Shown here one piece after another: positions 1 through 64,000 of a stretch of DNA of 64,000 nucleotides; positions within the stretch are counted from its first letter, which is position 1; every line of letters begins with the position of its first letter. The notes beneath the pieces are model-generated. The model was not told where the DNA came from, did not search any database, and worked only from the letters and a program-made list of their open reading frames with translations. Source of the DNA: Deroplatys truncata (taxonomy: Eukaryota > Arthropoda > Insecta > Mantodea > Mantidae); contig CM060989.1 in NCBI GenBank assembly GCA_030765065.1, positions 60,154,001 to 60,218,000 on the forward strand. The letters run 5' to 3'. A program made the position numbers and the translations under genes.

Positions 1-1
1 A

Positions 2-469
2 ACGGCCATAGGACCTCAGCTGACAACATTGTCTCTTCATGTATGTGTTGTTGGGAATCTCTCACGTCTGGCTCAGCATTGCCCTGCATTAGAGAACCTC
101 TCACTGAAACGTGTTCGATATTTCGGTCCTAATGAACATACAGAGGCAGAATTTACTTCATTGAAGACTGTCCATTTAGAATGTAACCACTTTTGTAGTT
201 GGTGTCTGCTAACAAAGTCTCTTAGACTTAACAGCATGGCACTGTGTTACTATACAAGAGATGAAGAAAACAGCTGCCAGAGTAGATGTCTAAGAATTAA
301 TCAGTTTCCAAACCTAGAAGTATTTAATGCATGTAATTCCAATGCGGATGAAGCTCTTTCTGGACTTCTTAATGTGTGTTCGACTATTAAAGTAGTTAAA
401 GGCATAAAGAGATCAAGTTTAATAGAAGATATCAAAATGGTTTATCCATGGGTCCATTTCTGTTGCTGA
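2..469 (+). CDS. C-terminal exon of a leucine-rich-repeat protein (5' partial)
   Basis: The reading frame is open from the window edge (base 2) to a TGA at 467-469, so the gene starts to the left. The peptide shows degenerate leucine-rich repeats of the cysteine-containing/RNI type: LTTLSLHV, then LAQHCPALENLSLKRV, then FTSLKTVHLECNHF, then FPNLEVFNACNS and LSGLLNVCSTIKVV near the end. LRRs of this kind usually form a curved binding scaffold, often behind an F-box, but the N-terminus is outside the window so no F-box can be seen and no partner can be named. A TTG at 29 is internal, not a start. The gene lies on the same strand as the Nipped-B-like gene that begins about 20 kb downstream. I am confident it is coding, less so about the exact LRR subfamily. 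Confidence 0.7.
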   Translation, partial: TAIGPQLTTLSLHVCVVGNLSRLAQHCPALENLSLKRVRYFGPNEHTEAEFTSLKTVHLECNHFCSWCLLTKSLRLNSMALCYYTRDEENSCQSRCLRINQFPNLEVFNACNSNADEALSGLLNVCSTIKVVKGIKRSSLIEDIKMVYPWVHFCC

Positions 470-1331
470 GTTTTGCTTTATATTAACATTATATTAATCA
501 TACTTCTTCAGTTTAGTGTCTCAGCAAAATTCAACATTGGTTATTGAAAAATTGCATGCCACATAACTTCTCCATTTTCAAACATATTGAAAAATGCATA
601 TACAATTGAACCTCACTTATATATTATTCACCTCTATAGGCATTACACTTATGCACTAAATTTTTTAAGCACTTTTTCCACTATTATTATGTTTTTTGGT
701 TATACATTCTCTCATTCAGTATTATGTTTATCAATGGCAGCCGCTGAGGTATTCTATTGGCGGTAGCCAAACAGTGATGATAGGTACTTGAGTAGTGATA
801 GATGCTTGAAGTATCAATGACTTGACATGGAAACATCCTGATTTCTCAAATTAGAAATCAAGTAGGATACTTGAAACAATGAACCAGGTTTTCAAAAATG
901 GAAAACAAATATAATGCGTAGTTTTCATTATTATACACTTAATGTTACAAATAATGTTTAAAAACATAAAATAAATGGTGGGAATAACAATCAGTGCTAC
1001 CACATCCCTTTTAAAAATGAAAATGTTTCAAATCTAACCACAGTTTCAAGTAACCGCACTTTACAGTATGTGTGGTTTTGGTTTCTGTATAATGTACATT
1101 TCCTTTCCCTACTAGAGCAGTATAAAGCAGCAGGCATGTTGGGTGAGACACCAATGTTTTCAGAACACATTATTGCTGCTCAGGTGTTTAACAGGCAAAG
1201 AAAATTTCAACTTTTTTTTTTTTAAAACCAGTGTAAAGCATTAGTATTCTGAATTTTGTTTTAGTTTGAGTTATGAATACCAGTACTAGTATGCACGTAA
1301 GTATGCTAAATGGTGTATTATGTTTATTATT
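470..1331 (+). other. 3' flank of the LRR gene
   Basis: AT-rich DNA following the LRR stop codon. It probably holds the 3' UTR up to the AATAAA at 970-975. I see no further coding signal or repeat here other than short A/T runs. Confidence 0.4.
970..975 (+). terminator. candidate polyadenylation signal of the LRR gene
   Basis: AATAAA lies about 500 bases past the LRR stop codon and is the first canonical hexamer I find downstream. The assignment rests on motif and position only; in DNA this AT-rich the hexamer is also expected by chance. Confidence 0.3.
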
Positions 1332-1405
1332 TTTTTTATACTAAATAATACATAATTACTTTGAGTAATCTAATAAAACAATTTCAGGTCCATAAGGAAG
1401 TTCAG
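1332..1405 (+). repeat. left copy of a 74-bp direct duplication flanking R1 copy 1
   Basis: This block, ending in CATAAGGAAGTTCAG, recurs at 2279-2352 with two A/G differences by eye. The two blocks exactly bracket the R1 element between them, so they look like a very long target-site duplication or a local rearrangement at insertion. Confidence 0.8.
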
Positions 1406-2278
1406 ATTTTTACTTTCTCCACTACGTATAGTAAGTAGGGTTTTTACTTTCTCCACTACGTATAGTAAGTAGGGGAAGTATTGTATTCCACCCAAAAATT
1501 TGATACCGAGATTTCACCGGAAATATATGTTTTGAAACCCCTAAATCCAAAAAAAGCATTTTTGGAAACATGTCCGTGTGTGTGTGTGTCTGTGAACAGC
1601 ATAACTCAGAAACGAACAGTCGGATAAACACCAAACTTAGTATTTAGGTTCAGTATCTTCCAGAGATGCGACACGAAGGTTTTCAAGAAAATCCCCCCAC
1701 CCCAGATTACCCTTTACATGTAACATTTTTCGAAAATTTTAATTTTCTCAAAAATGGCTCAAACGATTTTGATTAAAATATCATATGTTTAAGATGTTAT
1801 GAGAAATGAAATGTATATCTCAAATTTTCTGGGAATGTCTCCAAAAGTATTCTTCATTGTAAACAACTTTTGCATAACTGGTAAACCATAAGAGATAGAC
1901 AAAATTTTACTACAGAAAAAGTGTAGATCGCATTGAAATACACAATTTTTGTCATATACATTTTTTTTGTTGAGTGAACCATTTTCGAGATATTGCTTTT
2001 TATTCCCTCAAATTTTCCAATACTTACACTTTTTCTCAAATTCGTTATTCATTTTTTTATGTCCTGGACATACAAAGAGAATGGAATGCGCCACATAGCA
2101 ACCAGCGTTAAAATATTTGACTATCGCTTAAAACCTACCATATTCCCCTTGCATCTACAAGAAAATTACCAATAAGATTGACATCTTGATTAACATGAAG
2201 CATATGGAGAATAAGCATTTGTAAAAATAGTTTGTACAAGAGTAGAGAAAGTTATGTGAGTGTAACACATCAGATTTT
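1406..2278 (+). mobile_element. R1 interspersed repeat, copy 1 (near full length)
   Basis: Member of the commonest repeat family in this window. It begins with TTTTTACTTTCTC near 1407, and this 34-base end is tandemly doubled (1407-1440 and 1441-1474). It then carries a short GT-rich tract (near 1576), the conserved phrase AACAGCATAACTCAGAAACG, an AT-rich body, and ends with AGTAGAGAAAGT followed by a short hairpin and CAGATTTTT. The 5' and 3' ends contain ACTTTCTCTACT-type inverted repeats. No transposase or reverse transcriptase is visible, so it should be non-autonomous. Superfamily unknown. Confidence 0.75.
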
Positions 2279-2352
2279 TTTTTTATACTAAGTAATACAT
2301 AATTACTTTGAGTAATCTAATAAAACAGTTTCAGGTCCATAAGGAAGTTCAG
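2279..2352 (+). repeat. right copy of the 74-bp direct duplication
   Basis: Partner of 1332-1405. The two differences are in CTAAGTAA versus CTAAATAA and AACAGTTT versus AACAATTT. The copy abuts the 3' end of R1 copy 1. Confidence 0.8.
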
Positions 2353-2436
2353 TTTTTTCGTTTATATATTATTTTAGCCACCTCCCTTTGAAAATGTATG
2401 ACTGAGGTTATTTTGTAAATTGAATATTATTGTGAT

Positions 2437-3427
2437 CACTAGACCTCTGAGTTTAGGCTAAATGCCAATTTTTTTACATGTACATATAAACTAAAACTAT
2501 TTAAATACCTTAACGTCTCATATAAAATATAAAGATACGGAAGGGGTTTTATGGCACCTAAAATTCCTATTTTAAGGTTTTAGACCCTAAAAGTGCCTAT
2601 TTTACCATTTGTGTTTAATAGATTTTTTCTCGTGCAGTAATGAAAGATAAAGTATAGTATTGATATTATGGGATTAGTTTGATTCAAAGTTTGAAATGGT
2701 TTGGTTGTAGGAATTAGACTTTCTGGGAAAATGACTGGTTTATTTTTTAACCTTAGTAGTGTCTTGTAGAAAGAGAAACAAAATACATGCCCCCTCTAGG
2801 TCTCTTTGTTATCCTTTGATGTTGGTCGGTCACTGCAATATGGCAGAAATGCCTTTCAAGTGGTGTATTTCCCATTGTTTCATGACTCATCCCCTTAATT
2901 AACTGTTGATATGCACTTATTTCCAAGATTTATCCATGTTTTCTCTGTTGTTTTTCAAATGTATTTCAAACAGTTCCTTTACATTGATATTCTTAACAAT
3001 ATGTTATGTTTTGCACCCCTTTGGGGGATGGCTCCATGTCAGCTCTAGAGCATTTAGGTCACAATGATATATCTGTAGTGTATGGTGTATTTGCACTGTG
3101 ATCTATTTAATTAGTTTTGATAGATCTGTTTTCACTTTCATAAACTCGTACTATGTATTAGCAACCATAAATTCATAATTGAAGACACAGTAAAATGTTT
3201 TTAGCCACAATAATTTATTAAATTTACTGGTTTTGTTATTGTGTAATTTGTAATGCTCACTAATTAATAGTTTTTTAAACTTTGAAGAAAGTGGAAATAC
3301 ATATTTGATGCATAAAATCTAATGTTTAGCTTGTGGATAGCATTTTTGGTGCCTATTTTTATAATTTGAGAGCCATTTTAAGTGCCTAAAATTGGTTTTT
3401 AACAGTCTAAAAACCTGAGGTCCAGTG
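2437..3427. mobile_element. hAT-like non-autonomous element
   Basis: The ends are imperfect inverted repeats: left CACTAGACCTCTGAGTTTAG and, read on the other strand, right CACTGGACCTCAGGTTTTTAG. Inside each end the phrase TTTTAGG(C)AC(C)T / GGTGCCTATTTT recurs in inverted form. The flanking 8-mers (attgtgat at 2429-2436, attactat at 3428-3435) agree at 5 of 8 positions, as expected for an old 8-bp hAT duplication. No intact transposase ORF is present. Placement in hAT is inferred from end sequence and target size. Confidence 0.5.
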
Positions 3428-4674
3428 ATTACTATTAAAGTGGTGTATTGTAAAAAGAGACACAATGTATGAACTAGCCAAACACAGCAGTTCAGGGAAA
3501 ATATAGTGGATATTCTAGGAATCACCTATAAGCAATTTATCAAGTTGTAATTACCAATTAGAATGTATGTTTCAATACTGCTGTAAATATATATAATACG
3601 CAGGTTTGTTGTATATAAATTTTTAATGTGTGATTTATGAAAAAAATGACACACATTAACTGATTTGTTCTGTGTGGATAGGTTATCAGAACTGCCACAA
3701 AAATTGTATATTACAGTCTAACACTTGAAAATTATTTATATTTAACTAGGGACCTATAAAAGTCTGTGTTATTTTGTGAAGAGCTCTGTCAGTTTTCATT
3801 GCTATTAAGTCTGCGTTGTTCATCAATAAATCCTTGGACTGTGAAAATAATAAGTAAATAGGTAAATAAGGTACCTACCTAATTGCTAAATGCTACCAAG
3901 CTATTCAACTACATAATATATATTGAGAGACAAAAAGGGAACAGGGTGTGCTAATAGGTACAAACAGAACAAACTTCACTCAAGTTGCTTTATTGTACTC
4001 TTGTATTTATTTTATATGCGCAACATCAAACTGAAAAATGTTAGTTTAAATTGCTATTGTGGCTAAATTATATCATATAAATTAGTTTTCTTATTACAAT
4101 CAACTGTATATTAAGAATTCCAAAAGTAATTTGCTAGGAATTCATGTATATAAGCCTGAAAGTGCTCTTGCAATAAATACATCCGGTAAAGGAATAGAAA
4201 TTAAATCCATAATGAGTTTGTGTAGAATTTAATACATTGTAAACTATTCCCTCAGTTTCCTATATGTTGTATTGCAAACTAAACTTTGAGGAGGGAATAA
4301 ATGCATGCTTAAGTAATTATAATAGATATTTAGATGTAATGCATTTAATGTAGTGTAATAATTGCAATAACTCATGTGGGTAACTCTGAATGTAGGGCGA
4401 GAGATAGGTGTGTATTTGTTACACGTCAGACGACTGAAACTTACAAATATATTTGCATTCAAGTTACATACACTATCATATGAATAGCATCACAATAAAA
4501 AGTGACATTTCATATTGCATAAAATCAGAACTAAAATGGAAAACAAATGAAAATGTGCCCCCCTTAATGTTCTGTGCATTTTATTAAAATACGTGTATTA
4601 TTTTCAAAGGTTCATTTTATCTTAATGGAATGGTTTGTTTAGGTCTTTACATCAGTACAAAGCACAGGAATACG
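3428..4674. other. AT-rich intergenic stretch
   Basis: I see no exon, RNA gene or convincing repeat boundary here. Short ORFs on both strands have no recognisable motif. Confidence 0.4.
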
Positions 4675-5235
4675 TGGAACATTTTCCATAATTCTTGATT
4701 TTTTTCATGGCTCTAATGATTTTGATTAAAATAGCATGTTTAAGATGCTTGAAAAGTAAAATGTATATCTTGAACGTTTTTACAAAGAGCTTGTGAAGTG
4801 CTCTTCATTCAGAATGAATTTTGTATCTTTCTCTGTAATTGGTAAATTTTAAGAAATGGAAAAAGGCCTACTACCCTAAACATGTATGTAGATCTCGTTA
4901 AAACATACAATTTATGTACAATTCTTTTGTAGTATTAACCATTTCATAATACCTTTTCTATGTTATTGGTTTGAATTTTCAAATGATTTATACTTTTTTT
5001 AAGTACTACGTCGTAATCCTTTTTCATGTACTTCTCATGTAAAGATTGGAATTTCAAATCCATCACATAGTGACCCGCTTTTTAAAGATTGGCCGTCGCC
5101 TCTGCCTCCTATATCCCTACAACCAAATGTTTAACAAAAGTGTTTCTGCAGACATCTCAATTAACAAGGAGGCAATCCTTTGTAAGAATAATTTTAGAAG
5201 AGTGGATAGTTAGTGAGTCAGGTGAATGTAACAGT
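4675..5235 (+). repeat. degraded R1 fragment
   Basis: The stretch follows the R1 body in order but with many substitutions: CTAATGATTTTGATTAAAAT, AAAATGTATATCTTGAA, GTAATTGGTAAA, TGTAGATCTCGTTAAAA, then the late part with GAATAATTTTAGAAGAGTGG. The R1 5' end is missing. It seems older than the other copies. Confidence 0.55.
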
Positions 5236-5664
5236 CGTTTTTGAAATCAGTAGTATAGAAGTGGGTGTTCTAGCACTAAATCTGGGTTTGAACAGGAAAC
5301 GGTTCTTAATTTGCATACTGCCCCTCTTTGTAACTCCACAATTCCCCCCGTATCCTGAGTGTCCAATGAGCTAGTTCGCGGTAGTTGTGTTGTCTGTTGC
5401 GTTTTTCATTCATAGGTGGAGGTAATCGCCCTCATTTTATATACCAAAGAAGTCGACGGTTGAACTAGCAAGACTATTTTCGAGACCCGAGCACTGTTAA
5501 TTTACACGTTAAGAATAAAGTGGCCTTGTTATATTTTTTTACGCACTACAAAAATTTAAGACAAGTTGTTGGTTTATTATATGCTATGTATCTCGACATT
5601 GGATTAAAATTCATTAATATAATTTCCATGCCAACATGTAAAATAAAGTGGAGCAAACGAAATG

Positions 5665-7127
5665 CACTGGTCTGCAAAACCTAAGGACGAAAGTAATCTT
5701 CTCATGCTGTGACACTGACAAGTAACAGCTCAATGAAACTTGAATCATACATAGAGGGAACTGCTACAGTAGGCAACTAAACGAAATAAGCAATGAAACG
5801 AACAGAAATGCCTTTTTTATTCATAGACCATAAGCTGCACTAAAGCCAATACGACATGATGGTTCTCTAGATTTACAGAAACGGATATATGGTGATAAAA
5901 GGGCGTATGGTCACCACGGACAGAAATGCATGCTCTGCATCGTACTCCCATGCTGGCCATAAGGTTGGTAAGCAGTTGTGGCAGGGCGTTCCATTCCTCT
6001 ACCAGCGCTGTTGATCACTGTTAGATGGTTCATTGGTGCATGTGAATGTGTCTCCCCAAAGCATCCCACACGTGTTCGATGGGATTTGAATCGGGGGAAC
6101 GGGCAGGCCAGTCCATTTGCCTAATATCCTCTCGTTCCAAGAGATCCTCCACCTGCGCTGTTCGACCTGGTCGCGCATTGTCTTCCATAAAAATGAAGTC
6201 AGGGCCGACTGCGCCCCTGAAAAGACGCCATGGGGAAGGACAGTATCACAATAACGTCGACCAGTGAGCGTACCGTGTTCAAAGATTTGGAGGTCGGTGT
6301 GCCCATGCAAAATTATACCTCCCCAAACCATAACACCCGGACCACCAAAACGATTATGTTCGTGGGTTCATTACGTGTTCCCACCTCTCGCCAGATGAGG
6401 GTACGTCGAGAATCACTACTAAGACTGAATCTGCTCTCATCCGACAAGAGCACGCTACCCCATTCCTCGGTCCAATTTCGATGCTCTTGGGACCATCGCA
6501 AACGGTGCCGCGGATGTCAATGGAACACAACGTACTGGCCATCGGGCAAAGAGACCATCTCTATGGTCGCCGTGCCACTGTGTATAGTGAGATTACGTGC
6601 CTATCTGTCCTGTTAAATGCGGTTTCAATTGCAACCTCTGTTTAGTGTGGATTGCTTGCCTGTTGCACAATGTAGTGGTCTCTGCTGCTGTAGTTGAGCG
6701 TGGTCGACCACCACTTCTCCTTGGGACAGCAGTGCCTGCGGTTTGGAAGGTTTCCCATGCGCATGAAACAATGCTGTGAGCAATTCCAAACTCCTGAGCA
6801 ACACTAGTCACACGTCACCTTTCTTCCTGTTTCCCGATGATTCTTCCCCGTGTGAAGTCAGCCAAATGGTGTCTACGGGTCATGTGCAATGAAGAACACT
6901 ACAGTGCACCGTAAACAGCTCGCTAATTGCCACACCCCATTTTCTCCGGTTTCGTCGTCCTGTGTTGCGGGACAGACCCATTTGGCGCTATAGGCTCGCT
7001 ACACCAGCTTTCTGTGTACGTGTGAGAGACCTCTGGCAACATGCTCCCGCACCTTCATCTACTTCTATCAAGTAGTTCATTTGTAATGTTACATTACCCA
7101 TTTCGTCCTTAGGTTTTGCACACAGTG
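5665..7127 (-). mobile_element. Tc1-like DNA transposon, inactive
   Basis: Terminal inverted repeats match over about 27 bases: left CACTGGTCTGCAAAACCTAA and right, on the other strand, CACTGTGTGCAAAACCTAA, both continuing GGACGAAA. The length of about 1.46 kb is normal for Tc1-like elements. The right flank reads TA; the left TA is mutated. Unlike the mariners farther right, it lies in a CpG-rich belt and keeps many CpGs. Confidence 0.85.
5990..7080 (-). pseudogene. Tc1-like transposase pseudogene
   Basis: Read on the minus strand in shifting frames. The HTH region comes first (phrases DTIWLTSHGEESS, ATGKQSTLN near 6,880-6,620). Then the DDE catalytic core follows: VLLSDESRFSLSSDSRRT with the first Asp near 6,440, then IWREVGTRNEP and VWGGIILHGHTDLQIFEHGT (6,400-6,270), then the second catalytic Asp in a MEDNAR-like phrase near 6,185, then the PIEHVWDALG-like end near 6,080-6,050. 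Frameshifts and stops separate these blocks, so no functional enzyme can be made. The order and wording of motifs identify the DD34E Tc1 group; the identification is secure even though the gene is dead. Confidence 0.85.
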
Positions 7128-10100
7128 TATGAATTCGCATTAAAATTGGCAGAGGGATGCATTGCGTTATGGTTTGCTCTATATTAACATCAGAATTAAA
7201 TCTGATTGTTTAATTAATCTGCGTATAAAACTTAAAAACAATGAGGACATTTGACATGAATTCGGATATTAATTTGAGAGGAATGCACTGCTGTACTGCG
7301 ATGTGCTCTTAACTTGAAAAAAATGTGTACCTCGCTCATATTTTCCCCCATCTTGGTGCCCAATTTGTTGCATACTTCAACTGTATTTTAAACTCAATGT
7401 GTACAAAACATTGTTCAGAAAACCTTATTTTAAAAATAACGAAGTATTATTAGAATTATAACTGTGATATGAAAACTAGGAACATAGTGACGTTTAAAAA
7501 GGAGGTTGCACTAACATACATGAAAAACAATTTACGAAAGTTGTAGTGACGAAATCCAAGGTTTATTTGTGACAAAATAAGTACAATCATGCTGAGCTCC
7601 GAGGCGGTAAAAGGTATATACATATTTAAGAAACTTGGTAGTTGAAACAATTTATGCTTTATGGAGTTTACATAAACTAGGATTAGCGTGATGTTTAAAA
7701 CATAAATGCACACTGAGATATACATAAGTACATTTTAAAAACAAATGATCCACGAAACTTGTAATGAGGACATCAATGCTGAAAAAAATTTACTTTTTCG
7801 GTAATTGTTTAAAAAAGACAATTTTTTAAAACCTTTTTGGTTTTGTTGATTTACGTTTTCGGAATGTTCCTTAAACATAAGTCCCAACTGCTGTTTCAGG
7901 ATGAAACGCCTTTTAAAAAAGTTTGCAACACAGTACGATTTAGTGGTAGAGGCATTGTAGAGTGTAAGTGCATACACTAATGACTGTCGAAACTAAGCCA
8001 AGCCACTGTCTCCGCTTAAATCGAGCGCGCAAATTCACAGCTGGACGGGTGCAGTCTGTAGTATTCCCCGAAAGCAGGGGAACCGCTTACAGTTTCTGCA
8101 GCCTAACAGCCTCTTCAGTATAGCATGTGAGGTATCTTCTCTTCCTCTTTGTCTTGGATTGCCATTAAAAATAATCTAGTATTCGAGAATTGTATTTTTA
8201 TGCATCTGCTACAGCGCTATATCTCGCAGTAAAACAGCAAGCTGTTGCATTAAATTTATTGAAAAGCCGTTTTGGGGCAAAAAGGCTGTGAGTGGATTAC
8301 AGAAACCATATTTTCACACTGACTAAATATAGGCATTCATAAGAGACTGCACGTTGCGAAGACGATGTTTAGTGTTGAGCACAGTCTAAAGTGAATATTT
8401 CAACATCGTTGAGAACACGGTTTAACCTCCACATACATACTGTAATGCGAAATTTGATCCTGCACGCAAGGGATCACGTTAACCCTATCACTATATGGGA
8501 TTAGTATCTGAGAAATACATTGGAAGTTAGAAGACATCCTCTACGTCGTAACCTTCTACCTTATGATAGCAATGCGTTTGAATTATATGAAATTGAATTC
8601 AAAGTAAGCTTTCGCTTCTCGAAGGAAACTATGGGGAATATTCTGCGAGATCGGGTGTCTCTTACAGCACGATAGGAGAGGTTCATTGCCCACGACAATT
8701 CAATTTCTTCTGACACTAGAGGTCTTGACAACAGTAGTATTTTATGCTATAAATAGTGACATCAATAACGTTGATGCATCGACCCAATGGGAGTAAAACA
8801 AATCTTGCATTACATTTATATAGATTATACCTTTAAATTCTGTATTTGAAGAATGTAGGTGCCTAGAGAATTAGTGTGTTGTTTGAAATAACTTGTGTTA
8901 TGTATACAATACTTAACTCGTGTCGGTGCACATTAGGTTAGAAATCTACTAAATGTTTTATAATAATGGTTATTCCTTTGAAATAGATATGTATTTACCA
9001 GTTTTTACGCTTCATTCCAACTTGTCTTACAGTTATAAAAGCAATTAGTAATCTTGCAGAAATGTTGTTTTATTTATTAGTTTAAAATATTATGCTGGAG
9101 CTCCTGAGAAATAAAGAAAACCAAAAGAAATGTTTTGCGTCTTATTTCTGTAATCAAACTAGGTTTTTATCTTTTATTATATTCTGTTCTCATCCATGGT
9201 TAGGTAATATTTAAAGCGCATGATGTACTAATTTTGGTGAAATTTTAAACCTATGTTGTTTTCAGTGTTAATTCATTAGCCCACTGTTTGCCATTAGCTG
9301 AATTAAAAAAGAAAGTTAGTCAGGTTCATAAGCGTCACAAGAAGTTCAGTGAAAGCAGACGAACATCTGAAATAGAAAATTTTTAAACCCATTTATAACC
9401 CATGCGTTAAATTAACGAGTCTTTGAATAGACACCTTGATAAGGTGCGACAGGAGCCCTCTCCCCGTTTTCAAAAAGGGCGTTGTAAAGGTATAATCTAT
9501 TTAAACTAAATTGTTTTCCTCCAGGCACTTGTATAGTGTGTACCTAACCCTTTCCCGAAAGACTGGAAGAATTCACTGCAGTATAGATGGTTATTTCAAG
9601 AGTAATCACAAGACGATTCGCATTAGAATAAATGTGCTCCACTTTGGTTGGAACTTGGCGGAGCTCTCCCTATACAGTGACTAGTTTCATCTATGCTGTC
9701 AATGTAAATGGGACGAGCTTTGCTATGTTTAACTGTACATTCTCATAACATGTCTAATTGCTTAACTATTTTAGAGATTTTCTTTACACCGAAAAGGAAT
9801 TGTTTGAATAATTTGTGGGTGGAAATTTACTATTCAACCGTATATGCAGTAAAATAGTAACATAGTTTAAAACATGTCAATTGATCACGAGATTTATAGA
9901 CTGTTGTACTGGACTTCAATGGCTTTCTGGTACAGAGAGATGATACCCATTAAATAAGTACCTTTAAATATGTATTCCGCCTGTTTATGATGTATTCTGT
10001 TGGTTGCTAAAGGCAATTGTTGACATTTTCAGGATACATATGTATTTCAGTATGTATAAAGGAGATGCTTAATGGTTTATAAATGCGTTACATGGTGTGC

Positions 10101-10161
10101 TTGACTCCGCCTACTGAGTGGCTTAGCCAGAAACATTAAATGGTTATGAATAGGGATCCAT
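7128..10161. other. CpG-richer intergenic stretch without visible genes
   Basis: No exon with a family match, no RNA gene and no repeat boundary found. CpG dinucleotides are clearly denser than in the Nipped-B-like introns, most obviously at 7,981-8,100 (eight CpGs counted in 120 bases). It could contain the promoter or a 5' untranslated exon of the downstream gene, but nothing in the sequence proves it. Confidence 0.4.
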
Positions 10162-11047
10162 GTTTACTTTCTCTACTGTACACAGTAGATAGAGAAGTTG
10201 TTGGATCTCAACCAAAATTTCGATATCGATATTTCACCGGAAATACGTGTTTTGAGTCCGCTGAATAAAAAAAAGGATTTTTATAAAAAGGTCCGCGCGT
10301 GAGCCTGTGTGTATGTGAACAGCATAACTAAAAACGAGACGTTGGATGAATACCAACTTGATATTTAGGTTCAGTTCCTTCCAAAGGTGCGAGACGGAGA
10401 TTTCAAGGAAAAACTCCCACCCGAAGCTACCCTTTAAATTGCACATTTTTCGAAATTTTTTATTTCTAAAAAATTCTTCTAATGACAGTAATTAAAATAC
10501 CATGTATTAAAGTTAATTGAATGGCAAATAAAATGTATATCTTGAATTTTCTGGGAATATCCTGTGAAGTCCTTTTCATTCTGAAGGAAACTTGTATAAT
10601 CTTATACAATTTGTAAACGTTAAGCGAAAGACGAAGACGTACTACGCAAAAAATGTAAATCTCTTTGTAACACACGGTTTATTTCAAATAATTTTTGTGC
10701 CATCGGTCATTTCCAAGATATCCGTTATTAATAGTGTGAATTATTCAATACTTAACCATTCTTTTAAAGTCCTGTCGGTCCTGTGGATTTTTAGTTATTT
10801 CTCGCGATGTCATGGAAAGAATACGGAATTTTAAGGTCAGTATATAGCGTCCACTTCTAAACATTTGACTACCGCTATTCCCTTTGTATCTATAATGAAA
10901 TATGTAGTGCAGCTATTTTCGGAAAGGTTTATCTCGATTAAAATGAAGTAGATAGGAAAATAAACTTTAGTAAAAATAATTTGTATATCCAATAATAAAT
11001 GATAAAGAGTAGAGAAATTCATATGAATGTTACACATACGAATTTTT
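10162..11047 (+). mobile_element. R1 interspersed repeat, copy 2 (diverged, near full length)
   Basis: Starts TTTACTTTCTCTACTG and ends AGTAGAGAAATTCATATGAA...CACATACGAATTTTT. Internal phrases match copy 1 (TTTCACCGGAAATACGTGTT, GAACAGCATAACT, TTTAGGTTCAGT, AATAAAATGTATATCTTGAA). Substitutions are frequent, so it is an older insertion. Confidence 0.7.
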
Positions 11048-14000
11048 AAACAGTTTATATTATAAATGTGAATTAACGCCGAGTTCTAATACTTAAATAA
11101 ATAGATTTTATATTCACAGATTACAAATGGAATTAAAGTTAGGATATGATGTTTTATGTATTCAGCGTGGCAAATGTGTCGTGAATGATAATGACCATTG
11201 TGAAGTATTTTATACTACTGTTTCAGGTCATTTTATTTCACTACAAAATAGGGTTTCTAATTATGTTCTAAATTGGGAGATATTGCACTCATCTACGCGA
11301 AAACATGCCCTTCATACCTTAACTTAGTGGTACCCACGCCATCTAAGGTATAGTTTCTTTTGCAGTCACCTTTTGGGGATACTGTCTAAGACGTGCAGCG
11401 TAAAAATAGCGCTATCAGTGATACGATTAGGAGGTATCTCGTTTCCGCCAATCTAGAAAGATGCTATTATTTTAACGAAGCTATTTTTGATATTGATGCT
11501 TACATTTTTTTAATAAGAGAGAGAGAGAGATTTTTCAATACCCTAAACCCCTCCCTAGCTAATCCTCTGCTTCTACTTTGGTTAGAATCATGAAGCATGC
11601 CTTCCAGTTTACTCTCCTCCGCCTTTTCCATATTATTGTACTATATCAATATAAACTTAGTTAATGATTTGTTACAAAATAATAAAGGTTTTATTCATTG
11701 GCCTTTTAAATTGTCTACGCGTGCAATTTCTGCAATGTCCTAAAATAGTTCTGTTACCTTCATGAAGCGAGACATCATTAGCGTTGTGTTTAGATTCCAC
11801 TTTCTTATCTGCACTTGTTAATGCTACATTTCCTCGAAGCTTTTCTGTAATAACTTTTTTCAAAACGGGAGGGGCGGTCTTCTAGGAAACTATAATTTTC
11901 AAAATTTTACAAATGTACTTCAGTTTCTCCAAATTAAGTACTGACTTCCCGCATTATTATTAACCAGTATCATTTTTGTAGCTTAAACTACAAACAACCA
12001 CAAGCGTGTGCGCAAAACTAGTCTTTAAATAACGTGCAGTGTTGCGAAACCAGCGAAAAACCCAATCTTTTCGATTAATGGAAATAATTACGACGAAATT
12101 TTACTACGGTACTATTGAGCTAACGCTTTCAACTGATTTTTTGCATAAAGTTGGTCCACAGCCTGCTTATTTTTGTGCTGTTGTCAGTTACATGCTACAA
12201 GTGGCTGAATTTAGAGCTTAGAGACAGTGACAATAAATGATGCGTCGATTGATATTGGTCAGCGAGGTCACTTGGTACGCCATGCCATTATAGGTTCTGC
12301 ACATGTTGGTATATGGCATTACAGGTGTAATCCGAATATAATTAGACTTCTGTTTTTATAGTGTAAGTTTATTCAGCGTTTAAATATGTCTGGTTACGTG
12401 TAGTAAGTTGCAGCAATTTGGCCAAGAAGGTCATGTCAATGCGACATTTCCCAAAGGGCCATAGTTGTTGCTTTTTTCATGACTAAGAAGTTAAATGGAA
12501 ATGGATACTATTTTACCATCATTATTTCCATTTGTCTCCGAGAAGAATATGAATTTGAAATACTACAGTCAGATGCATGCATTACAGTTCAGTATAGGTA
12601 CCGTTTCATGAACTCAAAGGGAAGATACTATTTGATGAGATTTATTTCATACATATTAAATATTAATTCTGAAAAGTACAACACAGCTATTACATGATAT
12701 GCCAATAAATCTCTGTGTTGATTGCATTTAGAACTTGGTTATTCGACTAACACTTCCTAAGAGCAGTATAAAAATTACGTAGAAAATATTTAAAATAGAT
12801 CACCTGAACGGTAATTTCTTTTACAATCACTCAAATGGTGACTTCTGCTAGTAATGATTTGTATGCAATAGCATGTTTATTTTGTTTTAATTGTGATAAG
12901 GAATTAAGTTTTGCAATATGTTTCATGTTCTGTGTTTGTATGTTAGTTTTATAGTGCATATAATTGCATATTTCCGATATTACTGCATATTTCATATTTT
13001 TTCAGGCATCGAGCATATAATTCACGTGTTATTAAATCTTTAAATTAATATTTGTAACAACATTATAAAATCCTTACTATGGAGACACCTGTATATCATT
13101 TCTCAATGAGGTTCTGCCTCTTTATAGTATGAAGAAAAATTCTTCTCCAGCCGCGGTTTAAGGCGACGCCTGTTCTGTTTTACATTTCCCATCGTTTACT
13201 TAGTCGTCCGATTGATCCCAAATCTTAATATATAATTTCTTCTAAGTCGTTTGTGCTTTTTACTTAGCGAGTGTCATCGTCTAGTTGACCCATATTTCGT
13301 ACCCATGTTAGACTGCTGAGATTAAATTTTTTTACATGGCAGGTATCCAGTCCAGCGAAAACCCCCAACCTGTAGGGCCAGACCATTGACTCATCAGCTG
13401 TTTTCAGAGTTCCTAAAGGGCTTTTTCGGTTACCATAGCATTCTCAGGCCACAAGTCTCTACCGTGCTTCACCCCTTCAGGCACTCTCATATTTCCGTTA
13501 CCCACCACTCGGGTCGTGAGCCTCCGAGGTGTGTTTCTGAAGAGTTTGAGAAAAAATTAAGGGGTAAATTGTGCAGTGATTATGTTCAGTAAAATATACA
13601 ATAAAAAGCTGTTTGGATGAAGTTGGTGCCTCTGTGTCTCATATCGTGATAAGTGTTATGGGCATGGGTTCAGTTTAACATCCTTATTCAAATTTCCGAA
13701 TGAGAGTATGTAACAATTCGTGATCTACAATTTAAACTGCCGAGTTTGGTATTTTTGTTGAAACTATTATTAACACTGGTAAATATTTTATATCTGCGAT
13801 AAATAAGTCAATTTCTGCAGAACTGGTCTAGGTACAATTTTTAAGGAGAGAGAACTTCTTTATCCTTATATGTACACGGCACATTGGTATATTGTGATCA
13901 TTTATAGGACTAGTTTCCCATAAAATGCCCATGCCTTAGGTAAAATGAAAGAGTCAACAAACAAAAGAGAAAAAATAATTTAGTGGCTAAGAAACTGATT

Positions 14001-14390
14001 ATGCAGAATTGCGTGAGTGGAAAATGAGGTTTCTATTTTTCCTAAATTCTCCCTAACGTTCACAAAACCATCAAAATAATGACCAATAAAAATAAAACTA
14101 TCAACATAATGATCAATAACGAAATAGTTAGTCTGATAAATGCAAAAGGGCGTGTAAACGAATATATCTCATGCTAATAGCTAAGCTGGCAGTCCACACA
14201 ATTGGTTGGAATTTTTATGTTTAAAGTTTGTAAACCCCAAAGTACTGTAATTTTATAAATTGCAATAGGTACATCCTGTTTCGATGGTTATTATCCATAG
14301 TTTCCTCATCTAAAAATAAAATCTATATTAATACACAACGCACGAGTCCATTTAATGAGCATTGTAACAAAAGACAAAGAAGTTGTGTAG
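11048..14390. other. intergenic stretch, unassigned
   Basis: No supported gene. A (GA)n run lies at about 11,517-11,530. A GC-richer, CpG-containing block at about 13,140-13,560 (GCCGCGGTTTAAGGCGACGCC, then GTCGTGAGCCTCCGAGG) looks like part of an interspersed repeat or an LTR, but it occurs once here and I cannot classify it. Confidence 0.35.
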
Positions 14391-14684
14391 TCCTCCGTGG
14401 TGTAGTAGTTACCACGCTAGCATTTAGTTCCCGATGTCTTGAGTTCAAACCCGGCGGAGAGCAATGGATTTTTTCGGGCGTAAAAATCCTTAGCATGGCT
14501 TCCTTCGGAAGGGAAGTAAAATCGGTGGTCCCGTGTCGTAGATTTACGGCACGTAAAAGAATCTCGAACCTGATAAAAAGGCCTCTGAGCAAAATTACCG
14601 GCCTTCACACCCAATATAGAATGGGACGCTAATGACCACAGCAGTTAAAGAGCGTCCATAAATAAAACTCAATTTATTTTAAAT
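14391..14684 (+). mobile_element. SINE-1, tRNA-derived, copy 1
   Basis: The head resembles a tRNA: TCCTCCGTGG acceptor-like start, A-box-like TGGTGTAGTAGTTACC, B-box-like GAGTTCAAACC, and a GGCGGAGA partner of the start. The body carries GGATTTTTTCGGGCGTAAAA and CTCTGAGCAAAATTACCGG, and the tail is ATAAATAAAACTCAATTTA. Three other copies lie at 36,607, 50,484 (minus) and 53,122 (minus). Transcription would be by RNA polymerase III and mobilisation by a LINE; both are inferred from the tRNA-like head and tail. Confidence 0.8.
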
Positions 14685-17304
14685 AAGCTGTATCCAGCTC
14701 ATACGAGAGATGGCATTAGTATTTTTGTTACTCGCCGTGGACAATACCAAGAGGAGCGCTGTAAAACTGTGTGGTTCTATTTCTCATTTTGGTGTTCTGT
14801 GTTTCTCATGGACAATACTATAAAACAATGTTGATCTGGGGACAATACTGAACTTGGACCCACATATAAAACAGCATCAAGCGGGAACGGAGTGTCCTGT
14901 ATTGTCTTTAGGATCTATATTTTGGTATTAATTGCTCGAATGCTCACTACCTTTAACATATGAACACTGAATTTACAGAAAGGTTTTACTCCTCTTGCAC
15001 TGCAGTATTGGTATGTGAACTACGTTTTGTTGGTCATTCTGTAGGTTTTCCAACGAGAATTTATGAAGACGGCCTTTGGAAATTTGAATATTAGACACCT
15101 GGATGTATATTAATTCTGTCCGGAAGAAGTGATGTATTGAATCTATCGCACTAAATGTATTTAAGTTAGAACCTTTGGCCATTATCTGTTAGTATTACGA
15201 AGTGCAGTAGCACTAAATGTTTTTCAATAAGCTTAGTTTGGTAATAGGTTAGATCTATTATCTATAGTTGTATCACTAAGGTTTGCGCGATTTTCATCCA
15301 ATTTCAAAATCATGAGAAATAAAACGTGTTTTGGGCTCACAAACCAAGTCAGGCGCTGAAATTAATGGCTAGGAAAACAGGTAGCTCACTTTTGCCAAGG
15401 GTAGTTTTATCTGGCTATGATTATGCAGCAACATTATTAATTTTTGTCCTATTCGTAATTGTGCGCATGGTAGAACTATTGATAAAGCCGACTATAGTTC
15501 ACATTTTGGTGACGGATTATGATGGAGTAAAAGTAAAATTTATAATCATCATCTTTATCTTGTGCTTGCACAAGATAAACAAATACCGCAAATGCCATTG
15601 TCAAGTACAAAGAATATAACAGGAATAAACAAAATGCATTTACTCATGATTAAATCATTGTTTAGAACATATCTTTAAGAGCTTCATTTTAATAGATAAT
15701 AAAAGAAGGAAGCCTTGCTTACAAACTGAAGTTTTAAGACATGTGTATGTAGAGCTCCTTTCTAGTTTACATATTTGTCTTTTTAGGTAGTTCTGGGGGT
15801 TTTTTTTAGAATGAAGGTTATTGCTTTGGAGAATTTTTAAAAATTATTGGCTGTTACATTTGTTAATTACAATTTCGATTTTATAAAATTCTATGCATAA
15901 AGAATTTTGAACATGAATTTTTGGTAATTATGTCTTTTAATGTTTTCACCAGTGCATAAAGAATTTTGTTAAGCATTTTTTCTCTAGCAGGTTTGGAGTC
16001 GTGTAAAGCCAACATTCAGTGTGTATTCATATTTAACTGAATCTGGAAGGTATTAGACCATTGTTTATTTTATTCATTGAAAGTGTCATGAAATAAGGTT
16101 GACATTTCCAAGAGTGCAGTTTCTTTAAGTAAATCATTCTCTTATAACATACTTATCAAAGCTTGGAAGTCAACCTCCTTCAGTTTTATTTTCCATACCA
16201 GCAGGGGCATCATTTCGTAGGAGGGGGGCAGGGGGTCAATTCCCCCCTAAGTTATGAAAAATAATCATGCTACTGGTTATTATGTCTACCAAAAGAAAAA
16301 TTACGACAACTGTACTTTAAATACAAATATTTCACATTTATTAAAATAAAAAATTTTCTGGATTCTTTTAGGTTAAATATGTCGTTAAAACACATGAAAA
16401 TTCGAGAAGCTACTTCAGGCAATCTTGCCTCCCCCCATGCAGAAACTGGAATGACACTTCTGCATACCAGTGTTTCAGGCATCTGCCATGGGGTTCCTGT
16501 TTCCTGGATGGAATGTGCATTCAAACCCACATATGTGGTTGCAGATTTTTGGGCCCACTTATAAAACCAAAGAATTTGAGGAGCTGTGATAATTAGTGAT
16601 CAATGGGTTTAGTAAGTCAGTATTCCACTAGAGTGGTGCTGAACACATTAGAATTATTTTAATCCTTTAAAACTTTACTTGCAGCATATCTATTACCTCA
16701 GTTCTTTGTATAGTTAATAAAAACATGAAATTGAGCAAAAGGTTTGATTGAGGGTTCCTAAAGAAAAAGATTTCATGACTGTATAGCATTTCGCTTGAGA
16801 AAAAGGAAGGATTTAGTTCATCATAAATATCTAAGGTTCTTTTTATGTTTTCAATGATAACTACCTCCTTTTTACTCTATCAAGCATCTGTTTATATTCT
16901 AATGCAACAAAATGACAAAATTCTTCCAGTTCTTCAACATGAAGGTATTTATTTATTTATTTATTTGGATAAAGGTCTCCAGAAGACCTTGGCTCATAGG
17001 AATGGAAGTCATGATTTATGCATGTGGCAGTGAATACAGTATCCAATTATACATTAGTATCAATCCTATAAATTCGGTAAAATAACAGATGAAAACCTTA
17101 ATTTACACAGAAAAAAATAAAAACCAGATAAGACACAAATTGCACGTTAGAAACTACAATAGTCTCAAGCTATATGGTAATGAATTTGACATATACACAA
17201 CAAATAGCAAATAGTTGAGAACCAAACAAAGAAATTATATATCAGGAACAATATGGTTAAACAACTAAGCTATCTGTAATCACACAATGGGACAGTGGTA
17301 AAAA
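14685..17304. other. upstream or intronic stretch without supported genes
   Basis: CpG density drops near 15.6 kb. A G-run/C-run palindrome (GGAGGGGGGCAGGGGGTC... CCCCCCTAAG) lies at 16,219-16,252, and an (ATTT)n run at 16,944-16,964. The block 16,990-17,290 shares phrases with 18,090-18,330 (CAAATTGCAC.TT.GAAA), suggesting one older repeat split by the R1 insertion at 17,305. No exon is supported. Confidence 0.4.
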
Positions 17305-18062
17305 AAAAAAATCGAGATGTTAATCTTATTGCTAATTTTCTTGTAGATACAAGGGGAATTGGTAGGCTTTAAGCTATAGTCAAATATTTTAAGAGCTGGT
17401 TGCTATGTGGAGAATTTTATTCTCTTTGCATTATCAGGACAAAAAAAAATAACGAAATTCCATTTGAGAAAGAGTATAAGTATTGGAAAATTTAAGGGAA
17501 TAACAAGCAATATCTCGAAAATGGTTCACTCAACAAAAAAAAATGTATATGACATAAATTGTGTATTTTAATGCGGTCTACATTTTTTATGTAGTAAAAT
17601 TTTGTCTATCTCTTATGGTGTACCAGTTATGCAAAAGTCGTTCACAATGAAGAATACTTTTGGAGACATTCTCAGAAAATTTGAGATATACATTTCATGT
17701 GTCATGAAAATATCTTAAATATATGATATTTTAATCAAAATTGTTAGAGCCATTTTTGAGAAAATTAAAATTTTCGAAAAATGTTCCATGTAAAGGGTAA
17801 TCTGGGGTGGGGGGATTTTCTTGAAAACCTTCGTGTCACACCTCTGGAAGATACTGAACCTAAATACCAAGTTTAGTGTTTATCCGACTGTTCGTTTCTG
17901 AGTTATGCTGTTCACAGACAGACACGGACACGTTTCCAAAAATGCTTTTTTTTGGATTCAGGGGTCTCAAAACATATATTTCCGGTGAAATCTCGGTATT
18001 GAATTTTTGGGTGGAATACAATACTTCTCCTACTTACTATACGTAGTAGAGAAAGTAAAAAG
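17305..18062 (-). mobile_element. R1 interspersed repeat, copy 3 (reverse strand)
   Basis: Reads as R1 on the minus strand, beginning at the right with CTTTCTCTACTACGTATAGT and ending at the left after GACATCTCGAT, so the last roughly 110 bases of R1 are missing. A poly-A run (17,298-17,310 on the plus strand) abuts the truncated end. Similarity to copies 1, 9 and 10 is high. Confidence 0.75.
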
Positions 18063-18321
18063 GGAACTCAAAATCACGTAATATAAACTTCAATAGATAT
18101 TAGGTGACATGCTTTCTAGTGACTCATTTATAACACAGACAAACAATCAGATGCACATAATTATGTTGGATATAAACATAATAATCAAATAGGTAAATGC
18201 ATAAGGTAATTTTAATATACAATGAAAAGTACAGACAAATTGCACATTGGAAATTAATGTATTGCATATACCATAATATTGGTAACCAGTATATTACTTA
18301 TTATAATGTTCCACAAGTATA

Positions 18322-18890
18322 TACATTTTTACTTTTTATGCTGCTTACCTATAGTAAGGAAGTATTGCATTCCAAAAAAGTTATACAAAGATTTCACTGG
18401 AAATACATATTTTGAGGTCCTTTGAATCCAAAAGAAGGATATTTAGAAAAAGTTTGTGTGCATGTGTGTCTGTGAACAGCTTAACTGAAAGATGAAAAGT
18501 CAGTTAAATACCAAACTTGGTACTTAAGTTCAGTATCCCCCAAGGAAGATTTTCAAGAAAATCCTCCCACTCTTTTCATGAAAAATGTTCATTATTTTTT
18601 ATTTCTCAGAAATTATTAATGATTTTGATTAAAATACCACATGATTAAGATATCTGCATGACAAATAAAATGTATATCTTGAATTTTCTGGGAATAGCCT
18701 GTGAAGTCTTCTTTTGAATTATTTGTTTTATAACTTGTAAACTGTAAGACAAACAAAAACTTACCACACAAAAGATGCAGATCTCGTTAAATCATACAAT
18801 TTATATCAATAAAATTTTTTGTGGTATTATAGTTTTGAGTTGTCAAATACATTATACATGTTCAACTGCAAAATCGCTATTAATTTTTTT
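18322..18890 (+). mobile_element. R1 interspersed repeat, copy 4 (3' truncated)
   Basis: R1 order is kept: TTTTTACTTTTTATGCTGC start, GAACAGCTTAACTGAAA, AATAAAATGTATATCTTGAA, TCTCGTTAAATCATACAATT. Homology stops where a tRNA-like SINE begins. The sequence is of the same sub-type as R1 copy 6 (AGTCTTCTTT / CTGTGAAGTC). Confidence 0.65.
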
Positions 18891-18892
18891 TC

Positions 18893-18962
18893 TTGTGATC
18901 ATCTGGCAGGATTTGAACCGGTCCACAAGTCCATATCTTAACAACTCCAGCCACCCATATCA
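18893..18962 (-). mobile_element. tRNA-like SINE head
   Basis: On the minus strand it reads GGGTGGCTGGAGTTGTTAAG (A-box like) and, about 30 bases on, CCGGTTCAAATCCTGCCAG (B-box like), in the style of a tRNA-Ser/Leu-derived SINE. It does not fold as a complete tRNA by eye, so I do not call a tRNA gene. Confidence 0.45.
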
Positions 18963-19267
18963 GTAATTTCCTTCTTGATTTTGGAATGCATACAAAGTGT
19001 TATTTGAGTCCTTCAGTCATCTTTCTCATTCCTGTTTTCAACTTGGCTCTGCTTTTTAACTGTGGCAACATCACACAGCTCCAAAAGTGACAGAACTCAG
19101 CCACAATCAAATTTTCTTTTTCTGTTGGAACTACCAGTGGCATAGCTTGATACTGTGTTCTGGGTATACCATATTTTAAAAATTGAATTTCGAATTTTTT
19201 AAATGATGCACAAATTCCCATACATTAGTGTTTCGTAAAATAGTGTGAATTCTCTATTATTGTTCCA

Positions 19268-19270
<3 letters not shown>

Positions 19271-19357
<87 letters not shown>
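19271..19357 (+). repeat. (ATT)n microsatellite
   Basis: Uninterrupted TTA/ATT triplets immediately left of a Penelope-like terminal unit. A second run lies on its other side at 19,569-19,637. Confidence 0.95.
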
Positions 19358-19560
19358 TTAAAATAAAGAGAGTTGAAAGTTTTTGCACTACATCATTAAA
19401 ATGTTCTTACTTGAAAACATGCTGACGATGGGAGCAAACTGTCTCCCGAAACATGTTCAAGTAAGAACATTTTAGTGATTTAGTGTAACAACCTTCAACT
19501 CTCTTTATTTTAAATTATGACACATCACTGTTACTAGCTTCTAAATCTTAAAGTTAATTA
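19358..19560 (+). mobile_element. solo terminal unit of a Penelope-like element with a hammerhead-like core
   Basis: The unit is a long imperfect inverted repeat: AAAATAAAGAGAGTTGAAAG at the left returns as CAACTCTCTTTATTTT at the right, and CACTACATCATTAAAATGTT returns as AACATTTTAGTGATTTAGTG. In its centre lies CTGACGA (19,422-19,428), a GGGAG/CTCCC stem, and GAAA (19,448-19,451). The same unit ends both Penelope-like elements in this window (27.1/27.7 kb) and recurs at 54,350, which is why I assign it to them although it carries no coding sequence. Confidence 0.65.
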
Positions 19561-19564
19561 TTTA

Positions 19565-19568
<4 letters not shown>

Positions 19569-19636
<68 letters not shown>

Positions 19637-19637
19637 T
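19569..19637 (+). repeat. (ATT)n microsatellite
   Basis: Perfect ATT triplets to the right of the Penelope-like terminal unit. Confidence 0.95.
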
Positions 19638-20737
19638 GTTTTAGTAGTCACTAACATCACTACTAACTGCTGAAATTAACTGAACATACATTTTAAACTA
19701 AACTAGATTATAAAAATTAGCGTTAGGTATAACTTTACAAAATGTTGACAAACCATTGTATGATTGTAAATCATGAAAACAGTGTGGGTACTCACTTAGA
19801 TTTTCGTATATACAAGCTCCAGAGGTGATTTTTATTGCAAGCTTTTCTTTCAATGTTTTTAATATTTGATATTCCTTCAACGCTCCATTCCTTTTCCCTG
19901 TCAAAAGGCAAACATACGAAGCAATACACTTTGTTATGAATGTAGCTGCCAGTTAACCAATTAAATTTACTGTACCGGGATGTTTGAAATGTCTGTTTTT
20001 GGTTCTTTTCCTGGAAGACAATGCCAAACTGAGGATTGAAATGTTTATATTACACTGCCTTGCCCTGCTCTTGTCTCCAACCCCTATTGTCCTGTTTCTG
20101 GACCTTCGAGAGAGCAGGTACACAGAGACTAAACACCTCATTAAACGTGTTAAGTCTCTGCTGCTGCCTTTGTGCCCTTAATGCACAACAAAATATAGGC
20201 CTGTCTTCCTACAATGAGAGGTTGAAATTTAGTGGGAAAAGCTATATAAGTCCACTCTTCATGAGACTTGCACTCGCTCAGCCATCTTAGTCTCTACTCG
20301 ACTTTGCTGCCACATCATGAGATTTCCAAGCTGCCTAAGTACGCAGCACTACAATCTGACACTTAGTAGTAGGGGTTGGGGCGTTGGGGTAAGCAGCGGT
20401 GAAGGTGACTGTATTAATTAGTTTTTCATCACTTGTTTGAGGCTGTCTTTAAAAATTTACTTAGTTTCTTGGCAACTTATTAAGGTAGACTCAGTCTCAA
20501 CTGTCTCAGCCTTATGCTACATCACTGGGAACTACAGGACACTTTAGGGAAAGATGATTGATCTTATAAGAGACATTTGGTCAGTCATATATATTCTGTA
20601 TAACATATAAAAAACAGTCAAAGTGCTGTTTATATATTACATAATTTGCTATGTTTCAAAAAAGGAGAAGTTTATCAAAAGTAATGTTATATGATAAGTG
20701 TACTGCAGTAATATTGGTTTAATCATTCATATTGCAG
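19638..20737. other. sequence upstream of the first visible Nipped-B-like exon
   Basis: No exon or repeat is identified. The overlapping + strand ORFs near 19,984-20,290 have no recognisable motif. If the ATG at 20,764 is the true start, this stretch could hold promoter or 5' UTR sequence. Confidence 0.3.
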
Positions 20738-20763
20738 ATTATATTCTGACTTGAACAGTTGCA

Positions 20764-20890
20764 ATGGCATTTGCACCAACCAGAGCTGTTTGTGTAGATG
20801 AAGCAATGGCCCTGGGGAACATACAAAGATTTGATTCATTAGCAGAAAAGGTGATTAAAATCGCAGATCAGTCAACTTTGAGTAAAGCAG
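20764..20890 (+). CDS. Nipped-B: Nipped-B/SCC2-like gene, exon a (first visible exon)
   Basis: Encodes 42 codons plus one base and ends at a perfect donor (AG|GTAAGT). The phrase GNIQRFDSLAEKVIKIAD matches in place and pattern the KRFTASIENILDNLED-type helix that opens the conserved part of NIPBL/Nipped-B. Nipped-B with its partner MAU2 loads cohesin onto chromatin and stimulates its ATPase. The start is uncertain: an in-frame TGA at 20,752-20,754 lies just upstream of ATG 20,764. Either this ATG is the start, with a 5' UTR acceptor at 20,737 (ATTGCAG), or an upstream exon joins at a weaker acceptor ending at 20,758 (GAACAG). Similarity to NIPBL appears to begin before the RF helix, which slightly favours an upstream exon, yet none is visible. 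The gene symbol names the family; this looks like a divergent member. Confidence 0.75.
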
Positions 20891-21078
20891 GTAAGTGGCA
20901 TAGTGCAGAAGTTCCTTTTATTATGAATGTGCTTTATAAAAATGGAGAGCAGATACTTCTTAAAATTTTTTCCTTGATTGCTTTAAAATCTTGTTAACTT
21001 AATGACAGACCTTTACTAAAATATGGTTGCTTTAACCTTCGTTATATTGCCTCTTGATTTGCATACAAATCTGGAAGA

Positions 21079-21233
21079 CATCTTAACTTTCTCTGCTATT
21101 TATTTATAGTAAGTAGAAAGTGTTGCATTTCACCCAAAAATATGATACCAGGATTCACCGGAAATACATATTTTGAGGCTCCCTAAAGAAAGCATTTTAG
21201 AAAAGGTGTTTGTTTCTGCATGTGCGCATGTAT
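21079..21233 (+). mobile_element. R1 5' fragment (copy 5)
   Basis: Only the first roughly 150 bases of R1 (AACTTTCTCTGC to the GTG-rich tract) are present. They directly precede another R1 5' end, so the two copies lie head to tail. Confidence 0.65.
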
Positions 21234-21437
21234 GATTTTTACTTTCTCTGCTGCTTACCTATGGTTAGTAGAGGAAGTATTGCATTCCACCCAAAAATTT
21301 GATACCAAGTTTTCCGTTCAAATCGACATATTGAGATCCCCTGAATCAAAAAAGTATTTTTAGAAATAGGTGTGTATGTGTGTCTGTGAACAGCATAACT
21401 AAAAATGAAAAGTTGGTTAAATACCATATTTGGTGTT

Positions 21438-22018
21438 TAAGTTTTGCAAGTTCTGTACTTGTTTCATAATGCAAAAGAAGATAGATTGAGCCATGATTGG
21501 GACCAGTCCAAGATCATGCAAACCCCTATTTAAAGAACTAATAATGTTCATAAAACCAACATCAATAATAATTCCCCTTTTATAAAAAATGAATAAATAC
21601 ACCAGTGTAACACAAAGCAAATAGTAATTTACATATTAATCAGCATAATACATCTTTGAGCCAAAAAAGTATATTGTACTCCGGGATAAAGATATACAAC
21701 AGCCTACCAGAATTTTTTAAAACAATACAGCAAAAAAGAAATTTCAAATACTTTTTAAAGGCATATCTAATCAACCACTGCTTCTACTCAATCCAAGATT
21801 TCCTAACTAACGAAAATAAATAATTAATTTCATGTGTATATATATCCAATCTTTGTATATCATACCTTTAATTTTTATTCTTTGTATTATACATATTTTA
21901 GTGATAATTTTGTAATAATTTGTAAATATTTTGTTAATTTTAGTTTGATGTGTCCAACATTGATTGTACTTTATGTACCTGACAATTTATTGGATCAATA
22001 AATTACTTGTTACTTACT
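21438..22018 (+). mobile_element. LINE-C 3' fragment
   Basis: In broken frames the end of a non-LTR retrotransposon ORF is visible: GIKIYNSLPEFFKTIQQKRN followed by FLKAYLINHCFYS (about 21,680-21,790). This is the usual C-terminus (G-x-x-x-YN-x-LP) of Jockey/CR1-type elements. A 3' UTR with tandem TA-rich sequence follows, ending near the ATTACTTGTTACTTACTTA tail. It is inserted in R1 copy 6. Confidence 0.65.
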
Positions 22019-22156
22019 TAGCATCCTCCAAGGATGTGCTCAAACCTTTTCAAGAAAATTCCCCTGTCCCAAACTATCTTTTCCATGGAAAAATTTTTGT
22101 TATTTTTGATTTTCTCGTAAAATGGCTAAAAGTTTTTATTAAAACACCATGTTTAA

Positions 22157-23162
22157 CCTCTTATAACCTGGTGTACCACATTTGATACAAAGTGTTTTAG
22201 GTTTTTAATGGCTTTTTCTATAATTCCATATTATACTAACCTTCAAAAATAAAATACAGGAATTAATAATTGTTTTATATTGTAATTCTTTTTTTCTCGA
22301 TAAAACTGTAGCATGCATATTGTTTTAAATAATAATAATAAGCAAAATCCATACAACTGCAGTCAAATGTAACCCTGTTGGCATCCAAGCGTGCCATCAC
22401 ACCATTTATTGTACTTGGGCCCTCCCTGTCCTTGGATTGTGAAGTGAACAGGATCAGCACCGATCCAGGAATAAGGATATTGTACCGACGCCCCAGGAGG
22501 GAGGGATAAGATGAAGGGAGACACCGGGTAGCTGGAACCAGGAGTGACTGCACAGCAGTCCCTACAGTTTCCAGATGGAGATGCTCCGGCAATTGGGTAG
22601 GCAGACTGGGACCCCGCCCCCCACCCAAGGGGCAGTCCTTATATCCCAGTAACCAGACCGAGGGATGGAGAAAGTTTACAGAGAGCATCCTTTTCCCCTG
22701 CCATGCTGCACTGAAGCACCATTGTTGACATTTGCAATCCTGAAACAGCCAAATGGGGTGAAGGATGAATGAAATGAAGGTACAGAAAATTTGGGGGATG
22801 AAAGAAACCACTCCATGATTCGCCTGACGACCTTAGAAAACCCTTGAAAAAACCCATGGGTCAGAGTGGGTGGTCACCGGGAATCGAACCTGGTACCTCC
22901 TGAATGCAGGCCATAGACATTACCACCTGAGTCATCCCACTTGGTTCCCCATCCTTTACCAAGGTACATTTAACTGCAGTCACTGGGACTCAATTTGCGA
23001 CATTTGGCTTTGAATGGAATGGCCAGTCAAATTTCAATTGCTTTAATGAACACAGCTATTCAAATTGCTTCTTTGGTGGTGGTGGTGAAAGGGATATGAA
23101 AGCCAGTTTAAGATTTAGAGGAGGAGCGGCATATGCAGCAAAAGAATTCCCTCAATAAAGGG
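22157..23162. mobile_element. piggyBac-like non-autonomous element at TTAA
   Basis: Both ends are flanked by TTAA (22,153-22,156 and 23,163-23,166), and R1 sequence continues on either side. The ends are loosely inverted: left CCTCTTATAACC, right (other strand) CCCTTTATTGAGG. TTAA duplication is the piggyBac signature. The interior includes a GC-richer block (22,340-22,640) and a SINE. A 178-codon minus ORF in it shows no transposase motif. Confidence 0.5.
22640..22950 (-). mobile_element. SINE-2, tRNA-derived, copy 1
   Basis: The minus strand reads GATGACTCAGGTGGTAATG (A-box like) and GGTACCAGGTTCGATTCCCGG (B-box like) at about 22,870-22,945, followed by a body with CCCATTTGGCTGTTTCAGG. A diverged copy lies at 50,745-51,015 (minus), and a related head at 26,940 (plus). 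Confidence 0.6.
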
Positions 23163-23553
23163 TTAAGACAAATAAAATGTATATCTTGAATTTGCTGGGA
23201 ATAGCCTGAGAAGTCGTTTTCATTCTGAATGAACTTTTTATAGCTTGTAAACCATAAGAGATGGACAAAAGCTTATTACATAAAAGATGTAGATCTCATT
23301 AAATCACACAGTTTATGTAAAATAAAATGTTTTGTGGCATTAACCACTTCCTGGATATTCTTTATTATAGGCTTGAATTAATAAATACTTAATAGTTTTT
23401 CAGCTGCAAAATCGCTATTCGTTTCTTTCTCATGGTCTTGCAAATAGAACAGAATTTCAAAGCCCTCCCATAGCAATCTGTTCTTAAAACATTTGACTCG
23501 TTTTTAGCTTACTGTATTCTCTTATTTCCCATGTACCTTCAAGGAAATATGTA

Positions 23554-24882
23554 CGAGTTGTGATCAAAAAGTTTCCGGAATAGCTTCACAACAATGCTGA
23601 CGCTGAGATTTCTTTAATTCTTACCCAGACTGTACATGCAGCATTTGTTCCCGATAAAAATGAGAGGTCACGTGACTTCCTGTGACCAAGCAGTGACGAG
23701 GTAGATGCTCTGAAGTGAACACATGTTTTGCATATGCTGCGATTTTTCCGCATAGCAAAAATGTCAGATTACGAAGAACAAAGAACGAACATCAAATTTT
23801 GCTTTAAACTCGGTAAAACTGCAACAGAAGCCTATGAAATGTTAAGAACAGCTTATGGGGAGGACGTTATAGGCAAAACTCAAACATTTGAGTGGTTTTC
23901 GAAATTTAAAAGTGGTGTGACATCGGTTAAAGATGCAGATTGTTCGGGGCGACCCTATTCCAGCAAAACTGATGAAAATATCAATCAGGTGAGGGAAATG
24001 GTCTTAAATGATAAGCACATTACAATAAGAGAACTTTCTGACTCATTAGGACTCTCCTTTGGAAGTGTTCAAAGCATTTTGAAAGACAATTTGGACATGA
24101 GAAGAATTGCCGCCAAGTTCGTGCCCCGCCTGCTTTCAAATGACCAAAAGGAAAGCCGTGTGATTGCGTACACAGATCTTAAAGAACAGCTACAAAATGA
24201 CCCACAGTTTATGGAGAAAATTATTACTGGTGATGAAACATGGATTTATGGGTTCGATCCAGAAACAAAGCAACAATCTTCACAATGAAAGAGTCCTTCA
24301 TCTCCATGCCCGAAAAAGGCCAGACAAGTTCGATCCAAAGTGAAGTCAATGATGATTGGTTTTTTGACATTAAAGGTATTGTACATAAGGAATTTGTGCC
24401 ACAGGGTCAAACAGTGAATCAAGTATTCTACAAACAAGTGCTGCAAAGATTAAGGGAGAATGTGCGACGCAAACGGAGAAATGGAGGAGTGGTGACTGGT
24501 TCCTGCATCATGACAATGTGCCCGCACACAAGGCCCTTTCTGTTCGCCAATTTTTGGATAAAAATAGGATGAATACTATTCCCCATTCTGCCTATTCTCC
24601 AGATTTGGCACCAGCAGACGTTTTTCTTTTCCCACAACATAAAATGCGGCTCCAAGGACACCGTTTTGAGGACATTAATGTCATCCATCGCGAATCGTAG
24701 AAGGCTCTGAACATGATGAAAGAAGAGGACTTTCAGAGGTGCTTCCAGCAGTGGCAGAAGCGCTGGGACAAGTGTATCAACTCCCAAGGAGACTACTTCG
24801 AGGGTAACAGTGCAGATTAGACAAAACAAACTGTTGTGTAGTATTTATGACGTCATTCCGGAAACTTTTGGATCACACCTCG
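23554..24882 (+). mobile_element. mariner element 1, inactive
   Basis: The 1,329-bp element has TA on both sides (23,552-53 and 24,883-84). Inverted ends are CGAGTTGTGATCAAAAAGTT at the left and, on the other strand, CGAGGTGTGATCCAAAAGTT at the right. It interrupts R1 copy 6. Confidence 0.9.
23761..24820 (+). pseudogene. mariner transposase pseudogene (element 1)
   Basis: From ATG 23,761 the N-terminal HTH pair runs for about 175 codons (RTNIKFCFKLGKTATEAYEM, then SGRPYSSKTDENI, then VPRLLSNDQK) to the first catalytic Asp in GDETWIYG. A TGA at 24,286 replaces the Trp codon expected after QSSQ, and frameshifts follow near 24,360 and 24,480. The second Asp (WFLHHDNVPAH) and the third (YSPDLAPADVFLF, the mariner D34D) are still readable, then RWDKCINSQGDYFE closes the protein at 24,820. 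All three catalytic Asp codons survive, but the nonsense and frameshift changes kill the gene. Confidence 0.9.
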
Positions 24883-25209
24883 TATTAAAACTAATTTTGC
24901 AAATGTTAATCTTGATTAACATGAAGTAGATGGAAGAATAAGCTTTTGTAAAAATGGTTTTTGAAGGATGTCTAGAGAAAGTCATGTAAATGTAGCTTCA
25001 CAAATATCGGTTTGAATACCGTCCCAAAGATGCCATTGTATACATTGCAGACTTTTGAAAACAGAATCCAACATTACTGTAAACCCAAAATCACAAAGGT
25101 TTCCACATAGGTGGTTTCATAAAAACATCTAAAGCATACCACCTCAATATATACAAATGAAATGGTGTATTTTGACCCAAGACTATACAAAGCATTGAAA
25201 TTGTTTCAG

Positions 25210-25400
25210 GCACTGATATTGGTGTTCTTTTGAATATACCTCATTTGAATATAGAGCTGCAGAATTTAAGTAACGAAGCAGCTAAATGCAGGTTGCTGGG
25301 AGTTATGCATTTACTATCCCTTGAGATATTACAAGCACTATTGAAGACTTTGGAAGGCATAATTCAGTCTGCATCAAGAATAGTATTGCCATCAGGCGCT
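25210..25400 (+). CDS. Nipped-B: Nipped-B/SCC2-like gene, exon b
   Basis: 191 bases between TTGTTTCAG and GTAAGT. It completes the split Gly codon from exon a and ends in phase 0. The encoded helices (GVLLNIPHLNIELQNL, EAAKCRLLGVMHLLSLEI, LKTLEGIIQSASRI) align with the NIPBL segment around SESAKIKAMGIMDKL and NILEKNIQDGSKL. This is the first helical layer of the hook-shaped HEAT-repeat body. Intron a-b is 4.3 kb and full of mobile elements. Matching phases on both sides support the exon strongly. Confidence 0.85.
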
Positions 25401-25678
25401 GTAAGTAACTGTTGGATCTTATTGTGCATTGCAATTAAATGGAGGTTTTACTTCCTCTGCAGAGTAGGAAATTAATAGGTATATTTATGTTAATCTGTGG
25501 AACATTTCTCCTCAAAGCTGTGTGGTAAAATGAAAATTCTCTTAACTCATTAAAAATCCAAGCTCAAATTTGGTTCCCTCTGCAGAAAATGTTCATGTAG
25601 CCCATACCTGAGTTTAGCTCAGGGACATATTTCTTACAATTTCAATGCACTTTCATGGCAATAATTCGGTTTTGGTAC

Positions 25679-26103
25679 AGTAAGTAGGGGAAGTATTGCA
25701 TTCCACCCAAGAATTTGATACCGAGATTTCACTGGAAATACATGTTTTGAGTCCTCTGAATCCAAAAAGCACTTTTAGAAAAAGGTGTCTGTGAACAGCA
25801 AGCATAACTCAAAAACGAAAAGTCGGATAAATACCAAACTTGGTATTTAGGTTCATTATCTTTCAAAGATGCGACACAAAGGTTTTCAAGAAAATCCCCC
25901 CACCCCAGACTACCCTTTACATAGGGCATTTTTCAAAAATTTTTATTTTCTCAAAAATGGCTCTAATGATTTTGATTAAAATATCATATATTTAAGATAT
26001 TTTCATGACAAATAAAATGTATATCTTGAATTTTCTAGGAATCTCCCCAAAAGTCATTTTCTTTCTGAATGGCTTTTGCATACGTGGTAAACCATAAGAG
26101 TGC
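25679..26103 (+). mobile_element. R1 copy 7 (both ends incomplete)
   Basis: Starts at AGTAAGTAGGGGAAGTATTG, so the first roughly 20 bases are missing, and stops after GTAAACCATAAGAG where a mariner fragment begins. The phrase GTGTCTGTGAACAGCA lacks the long GT tract of other copies. Confidence 0.7.
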
Positions 26104-26109
26104 TAAAAT

Positions 26110-26490
26110 TTCCTGGGTAGACTTCTTTGTTTACCATCTGGCCACTGGTACAAACTTCTGATGGGCAATCTTGATGTGGTCATCATTTGAAGATGCAGAA
26201 GGTCGTCCAGGCCTGCGATCCTCGCTGACTAACATTCTGCCATGTTTCAAAATGCTTAAATCACTCATAGCGCTGCATGCAACTCATTGTTGCAAACTTT
26301 CACACACACTCATTCTTCGAGCTCTTTCATTGTCAGTTTGTCACTAATCAGATGAACAGCTTGTGCACTTGCTTACTTCAGCAGCTGTAGCTTGGCAACT
26401 AACGGTCATAGTGAAACAAGGCAATTGGCACAGCATGCTCCGCGTGCAGGTTGATGCGCTATTTCAAAAGTTTTATCTTTTTTTGAACAC
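26110..26490 (-). mobile_element. mariner fragment (HTH region), reverse strand
   Basis: On the minus strand, broken frames give SEDRRPGRPSASSNDDHIK and KFVPVARW, the linker between the two HTH motifs of mariner transposases. The right end (GAAGGTGTGTTCAAAAAAAG on the minus strand) resembles a mariner terminus. The catalytic domain is absent. Confidence 0.6.
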
Positions 26491-26934
26491 ACCTTCTATG
26501 TGATGCATAGGACTTCGCATTTTTTTCTAGCTCTATGAATAACTTCAAGCTCATATTTTTTTCTATCTCTATCTGCTGTGTATCAATGATAGAATTGAAA
26601 AAACCCCTAAAAACTTTATATAAGCCAGATATATCATATATGATATAACCCCTAAAACCTCCATGTAAACCCCTCAAAATGAAAACAAAACTTGATGTCT
26701 TGAAGATTTGTGTTACTCTGATCTTTAATAACATGCATTTATCCATAGAAGGAAGTTATAGATGTCTAATGTCATTTTAGTTTGCCCAAAATGCCCCTTC
26801 CCCAATTTTTTTATTCTTTTTTGTTGCAAATGTATTATATTTTGACTCAGAGGAACATTAAGCACACAAATATAAATACAACTATCTGAATTTAATCTCA
26901 GGTCTCTTAGAGGATACTGAATCACATGTGAAAC

Positions 26935-27035
26935 AAGCAGATAGTACCCATAGTAACTCAGGTGGTAAAGACTTCACATGAGAGAGCTGAAGGGCCATGG
27001 TTTGAGCCTCATCTGTGATTTATCAGAATGTCTTC
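26935..27035 (+). mobile_element. tRNA-like SINE head
   Basis: GTAACTCAGGTGGTAAAG (A-box like) and ATGGTTTGAGCCTCATC (B-box like) are spaced as in tRNA-derived SINEs and resemble SINE-2. The body is short or lost. Confidence 0.45.
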
Positions 27036-27063
27036 TGATACTGTATATACTGAAATTATATTT

Positions 27064-27830
27064 GAATTAATTTGAAGATTAAGAAGCTAGTAACAGTGAT
27101 GTAACATATTTAAAATAAAGAAGTTGTTACACTACATCAATTAAAACGTACTTACTTTGAACGTGTTTCGGGAGAACGGTTTGCTCCCATCGTTGGCTTG
27201 TTTCCAACTGATTTTGCTGGTTAATGTTCAGGGGATGTGTGTGGTTAGTGGTGTTCTCTAGTGCCAGGTTGATGAACCTCTAAAGGCTGCTGATTTATCC
27301 ATCTCTTTTTGATAAATGCATCTCATATACTCTTTAAGTCTTATTTCAAGATTTCTTTTGGTTCTTCCTATGTATACAGGTTTCAGTCATTACAAACTAT
27401 TTGATATATACCAGCTGATTTATCATTGGGGATAGAATCTTTTGTCTGTTGCATAGTAGTTTCTGTATATTGTGGTCATTCTGTGGAGTCAGGGTGATGT
27501 ATTTCTTGTAAATCAGCAGTAGCACATCATTTCTGGTCTTCAAACTATGAAACCACTCCAAGTATATTGGACATCTGGGAAAAAGTACTTATCATCAAAC
27601 ACAGGAATCACCTAATGAATTTCAAACTACCGCCACCCAGCAGCCTTTGGAGGTACATCAACCCGGCACCAGAGAAGACCACTAACCACACACATCCCCC
27701 GAACAGTAACCAGCAAAATCAGTTGGAAACAAGCTGACGATGGGAGCAAGCCGTTCTCCCAAAATGTGTTTAAAGTACGTACCTTTTAGTGATGTAGTGT
27801 AACAACCTCCGACTCTCTTTATTATAAATA
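27064..27830. mobile_element. Penelope-like element A with inverted arms
   Basis: The left arm reads on the minus strand and the right arm on the plus strand, meeting near 27,535. The minus arm encodes GIYQIVCND, a damaged NLY.YIG, then RTKRNLEIRLKEY: the GIY-YIG nuclease domain that characterises the C-terminus of Penelope-like elements. The plus arm keeps only the end of that domain (LDIWEKVLIIKHRNHLMNF). Both arms end in the same terminal unit (AACAACCTC...CTTTATT), each with a hammerhead-like core that is mutated here (CCAACGA on the left; AAAA instead of GAAA on the right). Inverted partial copies are common in Penelope-like elements. Confidence 0.7.
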
Positions 27831-29515
27831 CTTGAATTATTTTCTATACTGGATATACTGAAATTATACTGGGATTAGTGATTACATACTGGAAAAATTG
27901 GATGAAATATTCATATAGCATTGATTTGTTGCAGATTTCAAGTAATTGGTTCTTGGAAAATCTTGTCAATAAAATAAGTATTTTTTTAATGTTATTGTTT
28001 TACGTGATGTCTATTGTGTCATAATTTTTAATCTTATGTAAAAATGACTCAAAAATTTGAATAATCTTTCACCCCTAACATTATTTTACAGGCTTTACAA
28101 CATTTCCGAAATTTTGAAGATTATTGTGGGGAAGGGTGTGGGGAGGCGAAGATAAGAAATACAACGTTCGCTGATATTTCATTTCTATATCAGTGAATTT
28201 TTTTGTCCATTGTTATGACCAAAAAGTTTTATGAAATTACAGTTCTAAGAAGTAATGGGAGAAATCAGCATAAAAATATTATAGATCATTGTACAATAAT
28301 TTAATGAGTACAGAGAGGAAATTTAATTAAATCGTCATTCAAGATTTAGAGAGTCACCTATTCAACTTCGCATATGGCAGCTAGTAATAAACACAGCTTC
28401 ATATTACGCTGTGGAAACAAATAAAACAGTAAAATGCTAAAAGCTAGCCACAACAGCATTTGAATACTGCTGCATTTTTACTGCAATATGACTTGATGCT
28501 AAAACTTACACTGGAATTTTAAACTTTCAAGGCAGTAGACACTCTATATATCTTTTTAAAAGTGGAACCTACTTTTCAATCTCTATGTTACATATGGCTA
28601 AAGCCACTTGTACACGATCAGATTTTTGTCAAATTCAATACTGCACAAGAATTTTCAAGAGTTGTCACAACTTCATAAGTTTTCTGGTCAAATTGCTTCC
28701 AATGTTTGTACAGTCTTTGAAGGTCTTGAAACAAAGAAGGACATGCTCTAAACGGTCAAAGATTTCACAATGATTTGATGGCTTTGGTCAATGAAATACA
28801 AGTATTTACAGTGCATCACGAAATCTGCAACATGGGCAAAGGCGAAAAGTAAACAAAAATGGCTACCCGGCAAAGGTATGTCATATGCAGACTGATTAGG
28901 TTATACATAAGCTGGCCATATCTGTACATTGAGAGTTCAGTGGATTACCACAAGATGGAGGAGATGAAAGCGATTATGAAGAAACAATTGCCAGGCAGAT
29001 CTCTGAACTAAATATACATTAATACAATGTTATATAGTGTGGTTAACCTATCAGTTAGTGTTATTTTCATTGCATTCGACACTCGTAATGTGATTTCATG
29101 GATATAATACTGAAAGTGCTACACAATATTGGTAAAGAACAATATTTCATTGTGAATTGTTATACTGTGATGCAAATACTAAATTACTTTGCACATGATA
29201 AATCATCAATGTGTTAAGGGTTTCAGTTTGGCGAAGAGACAACTTGTGAATACACATTTTTGACATTGTCAAGTCTTGTCAGTCTTGTCAAGTCTTTTCC
29301 AATCTTGTCACATATTGAAAAATATTTCACAATTTTTCTTGTAAACTCTTGAATTGAAAAAAAAGTTTGATCGTGTATAAGGGGCTTAATATTGCATTAA
29401 TAAGATCAATTTTCAGTGATGCTATGGTTTTCCAAAAAAAAAATGGCACTTTGCTAAGCAGCTTTACTCACAAAGAGGAAGTTGTTGATTAATATTTAAT
29501 TTCAAAATCTTACAG
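27831..29515. other. intron sequence between exons b and c
   Basis: AT-rich and very CpG-poor. Short related hexamers (CTTGTCA, GTCAAGTCTT) repeat at about 29,265-29,310. No gene or element boundary is supported. Confidence 0.4.
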
Positions 29516-29720
29516 GTTAACACAAATGAAGCAAATATAGCAATAATCACAATTGCACTTAATGCTTCCCTAGCAGCACTTCATGTTATGATTTCACAAA
29601 ATTCACAACCATGTTATACAGATGAAACAATGGAAGTAACAGCAGTGTTTATTAGATACTGCTTAGAAAATCTTGCACAGGCTTCATGTAATTCAGCCGG
29701 CAGCACTAAATATCAGAAAG
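29516..29720 (+). CDS. Nipped-B: Nipped-B/SCC2-like gene, exon c
   Basis: 205 bases, acceptor CTTACAG, donor AG|GTAAGT, phase 0 in and 1 out. It encodes two long helices (IAIITIALNASLAALHVMIS and EVTAVFIRYCLENLAQA) aligned with the NIPBL pair that precedes the strongly conserved YDPVYR...HGGG segment. That segment is not found: here the exon closes with a polar tail (SCNSAGSTKYQK). Either the loop was lost or replaced, or a small exon was missed; phases c to d are compatible with direct joining. This is one of the main signs of divergence from ordinary Nipped-B. Confidence 0.8.
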
Positions 29721-29824
29721 GTAAGTACTTCTTCATAGTCACAGTTTAGGAAATACAAAATGCAGCTTCCATTTTTCTGATGATTTTTTTTTTTCCATAT
29801 TGGTTAAATCTACATGAAAGGAAT

Positions 29825-30455
29825 ACGTTAAGACAATGCCTGGGTTTCCAAGAAAAGAATTTAAGGAAAAGTGGATGGAGTTACAGTATGCAAACTATAT
29901 TAGAAAAAATGGGCTGGGCGATATCTGGAGAAGGAGGGAAAATAATGTAAATGGGTTTTGGAAAGAGTTAGGAAGAGATTTGAAGATATTAAAACACAAG
30001 AGTTGTTTAGGAACAAGGGAGTAAAAGATCACTAGAATTGTATGTATAAATAAAAAGTACATGGGAAAGAGAAGGATATGTGGACAAATTAAATAAAGCA
30101 CAAAAAGAGAGTATTGCTTGGGTTCGAGCGGGCATGTGGAGGCTAAAAGGGATGAGAAAAGGTTTCCAATAGAACCTGTGTTCAATATGTGGAGGGAAGG
30201 AAGATTTGGAACATTTAGTTTTTTAATATAAAGGGATAAAGCTTTGAAGGAAAGAGTGTATAAGTGAGAAATTGCTTAAATTAGACAGAATGGTAGCCTT
30301 AATTAAACTTTTTAGCAAAGATAGTAAGAAGGTAGGCGAGTACTTAGTCAAAGTTAAGAAGAAATGGTTGTGGTCTATAAAAAGAGAAGTAAGTGAGAAG
30401 ACTACAATGTGTTGCGAAAACAAAGGTTAATTAGACTACTTCAAACATTGTGTGT
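29825..30455 (+). mobile_element. LINE-B 3' fragment, copy 1
   Basis: Broken frames give LRQCLGFQEKNLRKSGW, TWEREGYVDKLNKAQKESIA, then CSICGGKEDLEHL, the start of a CX2CX7H zinc knuckle, and a lysine-rich tail (KVKKKWLWSIKREV). It matches the copies at 32,764 and 48,130. An (ATT)n run follows its end. Confidence 0.7.
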
Positions 30456-30461
30456 GTTTAA

Positions 30462-30465
30462 AACA

Positions 30466-30548
<83 letters not shown>

Positions 30549-30575
30549 GTGATTATTATTATCATCATCATCATC
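30462..30575 (+). repeat. (ATT)n with (ATC)n microsatellite
   Basis: ATT triplets, then ATCATCATCATC. They directly follow the LINE-B 3' end, so the retrotransposon tail may have seeded the run. Confidence 0.9.
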
Positions 30576-30684
30576 ATTATTCATGAGCAATGCTATGATG
30601 AGTGTTATATTAATGGTATTATTAATATTATTATCATTATTAATATTATAATTATTACCGTTAGCAGTAATAGTAGTAGTGGTA

Positions 30685-31616
30685 CAGGGTGAGCCAAATG
30701 ACTCCAAACCGCCTGCGCAGTGTTTTTCCTGTCTGCATCCTCGGCGCTCATTGCCGTCTGCTGCTATCATAGAAAGGTGCCGATGAAACCATACAACATT
30801 TTTAAAACTACTTTTAAAGGCTTTACTTACCAACTTTATGAAAGGAAATGCTGAAACTGGCCACCATCGTTGTTCATACATTTTTGGCACCTCTTTAAGA
30901 AACTATCCATCATGGAATTTTTGGGGTAAATTTTCCAAACAATGATCGATGTCGTCTAATGTTTCTTTGTTAAGAACCGAATGCCATCTTTTATATTTCT
31001 TAGCCTGAACACTTCCTGTGGCCTGAAATTTACTGTAAAGTTCATGGATTGTTGTACAGCCTGGAACTTTTACACTTGGAAATCTTTCTGCAAATCATAC
31101 TTTCACTTGGCGAGCTGGCCGAGATAACACATACGAATCATAAATAAATACACGCTGTGTGTATAATATAAACTTTGTTTATAGCAGCAGTGCGCTATTA
31201 TGTTTTTATCATATTTCCACACGCCCAGTGGAAAAATACTGTGCAGCCGGTAATATTGTTCATAAAGTACCCCTCCGGGGTAATTTAAAACGTAAAGTGT
31301 ACAAGACAAACCCACACACCCTGGAAGAATTAAAACAAAATATCCGCTAGGAAATTTCTCAATGTGAAGTTCGACGAGTGATGGATAGTTTCCCAAAGAG
31401 GTGCCAAAAATGTATGGACAACGACGGTGGCCAGTTTCAGCATCTCCTTTCATAAAGTTGGTAAGTAAAGCCTTTAAAAGTAATTTTAAAAATGTTGTAT
31501 GGTTTCATCCGCGCCTTTCTATGATAGTGGCAGACGGCAACGAGCGCCAAGGATGCAGACAGGAAAAACACTGCACAGGCGGTTCAGAATCTTTTGGCTC
31601 ACTCTGTAGTTGTAGT
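30685..31616. mobile_element. inverted-arm DUF4817-type transposon, copy 1
   Basis: TA at both ends (30,683-84; 31,617-18); inverted ends CAGGGTGAGCCAAATGACTC and CAGAGTGAGCCAAAAG. Arms of roughly 190 bases are inverted copies, each including the transposase C-terminus (KRCQKCM.NDGGQFQH) on opposite strands. The right arm (+) reads LKRKVYKTNPHTLEELKQNI near 31,280. The left arm (-) also keeps an N-terminal HTH piece (VPGCTTIHELYSKFQATGSV near 31,050) of the DUF4817-type IS630-Tc1-mariner group. The catalytic centre is missing. The family name is from memory of its typical wording. Confidence 0.65.
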
Positions 31617-32750
31617 ATTAGATACAAGAAAAACCTGGGTTTTGAGTATCGCTAAGTTAACAGCCTGGGCTGATGATAGCCATATTCTGTGTATGGTGAC
31701 TTGGCATAGATAAATATCATTGGTTCCTTAAAATTTGAAAAATCAAAAAGATGCGTTTACTGTCCATTCTACAAGATTGTGAAAAGAGATTAAAGGTTAA
31801 AATAAATTTCATGCAAGCCAAACCTTGTTCATAGGTGCATTTGCTGTTATTGAGAACCTAACATAACAAAAAAGGAAAAATTGTTAAAAGAAACAACCAT
31901 GCTCAGTACAATATAATAGAAGTTAATTTTCAAAATATTTGCATAACGTCTACAGATGTTTGACAAATTCAAAAAGGTTTTCAGAGAATACAACACCTAA
32001 CTGGCTCTATTTAAGTATACCATAAAAAAATGTTCTTGACTCAAGCACTAAAGACATCATTCCTTCAAATAAAAAAAAATCCAGCATTTACCACGCCCCA
32101 ATTAACCATTATAATAAAGGGGATGGGGTTGACAGTTAACTGAAAATAACAGATAGTCTGTCTTATTTACGAGGACTATTTTGTTTTCAACCTCTGCTGG
32201 GGCATAACAGAAATGCAAATGTGAATTACAAAATGATTTATTACCAGGAGTCAAGTACAGTCACAAATAAATAAATAAAATCTGAATATACTATCCCAGC
32301 ATCTTGGTTAGTACACCGGGACATACATTCAAACTTTACTTTTATTCTCACAAGTACATTTACATTTTAGATTACATCAATTTTTTTCAGATAAAATAAC
32401 TACAAATTACACAATGTCTACAAAATAATAATATAATAATAAATAAAAGAAAGAAAGAAAAATAGAAATTATTAGATTAGAGTAAAGGCGTAAAAAAAAA
32501 TTAATTACAATTCTAAGTTCTATATTTATCTACACTTGCTGAAAACCAGCAAACTTAGTAACTGGTAACCAGCTACTGTCTACTCCTATTTAACTATATT
32601 CACTGGAAACCAGGAAAAATACACTGGTAGCTATCTATTTGTAACATTCCATTGTTATTATAGTAATTATTTGATTTATAGTAGCTCAATATTTTATTTA
32701 ATTCATTTATATCTTTATTTATACATTTGTGTTGATTTGTTAATTTATTT
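31617..32750. other. intron sequence, unassigned
   Basis: No exon found. An imperfect (GAAA)n run lies at 32,446-32,465. The phrases GAAAACCAGCAAAC... and GGAAACCAGGAAAA near 32,540-32,620 repeat loosely. Nothing else is supported. Confidence 0.35.
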
Positions 32751-32763
32751 ACCTTATAACATT

Positions 32764-33807
32764 GGCTAGAAAGAATGTATGAAACATTGGTGGAAACAAG
32801 AATGTTATATGCAGTAGAAATTTGGGGAGGATTTGAATTAAGCAGGAAAATAGGCCAGAGCTATGGAATGTTCTGTAAAGAGCTATTGGGGCTAACAAGA
32901 TCAGCACCAGGGGAAGTAGCATTAGTGGAATTAGGAAGAACAAGAAGAAAGGGAGTGATATTGGAAAGGATATTAAAATTTTGGTTTAGGTGCTTGAGAA
33001 AAGATAAAGAGGAAATTTTAAAGATATGCATGGAACAACAGAAGAGTATGAAAAATAAAAATAGCTGGTGGACAGGGGTAGAAAAAATTATGGAGAAGAT
33101 AGGAATGGGAGATATTTGGAGAATAGGAGAAAGAAATAGCGATGGTTTTTGGATAGCAGTAAGAAACAGAGTGGAGGATATAGAAAGACAAGAGATTTGG
33201 GGAAGCTTAGAAAATAAAAAGTCACTAGGGTTCTATAGATTAGTAAAAAGGAAATGGGGAAGAGAAGGGTATGTAGATTATTGTAATAGAGCAGGAAAAG
33301 AAGCGTTTGCATGGATGAGAACAGGAGCAATGTATTTGAGAGGGTTAAGAGGAAAAAAAAAATGGAATTTGTGAATTATGCGACGATAGCGAAAGTACAG
33401 AGCATTATATGTCAGAATGCAAAGAATTAGCAGAATGGAGACAAGAAGTATGGGAAGAAAAATGGGAAAAATGGATAGGAAAATAGTAGCAATTAAAATG
33501 CTAATGAGAAAAGAAGAAAAGCAAATTAAGAATATGGGGGAGTTCTTAAAGAAAGTAAAAGAGAAATGGAGTAGAAAAGTAAGAGAGATAAGAAAGGTAG
33601 AAAGGCAAATGGAGGAAGGAGAAGATGGACAAATATGGATAAAAGGTAGTAAGGAATGTTTAGAGGAGCCAGAAGGCCAGGGTGCCAGGCAAAAAGAGCA
33701 GCATAGCTGGTAAGGAAAATGGGACATATATTAAGTAATGTTGTATAAATGTAACTAGTTATTGTATGTGATTAATGACAAATAAATTTATTTATTCATT
33801 CATTCAT
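32764..33807 (+). mobile_element. LINE-B insertion, 5' truncated, with 13-bp target duplication
   Basis: ACCTTATAACATT occurs at 32,751-32,763 and again at 33,808-33,820, exactly bracketing the element. The tail is AAATAAATTTATTTATTCATTCATT. The coding strand is rich in A and G and poor in C. Confidence 0.85.
32775..33715 (+). pseudogene. LINE-B ORF, C-terminal part after the reverse transcriptase
   Basis: A 199-codon frame opens at 32,775 (ETRMLYAVEIWGG, LGLTRSAPGEVALVELG, WWTGVEKIMEKIGMGDIWR, VDYCNRAGKEAFAWMRTGAM) and then shifts at an A10 run (33,353-33,362). The continuing frame carries CELCDDSESTEHYMSEC, a CX2CX7HX4C zinc knuckle, followed by a long basic, coiled-coil-like tail (MLMRKEEKQIKNMGEFLKKV) to a stop near 33,715. 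The reverse transcriptase core itself is lost to 5' truncation. The clade is Jockey/R1/I-like by C-terminal layout; I cannot choose among them. Confidence 0.75.
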
Positions 33808-33820
33808 ACCTTATAACATT

Positions 33821-34600
33821 TTATTTAATTTCAGTATTAATTTACTGTCATCTCCTTTTTAATTTTGTTTATATATCAATTTTATAATTTTATCACTATA
33901 TATTAAACCTTTACCTCTTTTAACCAAACACTAAACCTTCTTTCTTCTATCACTAAATATCTACTCACTTTACCCCACAACATTTCATTTCCCTCACATC
34001 CTCCATTTTATTCTAACACCAACTCCACTTCCAACCTACATAAACTCCAAATTCCCCTCCTATTAATAACAATAACAAATTCACATATCCATGCATCTAA
34101 CATTACCATAACTCCATTCACTATCCCTCCCAAACCATATTAAACTACTCCTCCAATGGCAAACCTGCTAGCTCCTCCTTCAAAGATGGTGAAACTGCTG
34201 CTACTCCTCCAATAATGGTAAACCTGCACCCCAACACCACCATCATCTTCTCTCCTTTCCTCTTCTTCCTCCGTCCTCATTCTATAATCACCACATTTCT
34301 CTCCTTCCTGTCGTCTTAATTAAAATCTTCTCTCTACCCATTCCTCCTTCTCCTCCTCCCCCTCTTCATTCTCTGTCAATGTCAATTGTAAACTATCCAT
34401 TTCTTCACTTATGCTTCTATCTTCTCCCGTATCTAAATTTTGATTTATTATTCTAATCCTCTCAGATCTTCTAATTTCCTCTCAGTAATTGTTCTCTTCT
34501 TACTTTTGGTAATATATCTTTTTCCCACACTGTTCTACTTACATAATTGTGTTTGCTGTATGAATTATTTTTGTTAGAAATTCAATAAACTGCATGTTTT
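33821..34600 (-). repeat. G-poor tract, probably the N-terminal half of a LINE-B-like ORF in reverse
   Basis: The plus strand is almost free of G over several hundred bases, so the minus strand is C-poor, the same skew as LINE-B coding DNA. Minus-strand reading gives acidic and charged runs such as SISEEMDSLQLTLTENEEGE. There is no conserved domain, so the link to LINE-B rests on composition. Confidence 0.35.
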
Positions 34601-34694
34601 TATAATTTAACTATGGTTGGTGCTCAATATTTTGCGCTTTAGCAAAAACAAAGTGAGTTTTCAGAGCCCAGTTATGTTATTTTCCAAGGAAGTA

Positions 34695-35435
34695 CAAGGG
34701 TCGTCCAATAAGTAAATTTCCTTATTTTAAAAAAAATTACACACAATTGATCATGTTGAATTAATTTTACTTATATTGTGCAATCCTTCTGTTGCTTTTC
34801 TACATAGTCAACATGTTTTTCCAAACATTTTTGGGGACGTGACATAAGTTTTTCCAAGCCAGTGTTGTATCAGGTCGGGTCCTGTGTTCACAACCAGTTG
34901 TTCACTGATTTGACTTCATCATTGGTGTTAAAAGTGCTTACTTTTGAGTTGGAGGAACATGTGAAAATCACTTGGGGCAAGCTCTGGTGAATACAGAGGA
35001 TACAAGAAAACTTCCAAGTTGAATCTTGACCCAGGCGGAGCTCAGAAGATTCAACTGGGAAGTTTTCTCTCATCCTCCATATTCACCAGATTTTTTCCCA
35101 AGTGATTTTTCACATATTCCCCTGACTCAAAGTTCATCATGGAGGTAAGCACTTTAACACTGTGATGAAGATGAAACAGAAGTGAACCAGAAGTTGGGTC
35201 CTGTGCTCATAACCAGCTGTTCACTGCAACAGCTGGTTGCGAGCATAGGACCCGGCCTGGTACAACACTGGCTTGGAAAAACTTGTGTCACGTCCCCAAA
35301 AATATTTGGAAAAACATGTTGACTATGAAAAGTAACAGAAGGATTGTACAATATAAATAAAATTAATTCAATATCATTGATTGTGTGTAATGTTTTTTTA
35401 TAAAATAGGGAAACTTACTTATTGGACGCCCCTCA
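34695..35435. mobile_element. mariner foldback (palindromic) element
   Basis: A 741-bp element with TA on both sides (34,693-94; 35,436-37). Left end CAAGGGTCGTCCAATAAGTA and right end, on the other strand, TGAGGGGCGTCCAATAAGTA. Almost the whole element is an inverted repeat around 35,035. Each arm encodes the C-terminal third of a mariner transposase outward: a YSPELAPSDFH-like third-Asp motif near the centre and KLMSRPQKCLEKHVDYVEK toward the ends. Two copies of the 3' half are thus joined tail-out. Confidence 0.75.
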
Positions 35436-35827
35436 TATTTAGAGAGCGGAAGCTCACTTAACCTTGAAGACAATGCGCTGTGGCCAAGAGTCACAAGGTT
35501 TTGTTTACATCTACTTCGATCTTCCGCTGGACAAAGTTTATATAGCTGTTTTGTGAATTATTATGGATATTAATGAGGGCTGTTTGGAATTACACTTGTG
35601 AGGAGTAAAAGGGGAGGTTTTGATACCAAAACAGGTTTTACATCTGTGTACATAGCTTCTGCATATAAAGAGTGCAGCAAGGTGGCAATCAAAGTAATAA
35701 AGCGTAATTCAAGATTTAAAACTCTGTTGCTAATAATAATTGTTTAGTTTTACTTTGTTATAATTGCCCTAATGTCTTGAGCCGACATATCCAGTCAGAT
35801 AATCATAGGCAGTGACTCTGTTTTCAG

Positions 35828-36060
35828 TTCTAGACACGAGAAATGATTTTGAGTCCCAAAACCAAGATAATGGAATAGAGAGGAGTATACCTGTAATTTG
35901 CCAGAAGATATATGGCTGCATTGGCTTGCTGTCAGAATTGGTCTGTGCTCAGGAGTTGACAGATACAGTAATACTTCGCATTGTATGTATTGGATTAAGC
36001 GCATTGTTTACAGACACAATGGAAGATCTTAATTTTATTGGTATGAAACTAGTAATCGAG
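35828..36060 (+). CDS. Nipped-B: Nipped-B/SCC2-like gene, exon d
   Basis: 233 bases, acceptor GTTTTCAG, donor AG|GTAAGT, phase 1 in and 0 out. The key block LLSELVCAQELTDTVILRI aligns with the LSELLEIQLLTDTTIL block of NIPBL, one of its best-kept stretches; FTDTMEDLNFIGMKLVIE follows it as FVENVSELQL..KLV does there. The first 25 residues (DTRNDFESQNQDNGIERS) are polar and unlike the canonical basic linker. Intron c-d (6.1 kb) is the largest in the window. Confidence 0.9.
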
Positions 36061-36129
36061 GTAAGTCTTTGTGTAAATATTTTATTTGTCTTCCTATATC
36101 TTTGTTGGGTTCTAAGTTCTTAGATGAAA

Positions 36130-37165
36130 TATACTGATTGAATGCATAACTCAAAAACAAAACGTCGGATAAGTACCAAACTTGGTATTTAAGTTCAGCA
36201 ACTTCAAGGATGCGACATGAAAATTTTCAAGAAAATCCCCCTCCATCCCAACTACCCTTTATATGGAACATTTTTCAAAAATGTTGATTTTTTTAAAAAA
36301 TGACTAACAATTTTGGTTAAAATACCATATATTAAAGATATTTACATGGAAAATAAAATATATATCTTGAATTTTCTGGGAATAGTCTTTGAAGTCCTTT
36401 TCGTTCATAAGGAATTTGTATAATCTTGTATAACTGGTAAAGATTAAGCGAAAGACAAAAACATACTATACAAAAAATGTAGGTCTCTCTAAAACTCAAT
36501 TTATTTCAAATAATTTTTTTTGTGGCATAAGCCATTTCTGAGATATCCTTTATTGTTTGAATTGTTAATTTCTTGGTCATTCTTTATAGTCCTTTCAACA
36601 TTCAGTGTCGTCCTCCATGATGTAGTGGTTACCATGCTAGCCTCGGTTCCCGAGGTGCAGGTTCAAACCCGGCGGAGGGCGATGGATTTTTTTGGGCGTA
36701 AAAATCCTTAGCATGGCTTCCTTCAGAAGGGAAGTAAAGCTGGTGGTCCTGTGTCATAGATTTATGGCACATAAAAGAACCTCAAGCCTGATAAAGAGGC
36801 CTCTGAGCAAAATTACCGGTCTTTCACGCCCAATATAGAATGGGACGCTAAGAACCATAGTAGTTAAAGAGCGTCCATAAATAAAATTTAATTTAATTAA
36901 TTTAATTTCAACATTCAGTTGTTTCTTGTGATTGCATGGAAACAGTATGGAATTTTAAGACCAGCATATAGCGTCCAGTTGTTTAACATTTGACTATCGC
37001 TGTTCTCGTTGTATCCTAATGAAAGTGTAATGTAGCTATTTCTGCAAAGGTGTATTTGGATAAAAATGCACCAGATAGAAAAATAAACTTTATTAATACT
37101 AGTTTCTATACCCTTTAATAAACAATGGAGGGTAGAGAAAGACATGTGAATGTATCACATCAAAA
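36130..37165 (+). mobile_element. R1 copy 8, split by a SINE-1
   Basis: R1 runs from GCATAACTCAAAAACAAAAC (36,145) to 36,606, resumes at 36,906, and ends at GTAGAGAAAGACATGTGAATG...CACATCAAAATTTTT. The 5' end is missing. Removing the SINE and one target copy restores a continuous R1. Confidence 0.75.
36607..36905 (+). mobile_element. SINE-1, copy 2, with 14-bp target duplication
   Basis: TTTCAACATTCAGT lies on both sides (36,593-36,606 and 36,906-36,919). Head: TCCTCCATGATGTAGTGGTT (A-box region) and GCAGGTTCAAACCCGGCGG (B-box region). Tail: AAATAAAATTTAATTTAATT. The 14-bp duplication fits LINE-driven insertion. Confidence 0.9.
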
Positions 37166-37239
37166 TTTTTTTAACTGTTTCCTTTCAGTTAATTTCTCAA
37201 TTCATCTGTCTCATCTACTTACTATGGGTAAGTAGCAGA

Positions 37240-37530
37240 GAATGTAACAAATCTATTAATAAGAACCAAATGTAAAACAAGTTAACAATCATTACTGATG
37301 GCAGTTGTTCCCAGAGTCAAACTGCCAATATGACCTTAGTTTTTAAAGGTGACATACAAATGGAACAGAGTAAACAATAACTAATTATTTGAAAAACAAT
37401 ATAGCTTTCTCTTACAATTTAATCAAGAAATTCATACCCATAGCACTAGAACTATAACATATGTGCATACCCTTTCAGCAAACGCAAAGTCACTGGAAAT
37501 TTAAGTACTTCAAGCAGCTGTATAAATATA
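37240..37530 (+). mobile_element. LINE-C fragment, left part
   Basis: Degenerate C-terminal LINE coding sequence: a THSTRTIT-like then THTLSANAKSLEI phrase (37,440-37,505), ending with an ATA that would begin the IYNALP motif. The mariner at 37,531 splits that motif. Confidence 0.5.
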
Positions 37531-38871
37531 CGAGGGGTATTTTTTAAGTAAGGTCCGCTGCCCCATATCGTCGGAAGAATCAGGCAACTATACTTTCGCG
37601 CATGCGCACTCAATCCTGGCATCCTTTGCACACATTGACACAGCAGTTGGAGTCAGGTAGGCAGTGAGTGTGGACCGTACCGTGTGATGGAAAAATTTAT
37701 GACGATCGTGTGGCCCGCCAGGTGTGAAATCAGATCGGTCATTTGATTTTTGACAGCAAGGAATACGACAGCAGCAGAAATTCATTGCCAGATTAGTGAA
37801 GTTTATGTCCCCAAAGCCATGAGTGATACCAAAGTCCGTAGATGGGTGAGGTTATTCAAGGCAGGCAGAGAGAACGTGCATGACGAACCGCGCTTGGCCT
37901 GGCCATCTGTCATTAGCGAGGATCTTGTGCATGCCGTAAACACCGAAATTCGTGCCAACCGACGGTTCACCGTTTCCACACTGTCATTGTATTTTCCGCA
38001 GGTTTCAAGGTCTGTTCTGTGTAGAATTCTGTCAGAAATCCTGGGCTACAGAAAATTGTGCAATCGATGGGTTCCAAAGATGCTGACAGAGGAACACAAA
38101 GAAAAGAGATGTGCCAGTGCTCTGACATTCTTAACCCGATACCATGAGGAAGGTGATGCATTGTTGGACCATATCATCACGGGGGATGAGACATGGGTGT
38201 CCCACGTGATCGTTGAATCCAAGCAACAGTCGATGGAGTGGCAACACATGACATCTCCGATGAAAGTGAAATTCAAGCAGTTATTCTCAACTCGCAAGGT
38301 TATGGCAACAGTCTTTTGGAACAGACGTGGTATTCTGCTTGTGGAGTTCATGGATCCGGGGACAACAATCAATGCAGCGTGTATTGTCAAACTTTGAGGA
38401 AACTTCGCCGAGCAATTCAGAATAAACGTCGCGGCCTGCTGTCTGCCGGAGTGATTCTCTTGCACGATAATGCAAGGCCCCACACCGCTGCTCAGACACA
38501 AGCTCTCATTGGATCCTTTGGTTGGCAGCAGATCGATCATCCTCCCTACAGCCCCGATCTTGCTCCTAGCGACTACCACCTCTTCCTGCATCTGAAGAGG
38601 TTTCTCGGCGGCAAGCGTTACCAGACGGATGATGAATTGAAAACAGCTGTTACGAATTGACTTTCCTCACAGGCGGCGGACTTCTATGACGAGGGACTAC
38701 AAAAACTTGTCCCTCGTTACGACAAATGTCTCAACAACAACGGCGACTATGTGGAGAAATAGCTGAATGTATGAAGAATTGAATAAAAAATATTTGACGA
38801 AAGTATGTCTCGTAGTTTTTTTACAATGACGAACCGGACCTTACTTAAAAAATACCCCTTGTATAATGCTT
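37531..38871 (+). mobile_element. mariner element 2, inactive
   Basis: A 1,341-bp element between TA dinucleotides (37,529-30; 38,872-73). Ends CGAGGGGTATTTTTTAAGTA and, on the other strand, CAAGGGGTATTTTTTAAGTA. It keeps many CpGs, unlike its surroundings, so it seems a relatively recent insertion. Confidence 0.9.
37750..38762 (+). pseudogene. mariner transposase pseudogene (element 2)
   Basis: A frame of about 210 codons carries the HTH region (NTTAAEIHCQISEVYVPKAM, HDEPRLAWPSVI) and the first catalytic motif GDETWVSHV near 38,185. A frameshift near 38,370 moves translation to a second frame with the second Asp (ILLHDNARPHTA) and the third (YSPDLAPSDYHLF). A TGA at 38,658 replaces the Trp expected after VTN. 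The closing phrase is YDKCLNNNGDYVEK with TAG at 38,760. One frameshift and one nonsense change disable an otherwise complete gene. No clear ATG is seen at the expected N-terminus. Confidence 0.9.
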
Positions 38872-39010
38872 TGCCAAATAAAATAAAAGTTAAAGAAAAA
38901 TTCCAAACTTTTAAAACTAAAACTAAACAATTCTTATATGAAAACATTTTTTATAGTATAAGCAAATATAAATAATATATGTATTCTTTAAAGTGTTCCT
39001 ATATCAGATG
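38872..39010 (+). mobile_element. LINE-C fragment, right part
   Basis: Continues across the mariner: YNALPNKIKVKEKFQTFKTK then KQFLYENIFYSI and a stop, matching the C-termini at 21,680 and 46,740. Confidence 0.65.
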
Positions 39011-39443
39011 TACCAAATGTACAGTATTGATCAAAAAGAACAATACAATACAAATAATAATGCCAGAGCTTAGAGCAGACTTTGCCTGTGCCTTTCTTTA
39101 GAATGATTTTGCTGTATGTTGAGAATACAGACTTTCCTTTAGCAAGGTAATTAACATTGTTATAATATTTAGGAGTGAAATGACAGACATTTTCTGTTAT
39201 AGCTTAATTAGCTGAATTTTTGGAATTAGAACATTCTTCTGATAAGCCATTGTGACTGATAGTTTTTGTCTGAGAAGATAATTTACATAAAGTTTAACAG
39301 TGAATTGCTATTATTATATTCAAAGTTGATAAATAACTTCTGAATTCAGTTGTATGTTGTCACTGTACCTACCAATAAATAGCTGAATAAAATATATACT
39401 TGAAACTGTTTTTAAGCAACTAGTTTTATATTGTGTGTTGCAG

Positions 39444-39671
39444 ATATTTATCAAATATAAACGTCAAAGAACTGAAGTTTTAAACGATGCTTTGTCATCA
39501 CTGATGAAACTTTCAGAGGACAGGAACAAAATGAAAACATATAGACTGAATACTGGAGAAAATACACAGATATTTACGGCTTTCTTTGTGCAGTTGATGC
39601 ACGCTGCATTAGACTTTCCTACAAAGAGAATATCTCATCCCAAACAGGAAATAATGCAAAATCAAAATCAG
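39444..39671 (+). CDS. Nipped-B: Nipped-B/SCC2-like gene, exon e
   Basis: 228 bases, acceptor GTGTTGCAG, donor CAG|GTGAAA, phase 0 in and out. IFIKYKRQRTEVLNDALSSL continues the helix begun in exon d. KTYRLNTG...IFTAFFVQLMHA aligns with the RNFRLNSS...MVTALVLQLIQC part of NIPBL. The donor is not the strong GTAAGT type; an alternative GTGAAT about 30 bases later (39,702) would break the phase with exon f, so 39,671 is preferred. Confidence 0.85.
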
Positions 39672-40587
39672 GTGAAATATGCTAGGAGCATTGCTTGTTT
39701 AGGTGAATGTAGTATATCTGTGTTGTGCTTTGTTTCATGTGTTCATGGCTTTATTTTATTTGGTTTATAGGTCAGTAGTTTATCTTGCTGATATCCTAGG
39801 ATAAAGGAAGAGATGGAACCAAGCATTGTTTAGAATGAAATATGTACCAAAATAATGCATGTGTTTGCTTTCAAGTGTGTTTTTTTTAGCAGTCTTATTA
39901 ATTATATTTATTTATACATGTGAATATGCAAGTCAATATGAAGACGTGAACAAAGCAAAATCACTTTTCTGCTGAAAGAAACCAAACCATGTGAATTGTT
40001 TCTGCAGAAGGAAAAATGTGGCATATCCTGTCAGCATTTTCTTACTTGGTTCAATGATGGCACTCAAATGCAGGAGGAGGATTGGTTCTTTTCTTCTTTA
40101 TAGTTTCCTTTCATTAATATTGTGAACAGGCAAAATATTCATGTGACCCAACACTAAGCTGAGCTGAGCACTTGGTTTTGCATGCTGCCACCCCTGTTAT
40201 CAGCAATGCAAGTGTTTGGACACCAGTATAAATGTAACGGGTTATGCAAAATTATATTAACTTGAGCAGGAGAAATAGGATAATTTGAGAGAAGTGGTAC
40301 ATGGAAACATTATTTGAAATATCTACTCCAGGTGAAACAAATTTGTCCACTATACAACAGAATCTACCCCTCATTATGCAACATTTTCCTCTCTTTTTGC
40401 CCTTGAAAAGAGGTATAGCTTTAAACAAAGACATATTTTATGACTTTTCTTCCCATTTTCAAGGCAGAATATCACTCAGGGTTCTTAAATCAATTGATAG
40501 GTATTTGTAAAAGCATCTTTTTTTTTTCCTTTCTTTAAGTTAACATAAAACCATACCCTTGATAACAAAAATAATAGTTTATTTTGA
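39672..40587. other. intron sequence, unassigned
   Basis: No exon or repeat boundary is supported between exon e and R1 copy 9. Confidence 0.4.
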
Positions 40588-41468
40588 TTTTTACTTTCTC
40601 TACTATGTATAGTAAGCAGGGGAAATATTGTATTCCACCCAAAAATTCGATACCGAGATTTCACCGGAAATACATTTTTTGATACCCCCTGAATCCAAAA
40701 AAAGCATTTTTGGAAACATGTACATGTACATGTACATGTGTGTGTGTGTGCGTGTGTGCGCGTGTGCGGGTGCGCGCGTGTGTGCGCATAATTCAGAAAC
40801 GAACAGTTGGATAAACATCAAACTTGGTATTTAGGTTCACTATCTTCCAGAGATGCGACACAAAGGTTTTCAAGAAAATCTCCCCACCCCAGACTACCCT
40901 TTACATGGAACATTTTTCGAAAATTTTAATTTTCTCAAAAATGACTAATGATTTTGATTAAAATATCATATGTTTAAGATATTTTCATGACAAATGAAAT
41001 GTATATCTCGAATTTTCTGGGAATGTCTCCTAAAGTATTCTTCATTGTGAACGACTTTTGCATAACTGGTAAACCATAAGAGATAGACAAAATTTTACTA
41101 CACAAAAAATGTAGATCGCGTTAAAATACACAATTTATGTCATATACATTTTTTTTGTTGAGTGAACCATTTTCGAGATATTGCCTGTTATTCCCTTAAA
41201 TTTTCCAATACTTATACTTTTTCTCAAATTCGTTATTCATTTTTTTTTGTCCTAGTAATGCAAAGAGAATGGAATACTCCACATAGCAACCAGCTCTTAA
41301 AATATTTGACTATCGCTTAAAGCCTACCATATTCCTCTTGCATCTACAAGAAAATTAGCAGGAAGATTAGCATCTCGATTAACATGAAGCATATGGAGAA
41401 TAAGCGTTTGTAAAAATAGTTTGTACAAGAGCAGAGAAAGTCATGTGAGTGTAACACAGCAGATTTTT
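40588..41468 (+). mobile_element. R1 copy 9 (full length)
   Basis: Complete from GATTTTTACTTTCTCTACTA to CAGATTTTT. The GT tract is expanded and irregular (40,725-40,790, preceded by TGTACATGTACATGTACATG). The 3' inverted repeat is slightly altered (AGCAGAGAAAGT). Confidence 0.85.
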
Positions 41469-42112
41469 AAGGTAATAATGTACACGTTAGGAGGCCCTGC
41501 CCTTTGTCTTGGTCGTAAACCTGAGGATTTAGCCAAATTTGTCAGAGCTGTGTCCCTTCACATAGTATTATTCCCCTGACCTGCTTCCTTTGCTACTCTA
41601 GACAAGCTACTGCACTTTTGTTTAAATTGCATGTTTCAGAATTACATTATATTGACATTGTTTGGTATAAAAAAGAGAGTTAGTTCAAAATTGTTGAATG
41701 TAAAATAAGTAAAGCAAAAATGTATAGCTTTAGTACGCATACTACTCAGGACATTTAGCAAGAGCGCTAGCTTGTTGGGTTGTGCTGTTACAATGTTGAT
41801 ATGTAAGTAACCTGTACTCCCTAATGCAACAGGGATAGTTGTTAAATTGGCCACAAATAAACAGCACTAAATATATACAGGGTCTTTCATAAGTAAGGAA
41901 GAATGCAAATAAAAGTAAAAAAAAAAAAAACACATTTCTTTAAACTATGCTTGGACAGGTCAAATTTAATATTTTGAAAGGAAAGTTTTACAAAAAAGAA
42001 ATAAAATTTTTAGCCATTGTTGTACAGGATGTGACATCAACAACCATTTTAAATGGCAACATATGATTTTTTCAATTTTTTATATGAACTATTTTGAATC
42101 TTGATTAAAGTA

Positions 42113-42162
<50 letters not shown>

Positions 42163-42666
42163 TGCATGCATGCGTGCGTGTGTTTTTTTTTTTAAATTTA
42201 TTCATTTCATATTACTTTTTTATTTTGTATTTGTCTTATGCTATGGGAACACTTCTCTCTCCACTTATATGGGGAAGAGTCTTTGTTACAAGGCCTGCTA
42301 ATATGGAAGAGTTACAATTAATGAGGGTCAGGAAAGAATGCAGAGATATACCACCAGTGGTGATTGAAAATGTTCAACAAGAATTCACTCTCCGACTTAG
42401 CCGCTGCCAGTTTTGTAAATGCGGAGCATTTGAACAACTTATTAAATAATTAGAATTTTATTTGTTACAGGAATTATAATCAAACCCTAGTCGGCATGAG
42501 TATTTTGTTACTAGATCTGAATTTTATGCTTTGTTGTGCACAGAAATTAGATTTAGAAGGTTGTAAGATACTTGTAGAGAGTATGTTAGAAATATAGACT
42601 CTATGGCTGAATAGTGTTATGGGCTTATTTGTCTCATATGCAAGTAGTTTGGCAATTAATCTAAAA
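41469..42666. other. intron sequence with a GT/GC microsatellite
   Basis: A (GT)n run at 42,115-42,143 grades into (GC/GT) TGCGTGCGTGCG to 42,182. The overlapping MCVCVCV-type ORFs are products of this run. No exon is seen. Confidence 0.6.
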
Positions 42667-43444
42667 CAGGAGTGGTCACCTTATTTTAAACTTGGGCCAG
42701 TAAATTGATAGAATTGTTTTGAAAGGCTATCTAACTAAATTTATATTAATAACTATTTTGAATCTGAACTAAAGTATTGTATAAATATTAGTAAAGTATT
42801 CAGGAAAGTGTAGCTGTAGGCCGATATATAAAACATAATGTTTTAAAATTCATTCAGTTTATATTACTCACTTTTTTATTTTGAAATAACATCATAGATT
42901 TTACACACTTTAAAAAATTATCATATAAAGAAATAAATTGAATTATAATAGAAATATTTATTATTGCAATATTTAATAAGAACATTACAATTAATTTTGA
43001 AGACCTGTAATGTTAATGTGACTTGAATTTGCTTTTCATTTACTAATTTCTCAATATTAATTGAGAGTGTAATTTTTGATATGCAGAGAACAAATGTATT
43101 AGCAAGAAGTGTATATGTAATAGTTGAGTGTAAATTGTCCTTAACATTCATGATAGAAAAGTTTGTTCACAGATGTAGTGGAGCTAAATATGCACACAGG
43201 CCTTAGAAGCAAGATTGTGAATTTCAGAAAACTCGTCTGCAAGGATATGAAGTATTTACAAATCTCGAACTCTGAAATGCAAAATGGATATATGAATAAA
43301 TCTATGTTACTCTTTTCAGATTCGAAAGACGAAGACTTTGTAATGATAAATAGGTTCACGTTTGATCTTGAGCTATTGGCAGCTCATTGAAAATGTCTTG
43401 ATAGGCTATTACTTGGCCCATGGGTTTAGGGTTGACTGCCCCTG
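42667..43444 (+). mobile_element. hAT-like element with 8-bp target duplication
   Basis: Ends CAGGAGTGGTCACCTTATTT and, on the other strand, CAGGGGCAGTCAACCCTAAA, both followed by a GGGCCA-type phrase: the classic hAT terminus. ATCTAAAA (42,659-42,666) and ATCTAAAG (43,445-43,452) form an 8-bp duplication with one difference. Inside, a 75-codon frame at 43,163 (FTDVVELNMHTGLRSKIVNF) recalls the internal helical region of hAT/GTF2IRD2-like transposases; the DDE core is gone. Confidence 0.75.
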
Positions 43445-43529
43445 ATCTAAAGCATTTGTCCTATTTTCTTTAAATATGCTACCTATATAACCAAATTAAA
43501 GTATTCGTTCTGAGCATTAAAACAATTAT

Positions 43530-43645
43530 CGCTCACTTCTGTGCTTTGTGGGTAACATATCTTTGTGATAATCCAGAGGGCCTGAGTTCATTTCTTGGCT
43601 GATGCGAGTTACCTGGATTTTTTTTTTTCTTTCATTTTTTTCCCT
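43530..43645 (+). repeat. possible tRNA-like SINE remnant
   Basis: GTGGGTAACATATC and GGGCCTGAGTTCATTTCTTGG are spaced like A and B boxes, and a T-run follows. The match is weak. Confidence 0.2.
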
Positions 43646-44072
43646 GTGGCTTCCCTTATTCAGGGTGGAAAATGTTGGGTAACTGCATGATAAACAAAAA
43701 TTTCTATCGTTAATTTCCTCTTTATACAGTGATTCAAAAAAACATAGCAATTGCCCTGTAATTTGTAATTGTATACTATTGTAAAGTTTTATCCTGTTGT
43801 GAATTGAAATATTTCAGTATTATATTTTTCTTGTATATAAATCAGTAAACTATATACTGTGAAAGTAGCTATGAAATAAAAATTCTGCTTCTGGTTCTGT
43901 TTTAACTTATGGAAAAGTAAACAACATAGTGGGAACAAAATAATGATTTCATTACAAATATGTTTCTGAACACTAGAGATTTTACATTAGAAAAATGATA
44001 ATTTCAGTTATTTAAACTATTAAAAGTTATGTTAGATTACAGGAAAATGGATTTAACGTATGGTTTTTACAG

Positions 44073-44282
44073 ATCTTTGATAATATGCTGGAAGCATATA
44101 CAACTGTCTACCAAATGGCATCCGACTTTCTTAAGAAACTTGTGAAAAGATGCTGCAGTAACACAGCTAAAGCAGGTCTCAAAGCTATGTTTAAGAATTT
44201 TGTAGATGATCTTTTACTTATGTTCAACAAACCAGAGTGGTCAGGAGCAGATCTAACTTTGGAAATACTGTGTAAAGTTCTA
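44073..44282 (+). CDS. Nipped-B: Nipped-B/SCC2-like gene, exon f
   Basis: 210 bases, acceptor TTTTTACAG, donor TA|GTAAGT, phase 0 on both sides. MLEAYTTVYQMASDFLKKLV plus MFKNFVDDLLLMFNKPEWSG is the most recognisable segment of the gene: NIPBL has ..FLSIFLKKCG.. and LFENFVQDLLSTVNKPEWPA here. The NKPEW motif and following ADLTLEIL helix are intact. This exon anchors the family identification. Confidence 0.95.
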
Positions 44283-44363
44283 GTAAGTACCTTTGTATTA
44301 TTCACCTACTGGAAAAAAGTTGGAAATTAACATACAGTTAAGTATATTCCAGAGATAATATTA

Positions 44364-45654
44364 CGAGGGCAATCCCAGAAGTACCCGACCTGATGTATAG
44401 ATAGTGGTTGTTGTTTCAAACAAATGACTATGGTAAAAGTACCAACCTTATAAAGCTTAAGTGTGAAGTTTGATGATGCTACATCGTTTAGTAATTTTTT
44501 GGCAGCCATTAATAGTGAACGCTCTCAGCAAATTTGTAAACATGGATAAAACCGGTCATCGTTATGTGATACAATACTTTCATTTGAAAGTTCTTAGTCC
44601 AACTAATATTAAAGCTGAGCTAGATTCTACTCTGGGGGAGTCTGCTCCTTCGTTTACAACAGTAAAATATTGGGTGGCAGAGTTTAAGCGAGGCCATAGG
44701 AGTTGCCAAGATAAACATCGTAGTGGTCGACCATATGAGGTGACCACGCCAGAAATTGTGAAGAAAATCCACAAAATGGTATTGGATGACTGTCGACTGA
44801 GTGCACGAGCTAACAGACATTGTAGGCACTTCAAAAAGTGCTGTACATCGCATACTGACTGAAAATTTAGACATGAGAAAGTTATGCGCAAGATGGGTGC
44901 CGCGTTTACTCACAATGGAACAAAAGCAGCATCATGAAAATGTTTCAGCCGAGTGTTTGGCGATGTTTTGCTGCAATAAAGCTGAGTTCTTGTGTCGATT
45001 CATAACCTTGGATGAAACATGGGTCCATCACTTCACACCTCAGACAAAGGAACAGTCATAACAGTGGATTGAAAGGGGAGAATTGGTTCCAAAGAAGGTG
45101 AGACAGTTCCATTTGCAGGCAAGGTCATGGCGTCAGTTTTTTTGAATGTTTGTGGAATGATTTTCATTTATTATCTTCAAAAACGAAAAGCAATCAATGG
45201 TGAATATTATGCAAACTTATTGCAGCATTTGAAGGATGAAATCAAGCAAAAACGGCTGCATTTAGTGGAAAAGAAACTTTTGTTTCATTAAAACAATGCA
45301 CCAGTTCACAGATCCATTATCGCCATGGCCAAAATCATTGAGTTTAAGTTTGAATTGCTTACTCATGCGTCATATTTGTCAGATTTAGCCCTCTCTGAAT
45401 TATTTTCTATTTCCAGAGTTGAAGAAATAGCTTGGTGCTAAAAGATTTCCCTACAGTGAAGAGCTGGAGTCTGCATTTGATGGCTATTTTGCAGAACTCG
45501 ATGGTTCTCAGTATAAATAGGGTATCGAAGCTATTGAACATCGCTGGAAAAAGTGTATTGAGCTGAAAGAAGACTATGTAGAGAAATAAAGATGTTTTTT
45601 CCCAAAATTTTTGTGTTTTCTTTGTTAGGTCCGGTACTTCTGGGACAGCCCTCA
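44364..45654 (+). mobile_element. mariner element 3, inactive
   Basis: TA on both sides (44,362-63; 45,655-56). Ends CGAGGGCAATCCCAGAAGTA and, on the other strand, TGAGGGCTGTCCCAGAAGTA. The outermost CG at the right has decayed to CA. Confidence 0.9.
44542..45589 (+). pseudogene. mariner transposase pseudogene (element 3)
   Basis: From ATG 44,542: VIQYFHLKVLSPTNIKAELD, APSFTTVKYWVAEFKRG, SGRPYEVTTPEIVKKIHKMV, then a frameshift near 44,805 into HELTDIVGTSKSAVHRIL and CARWVPRLLT. The first catalytic motif reads LDETWVHHF (Leu in place of the usual Gly, Asp kept). A TAA at 45,059 follows the KEQS phrase; the rest is heavily broken, with the usual HDN motif reduced to an HxNNAP-like phrase near 45,290. 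It closes with KCIELKEDYVEK and TAA at 45,587. It is closest to element 4 (shared KIHKMVLDD, LDMRKL.ARWV.RLLT). Confidence 0.85.
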
Positions 45655-45794
45655 TATGAACCTTTTACGTTCACATTATTTTTTAACTGACTGATTGTGT
45701 TTTATTATAATAGGGTTTAAGAATGTTGGATATTGAAATTTTTTCCTTTTTATGGCAAGAACCTTCTCTGGCTCCTAATATGTAAAGATCTCAC

Positions 45795-46170
45795 TTAAAA
45801 ATAAAAGTGCATTTGTTAACTTTTTGTAATGGGAAAGAGATATACATTGAGAAGTGCAATAGGGATCAAGGAGAAGATATTGCATGGTTTAAACTGAGAG
45901 TTTGGAGGTTAAAAGGTCATGGGGAAGGGACAGAAGAAAGGATTTGCCCTATATACAGTGATAAAGAGACGCAATCCATATTTTATCAGAATGCAAAGGC
46001 ACAGATAACTGGAGGAAAGAGTTTATCCAAAATAAATGATTAAGATGGCAAAAATAGTAGTAATTTTCAAAAAGTCTTTGTAAACAATCTCAGTTTATTA
46101 ATTTAGAAGAGTTCTTATATAGAACTGTAAAAGTAGAAGTGAAAATAAATTTAAAGTTGTCCAGTTGAGA
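45795..46170 (+). mobile_element. LINE-B C-terminal fragment, copy 3
   Basis: A 78-codon frame reads CNRDQGEDIAWFKLRVWRLK then ERICPIYSDKETQS, the degraded zinc-knuckle region of LINE-B (second Cys changed to Tyr). Both ends are truncated. Confidence 0.6.
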
Positions 46171-46319
46171 TATCTACAACTGCTATTAGGCTTGTCTTTG
46201 AAGCAAATGAAACAACCTCATATACTTTAGTTTTGTTGTTCTGTGATACTAACATGGTAACAGTATTGTTGTTGCTAGTTTAAAGCATGTGACCAACCAA
46301 TCTGTATACTACTTGCTGT

Positions 46320-47036
46320 GTCAATATTACAGGTATATGCATTCAAATGTGTTTATCATACTCTGTACCTATTGAGACAATTAGCAAAATACGGAGATAC
46401 CAATATTCTTAAAGCAGCATACTATGGCATCATTTACCCACATCTAACATATTGTATTGAAATTTGGGGGGGACAAGTAAAACCAATATGGACAGATTAT
46501 TAAAAATACAAAAAAAAGTGCGTAAGAACTGTGTTCAACCTTCGGTTTCGGCAATCCTGCTGTGAAACATTTATAACACAAAACATCCTAACTGTAGTTT
46601 CACTGTATGTGTTTAAAACCATTATACTTGTTAAAAATAGAAAGCAATTTAACATACTCAATAAAGAACGATACGAGAAGAGCAAACGATTACCATAGGG
46701 TGAGCACAAATAAAAGTCAAACAAATAAGGACCCATATAAAATGGGAGCTATACTATATAATAAATTACCATCTGCAATTAAGAATACCAGAGATTCAAA
46801 ATTTAAAACTGTCCTAAAATCATTCCTGATAGAGAAATGCTATTACTGAATTATAATGGATGTGTGCACTTATGTAAATATTATTAAGTCAACTGTATTA
46901 ATCATTCGTGTTAGAGAAATGCTATTAGTGAATTATAATGGATATATGTACATATGTAAATATTATTAAGTAAATTGTATTGTATAGCTATAATTGACAG
47001 TGTCAGATGCTCTTGTAAGAGTCTATTGACTGCAAT
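46320..47036 (+). mobile_element. LINE-C 3' end
   Basis: Broken frames show LKAAYYGIIYPHLTYCIEIW, then FRQSCCETFITQNILTVVSL, then MGAILYNKLPSAIKNTRDSK and FLIEKCYY with a stop near 46,850: the terminal region of Jockey/CR1-type LINEs after the reverse transcriptase. An 82-bp tandem duplication (46,819-46,900 and 46,901-46,982) spans the stop codon and start of the 3' UTR. The element ends CTGCAATAAAG followed by TTG and TTA triplets. Confidence 0.75.
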
Positions 47037-47049
47037 AAAGTTGTTGTTG

Positions 47050-47113
<64 letters not shown>

Positions 47114-47114
47114 C
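47037..47114 (+). repeat. (TTG)n(TTA)n microsatellite at a LINE 3' end
   Basis: Four GTT/TTG triplets then a long TTA run continue directly from the LINE-C AATAAAG terminus. The minus-strand poly-Asn ORF here is an artefact of the run. Confidence 0.95.
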
Positions 47115-47818
47115 ATCAAAGAATGCACATATAATGATAAAGCAAGCAAAAGTCAATCCAGATTAATGAGGGCTTTATAAACAAGGTTCTTGTGTATATG
47201 TATTTGTAAATAAAAATATTTAAACTCATATTGTTGTGCTATTTTTAACTCCACCTTCATTAAGTTACTGTATGTTCAGATTTAAACTTGAAGTTTGCTC
47301 CATATAACTTTGCCCTGTATTTCTTAACAGTCATGTGCACTAGTCACTTCTCATGGGCTGCTGTTGTGGAATAGGTAGTACCTTATTTAATGTAATCATT
47401 TATCTTAATGTATTTGAAGATAAGTGTCAAATTTACATTTTCATAACCGTATAAATTAAGTACATTACATAATAGATTTAATGTATCTGGAATGCATGTA
47501 CATTCTTATTAACAAATAACTGGGACTTTTCCTTCGGTTTAAACCTGCCTCTCATAATGACAAAAGCACGTGAGTTAATCATGACAATGTGTTTATATTG
47601 CTTTTATCACCTCCTATTGCACTGCACACAGCTTGTTTGTCACCATTCTTAAGTATATGTTGCCAATCAGAGGAAAGTGGAAGGAAACATAGTGCAAGAG
47701 AATACACGTCTGCGGTGTAAGGTTATAAGAAACAGGATTTAATTAGTTTTATGTGTTTTATTTTACAAAGTACATATTGTGAATTGTTTGTAAATGTGTA
47801 TTGACTGTAATGTTTCAG
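47115..47818. other. intron sequence, unassigned
   Basis: No exon or element boundary is supported between the microsatellite and exon g. Confidence 0.4.
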
Positions 47819-47998
47819 ATATGCAATTTAGCAAGTCACAATAATGATTTATCAGCACGATTGTCATGTATGGATTATCTTGGAGTAATATTAGCCAGGA
47901 TGACAGGAGCAATAGTAACATCTCAGAGTAAGCTGAATTCTGTGGATGATTTTGTTCAGCAACACTGCAGCCAGGAAAGTTATGTACAAACAGAACTG
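47819..47998 (+). CDS. Nipped-B: Nipped-B/SCC2-like gene, exon g
   Basis: 180 bases, acceptor TGTTTCAG, donor TG|GTAAGC, phase 0 on both sides. NNDLSARLSCMDYLGVILAR matches the NIPBL stretch ..ALRVASLDYLGTVAARL.., a HEAT-type helix pair. The following linker (SKLNSVDDFVQQHC) is shorter and less charged than in known family members. Intron f-g is 3.5 kb. Confidence 0.9.
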
Positions 47999-48129
47999 GT
48001 AAGCTTGAGAAATTACACAGTAAGGAAACTGGCAGAAATAGTATTTATTGTGCTAAGACTCACTTATTCACCCTGGTCACTTATTCAGTAGACAATCACT
48101 ACAGTTTATTTACATTTTACAATCTCTTG

Positions 48130-48830
48130 TCACTAAATTATCTTGCTCCTTTTTTTTCAGTTTTTTTTTGTTTTTTTTTTCATGTGCCATTTCCACTTGT
48201 TTTTCACTTTTCATTTATTGATTACTTAACCATCACACATTCACTATAGTTTTCCATTCAAAGTATGATGCACTACCTCTTACTTTTCTCTTTCCACTGT
48301 CCAAAGCCACTTATTTTTTACTTTACACAAAAACTGTCCAATGCTTCTAGCGTCTTTGCATATCATTTCAATTATAAGTGTATTTCTAGCCTCCATGCTC
48401 CGGTTCTTAACCATGCAATAGATTCTCTCTCTTCTTTATTTACTATGTCTATATATTTTTCCCTACCCCATGTATTTTTCATTGGCCTATAATAAACTAA
48501 TGAGCTCTTTTCGGCAATCTCACTGAACATGATTTGTATTTCTATATCTTCCAGTCTTTTCCTTGCCTTTTTCCAAAAAAGTTTTACGTTATTTTCTCTC
48601 CTCCATATATCTCCTAACCCATTTTTCTCCAAAATATTCCGTAATTTACTTACCCATCCATCATTCGTTAAGCTTTTCTCTTGGTATTCAATACATTGTC
48701 TTAACACATTACTTTTTCCTAGATTTAAACTTCTGAACCAAAATTTCAAAGCTCTTTCCATTATCTTCCCCTTAGTTGGCACCCTGCCCATCTCTAATTG
48801 TGCTACCTGTCTTACAATTGACTTCGAGAG
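48130..48830 (-). mobile_element. LINE-B copy 4, 3' segment on the minus strand
   Basis: Minus-strand frame: AQLEMGRVPTKGKIMERALK, LRNILEKNGLGDIWRR, YIDIVNKEERESIAWLRTGA. These match the LINE-B ORF at 32,775 residue block by residue block (VELGRTRRKGVILER, EKIGMGDIWR, DYCNRAGKEAFAWMRTGA). The 3' side ends in an A-rich tail (T-rich on the plus strand near 48,150-48,180). Immediately to the right the sequence flips to LINE 5' sequence on the plus strand. Confidence 0.75.
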
Positions 48831-49117
48831 GACGGTTGTGTTGGGAAGGAGCTCGTGATTTTGAAGCAAGAAGCAGCTAAGTAACAATGGGTGTGGATAT
48901 AGCTGTGTATAGAGCGAGAATTGGGCAAATTTTGAGAATGAAATTCGCGGGAACAAGAGGAATACATTTTGGTGAAGAAATGGTTAATGTTTTGATTATT
49001 AGGAGTGTATTAACTATTCTACTAGTGATTGGAGGAGTGGAAGTGAATCCAGGCCCTACGGATATTCAAGAACTGTTGGCAGAAAGAAAGTTTAAATATC
49101 TTAAACGAAGAGCTTAT
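48831..49117 (+). mobile_element. LINE 5' segment with a 2A-like peptide, inverted relative to its 3' part
   Basis: A 5' UTR-like stretch leads to ATG 48,887. The frame begins MGVDIAVYRARIGQILRMKF, has a hydrophobic run (VLIIRSVLTILLVI) and then GGVEVNPGP at 49,031-49,057 (residues 49-57), followed by TDIQELLAERK and loss of homology. A hydrophobic stretch plus NPGP at the N-terminus is a known layout of non-LTR retrotransposon ORFs, where the 2A peptide causes ribosome skipping. The usual Asp of D-x-E-x-NPGP is Gly here, so activity is doubtful. Assignment to LINE-B rests on its junction with the LINE-B 3' segment. Confidence 0.65.
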
Positions 49118-50483
49118 ATCTGAATTTTTATTCTCCAGAATATGCTTTTACTTATTTTGATGTCATAACTAGACAGCAAGCATTGTAAAATAGGATATAG
49201 TGGGGGGGGGGTCAAGATTAAAAGAAACTTTGTTTTTGTTTGTCATAGTACAAAATTTCACTTATGTGTACAAGAAATACATACCTCTCTCCTTTATGAA
49301 CTTTCAGCATTTAACAATACTTCATCCTAAAGAGGCAGTATTTTTAACACTTAAATGATTTCAGTCTGATTATATAATATATAAATTCAGTAACAGCCCG
49401 CCTTAAAGCAATATGTGTATGTAACAATATATAAAAAGTGTATATTACAATCATTATATATGTTTATATTATTATATACATGTGTTATAATGTATATGAA
49501 TGTATTACGTAATTTAATAATGTAGGAGCTGTGAGAATAATAGGTTAAAAGTTGCTAACAATGAGGTAACCTTGAGGCAATAATGAATTTGAAAGTTTAA
49601 TGCTACTTGTGATTCTTGGAAGCAATAATGTAATTTTTGTGACAGTTTATAAAATAGCCAATCAACAACCAGAAAAAGCTTTAGTTAAATGAAGATATTC
49701 TATTGGAGTAGTATTAGCCGATCAGAAACTGAAATACAGCAAAATTTACAAATCTAGAAGTCAGTTGCTTGCAGACAGTGTTCCTAATCGGACTGAGATG
49801 CATCCTTGAGAAGTTTAATACGTATTCAGTGTGAGACAGAAATAGTTTACGTGTTAAAAAGTGCAAGTAATTAATAAAAAAAAATCTCACAGCTCTCTCT
49901 CTCTATATCAGTGAAGTGTTATTTAAATCATGTCAAGCATTAATAAATGGAGTGAAGTAAAATTATAATCTGTGTAAGCCTATATTCTCAGTCGCACCAC
50001 TCCCTGCAAAGACATTCATGTCTCTAAAAATAAATACTGACGAAGCCAAGGCAAACATAAATATACAATATTTAAAGAAACAGTCAAAATTACAAAGTTA
50101 ATATTTTTTAAACTTGGGGCAAAGGCCACTGGAAAGTACATTTGGGGCGAAGGCTACTGGAAACTTTTTACCATACGTGCGGTTGCTACTACTTCAAGTT
50201 CGGCTCCCCAACAGTCGAAATATAATACAACTCAACCTTCAATACAACCTACTTCAAGTTGATGCCCTAAGCTTGGTGCAAATAACGTAATTAATACATC
50301 AGCTTCTTCAAATTGGCTCCCAAAGCGTGGGGTAAACAATATAAACAACCAACTTCACTACTGTCACTTCATTCTAGTGATGCTGGAAAACATCTTCTTT
50401 AATGGATTACCCTGCTCTTTGTAGGACTTACATCCCCAAGGACTTAACAAGCCAATGCCTTCGGTCAGTAGCATGCCAAGAAA
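49118..50483. other. intron sequence with a possible small inverted-repeat element
   Basis: GAGCTGTGAGA (49,526-49,536) returns inverted as TCTCACAGCTC (49,885-49,895), which could mark a 370-bp MITE. A block at 50,110-50,350 repeats phrases such as GGGGC.AAGGC.ACTGGAAA and CTTCAA.TTG.... Neither is classified. Confidence 0.3.
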
Positions 50484-50740
50484 AAAATTAAGTTGAGTTT
50501 TATTTATGGACACTCTTTAGCTGCTATGGTCCTTAGCGTCCCATTCTATATTGGGCATGAAAGACCGGAAATTTTGCTCAGAGACCTCTTTATCAGGCTT
50601 CAGGTTCTTTTACGTGCCGTAAATCTATGACATGGGATGATCGGCTTCACTTCCCTCCCAAATGAAGCCATGCTAAGGATTTTTACACCCAAAAAAATCC
50701 ATTACCCTCTGTCTGGTTTGAACTCGTGACCCTGCGAACA
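50484..50740 (-). mobile_element. SINE-1, copy 3 (reverse strand)
   Basis: The tail TTGAGTTTTATTTATGG is at the left, followed by GTCCCATTCTATATTGGGC and GGTAATTTTGCTC-type body sequence in reverse; the head (GTTTGAAC B-box complement) is at the right, where the tRNA-like start is damaged. Confidence 0.75.
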
Positions 50741-50744
50741 TGGT

Positions 50745-51015
50745 AAGCCTGTCAAGGAGCAAGCAAACGTTGAATCATAGCATATCCAGGATGGGTGATC
50801 AGCCCAATGCCTGGTATGGCAGTGAAGAAGAAGGAAATGCAATGTAGTGATGAAAGGGATGATAGGAAAATTTGTGGATAAAATTACCAGCCCAGCACTC
50901 GCCTAGCAACCAAGAAAAACAAACCTTTGGACAGGCTGGTTGGCCTTGGCTGTTTGAACCCAGTACCTCCCAAATGCAAGTCACACACATTACCACAGCA
51001 CCATCTCACTTGCTT
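50745..51015 (-). mobile_element. SINE-2, copy 2 (reverse strand)
   Basis: The minus strand reads GAGATGGTGCTGTGGTAATG (A-box like) and GAGGTACTGGGTTCAAACAG (B-box like), with a body resembling the copy at 22,640 (GGAAAATTTGTGG versus AGAAAATTTGGGG on the plus strand). Confidence 0.55.
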
Positions 51016-52087
51016 GTTGGAAAATTGCATGGGAATATGACAAGGTAAATGGCATGCATACAAATCAGTTTTCTATTAGAACTCTAGACCTTTCTTTTAG
51101 CAGTTATGGTTTTCCTTTCCTTTTTGTTTACAAAAAAATGTTTTAAATAAATGCATTAGGTATTTATCATGGAGTACCTTCAAGACGATTTCAGCTTCTC
51201 TGAGATTATGTACAAGAAAGTGTGACTTGCAGTACTACAATCACAATAAAATATAGGATTCCATTTAACAGCATTTGGTTTAATTTGTGTTTAGTAATGG
51301 TTTTCTTTTTATGCTGGCCAATATGCTGGAGTAAATGAGTCAAATGAGAACTTCAATACACATTAAGTACCATACTCCAAATATAAATAGAGGGGAAAAA
51401 ATAACTTGCTTTTAGGCATACCTTATTTAGATTGTGGGGAGCACTTGATTACATGATGTCACTAATAATAGAATTAACATTTCAATTTGATTTGTAACAC
51501 TTATACATCACTATACAAATTTTATAACTACATTAAGTATAAATAATATTGTTTTAAAATATTTTTAGCTCTAACGTACTCTACTAAGAACTACAATTTA
51601 TTTACATACAAGTACACAATGTAATTATGTATTTATGACGTAATCTACATCCTAGAGTAGACTAGCTTTCTTTAAGCTGGTCTAGCTCACAATAGGGTCT
51701 GTAGATTGAGATATTATGTTATGTTATGTTACAGGTTTTACTGTATAAGGTTTTGGAAGTATAGTTTGTAGTTGAGTGAATAGAGAAAGTCATGTGACTG
51801 CAGCACATCAGATTTGTCTTAATTATCTCCTTGGTCATTAACATCTTTTTTGTACTCTAGCCTACCTCTAACCAAAAATGTTGCTGCAGTAATTGTTAAT
51901 AAGCTAGTTTTGCAAATAGTTTTCACTTTAGTTGGCATAAATACCCCTCCATTTTTAAGCAGTCATTGCTGGGTAGCAATGCGGAACTAACATTTGGAGT
52001 TTCAGCATGTTGCACATTACTACCCTGGTATGATTCCACCTTTAGATTCTGGTTTTATAATTATTTACTATTTTATTTTACTCTTAG
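51016..52087. other. intron sequence with an R1 3' remnant
   Basis: A short R1 3' end is visible at about 51,745-51,816 (AATAGAGAAAGTCATGTGAC, then CACATCAGATTTG). Otherwise nothing is supported. Confidence 0.45.
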
Positions 52088-52280
52088 GAAAAAATGGCAA
52101 GAGATCTCAACAGTGATGTACGTAGAATAATTTATTCACAAGATATTATTTTGAATTACTTAATTATGAAGAGCCATAATGACGCTGCAATGATTTATGC
52201 CAGCAATTTTATTATGTCCCACTGGTATCATGAAACATTTGTGCAGAAGAACACACCCAGTACTCCAAAATGTTCTAAAG
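52088..52280 (+). CDS. Nipped-B: Nipped-B/SCC2-like gene, exon h
   Basis: 193 bases, acceptor ACTCTTAG, donor AG|GTAGGA, phase 0 in and 1 out. ILNYLIMKSHNDAAMIYASN then FIMSHWYHETFVQK fits the NIPBL sequence ..LLDYLDEN...SRKFYIAQWFRD.., so the aromatic SHWY corresponds to the AQWF helix. The linker to exon i is short (NTPSTPKCSK), whereas canonical proteins carry a longer charged insertion here. The frame continues into the intron to 52,540, which could allow an alternative end, but the phase match with exon i supports splicing at 52,280. Confidence 0.88.
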
Positions 52281-53106
52281 GTAGGATATTGAAATATAAA
52301 CCATTATTGATGAATGAAAATGCAATGTTGTATAATCCAAGCTTGTTATTTTGGGAAGCAAGATTTTATGAAACCAGTGTTTCCTATTCGCAGAATATGA
52401 AAAAATTAGAAAGAGAAAAATTAGTGGAAAATAATCCCTTTGATTTGCCAAAAAGCACCAATGACAATGCTGCTGTTTGTTATATTGTTGGCAAAATTTA
52501 TATTGTACATAAACAATGGTTTCCACTTGGCAAACTGTAGAATACAAAATTATTTATCCTATGGCATAACCATGCTGACACACTGAAGTGCTTATGAGTT
52601 TGAGAGTGACTGATGATTAACTGGCTGCCTGCTGATTCCATTACACCTAATGCCCCAGCTAAGCATATTGTGGCCCCAGGGTGGGCATTGTATGTAACCA
52701 AACATTTAGAAGTAACTTTGAACCTTCCTCTATCCAGTGATATGTGACAAGAGTGTAGGTTTTACAGTTTGTCTGAAATAAATACTTGAAATATGCTCTT
52801 TCTTTTTAAAAAACCCTGTATATAAAAGTTTGGCAGTACTCCCATATCTATTAGTTGCTTGGAATCACTATACTCATATAACACACACATATTCATAACT
52901 ATTTTATTTCATAACACAAATATATACATCCTAAGACTTGTGTAACACAAATTAAGGTTGCAAATAACAAACAATGAAAAATATCACAATTATTTCAACC
53001 TATGTTCAGTATAAACAGTTAATACACAATAACCGTTACATTCAAGGCATTAGAGGGCCATTTCTGCTGTCAACATTCATAATCCGAACATAGTGGAAGG
53101 TATGGA
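52281..53106. other. intron sequence, unassigned
   Basis: No element boundary or exon is seen between exon h and the SINE-1 target site. Confidence 0.4.
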
Positions 53107-53121
53107 GTGCTGCCAATACCT

Positions 53122-53423
53122 AAAAATTAAATTAAATTGAGTTTTATTTACGGGAGCTCTTTAACTGCTATGATCTTTAACGTCCCATTCTATATTGGGT
53201 ATGAAAGACCAGAAATTCTGCTCAGAGGCCTTTTTATCAGGCTTGAGGTTCTTTTATGTGCTGTAAATCTACTACACGGGACCACTGGCTTTGCTTCCCT
53301 TCCAAAGGAAGCCATGCTAAGGATTTTTACACCCAAAAAAATCCATCACCCTAAGCCAGGTTTGAACCCATGACCTTGGGCACTTAGGCTAGTGTGGTAA
53401 CCACTACACCATGGAGGACAACT
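53122..53423 (-). mobile_element. SINE-1, copy 4, with 15-bp target duplication
   Basis: GTGCTGCCAATACCT flanks both sides (53,107-53,121 and 53,424-53,438). On the minus strand the head reads TCCTCCATGGTGTAGTGGTT, then the body (GGATTTTT.., CCTGATAAAAAGGC) and an AATTTAATTTAATTTTT tail at the left. Confidence 0.9.
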
Positions 53424-53438
53424 GTGCTGCCAATACCT

Positions 53439-54349
53439 GGGAATACCCTAAGCCGCAAAGCGTAGCCAAGAATCAGGGGCTCTAAGCCACAAAGCGTGGC
53501 CAAGGGATGTTTTTAAAAGAGAAGGGGTGGAGCAGTTCTAGGATTTGTGAAGCTAAACTCTGATGATCTTCATGTTGGCGATATTGGTTTAGCAACTTTT
53601 TGCCGATTGTTTTAGCGGCTGCAATCTCAAAATGGCGCTGGTTTCTGCTATGTAAGTCGTCGCTATAAAGGTTGGGCAGGTGGGTTAGATCATTTCATTC
53701 GAGCAACATCTAGTAATTAACTCCTTCCTTTAACATTCTGGGTTATTGTACATGCATTCCTTACTTGATTTGGCAAGTAATTTTGATTTAAAGCCTTAAT
53801 TGATAGATACGGGAGTAGTACCAAAAGTTTTAAATGTGGTTGCATACATGTATACAAATTTTACTAAATAGGTAACCTCAGAACTAGTTTCAAGGAATGT
53901 CTTCCTCATCATCATCTAACCGCAGCTGGACAGCTTGCCATAATTACAGCTCTCTATTTCTCCCTCTGTCACTGCTTATAAGAATTTTGAGAAGAGATTT
54001 TGGTCCATGGGGATCTGAAAGTTCATTAGCCTTGTTCGGTTTTTCCATAAAAATAATTTTTCTCCAACATTCAGTTCAGTGGATTTTTGTGTATGCTTAA
54101 TTAGTGTCACTGAGTTGACAATTTCATGTCCTTTTATCCAAAAATGTGCCACTACAGCTGACTTTTCCTCTTCTCTGGATTTGATGTTCCCAAGTTTTGT
54201 TTCTATGTTTTTGACCTATATAAAAACTTTCACAGTCCATACAACCTATCTTGTAAATCCCAGGTTGTTATGAGGGGATATTTTATCTTTTTGGTTAGCT
54301 CTATTTAGAAATTTTGTATTGAATTTATTTTCAGTAATGAGTGTTATTG
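53439..54349. other. intron sequence with a short tandem repeat
   Basis: CTAAGCCGCAAAGCGTAGCC and CTAAGCCACAAAGCGTGGCC form a two-unit tandem repeat at about 53,449-53,505. A TATAAAG (53,664) with TCATTT 28 bases later sits in a CpG-containing block of possible LTR or promoter origin. The rest is unassigned. Confidence 0.35.
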
Positions 54350-54616
54350 ACTAATTTTGAAGATTTAGAAGCTAGTAACAGTGATGTGTCATAATTTAAA
54401 ATAAAGAGAGTTGAGGGTTGTTACACTACATCAATATAATAGTGAGAACACCACTAACAGCACCAGAGAATACCACACACATCCCACAGACGATGACCGG
54501 CAAAATCAGATGAGGACATGCTGACGATGGGAACAAACCGTCTCCCGAAACGCGTTCAAGTAAGAATATTATAGTGATGTAGTGTAACAACCCTCAACTC
54601 TCTTTATTTTAAATGA
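54350..54616 (+). mobile_element. Penelope-like terminal unit with an intact hammerhead-like core
   Basis: Begins AGATTTAGAAGCTAGTAACA and ends CCTCAACTCTCTTTATTTTA, the same unit as at 19,358 and at both ends of element A. It includes a short stretch of the degenerate C-terminal coding region (ACCACACACATCCCACAGAC). Core: CTGACGA 54,521-54,527, stem GGGA.../TCTCCC, GAAA 54,547-54,550. Confidence 0.6.
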
Positions 54617-54859
54617 GTGTTGTGTTGTTCTCTTTGAAGATTTTCTGGAATTTTCTGTCCCATAGATTGAACATGACTTTTATAAATATAGAATTTTGTT
54701 TTTGTAATTTTACAGTTGTGTTTTATCTTTCCTAGCTGTTCTCAAAGTTTCCTGGTATTCTAAGTGGAAGCAATATTCTATTCTAATATTGAGTGAGAGA
54801 AATATTCACTAATTTAAGATTAAAAATAGAAGCACTATTAACCGTGAAGTATTCATCAT

Positions 54860-54977
54860 GATGTTAGATTGAGTCACACTTTTTGACACTCATCTTCACT
54901 AATTAAATGTTGCATAAAACAGAAGCATTTTCGAGGGCATTTGTCCTCATCGTCAGCGACTGGGTGACTAAGGGGGG

Positions 54978-55017
<40 letters not shown>

Positions 55018-55960
55018 TTTTTTATCCAAAAATGGTATGATGCAATGGATTTTTCTATTTGTTTGAGTTTTATGTTCCTTAAGTCTGGTTTCCAAGTTTC
55101 TTATGCAACCCAACTTCACACCAACTAGCTGCCTTTAGATGTTTGATCCACCAGTTACATAACATACCTTTGAACAATGAAGAATTTTTGGAACAACCAC
55201 ATATAGAAAAAATAGCAATAACTAATGGATTCAACTCAGATCTCATAAGGAACTTGATAAACAAGAAGAAGAAACTCAAGGCAATATCACAAACTTCCAC
55301 TCTAACACAAAAACTGGAAATACAAGAAATTCACATACCACCCCTGGGCCTTTAGAAAATTTGAACATATATTCAATAAATTTAACATAAGACTAGCTCC
55401 ACAAAACAAATTCAGCCTGAAGAACTTGTTTAACACACCTCTCAAAAATACCATTTCACACACTTAAAATCTAGAGTTTACCAGATTAATTGTGATGAGT
55501 GTGAGAAATACTACATAGGCAAAACAAAAAGAAGCTTGGAAACCAGACTCAAGGAACACCAAAGGAACATAAAACTAAAACAAATAGGAAAATCCGCTGT
55601 ATCATACCATTTTTAGATTAAAAACCACAATATTGGACAAAATATAAAATTATTAAAACCCCTCACCACACCAATAGAATTAAACATCTGGGAAAAAATA
55701 CACATCATCAAAAATGACAACAACATCATTAATTTTGAAATCCTGCCTGTGAACAATGTGTTAAAACTTTGTCTCCCTAACACCAGATGGCAACAGGTTC
55801 AGAATCTGCAGTAAGAGGAAGAAGAGCATATGGGAGAGAAAGACCATTAGTCATCCAGTCACTGATGATGAGGACGAAAGCCCTTGAAAACGTTTGTGTT
55901 TTATACAACATTTAACTAGTGAAAGTGAGTGTCAAAAGTGTGACTCAATCTACCATCTTT
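54860..55960. mobile_element. Penelope-like element B with inverted arms
   Basis: The two ends are inverted copies: left GATTGAGTCACACTTTTTGA returns at the right as TCAAAAGTGTGACTCAATC. The left arm (-) keeps RNLETRLKEHK and IIPFLDKK, separated from its terminus by a (TC)n(AC)n run (54,980-55,018). The right arm (+) is longer (see coding entry). Each arm carries an intact hammerhead-like core just inside the terminus (54,929-54,956 minus; 55,862-55,889 plus). Confidence 0.75.
55143..55790 (+). pseudogene. Penelope-like ORF remnant: C-terminal linker and GIY-YIG nuclease
   Basis: The first frame has LHNIPLNNEEFLEQPHIEKI and AITNGFNSDLIRNLINKKKK, the region after the reverse transcriptase thumb in Penelope-like ORFs. 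After frameshifts, FEHIFNKFNIRLAPQNKFSL leads into the nuclease domain: SRVYQINCDECEKYYIGKTK, SLETRLKEHQRN, then YHF with a stop and LNIWEKIHIIKNDNN. The CX2C (CDEC), the YYIG, the catalytic Arg (ETRLKEH) and the Glu (WEK) can all be seen. Several frameshifts and a stop make it non-functional. Confidence 0.75.
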
Positions 55961-56267
55961 CACTAATTTGTTGGTCAAACTGTTAAATATAGCAACTTTG
56001 TGTGATGGATTTTTTATATAGTTGTCTTTAAGTGTTCTTTCTGTATGTTCCAAAAGCTGATGATGAAGACATTCCTTGAATCTAGTCCTGAGGTAAATAG
56101 GTGTCTAATTTAGTAAAAATTGTATATGTGTAACCAAATATAGAACTTTTATGAAATCATTTCACTGTGTCTTCCAAATTACAAAGGGTTAACTCTGTTT
56201 ATATTAAATATTTCTTATTTTCCATGACTTTAAGAAGAATGCATTAAGGTATTTCATAACAGATATA

Positions 56268-57565
56268 CAAGGGTGGTCTGAAAAGTTTCCAACCTCAACA
56301 TGAAGATGGCAGCACTCATGAATAAAAGTTAGTGAATTTTGTTGTTCATCTGTTGACAGTTACTCACCAAAGTTTCAGCCATTTTGGACGCTCAGTTGTT
56401 ATGTAACAGTCGTTTGAGTGAGGTGATGTGAGTGTTTTTATGAAAATGGACAAAATCGAGTATCGAGCTGTCATTAAATATTTGTTTTTGAAAGGCAGTA
56501 CACCTACGCAAATCAAAGATGAGTTGGATTCTGTGTATGGGGACTCCGCACCATCATTTACCACAGTGAAATTTTGGGCAGCTGAATTTAAACATGGCCG
56601 TAAGAGCTTGGGAGACGATGAACGTTCGGGACATCCAAAAATTGCAACTACCGATGAAAACATTGCCAAAATTCACCAAATGGTGCTAGACGACCGCTGA
56701 ATTAAAGTGAGAGAGATAGCAGAGGCTATGAACATGTCAAAAGAACGTGTTTGTCACATATTAAATCAACATTTAGACATGAGAAAGCTGTCTGCGCGTT
56801 GGGTGCTGCGTTTGCTCACGTTTGACCAAAAACATGTTTGAATGAACATTTCCAATGCTCTGTTGGCGCAGTTTAGGCACAATAAATGTGAGTTTTGGCG
56901 CCGATTAATTACTGTAGATGAAACTTGGATACACCATTATACGCCCGAAACAAAAATACAGTCCAAACAGTGGACTGCAAAGGGGGAACCGGCTCCAAAA
57001 AAAGCAAAAACTGTTTTTTCGGCTGGGAAAGTGATGGCGACTGTTTTTTGGGATAGTAATGGAGTTATTTTAATCAATTATCTTCAAAAAGGAAAACCAA
57101 TACAGGAGCATACTACGCATCATTACTTGACAAGCTGAAGGCAGAACTTGCGGAAAAACAGTCACATTTGCAGAAAAAGAAAATCCTGTTTCACCAAGAC
57201 AATGCACCGGCTCACACCTCAGCAGTTGCAATGGCGAAAATCCACGAATTACGGTTTGAACTGCTTGACCATCTGCCTTACTCACCAGATCTAGCCCCAA
57301 GCGACTTCTTTTTGTTCCCTCATCTGAAAATTGCGCTCGGAAGACAGAGATTTTCGTCAAATGAAGAGGCAATCACCTTCGTGAACAATTATTTTGCAGA
57401 AAAAAATGCAGAGTACTATTTGGACGGGTTACAGAGATGGGAGCATCGCTGGGAGAAGTGTGTAGAGTTACAAGAGACTATGTTGAAAAATAATAATAAA
57501 AAAAAAAAATTCTGAAAAAATGTCTTCTATCTTTATTAGGTCGGAAACTTTTCAGACCACCCCCG
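56268..57565 (+). mobile_element. mariner element 4, inactive
   Basis: TA flanks (56,266-67; 57,566-67). Ends CAAGGGTGGTCTGAAAAGTT and, on the other strand, CGGGGGTGGTCTGAAAAGTT. The 1,298-bp length is typical. Confidence 0.9.
56440..57493 (+). pseudogene. mariner transposase pseudogene (element 4)
   Basis: The best-preserved transposase here. ATG 56,440 or 56,446 opens the HTH region (GSTPTQIKDELDSVYGDSAP, KFWAAEFKHG, IHQMVLDDR). Stops interrupt at 56,698 and 56,839 (TGA in place of CGA-type Arg codons). The catalytic frame has VDETWIHHYTPETK (first Asp), a frameshift near 57,105, ILFHQDNAPAHTS (second) and LPYSPDLAPSDFFLFPHLK (third, D34D). It ends RWEKCVELQ..YVEK with TAA at 57,491. The stops look like C-to-T decay. 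Confidence 0.9.
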
Positions 57566-57773
57566 TAAGATTAAGTAGTTATGATATCTGTGCAGGTACT
57601 AAATTATTCAAATATGTTATAATTCCACAATAATTTAAGCATTTTTTTAAAATTGTTTTGCAGCCAAGAATGAAGCATTGCTTCATGGGGTTATGTAAAT
57701 CATAATTAGATTTTCTTTTATATTTTTAAGGAGGCCTTTAACTTTAATATATTGCAAAATGCTTTATTTACAG

Positions 57774-58024
57774 ATGTAAACAATTTGTCAAAAGCTGAGC
57801 ATAGAGAAGAGAAAAGTAGTGCAAAAGTTGACTCAGAACTTTTGAAATTGCAAAGGTTACAGGAATGGGCTTTCCTAAAGAGGATTAAATGCCTTCTAGA
57901 ACTGTGGGAACCTGGGCATGTGATTCCTGATGCCTACATTGACTACAGCGGCATAAATCTACTATCTGAATATACAGCTTGTAACAGGAGTTTTCTCAAA
58001 AGTTTTGACAGATATGTGCAGCAG
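57774..58024 (+). CDS. Nipped-B: Nipped-B/SCC2-like gene, exon i
   Basis: 251 bases, acceptor TTTATTTACAG, donor AG|GTAAGT, phase 1 in and 0 out. A charged start (NNLSKAEHREEKSSAKVDSE) leads to LQEWAFLKRIKCLLELW, then YIDYSGINLLSEYTACNRSF and LKSFDRYVQQ. NIPBL has AENRKKFLRSII and VDYDDACLIVRYLASMRPFAQSFD in the same order, so DYSGINLLSEYTACNRSFLKSFD is a clear counterpart. The C-terminal helix continues into exon j. Confidence 0.93.
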
Positions 58025-58103
58025 GTAAGTTCACTGCCATGGAACCAGTTCCACTTAATTTCTCAGAATGTTGCTTTTGTTTTGTGCATGGAAATACATT
58101 TTA

Positions 58104-59778
58104 CAGTAGACCCTTGCTAATTTGAAATCGGATAAACCAAAAACTTGGTTAATCCATAGTAGCTGCTTGGTCCCTGCCGAATTACATGGAAAAATCTACC
58201 ACTTAAACTGAATTTCAGATAATTTGTACTATGAACTAAAATTTGGTCCCCTCGTTACATATTCCATATGTTATTCTTCGTTTAAATCGAATGTGTATTG
58301 TGCGTGCACTACAATATTTTCCATTACACATTTCACAAAATTTTTCTCAATTTTCTTTTTCATTGTCCAGACCCATGCTTCAAAAGAAAGCTCAGGAAAT
58401 CCCCAAGAAAGAAGGAATTTTGGGTTTATGTCTTCTGAGGGATGGCTATGGCATTTTCAGAAGAGGCATAAAGAACCTCAAACCATTAGTGATTGGAAAA
58501 TACAAATATCCATGTTGTTTTAAAAAGGCCAACCTATTCAATCTGCCAAGTCAGTACAAGAATAACAATAAAGTTTGAGTGATCAAAACTCTTGAAGATT
58601 CAACAACAAATGGCTGCGAGTAAAAGGAACATTTTGCTAACTTTGGACCACTGCTTGGCATATCAGTTCGATGACCTGGAACTTCCGAACATAGAAGTTG
58701 TCTTCTTACTAGCTAACACTACAAGCCATCTGCAACCATTGGATCAAGGAATAATCGCCTCAATGAAGTGTAATTACAAACGCCGACTGGTTAAGGCTGC
58801 CATCAGTGCAATAGAACTACAAGAAATAGTTCCACATTGGAATGTACTGCAAGCTATCTGCAACATATCTGCTGCTTGGGATGAAGTTACAACACACACC
58901 ATAACTAACTGTTTTAAGAAGGCCTGGACAGCAACTGATAACACTGCTGAAACTGAACAGGTAACCGATGATCCACATCTGAGCTTATAATGTGGATACA
59001 ATTGGAATTCTGATATGCTCTTCTACACACTTACACCCGGTTGGTGCCCTTTTGTACCGTCATTATGGAAAAATGGACGTAGGTAGACAACATCTGTGCT
59101 GCTGAAGAACCAGTCATTTGCTGATGATGCAGAAGAGAATGATAATTCTTTACTGTCATCTTCTGAGGAGGAACATGAAGATACGACACTGCGACCCCAC
59201 GCTGAAGTTACAGCTGCAATTTCTGTTCTCAAGAGATTTACTGCCACTTCGGATGTCTCCATGGCATTTCGGGATGTCCTGGATGAGTTATCTTCAGAGA
59301 GTCTCATAATATTATGACCAACGGTCCGCCAACAACAATTAATGATTTTTTTCAAATTATAGAACTAAAATGTGTAATGGAAAGAGTTTTAAATAAAACA
59401 TGTGTTCCAATTAAAACTTAGTGTTAAAAGTATGTATATTTAAAGTGTTTCTTAAGGTTATTGTTTTATTATACGACTCACTAATTCAATGAGTACAATA
59501 TTTTTCCAAATAGTACTGTTTTAAAAACAATTATGACAAGCATTTGACAGTATACTTTCTCAATTAAACAAATGCCACATATACTGTATACAATACTTAT
59601 TTTTACTTTTTCTCTTTCGTTGGTACGCGTAGCAAGAGAGAAAGTAAACTCAACAGCCGTATTCTACCATTTCAGATAACATGGGACTATTTTTACAAAA
59701 CCTCGTTAATTCAAGCTTCGTTAAACTGAATTGGCTATTTTTCGGTCCCTTGGAATTCGGTTAAACTAGGGTCTACTG
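58104..59778 (+). mobile_element. Tigger/pogo-like DNA transposon, inactive
   Basis: TA on both sides (58,102-03; 59,779-80). Ends CAGTAGACCCTTGCTAATTT and, on the other strand, CAGTAGACCCTAGTTTAACC. Length 1,675 bp. A palindromic ACTTTTTCTCTTTCG...AGCAAGAGAGAAAGT near 59,605-59,648 inside it resembles the R1 terminus. Confidence 0.88.
58376..59352 (+). pseudogene. Tigger/jerky-type transposase pseudogene
   Basis: First frame: QKKAQEIPKKEGILGLC.. and IKNLKPLVIGKYKYPCCF (58,376-58,580), degenerate N-terminal/core pieces. Second frame from about 58,592: ILLTLDHCLAYQFDD, then LPNIEVVFLLANTTSHLQPL and DQGIIASMKCNYKRRLV, the second half of the pogo-type DDE domain (the NTTS.LQPLDQG motif is diagnostic). 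The Asp expected in LLVDN is still Asp (LDH). After a stop at 58,988 an acidic tail (SFADDAEENDN, SSEEEHED) continues, closing with a TTINDFFQ-like phrase near 59,335. The N-terminal CENPB-type HTH domain is missing. Confidence 0.85.
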
Positions 59779-59989
59779 TATTCATATTTTATTAGCAGTT
59801 TCTTTATAATAAAATGACAATACTACTGATCTATTGGTAATGTGAGATTTCTCTTAAGAAACTAGACAAATGAAACCAATTCTGTAAATATTACTCAAAA
59901 AATTAAATACTAGGTTCCAAAACTTTCAGGCTAATGCGTAAAAGTTGATGCATTTAAATTATCTCCTCTTAAGTAAAATGGTGTCAGTT

Positions 59990-60782
59990 AGTGATCCTCC
60001 TTCTCCTCAAATTTAAGCAGCACAAAGAAGAATAACCCAAATGGTGTTCATCAGTTGTTGCAATGGATCAGGAGAGCAATTGCACATCACATTGCAACTC
60101 TGTCTTTTGTTTTCGGGCGTCCAGTGATGAATCCATGTCTCATCCCCAATTCGACTAATTCTCCCTCACTTTCAAAAAACTGCAAAAATTGCAATGCAGC
60201 GTCAACTTTCTGCTCCTTGTGTTGTTCTGAAAGCACGCGAGGAATCCTTCGTGCACACACTTTCAATAGATGCAGATCCTCAAAAATGATCCTGCGAAGT
60301 GATGCATGGCTTATTTCAACATTAGAGGAAGTTCAAACTGAACATCAAGCGTAAAGCACCAATCGGTGCCAATAACCCTTCGAACCTCATCAACAATATC
60401 CGGAGCACGGGAAGTGGAGGGTCAGCCACTTTGTTGCTCATTGTATAATGTTGTTCTCCCTTCAATGAACGATTGACGCCAACAAGAAACCATTGGTCTT
60501 GACATAATGTCTGTACTGTACACACTCACAACATGTGATGAGTTTCAGTTGCACATTTATATTTTGCTATCAAAAAACGGATTACAGCGCAATTAGTGGT
60601 AGGAGCGAGTGGAATCTCCATTATTACTGCCATTTTAATGTCCAAGCGGTGAAGGTAGACACCTAGGAATTTTACAGCACTGCCACTACACCCAGATCAA
60701 AGTTCCCTGCCACTGCCAGACATTTCCAGCCTACCGCGCAGATTTAAAAAAATAATTTAACTTACTTCTGAGACACCCCTCG
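59990..60782 (-). mobile_element. mariner fragment, reverse strand (element 5)
   Basis: The right end reads, on the minus strand, CGAGGGGTGTCTCAGAAGTA next to TA (60,783-84). Minus-strand frames give TNCAVIRFLIAKYKCATE, SGRPSTSRAPDIVDEVRRVI, LLKVCARRIPRVLSEQHKEQ and a MRHGFIT-like decay of GDETWIH. The catalytic half after that is lost, and the left boundary is uncertain. Confidence 0.7.
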
Positions 60783-60965
60783 TATTTAGTAAGTAGCATG
60801 TTTTGTGTAATGCTTCTCCTTTCATCAGTTACTCATCATTCCATCAAAATATGGACCCTGTTTTCATTATCCATGCATATTGGAATATGCCCTGTGTATT
60901 ATTACCTTGAAAACTTCTTAGTTTTCATGCTCCTAATCTAAACCATACAATGTTCTCTCTTTACA

Positions 60966-61860
60966 TTTTTACTTTCTCTACTACGTATAGTAAGTAGGGG
61001 AAGTATTGCATTCCACCCAAAAATTCGATACCGAGATTTCACCGGAAATACATGTTTTGAGACCTCCTGAATCCAAAAAAAGCATTTTTGGAAACATGTC
61101 CGTGTGTGTGTCTGTGTGTCTGTGTGTGTGTGTGTCTGTGTGTGTGTCTGTGTGTGTGTGAACAGCATAACTCAAAAACGAACAGTCGGATAAACACCAA
61201 ACTTGGTATTTAGGTTCAGTATCTTCCAGAGATGCGACACGAAGGTTTTCAAGAAAATCCCCCCACCCCAGACTACCCTTTACATGGAAGATTTTTCGAA
61301 AATTTTAATTTTCTCAAAAATGGCTCTAACGATTTTGTTTAAAATATCATATGTTTAAGATAATGCCATGAGAAATGAAATGTATATCTCGAATTTTCTG
61401 GGAATGTCTCCAAAAGTATTCTTCATTGTGAACGACTTTTGCATAACTGGTAAACCATAAGAGATAGACAAAATTTTACTACACAAAAAATGTTGATCTC
61501 GTTAAAATACACAACTTATGTTATATACATTTCTTTTGTTGAGTGAACCGTTTTCGAGATATTGCTTGTTATTCCCTTAAATTTTCCAATACTTATACTT
61601 TTTCTCAAATTCGTTATTCATTTTTTTATGTCCTGGACTTGCAAAGAGAATGGAATTCGACACATAGCAACCAGCGTTAAAATATTTGACCATCGCTTAA
61701 AAGCTACCATATTCCCCTTGCATCTACAAGAAAATTAGCAATAAGATTGACATCTCGATATCTCGATTAACATAAAGCATATGGAGAATAGGCGTTTGTA
61801 AAAATAGATTGTACAAGAGTAGAGAAAGTCATGTGAGTGTAACACATCAGATTTTTTTAC
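60966..61860 (+). mobile_element. R1 copy 10 (full length, best reference copy)
   Basis: ACTTTCTCTACT at 60,971-60,982 is matched perfectly by AGTAGAGAAAGT at 61,818-61,829. Outside the 3' repeat lies ATGTG-AGTGTAA-CACAT, a small hairpin, then CAGATTTTTTT. A compound GT/CT tract spans 61,100-61,160. This copy and copy 9 are close, suggesting recent spread. Confidence 0.88.
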
Positions 61861-62120
61861 ATATGTTTATTTCCACTCCACTATGGGAAACAGCATCAGG
61901 TTGAAAGATAATATTTAAGAAACAGAAGAAAAACAAATTGTGTTATGGCTTATTTTGGTCCCAAGAATTCATGCAGAAATATTTATTTTAAAAAAATTAA
62001 ACACCTTTAGCCTTCCTCCACAATATCTGTAAATTAGCTAAACATGTACAAAAAATTTGATAAATACTATAATAAACTAATAAACATCATGAAAGTAGAG
62101 CAGAAAGCTGCCTAGAAGTA

Positions 62121-62921
62121 ATGGGTGAGACAAAAAACTATGAACCAGCTGCGCAGTGTTTTTTCATCTGCGTCCTTGGCACTCGCTGCTGTCTGCTGCT
62201 ATCATAGAAAGGTGCGGATGAAACCATACAACATTTTTAAAACTACTTTTAAAGGCTTTGCTTACCAACTTTATGAAAGGAGATACTGAAGCTGGCCACC
62301 GTTGTCATCCATACATTTTTGGCACCTCTTTAGGAAACTATTCATCACTCGCCGTAGTTCACGTTGAGAAATGTTGGCAATTTCCTGGTGGATATTTTGT
62401 TTTAATTCTTCCAGGGTGTGTGGGTTTGTCTTGCATACTGTGTTTTTAAGTTACACCAGAGATAGAAATCACCAGGGGTTAGGTTGGGGGACCGAGGGGG
62501 CCACAAATCTCTACTAATAATTCTGTCCTCAAACACACTTATTATTGGCCGTATAAGCAGTTGCAGAGTCTTGTTGAAAAAAGGCAAAATCACGCTCCCT
62601 GTCTGTTAATTCTTTAAAATAAGGGGACAAAATTATATTCACATATGTACGAGCTTCATCTGTTGACTCGAAAAAATTGGTGAGTGATGTATAGTTTCCT
62701 AAAGAGGTGCCAAAAATGTATGGACGACAGTGACCAGTTTCAGCATCTCCTTTCATAAAGTTGGTAAGTAAAGCCTTTAAAAGTAGTTTTAAAAATGTTG
62801 TATGCTTTCATCTGCAGTTTCTATGATAGCGGCAGATGGCAACAAGCGCCGAGGATGCAGACAGGAAAAACACTGCGCAGGTGGTTCGTAGTAGATTTTT
62901 GGCTCTCCCTGTACCTGTCCA
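62121..62921 (-). mobile_element. inverted-arm DUF4817-type transposon, copy 2
   Basis: TA flanks (62,119-20; 62,922-23). The arms are inverted as in the copy at 30,685 (TGTTTTTTCATCTGCGTCCTT versus GAGGATGCAGACAGGAAAAAC). The minus strand keeps more of the catalytic domain: FAFFQQDSATAYTANN (second Asp region) near 62,570, then ISRDLWPPRSPNLTPGDFYL (third acidic-residue region) near 62,490, then QTHTPWKN. Frames are broken and the N-terminal half is missing. Confidence 0.75.
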
Positions 62922-63338
62922 TAGACTACATTATTTGAAAAAAGTCCTTTCTATTCAGGAGTCAAAATTTACAATAACTGAAAAATTAAAGTATATTTCT
63001 TAATGCAGTAAAAGGGATTTTGGTAGAAAAGGCAGCATAACCGACAAGTCACCAGTTTATTGAGCATTTGCTCAAACTATGAAAAGTATATGATGAATAA
63101 AGTATTTAATAGTTCTGTAGGAGAGTTGGAGTCTCTTTCACTAAGATCAAAAACAATTATGTAATATTAATAACTTTCTTAATTCCAAATGTTTATATAC
63201 TTCACATACCAGCTTTTACTTAAAGCAAATTCATATTTGAAAAGATGTTTAGATGATGCATGGTTTTTAACTGACCCTTTTTGTCTGTTTTTATACTCAG
63301 AATTGATACATGTACATTTGTTTTTTATCTCCCCACAG
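62922..63338. other. intron sequence before exon j
   Basis: No element seen. The reading frame of exon j is open back to 63,189, but CTCCCCACAG at 63,329-63,338 is a strong acceptor. Confidence 0.5.
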
Positions 63339-63584
63339 ATGTTACTGGCTCTGACAGAGAGTTCAATTCTGATGCGTTCCAAAGCAGTTAAAAACTTGAT
63401 AAAAATTATTGAGGTTGATCCATCGATACTTGGTAGGAGTGACATGCAGAAAGCAATGCAGCGTTGTTTTTTGGACAAAGCTATCCCAGTAAGGGAAGCT
63501 GCGATTGATCTGATCGGAAAATATATTCTTCTGCTACCCAAGTTCATTGAGCAGTATTATAATTTGCTGTTATCCAGGATTTTG
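63339..63584 (+). CDS. Nipped-B: Nipped-B/SCC2-like gene, exon j (last in window)
   Basis: 246 bases (82 codons), acceptor CTCCCCACAG, donor TG|GTATGT, phase 0 on both sides. It encodes two HEAT repeats with the best conservation of the gene: MRSKAVKNLIKIIEVDPSIL, RSDMQKAMQRCFLDKAIPVR, EAAIDLIGKYILLLPKFIEQ. NIPBL has VRTKA.KCL, VDPSILAR.DMQ and SVREAAVELLGRFVL here. VDPSIL and VREAA are family hallmarks. The next expected segment (a TGISVRKRVIKILRDI-type repeat) must lie beyond the right edge. Confidence 0.97.
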
Positions 63585-63814
63585 GTATGTCCACATTCCA
63601 GTTTTTAATTTTTATAGTATCTCGTAATTGATTACAAAAAATATAAATTATATCTCTTTTAATGGGTATATATTTACTAGAACTTTATTGCCTTAATAGA
63701 AATTGTTTAATAATTTTGTATGTGTTTAAATTCCCTTTATTTATGGTTCTGTTACAAAAATACCTGCATATTTTATGCATTTGGAATTATTACCTAACAG
63801 TTAATTATTAACAG

Positions 63815-64000
63815 TTTTTACTTTCTCTCCTGTTTATAGTAAGTAGGGGCAGTATTGTATTCCACACAAAAATTTTATGTCGAGATTTCACCAAAAATAT
63901 ATGTTTTGAAGCTTCCTGAACCCAACAAAAGCATTTTTAGAAAAATGGTCCATGTGTGTGTCTGTGAACAGCATGACTCAAAAATGAAAAGTCGGTTAAA
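63815..64000 (+). mobile_element. R1 copy 11 (cut by the window edge)
   Basis: Begins TTTTTACTTTCTCTCCTG and follows R1 through GAACAGCATGACTCAAAAAT to the last base. It lies in the intron after exon j. Confidence 0.85.

Follow-up and report, generated by a model that had tools for sequence, protein, structure and literature searches.

The locus considered here raises the question of whether the divergent Nipped-B-like gene that it carries in the mantis Deroplatys truncata is the cohesin loader of this animal or a paralog of it, and whether its product retains the part that binds MAU2. Kleisins, SA subunits and SMC1 have been duplicated and specialised in animals, and the cohesin loader is usually regarded as one general factor. 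The layout of the NIPBL family comprises a long disordered N-terminus that carries the MAU2-binding end.

The window, i.e. the whole stretch of DNA that was analysed, covers 64,000 nucleotides at positions 60154001-60218000 of the contig termed C15 here (CM060989.1), in an assembly of 4.29 Gb, and the locus is referred to as the C15 copy. Recomputation of splice sites and reading frames gives ten exons on the + strand at 20764-63584, which have compatible phases and amount to 2064 nt or 688 codons when counted from the ATG at 20764 (Table 1); these are the same exons, phases and codon number that a first-pass annotation of this DNA had put forward. For exon 2, a mariner-like frame at 23756-23988 displayed the top splice signals among six candidates and was dropped in favour of the listed exon because the latter aligns with NIPBL (35% identity over 43 residues of a provisional human NIPBL sequence, E 0.007). 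Scanning the window for Rfam families and tRNAs yielded no matches. Beyond the window, the gene was modelled from sequence through C15:60308000. In total, 22 exons with 4278 nt were traced to C15:60305188, all with GT-AG boundaries, compatible phases and no stop; the resulting 1426 codons are partial, the terminal stop codon lying further 3'. The longest introns measure approximately 12 kb in this gene and 30 kb in the second copy described below.

Table 1. Exons of the C15 copy in window-frame coordinates; exons 11-22 lie beyond the window.
Feature	Position	Strand	Coding length (nt)	Remarks
Exon 1	20738..20890	+	127	Coding 20764-20890; acceptor 20738; donor CAG/GTAAGT; weak alignment to start of human NIPBL chain 7w1m_E
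Exon 2	25210..25400	+	191	Phase 1 in, 0 out; acceptor TGTTTCAG; donor GCT/GTAAGT
Exon 3	29516..29720	+	205	Placed by splice sites and phases
Exon 4, LTDT block	35828..36060	+	233	In-phase alternative acceptor 35834
Exon 5, TYRLN block	39444..39671	+	228	C16 counterpart C16:67510385-67510633
Exon 6, NKPEW block	44073..44282	+	210	C16 counterpart compared
Exon 7, MDYLG block	47819..47998	+	180	C16 counterpart compared
Exon 8	52088..52280	+	193	Human NIPBL match; C16 counterpart compared
Exon 9, YIDY..SFDRY block	57774..58024	+	251	Human NIPBL match; C16 counterpart compared
Exon 10, VDPSIL and VREAA blocks	63339..63584	+	246	Pfam Cohesin_HEAT; human NIPBL match
Exon 11	74545-74671
Exon 12	86617-86786
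Exon 13	93378-93641
Exon 14	98341-98575
Exon 15	106809-106963
Exon 16	111328-111525
Exon 17	122542-122608
Exon 18	125556-125746
Exon 19	128675-128983
Exon 20	136455-136601
Exon 21	145205-145398
Exon 22	151032-151188

The C15 locus encodes a HEAT protein of the Nipped-B/NIPBL/SCC2 family. A query of 623 aa, joined from nine window exons (all except exon 2, and less two residues of exon 4), matches human NIPBL in the PDB with E 1.6e-66, residues 55-623 aligning to 142-695 of chain 7w1m_E, and gives weaker matches to the chains of 5t8v (presumably from Chaetomium), Mis4 and budding-yeast Scc2. Exons 10-22 match human NIPBL with E 2e-184, and in these two alignments the HEAT body of the C15 protein is collinear with NIPBL. 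Exons 1-3 alone are also collinear with the human protein from chain residue 28, weakly (whole-sequence E 0.031; E 0.1 for the single stretch). Cohesin_HEAT (PF12765), the sole Pfam family found for the joined window exons, scores 37 bits against a cut-off of 21, and Nipped-B_C (PF12830) produces three matches over its cut-off in the gene at C15:60279615-60290559; the stop inside two of these matches is intron read-through, outside the modelled exons 18 and 20. Since single exons are short, Pfam did not find the Nipped-B domain on stop-masked + strand frames (1-14999 in every frame; 15000-20738 and 19001-34000 in two frames each). The similarity to the family had initially been described as patchy, in agreement with the finding that a provisional human NIPBL query recovers four of the ten window exons (4, 6, 7 and 10) at E 0.05 or better. 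At the junction of exons 3 and 4, nothing recognisable corresponds to the YDPVYR/HGGG segment of human NIPBL, and the middle piece of the provisional NIPBL sequence, exon 2 aside, reached E 0.14 and 0.41 in the whole window, both on the minus strand. Likeness to NIPBL, Nipped-B, SCC2 and Mis4 consists in the collinear HEAT-repeat body, the Cohesin_HEAT and Nipped-B_C domains and a basic VRKR motif, whereas the C15 protein differs in its low identity to the human sequence and in a predicted start at the HEAT body.

A search of the whole 4.29 Gb genome for PF12830, a strategy that is blind to copies without that domain or with very high divergence, scored 14 candidates and returned six matches, each above the curated cut-off, which fall at two loci: the window gene and C16:67647950-67654597. 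The first-pass annotation had suspected a duplication and had called for a search for a second Nipped-B in the same genome; this second gene exists on another contig, C16, and is the better conserved of the two, so that C15 is not the only one. As a single-copy gene C15 is ruled out by the two loci. The related view that the lineage evolves fast and C15 is its only Nipped-B, with no paralog, was the natural reading before the genome search, has nothing in its favour since and now deserves practically no credence, given an intact, better conserved copy on C16, a contig whose length of 707 Mb makes contamination from a foreign animal very unlikely. As traced, the C16 copy comprises 17 exons, numbered 5-21 by correspondence with C15, and 1184 codons with no stop; the examined stretch (from C16:67500001) did not reveal exons 1-4 or the N-terminus, which are presumably located further upstream. 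Splice phases agree between both copies in 17 of 17 comparable exons, with a few C16 boundaries picked among candidates with phase considered, and exon lengths are equal in nine of the 17 (exons 10, 11, 12, 14, 15, 16, 17, 18 and 20). These conserved introns rule out C15 as a retrocopy. Two loci in one genome with common intron positions correspond to a pair of the nipbla/nipblb type. According to a zebrafish study (PMC3201921), this fish likewise possesses two Nipbl genes, which are 70% identical and both contain the SCC4-binding motif; between the mantis copies, identity over the part compared is 47%, and C15 seemingly lacks the N-terminus.

The relationship of the copies was assessed in a three-way alignment with human NIPBL, whose sequence is in part provisional, over 1070 ungapped columns. 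Identity amounts to 47% between C15 and C16 (508 columns), 35% between C15 and human (377) and 56% between C16 and human (600). Two sequences agree against the third at 180 sites for C15 and C16, at 49 for C15 and human and at 272 for C16 and human, and all three differ at 241. A duplication before the vertebrate split predicts near-equal numbers for the first two of these counts, and is ruled out by 180 versus 49 sites; these values indicate that C15 and C16 are sisters and that they were duplicated after their lineage had separated from that of the vertebrates. The two copies are not equally conserved, as C15 alone differs at 272 sites and C16 alone at 49, which identifies C15 as the faster-evolving copy by this comparison. 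Identity between the copies ranges from 33-39% in exons 5-9 and from 41-76% in exons 10-20, indicating that, within the HEAT body as compared, drift has been greatest in the N-terminal part. A crude site count over 1121 codons of C15 and C16 gives pN 0.33 against a saturated pS of 0.74, so that protein change is constrained. The quick divergence of the protein, with its 35% identity to human NIPBL as opposed to 56% for C16, would also be expected of a decaying Nipped-B pseudogene that is open by luck, an explanation that is highly improbable in the face of 22 stop-free exons with splice sites that have stayed intact while synonymous changes reached saturation. The chance that intron-like stretches of equal lengths would all be open is approximately 10^-14 over the ten exons of the window and 10^-30 over the full set of 22, both figures being somewhat optimistic since the exons had been chosen as open.

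Where the C15 protein begins was derived from the layout of exon 1, in which the acceptor at 20738 is followed by an in-frame TGA at 20752-20754 and the ATG at 20764. Because of this TGA, translation is placed to start at 20764 and not at 20738. The ATG lies in the context GCAATGG, with a G at both -3 and +4, and its human counterpart is near the beginning of the solved HEAT chain. In a matrix of 38 acceptors from the C15 and C16 genes, the acceptor at 20738 scores 8.9, like a typical true acceptor, a value reached by 1.3% of the 3676 AGs in the window. The first-pass annotation had seen no N-terminal region in the 20 kb upstream. A wider search of 40 kb (the first 20.7 kb of the window plus the 20 kb that precede it) with a provisional human N-terminal sequence likewise gave nothing convincing, the best E being 1.4; in the whole window, an N-terminal piece of provisional NIPBL sequence reached E 3.5 at best. 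The same-strand gene noted upstream corresponds to an LRR-like open frame that ends at 466 and spans 456 codons stop-to-stop, or 446 when counted from the first ATG; its LRR matches fall short of the curated cut-offs. Thus, the shortened N-terminus proposed earlier finds support, short of proof, in the strong acceptor, the in-frame TGA and the ATG, and the C15 protein would be short and devoid of the MAU2/SCC4-binding N-terminus. Alternatively, C15 might be a fast paralog with a full N-terminus, whose upstream exons lie beyond 40 kb or escaped recognition and are spliced via a weak acceptor at 20759. The AG at 20757-20758 permits such in-frame joining, introns are long in both copies and similarity searches have difficulty in detecting the N-terminal regions in this family. 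However, the acceptor at 20759 scores 3.2, above only two of the 38 acceptors, compared to 8.9 for 20738, and the context of the ATG, the best N-terminal match of E 1.4 in 40 kb and the intervening same-strand open frame likewise make this arrangement unlikely, albeit the most serious competitor. Judged from the splice and start-codon layout, a start at 20764 with loss of MAU2 binding is most likely.

Together, we consider it probable that C15 is an intact, selected paralog of Nipped-B/NIPBL/SCC2 that has kept its HEAT body and likely functions as a cohesin loader without MAU2. It would have arisen after the vertebrate split by duplication at the DNA level, introns included, with the C15 copy on a different contig from the conserved copy. 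The protein would keep the HEAT-repeat body, the part gripping the ATPase heads of cohesin and DNA, and most likely starts at this body, lacking the extended disordered N-terminal region with its MAU2-binding end. In this form, it would likely bind cohesin and DNA and stimulate the cohesin ATPase, for loading or loop extrusion, without MAU2 as chromatin adaptor; its targeting might then differ from that of the conventional loader, or it might be used in particular cells or on a particular cohesin. One study reports that Mis4 devoid of the N-terminus that binds Ssl3 can load cohesin in vitro, that Ssl3/MAU2 serves as a chromatin adaptor in vivo, and that Mis4 and its Ssl3/MAU2 partner are together essential for chromosomal loading (PMC7507959). 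Hence, a loader that lacks its partner may act weakly or at the wrong sites. The Mis4-N191 construct of that study resembles the predicted C15 protein as an SCC2 body without the SCC4-binding end that is competent in cohesin loading in vitro; it is an engineered truncation, whereas C15 is a natural gene. Similarly, N-terminally truncated human NIPBL is described in a review as not pairing with MAU2 and as supporting loading at lower occupancy (PMC11592926); this is the disease-allele product of a single gene, in contrast to C15 as a separate gene. Against this background, C15 is expected to activate cohesin in the absence of MAU2, perhaps less strongly or with different targeting.

Cohesin-specific behaviour has been reported for Caenorhabditis elegans SCC-2, whose action differs between REC-8 cohesin and COH-3/4 cohesin (PMC10497282), so that a loader tuned to one cohesin is conceivable. 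A division of labour between a conventional Nipped-B bound to MAU2 and a loader or activator that dispenses with MAU2 and is dedicated to a particular cohesin (e.g. a meiotic kleisin complex) or cell type can be proposed tentatively, and we hold it to be possible rather than likely. The germline role put forward in the first-pass annotation is a conjecture of this kind. Among the titles and abstract openings of the searched literature, mostly outside subscription journals, no arthropod loader paralog without the MAU2-binding end was encountered. If the proposal is true, a natural MAU2-free loader paralog would offer an in vivo handle on the roles of MAU2 binding and of the disordered N-terminus, and the C15/C16 pair could show whether loading and later cohesin activation are separable between two proteins.

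At the level of single residues, the study of Mis4 names R487 and R874 as DNA contacts and highlights K873 and K877 beside them (PMC7507959). By an ungapped count-on past the end of the alignment, Mis4 positions 873, 874 and 877 correspond to K, R and S of the motif VRKRVIS in C15 and to K, R and K of VRKRVIK in human NIPBL; the S at the position of K877 counts against the reading of C15 as a working loader. In the alignment of the 623 aa query itself, Mis4 R487 is matched by an R of C15.

The two Nipped-B copies have not diverged to the same degree throughout the gene: identity of the C15 copy (within C15:60154001-60308000) to its better conserved counterpart on another contig (C16:67510385-67665602) is 33-39% in exons 5-9 and as high as 76% in exon 20. 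In the long frame upstream of the C15 copy, LRR_4 is matched at E 5e-5, under the curated cut-off.

Among the intronic mariner-like frames, the first contains a Transposase_1 match (window ~24360-24479) below the family cut-off; the other three are presumably mariner-like, as judged from characteristic motifs. By the same kind of evidence, the frame in intron 9 is taken to be Tigger/pogo-like, and three related frames look like a single non-LTR retroelement family.

Open frames in and around the C15 Nipped-B copy
Feature	Window position	Strand	Remarks
Single open frame, 456 codons	1-469, extending upstream to about C15:60153100	+	weak leucine-rich-repeat matches
Mariner-like transposase, intronic	23719-24817		broken across several reading frames
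Mariner-like transposase, intronic	37747-38763		broken across several reading frames; motif-based label
Mariner-like transposase, intronic	44467-45400		broken across several reading frames; motif-based label
Mariner-like transposase, intronic	56422-57515		broken across several reading frames; motif-based label
Tigger/pogo-like DDE transposase, intron 9	58583-58990		motif-based label
Repeated open frame, non-LTR retroelement-like	32760-33371		motif-based label
Open frame related to 32760-33371	near 29818	+	motif-based label
Open frame related to 32760-33371	48372-48983	-	motif-based label
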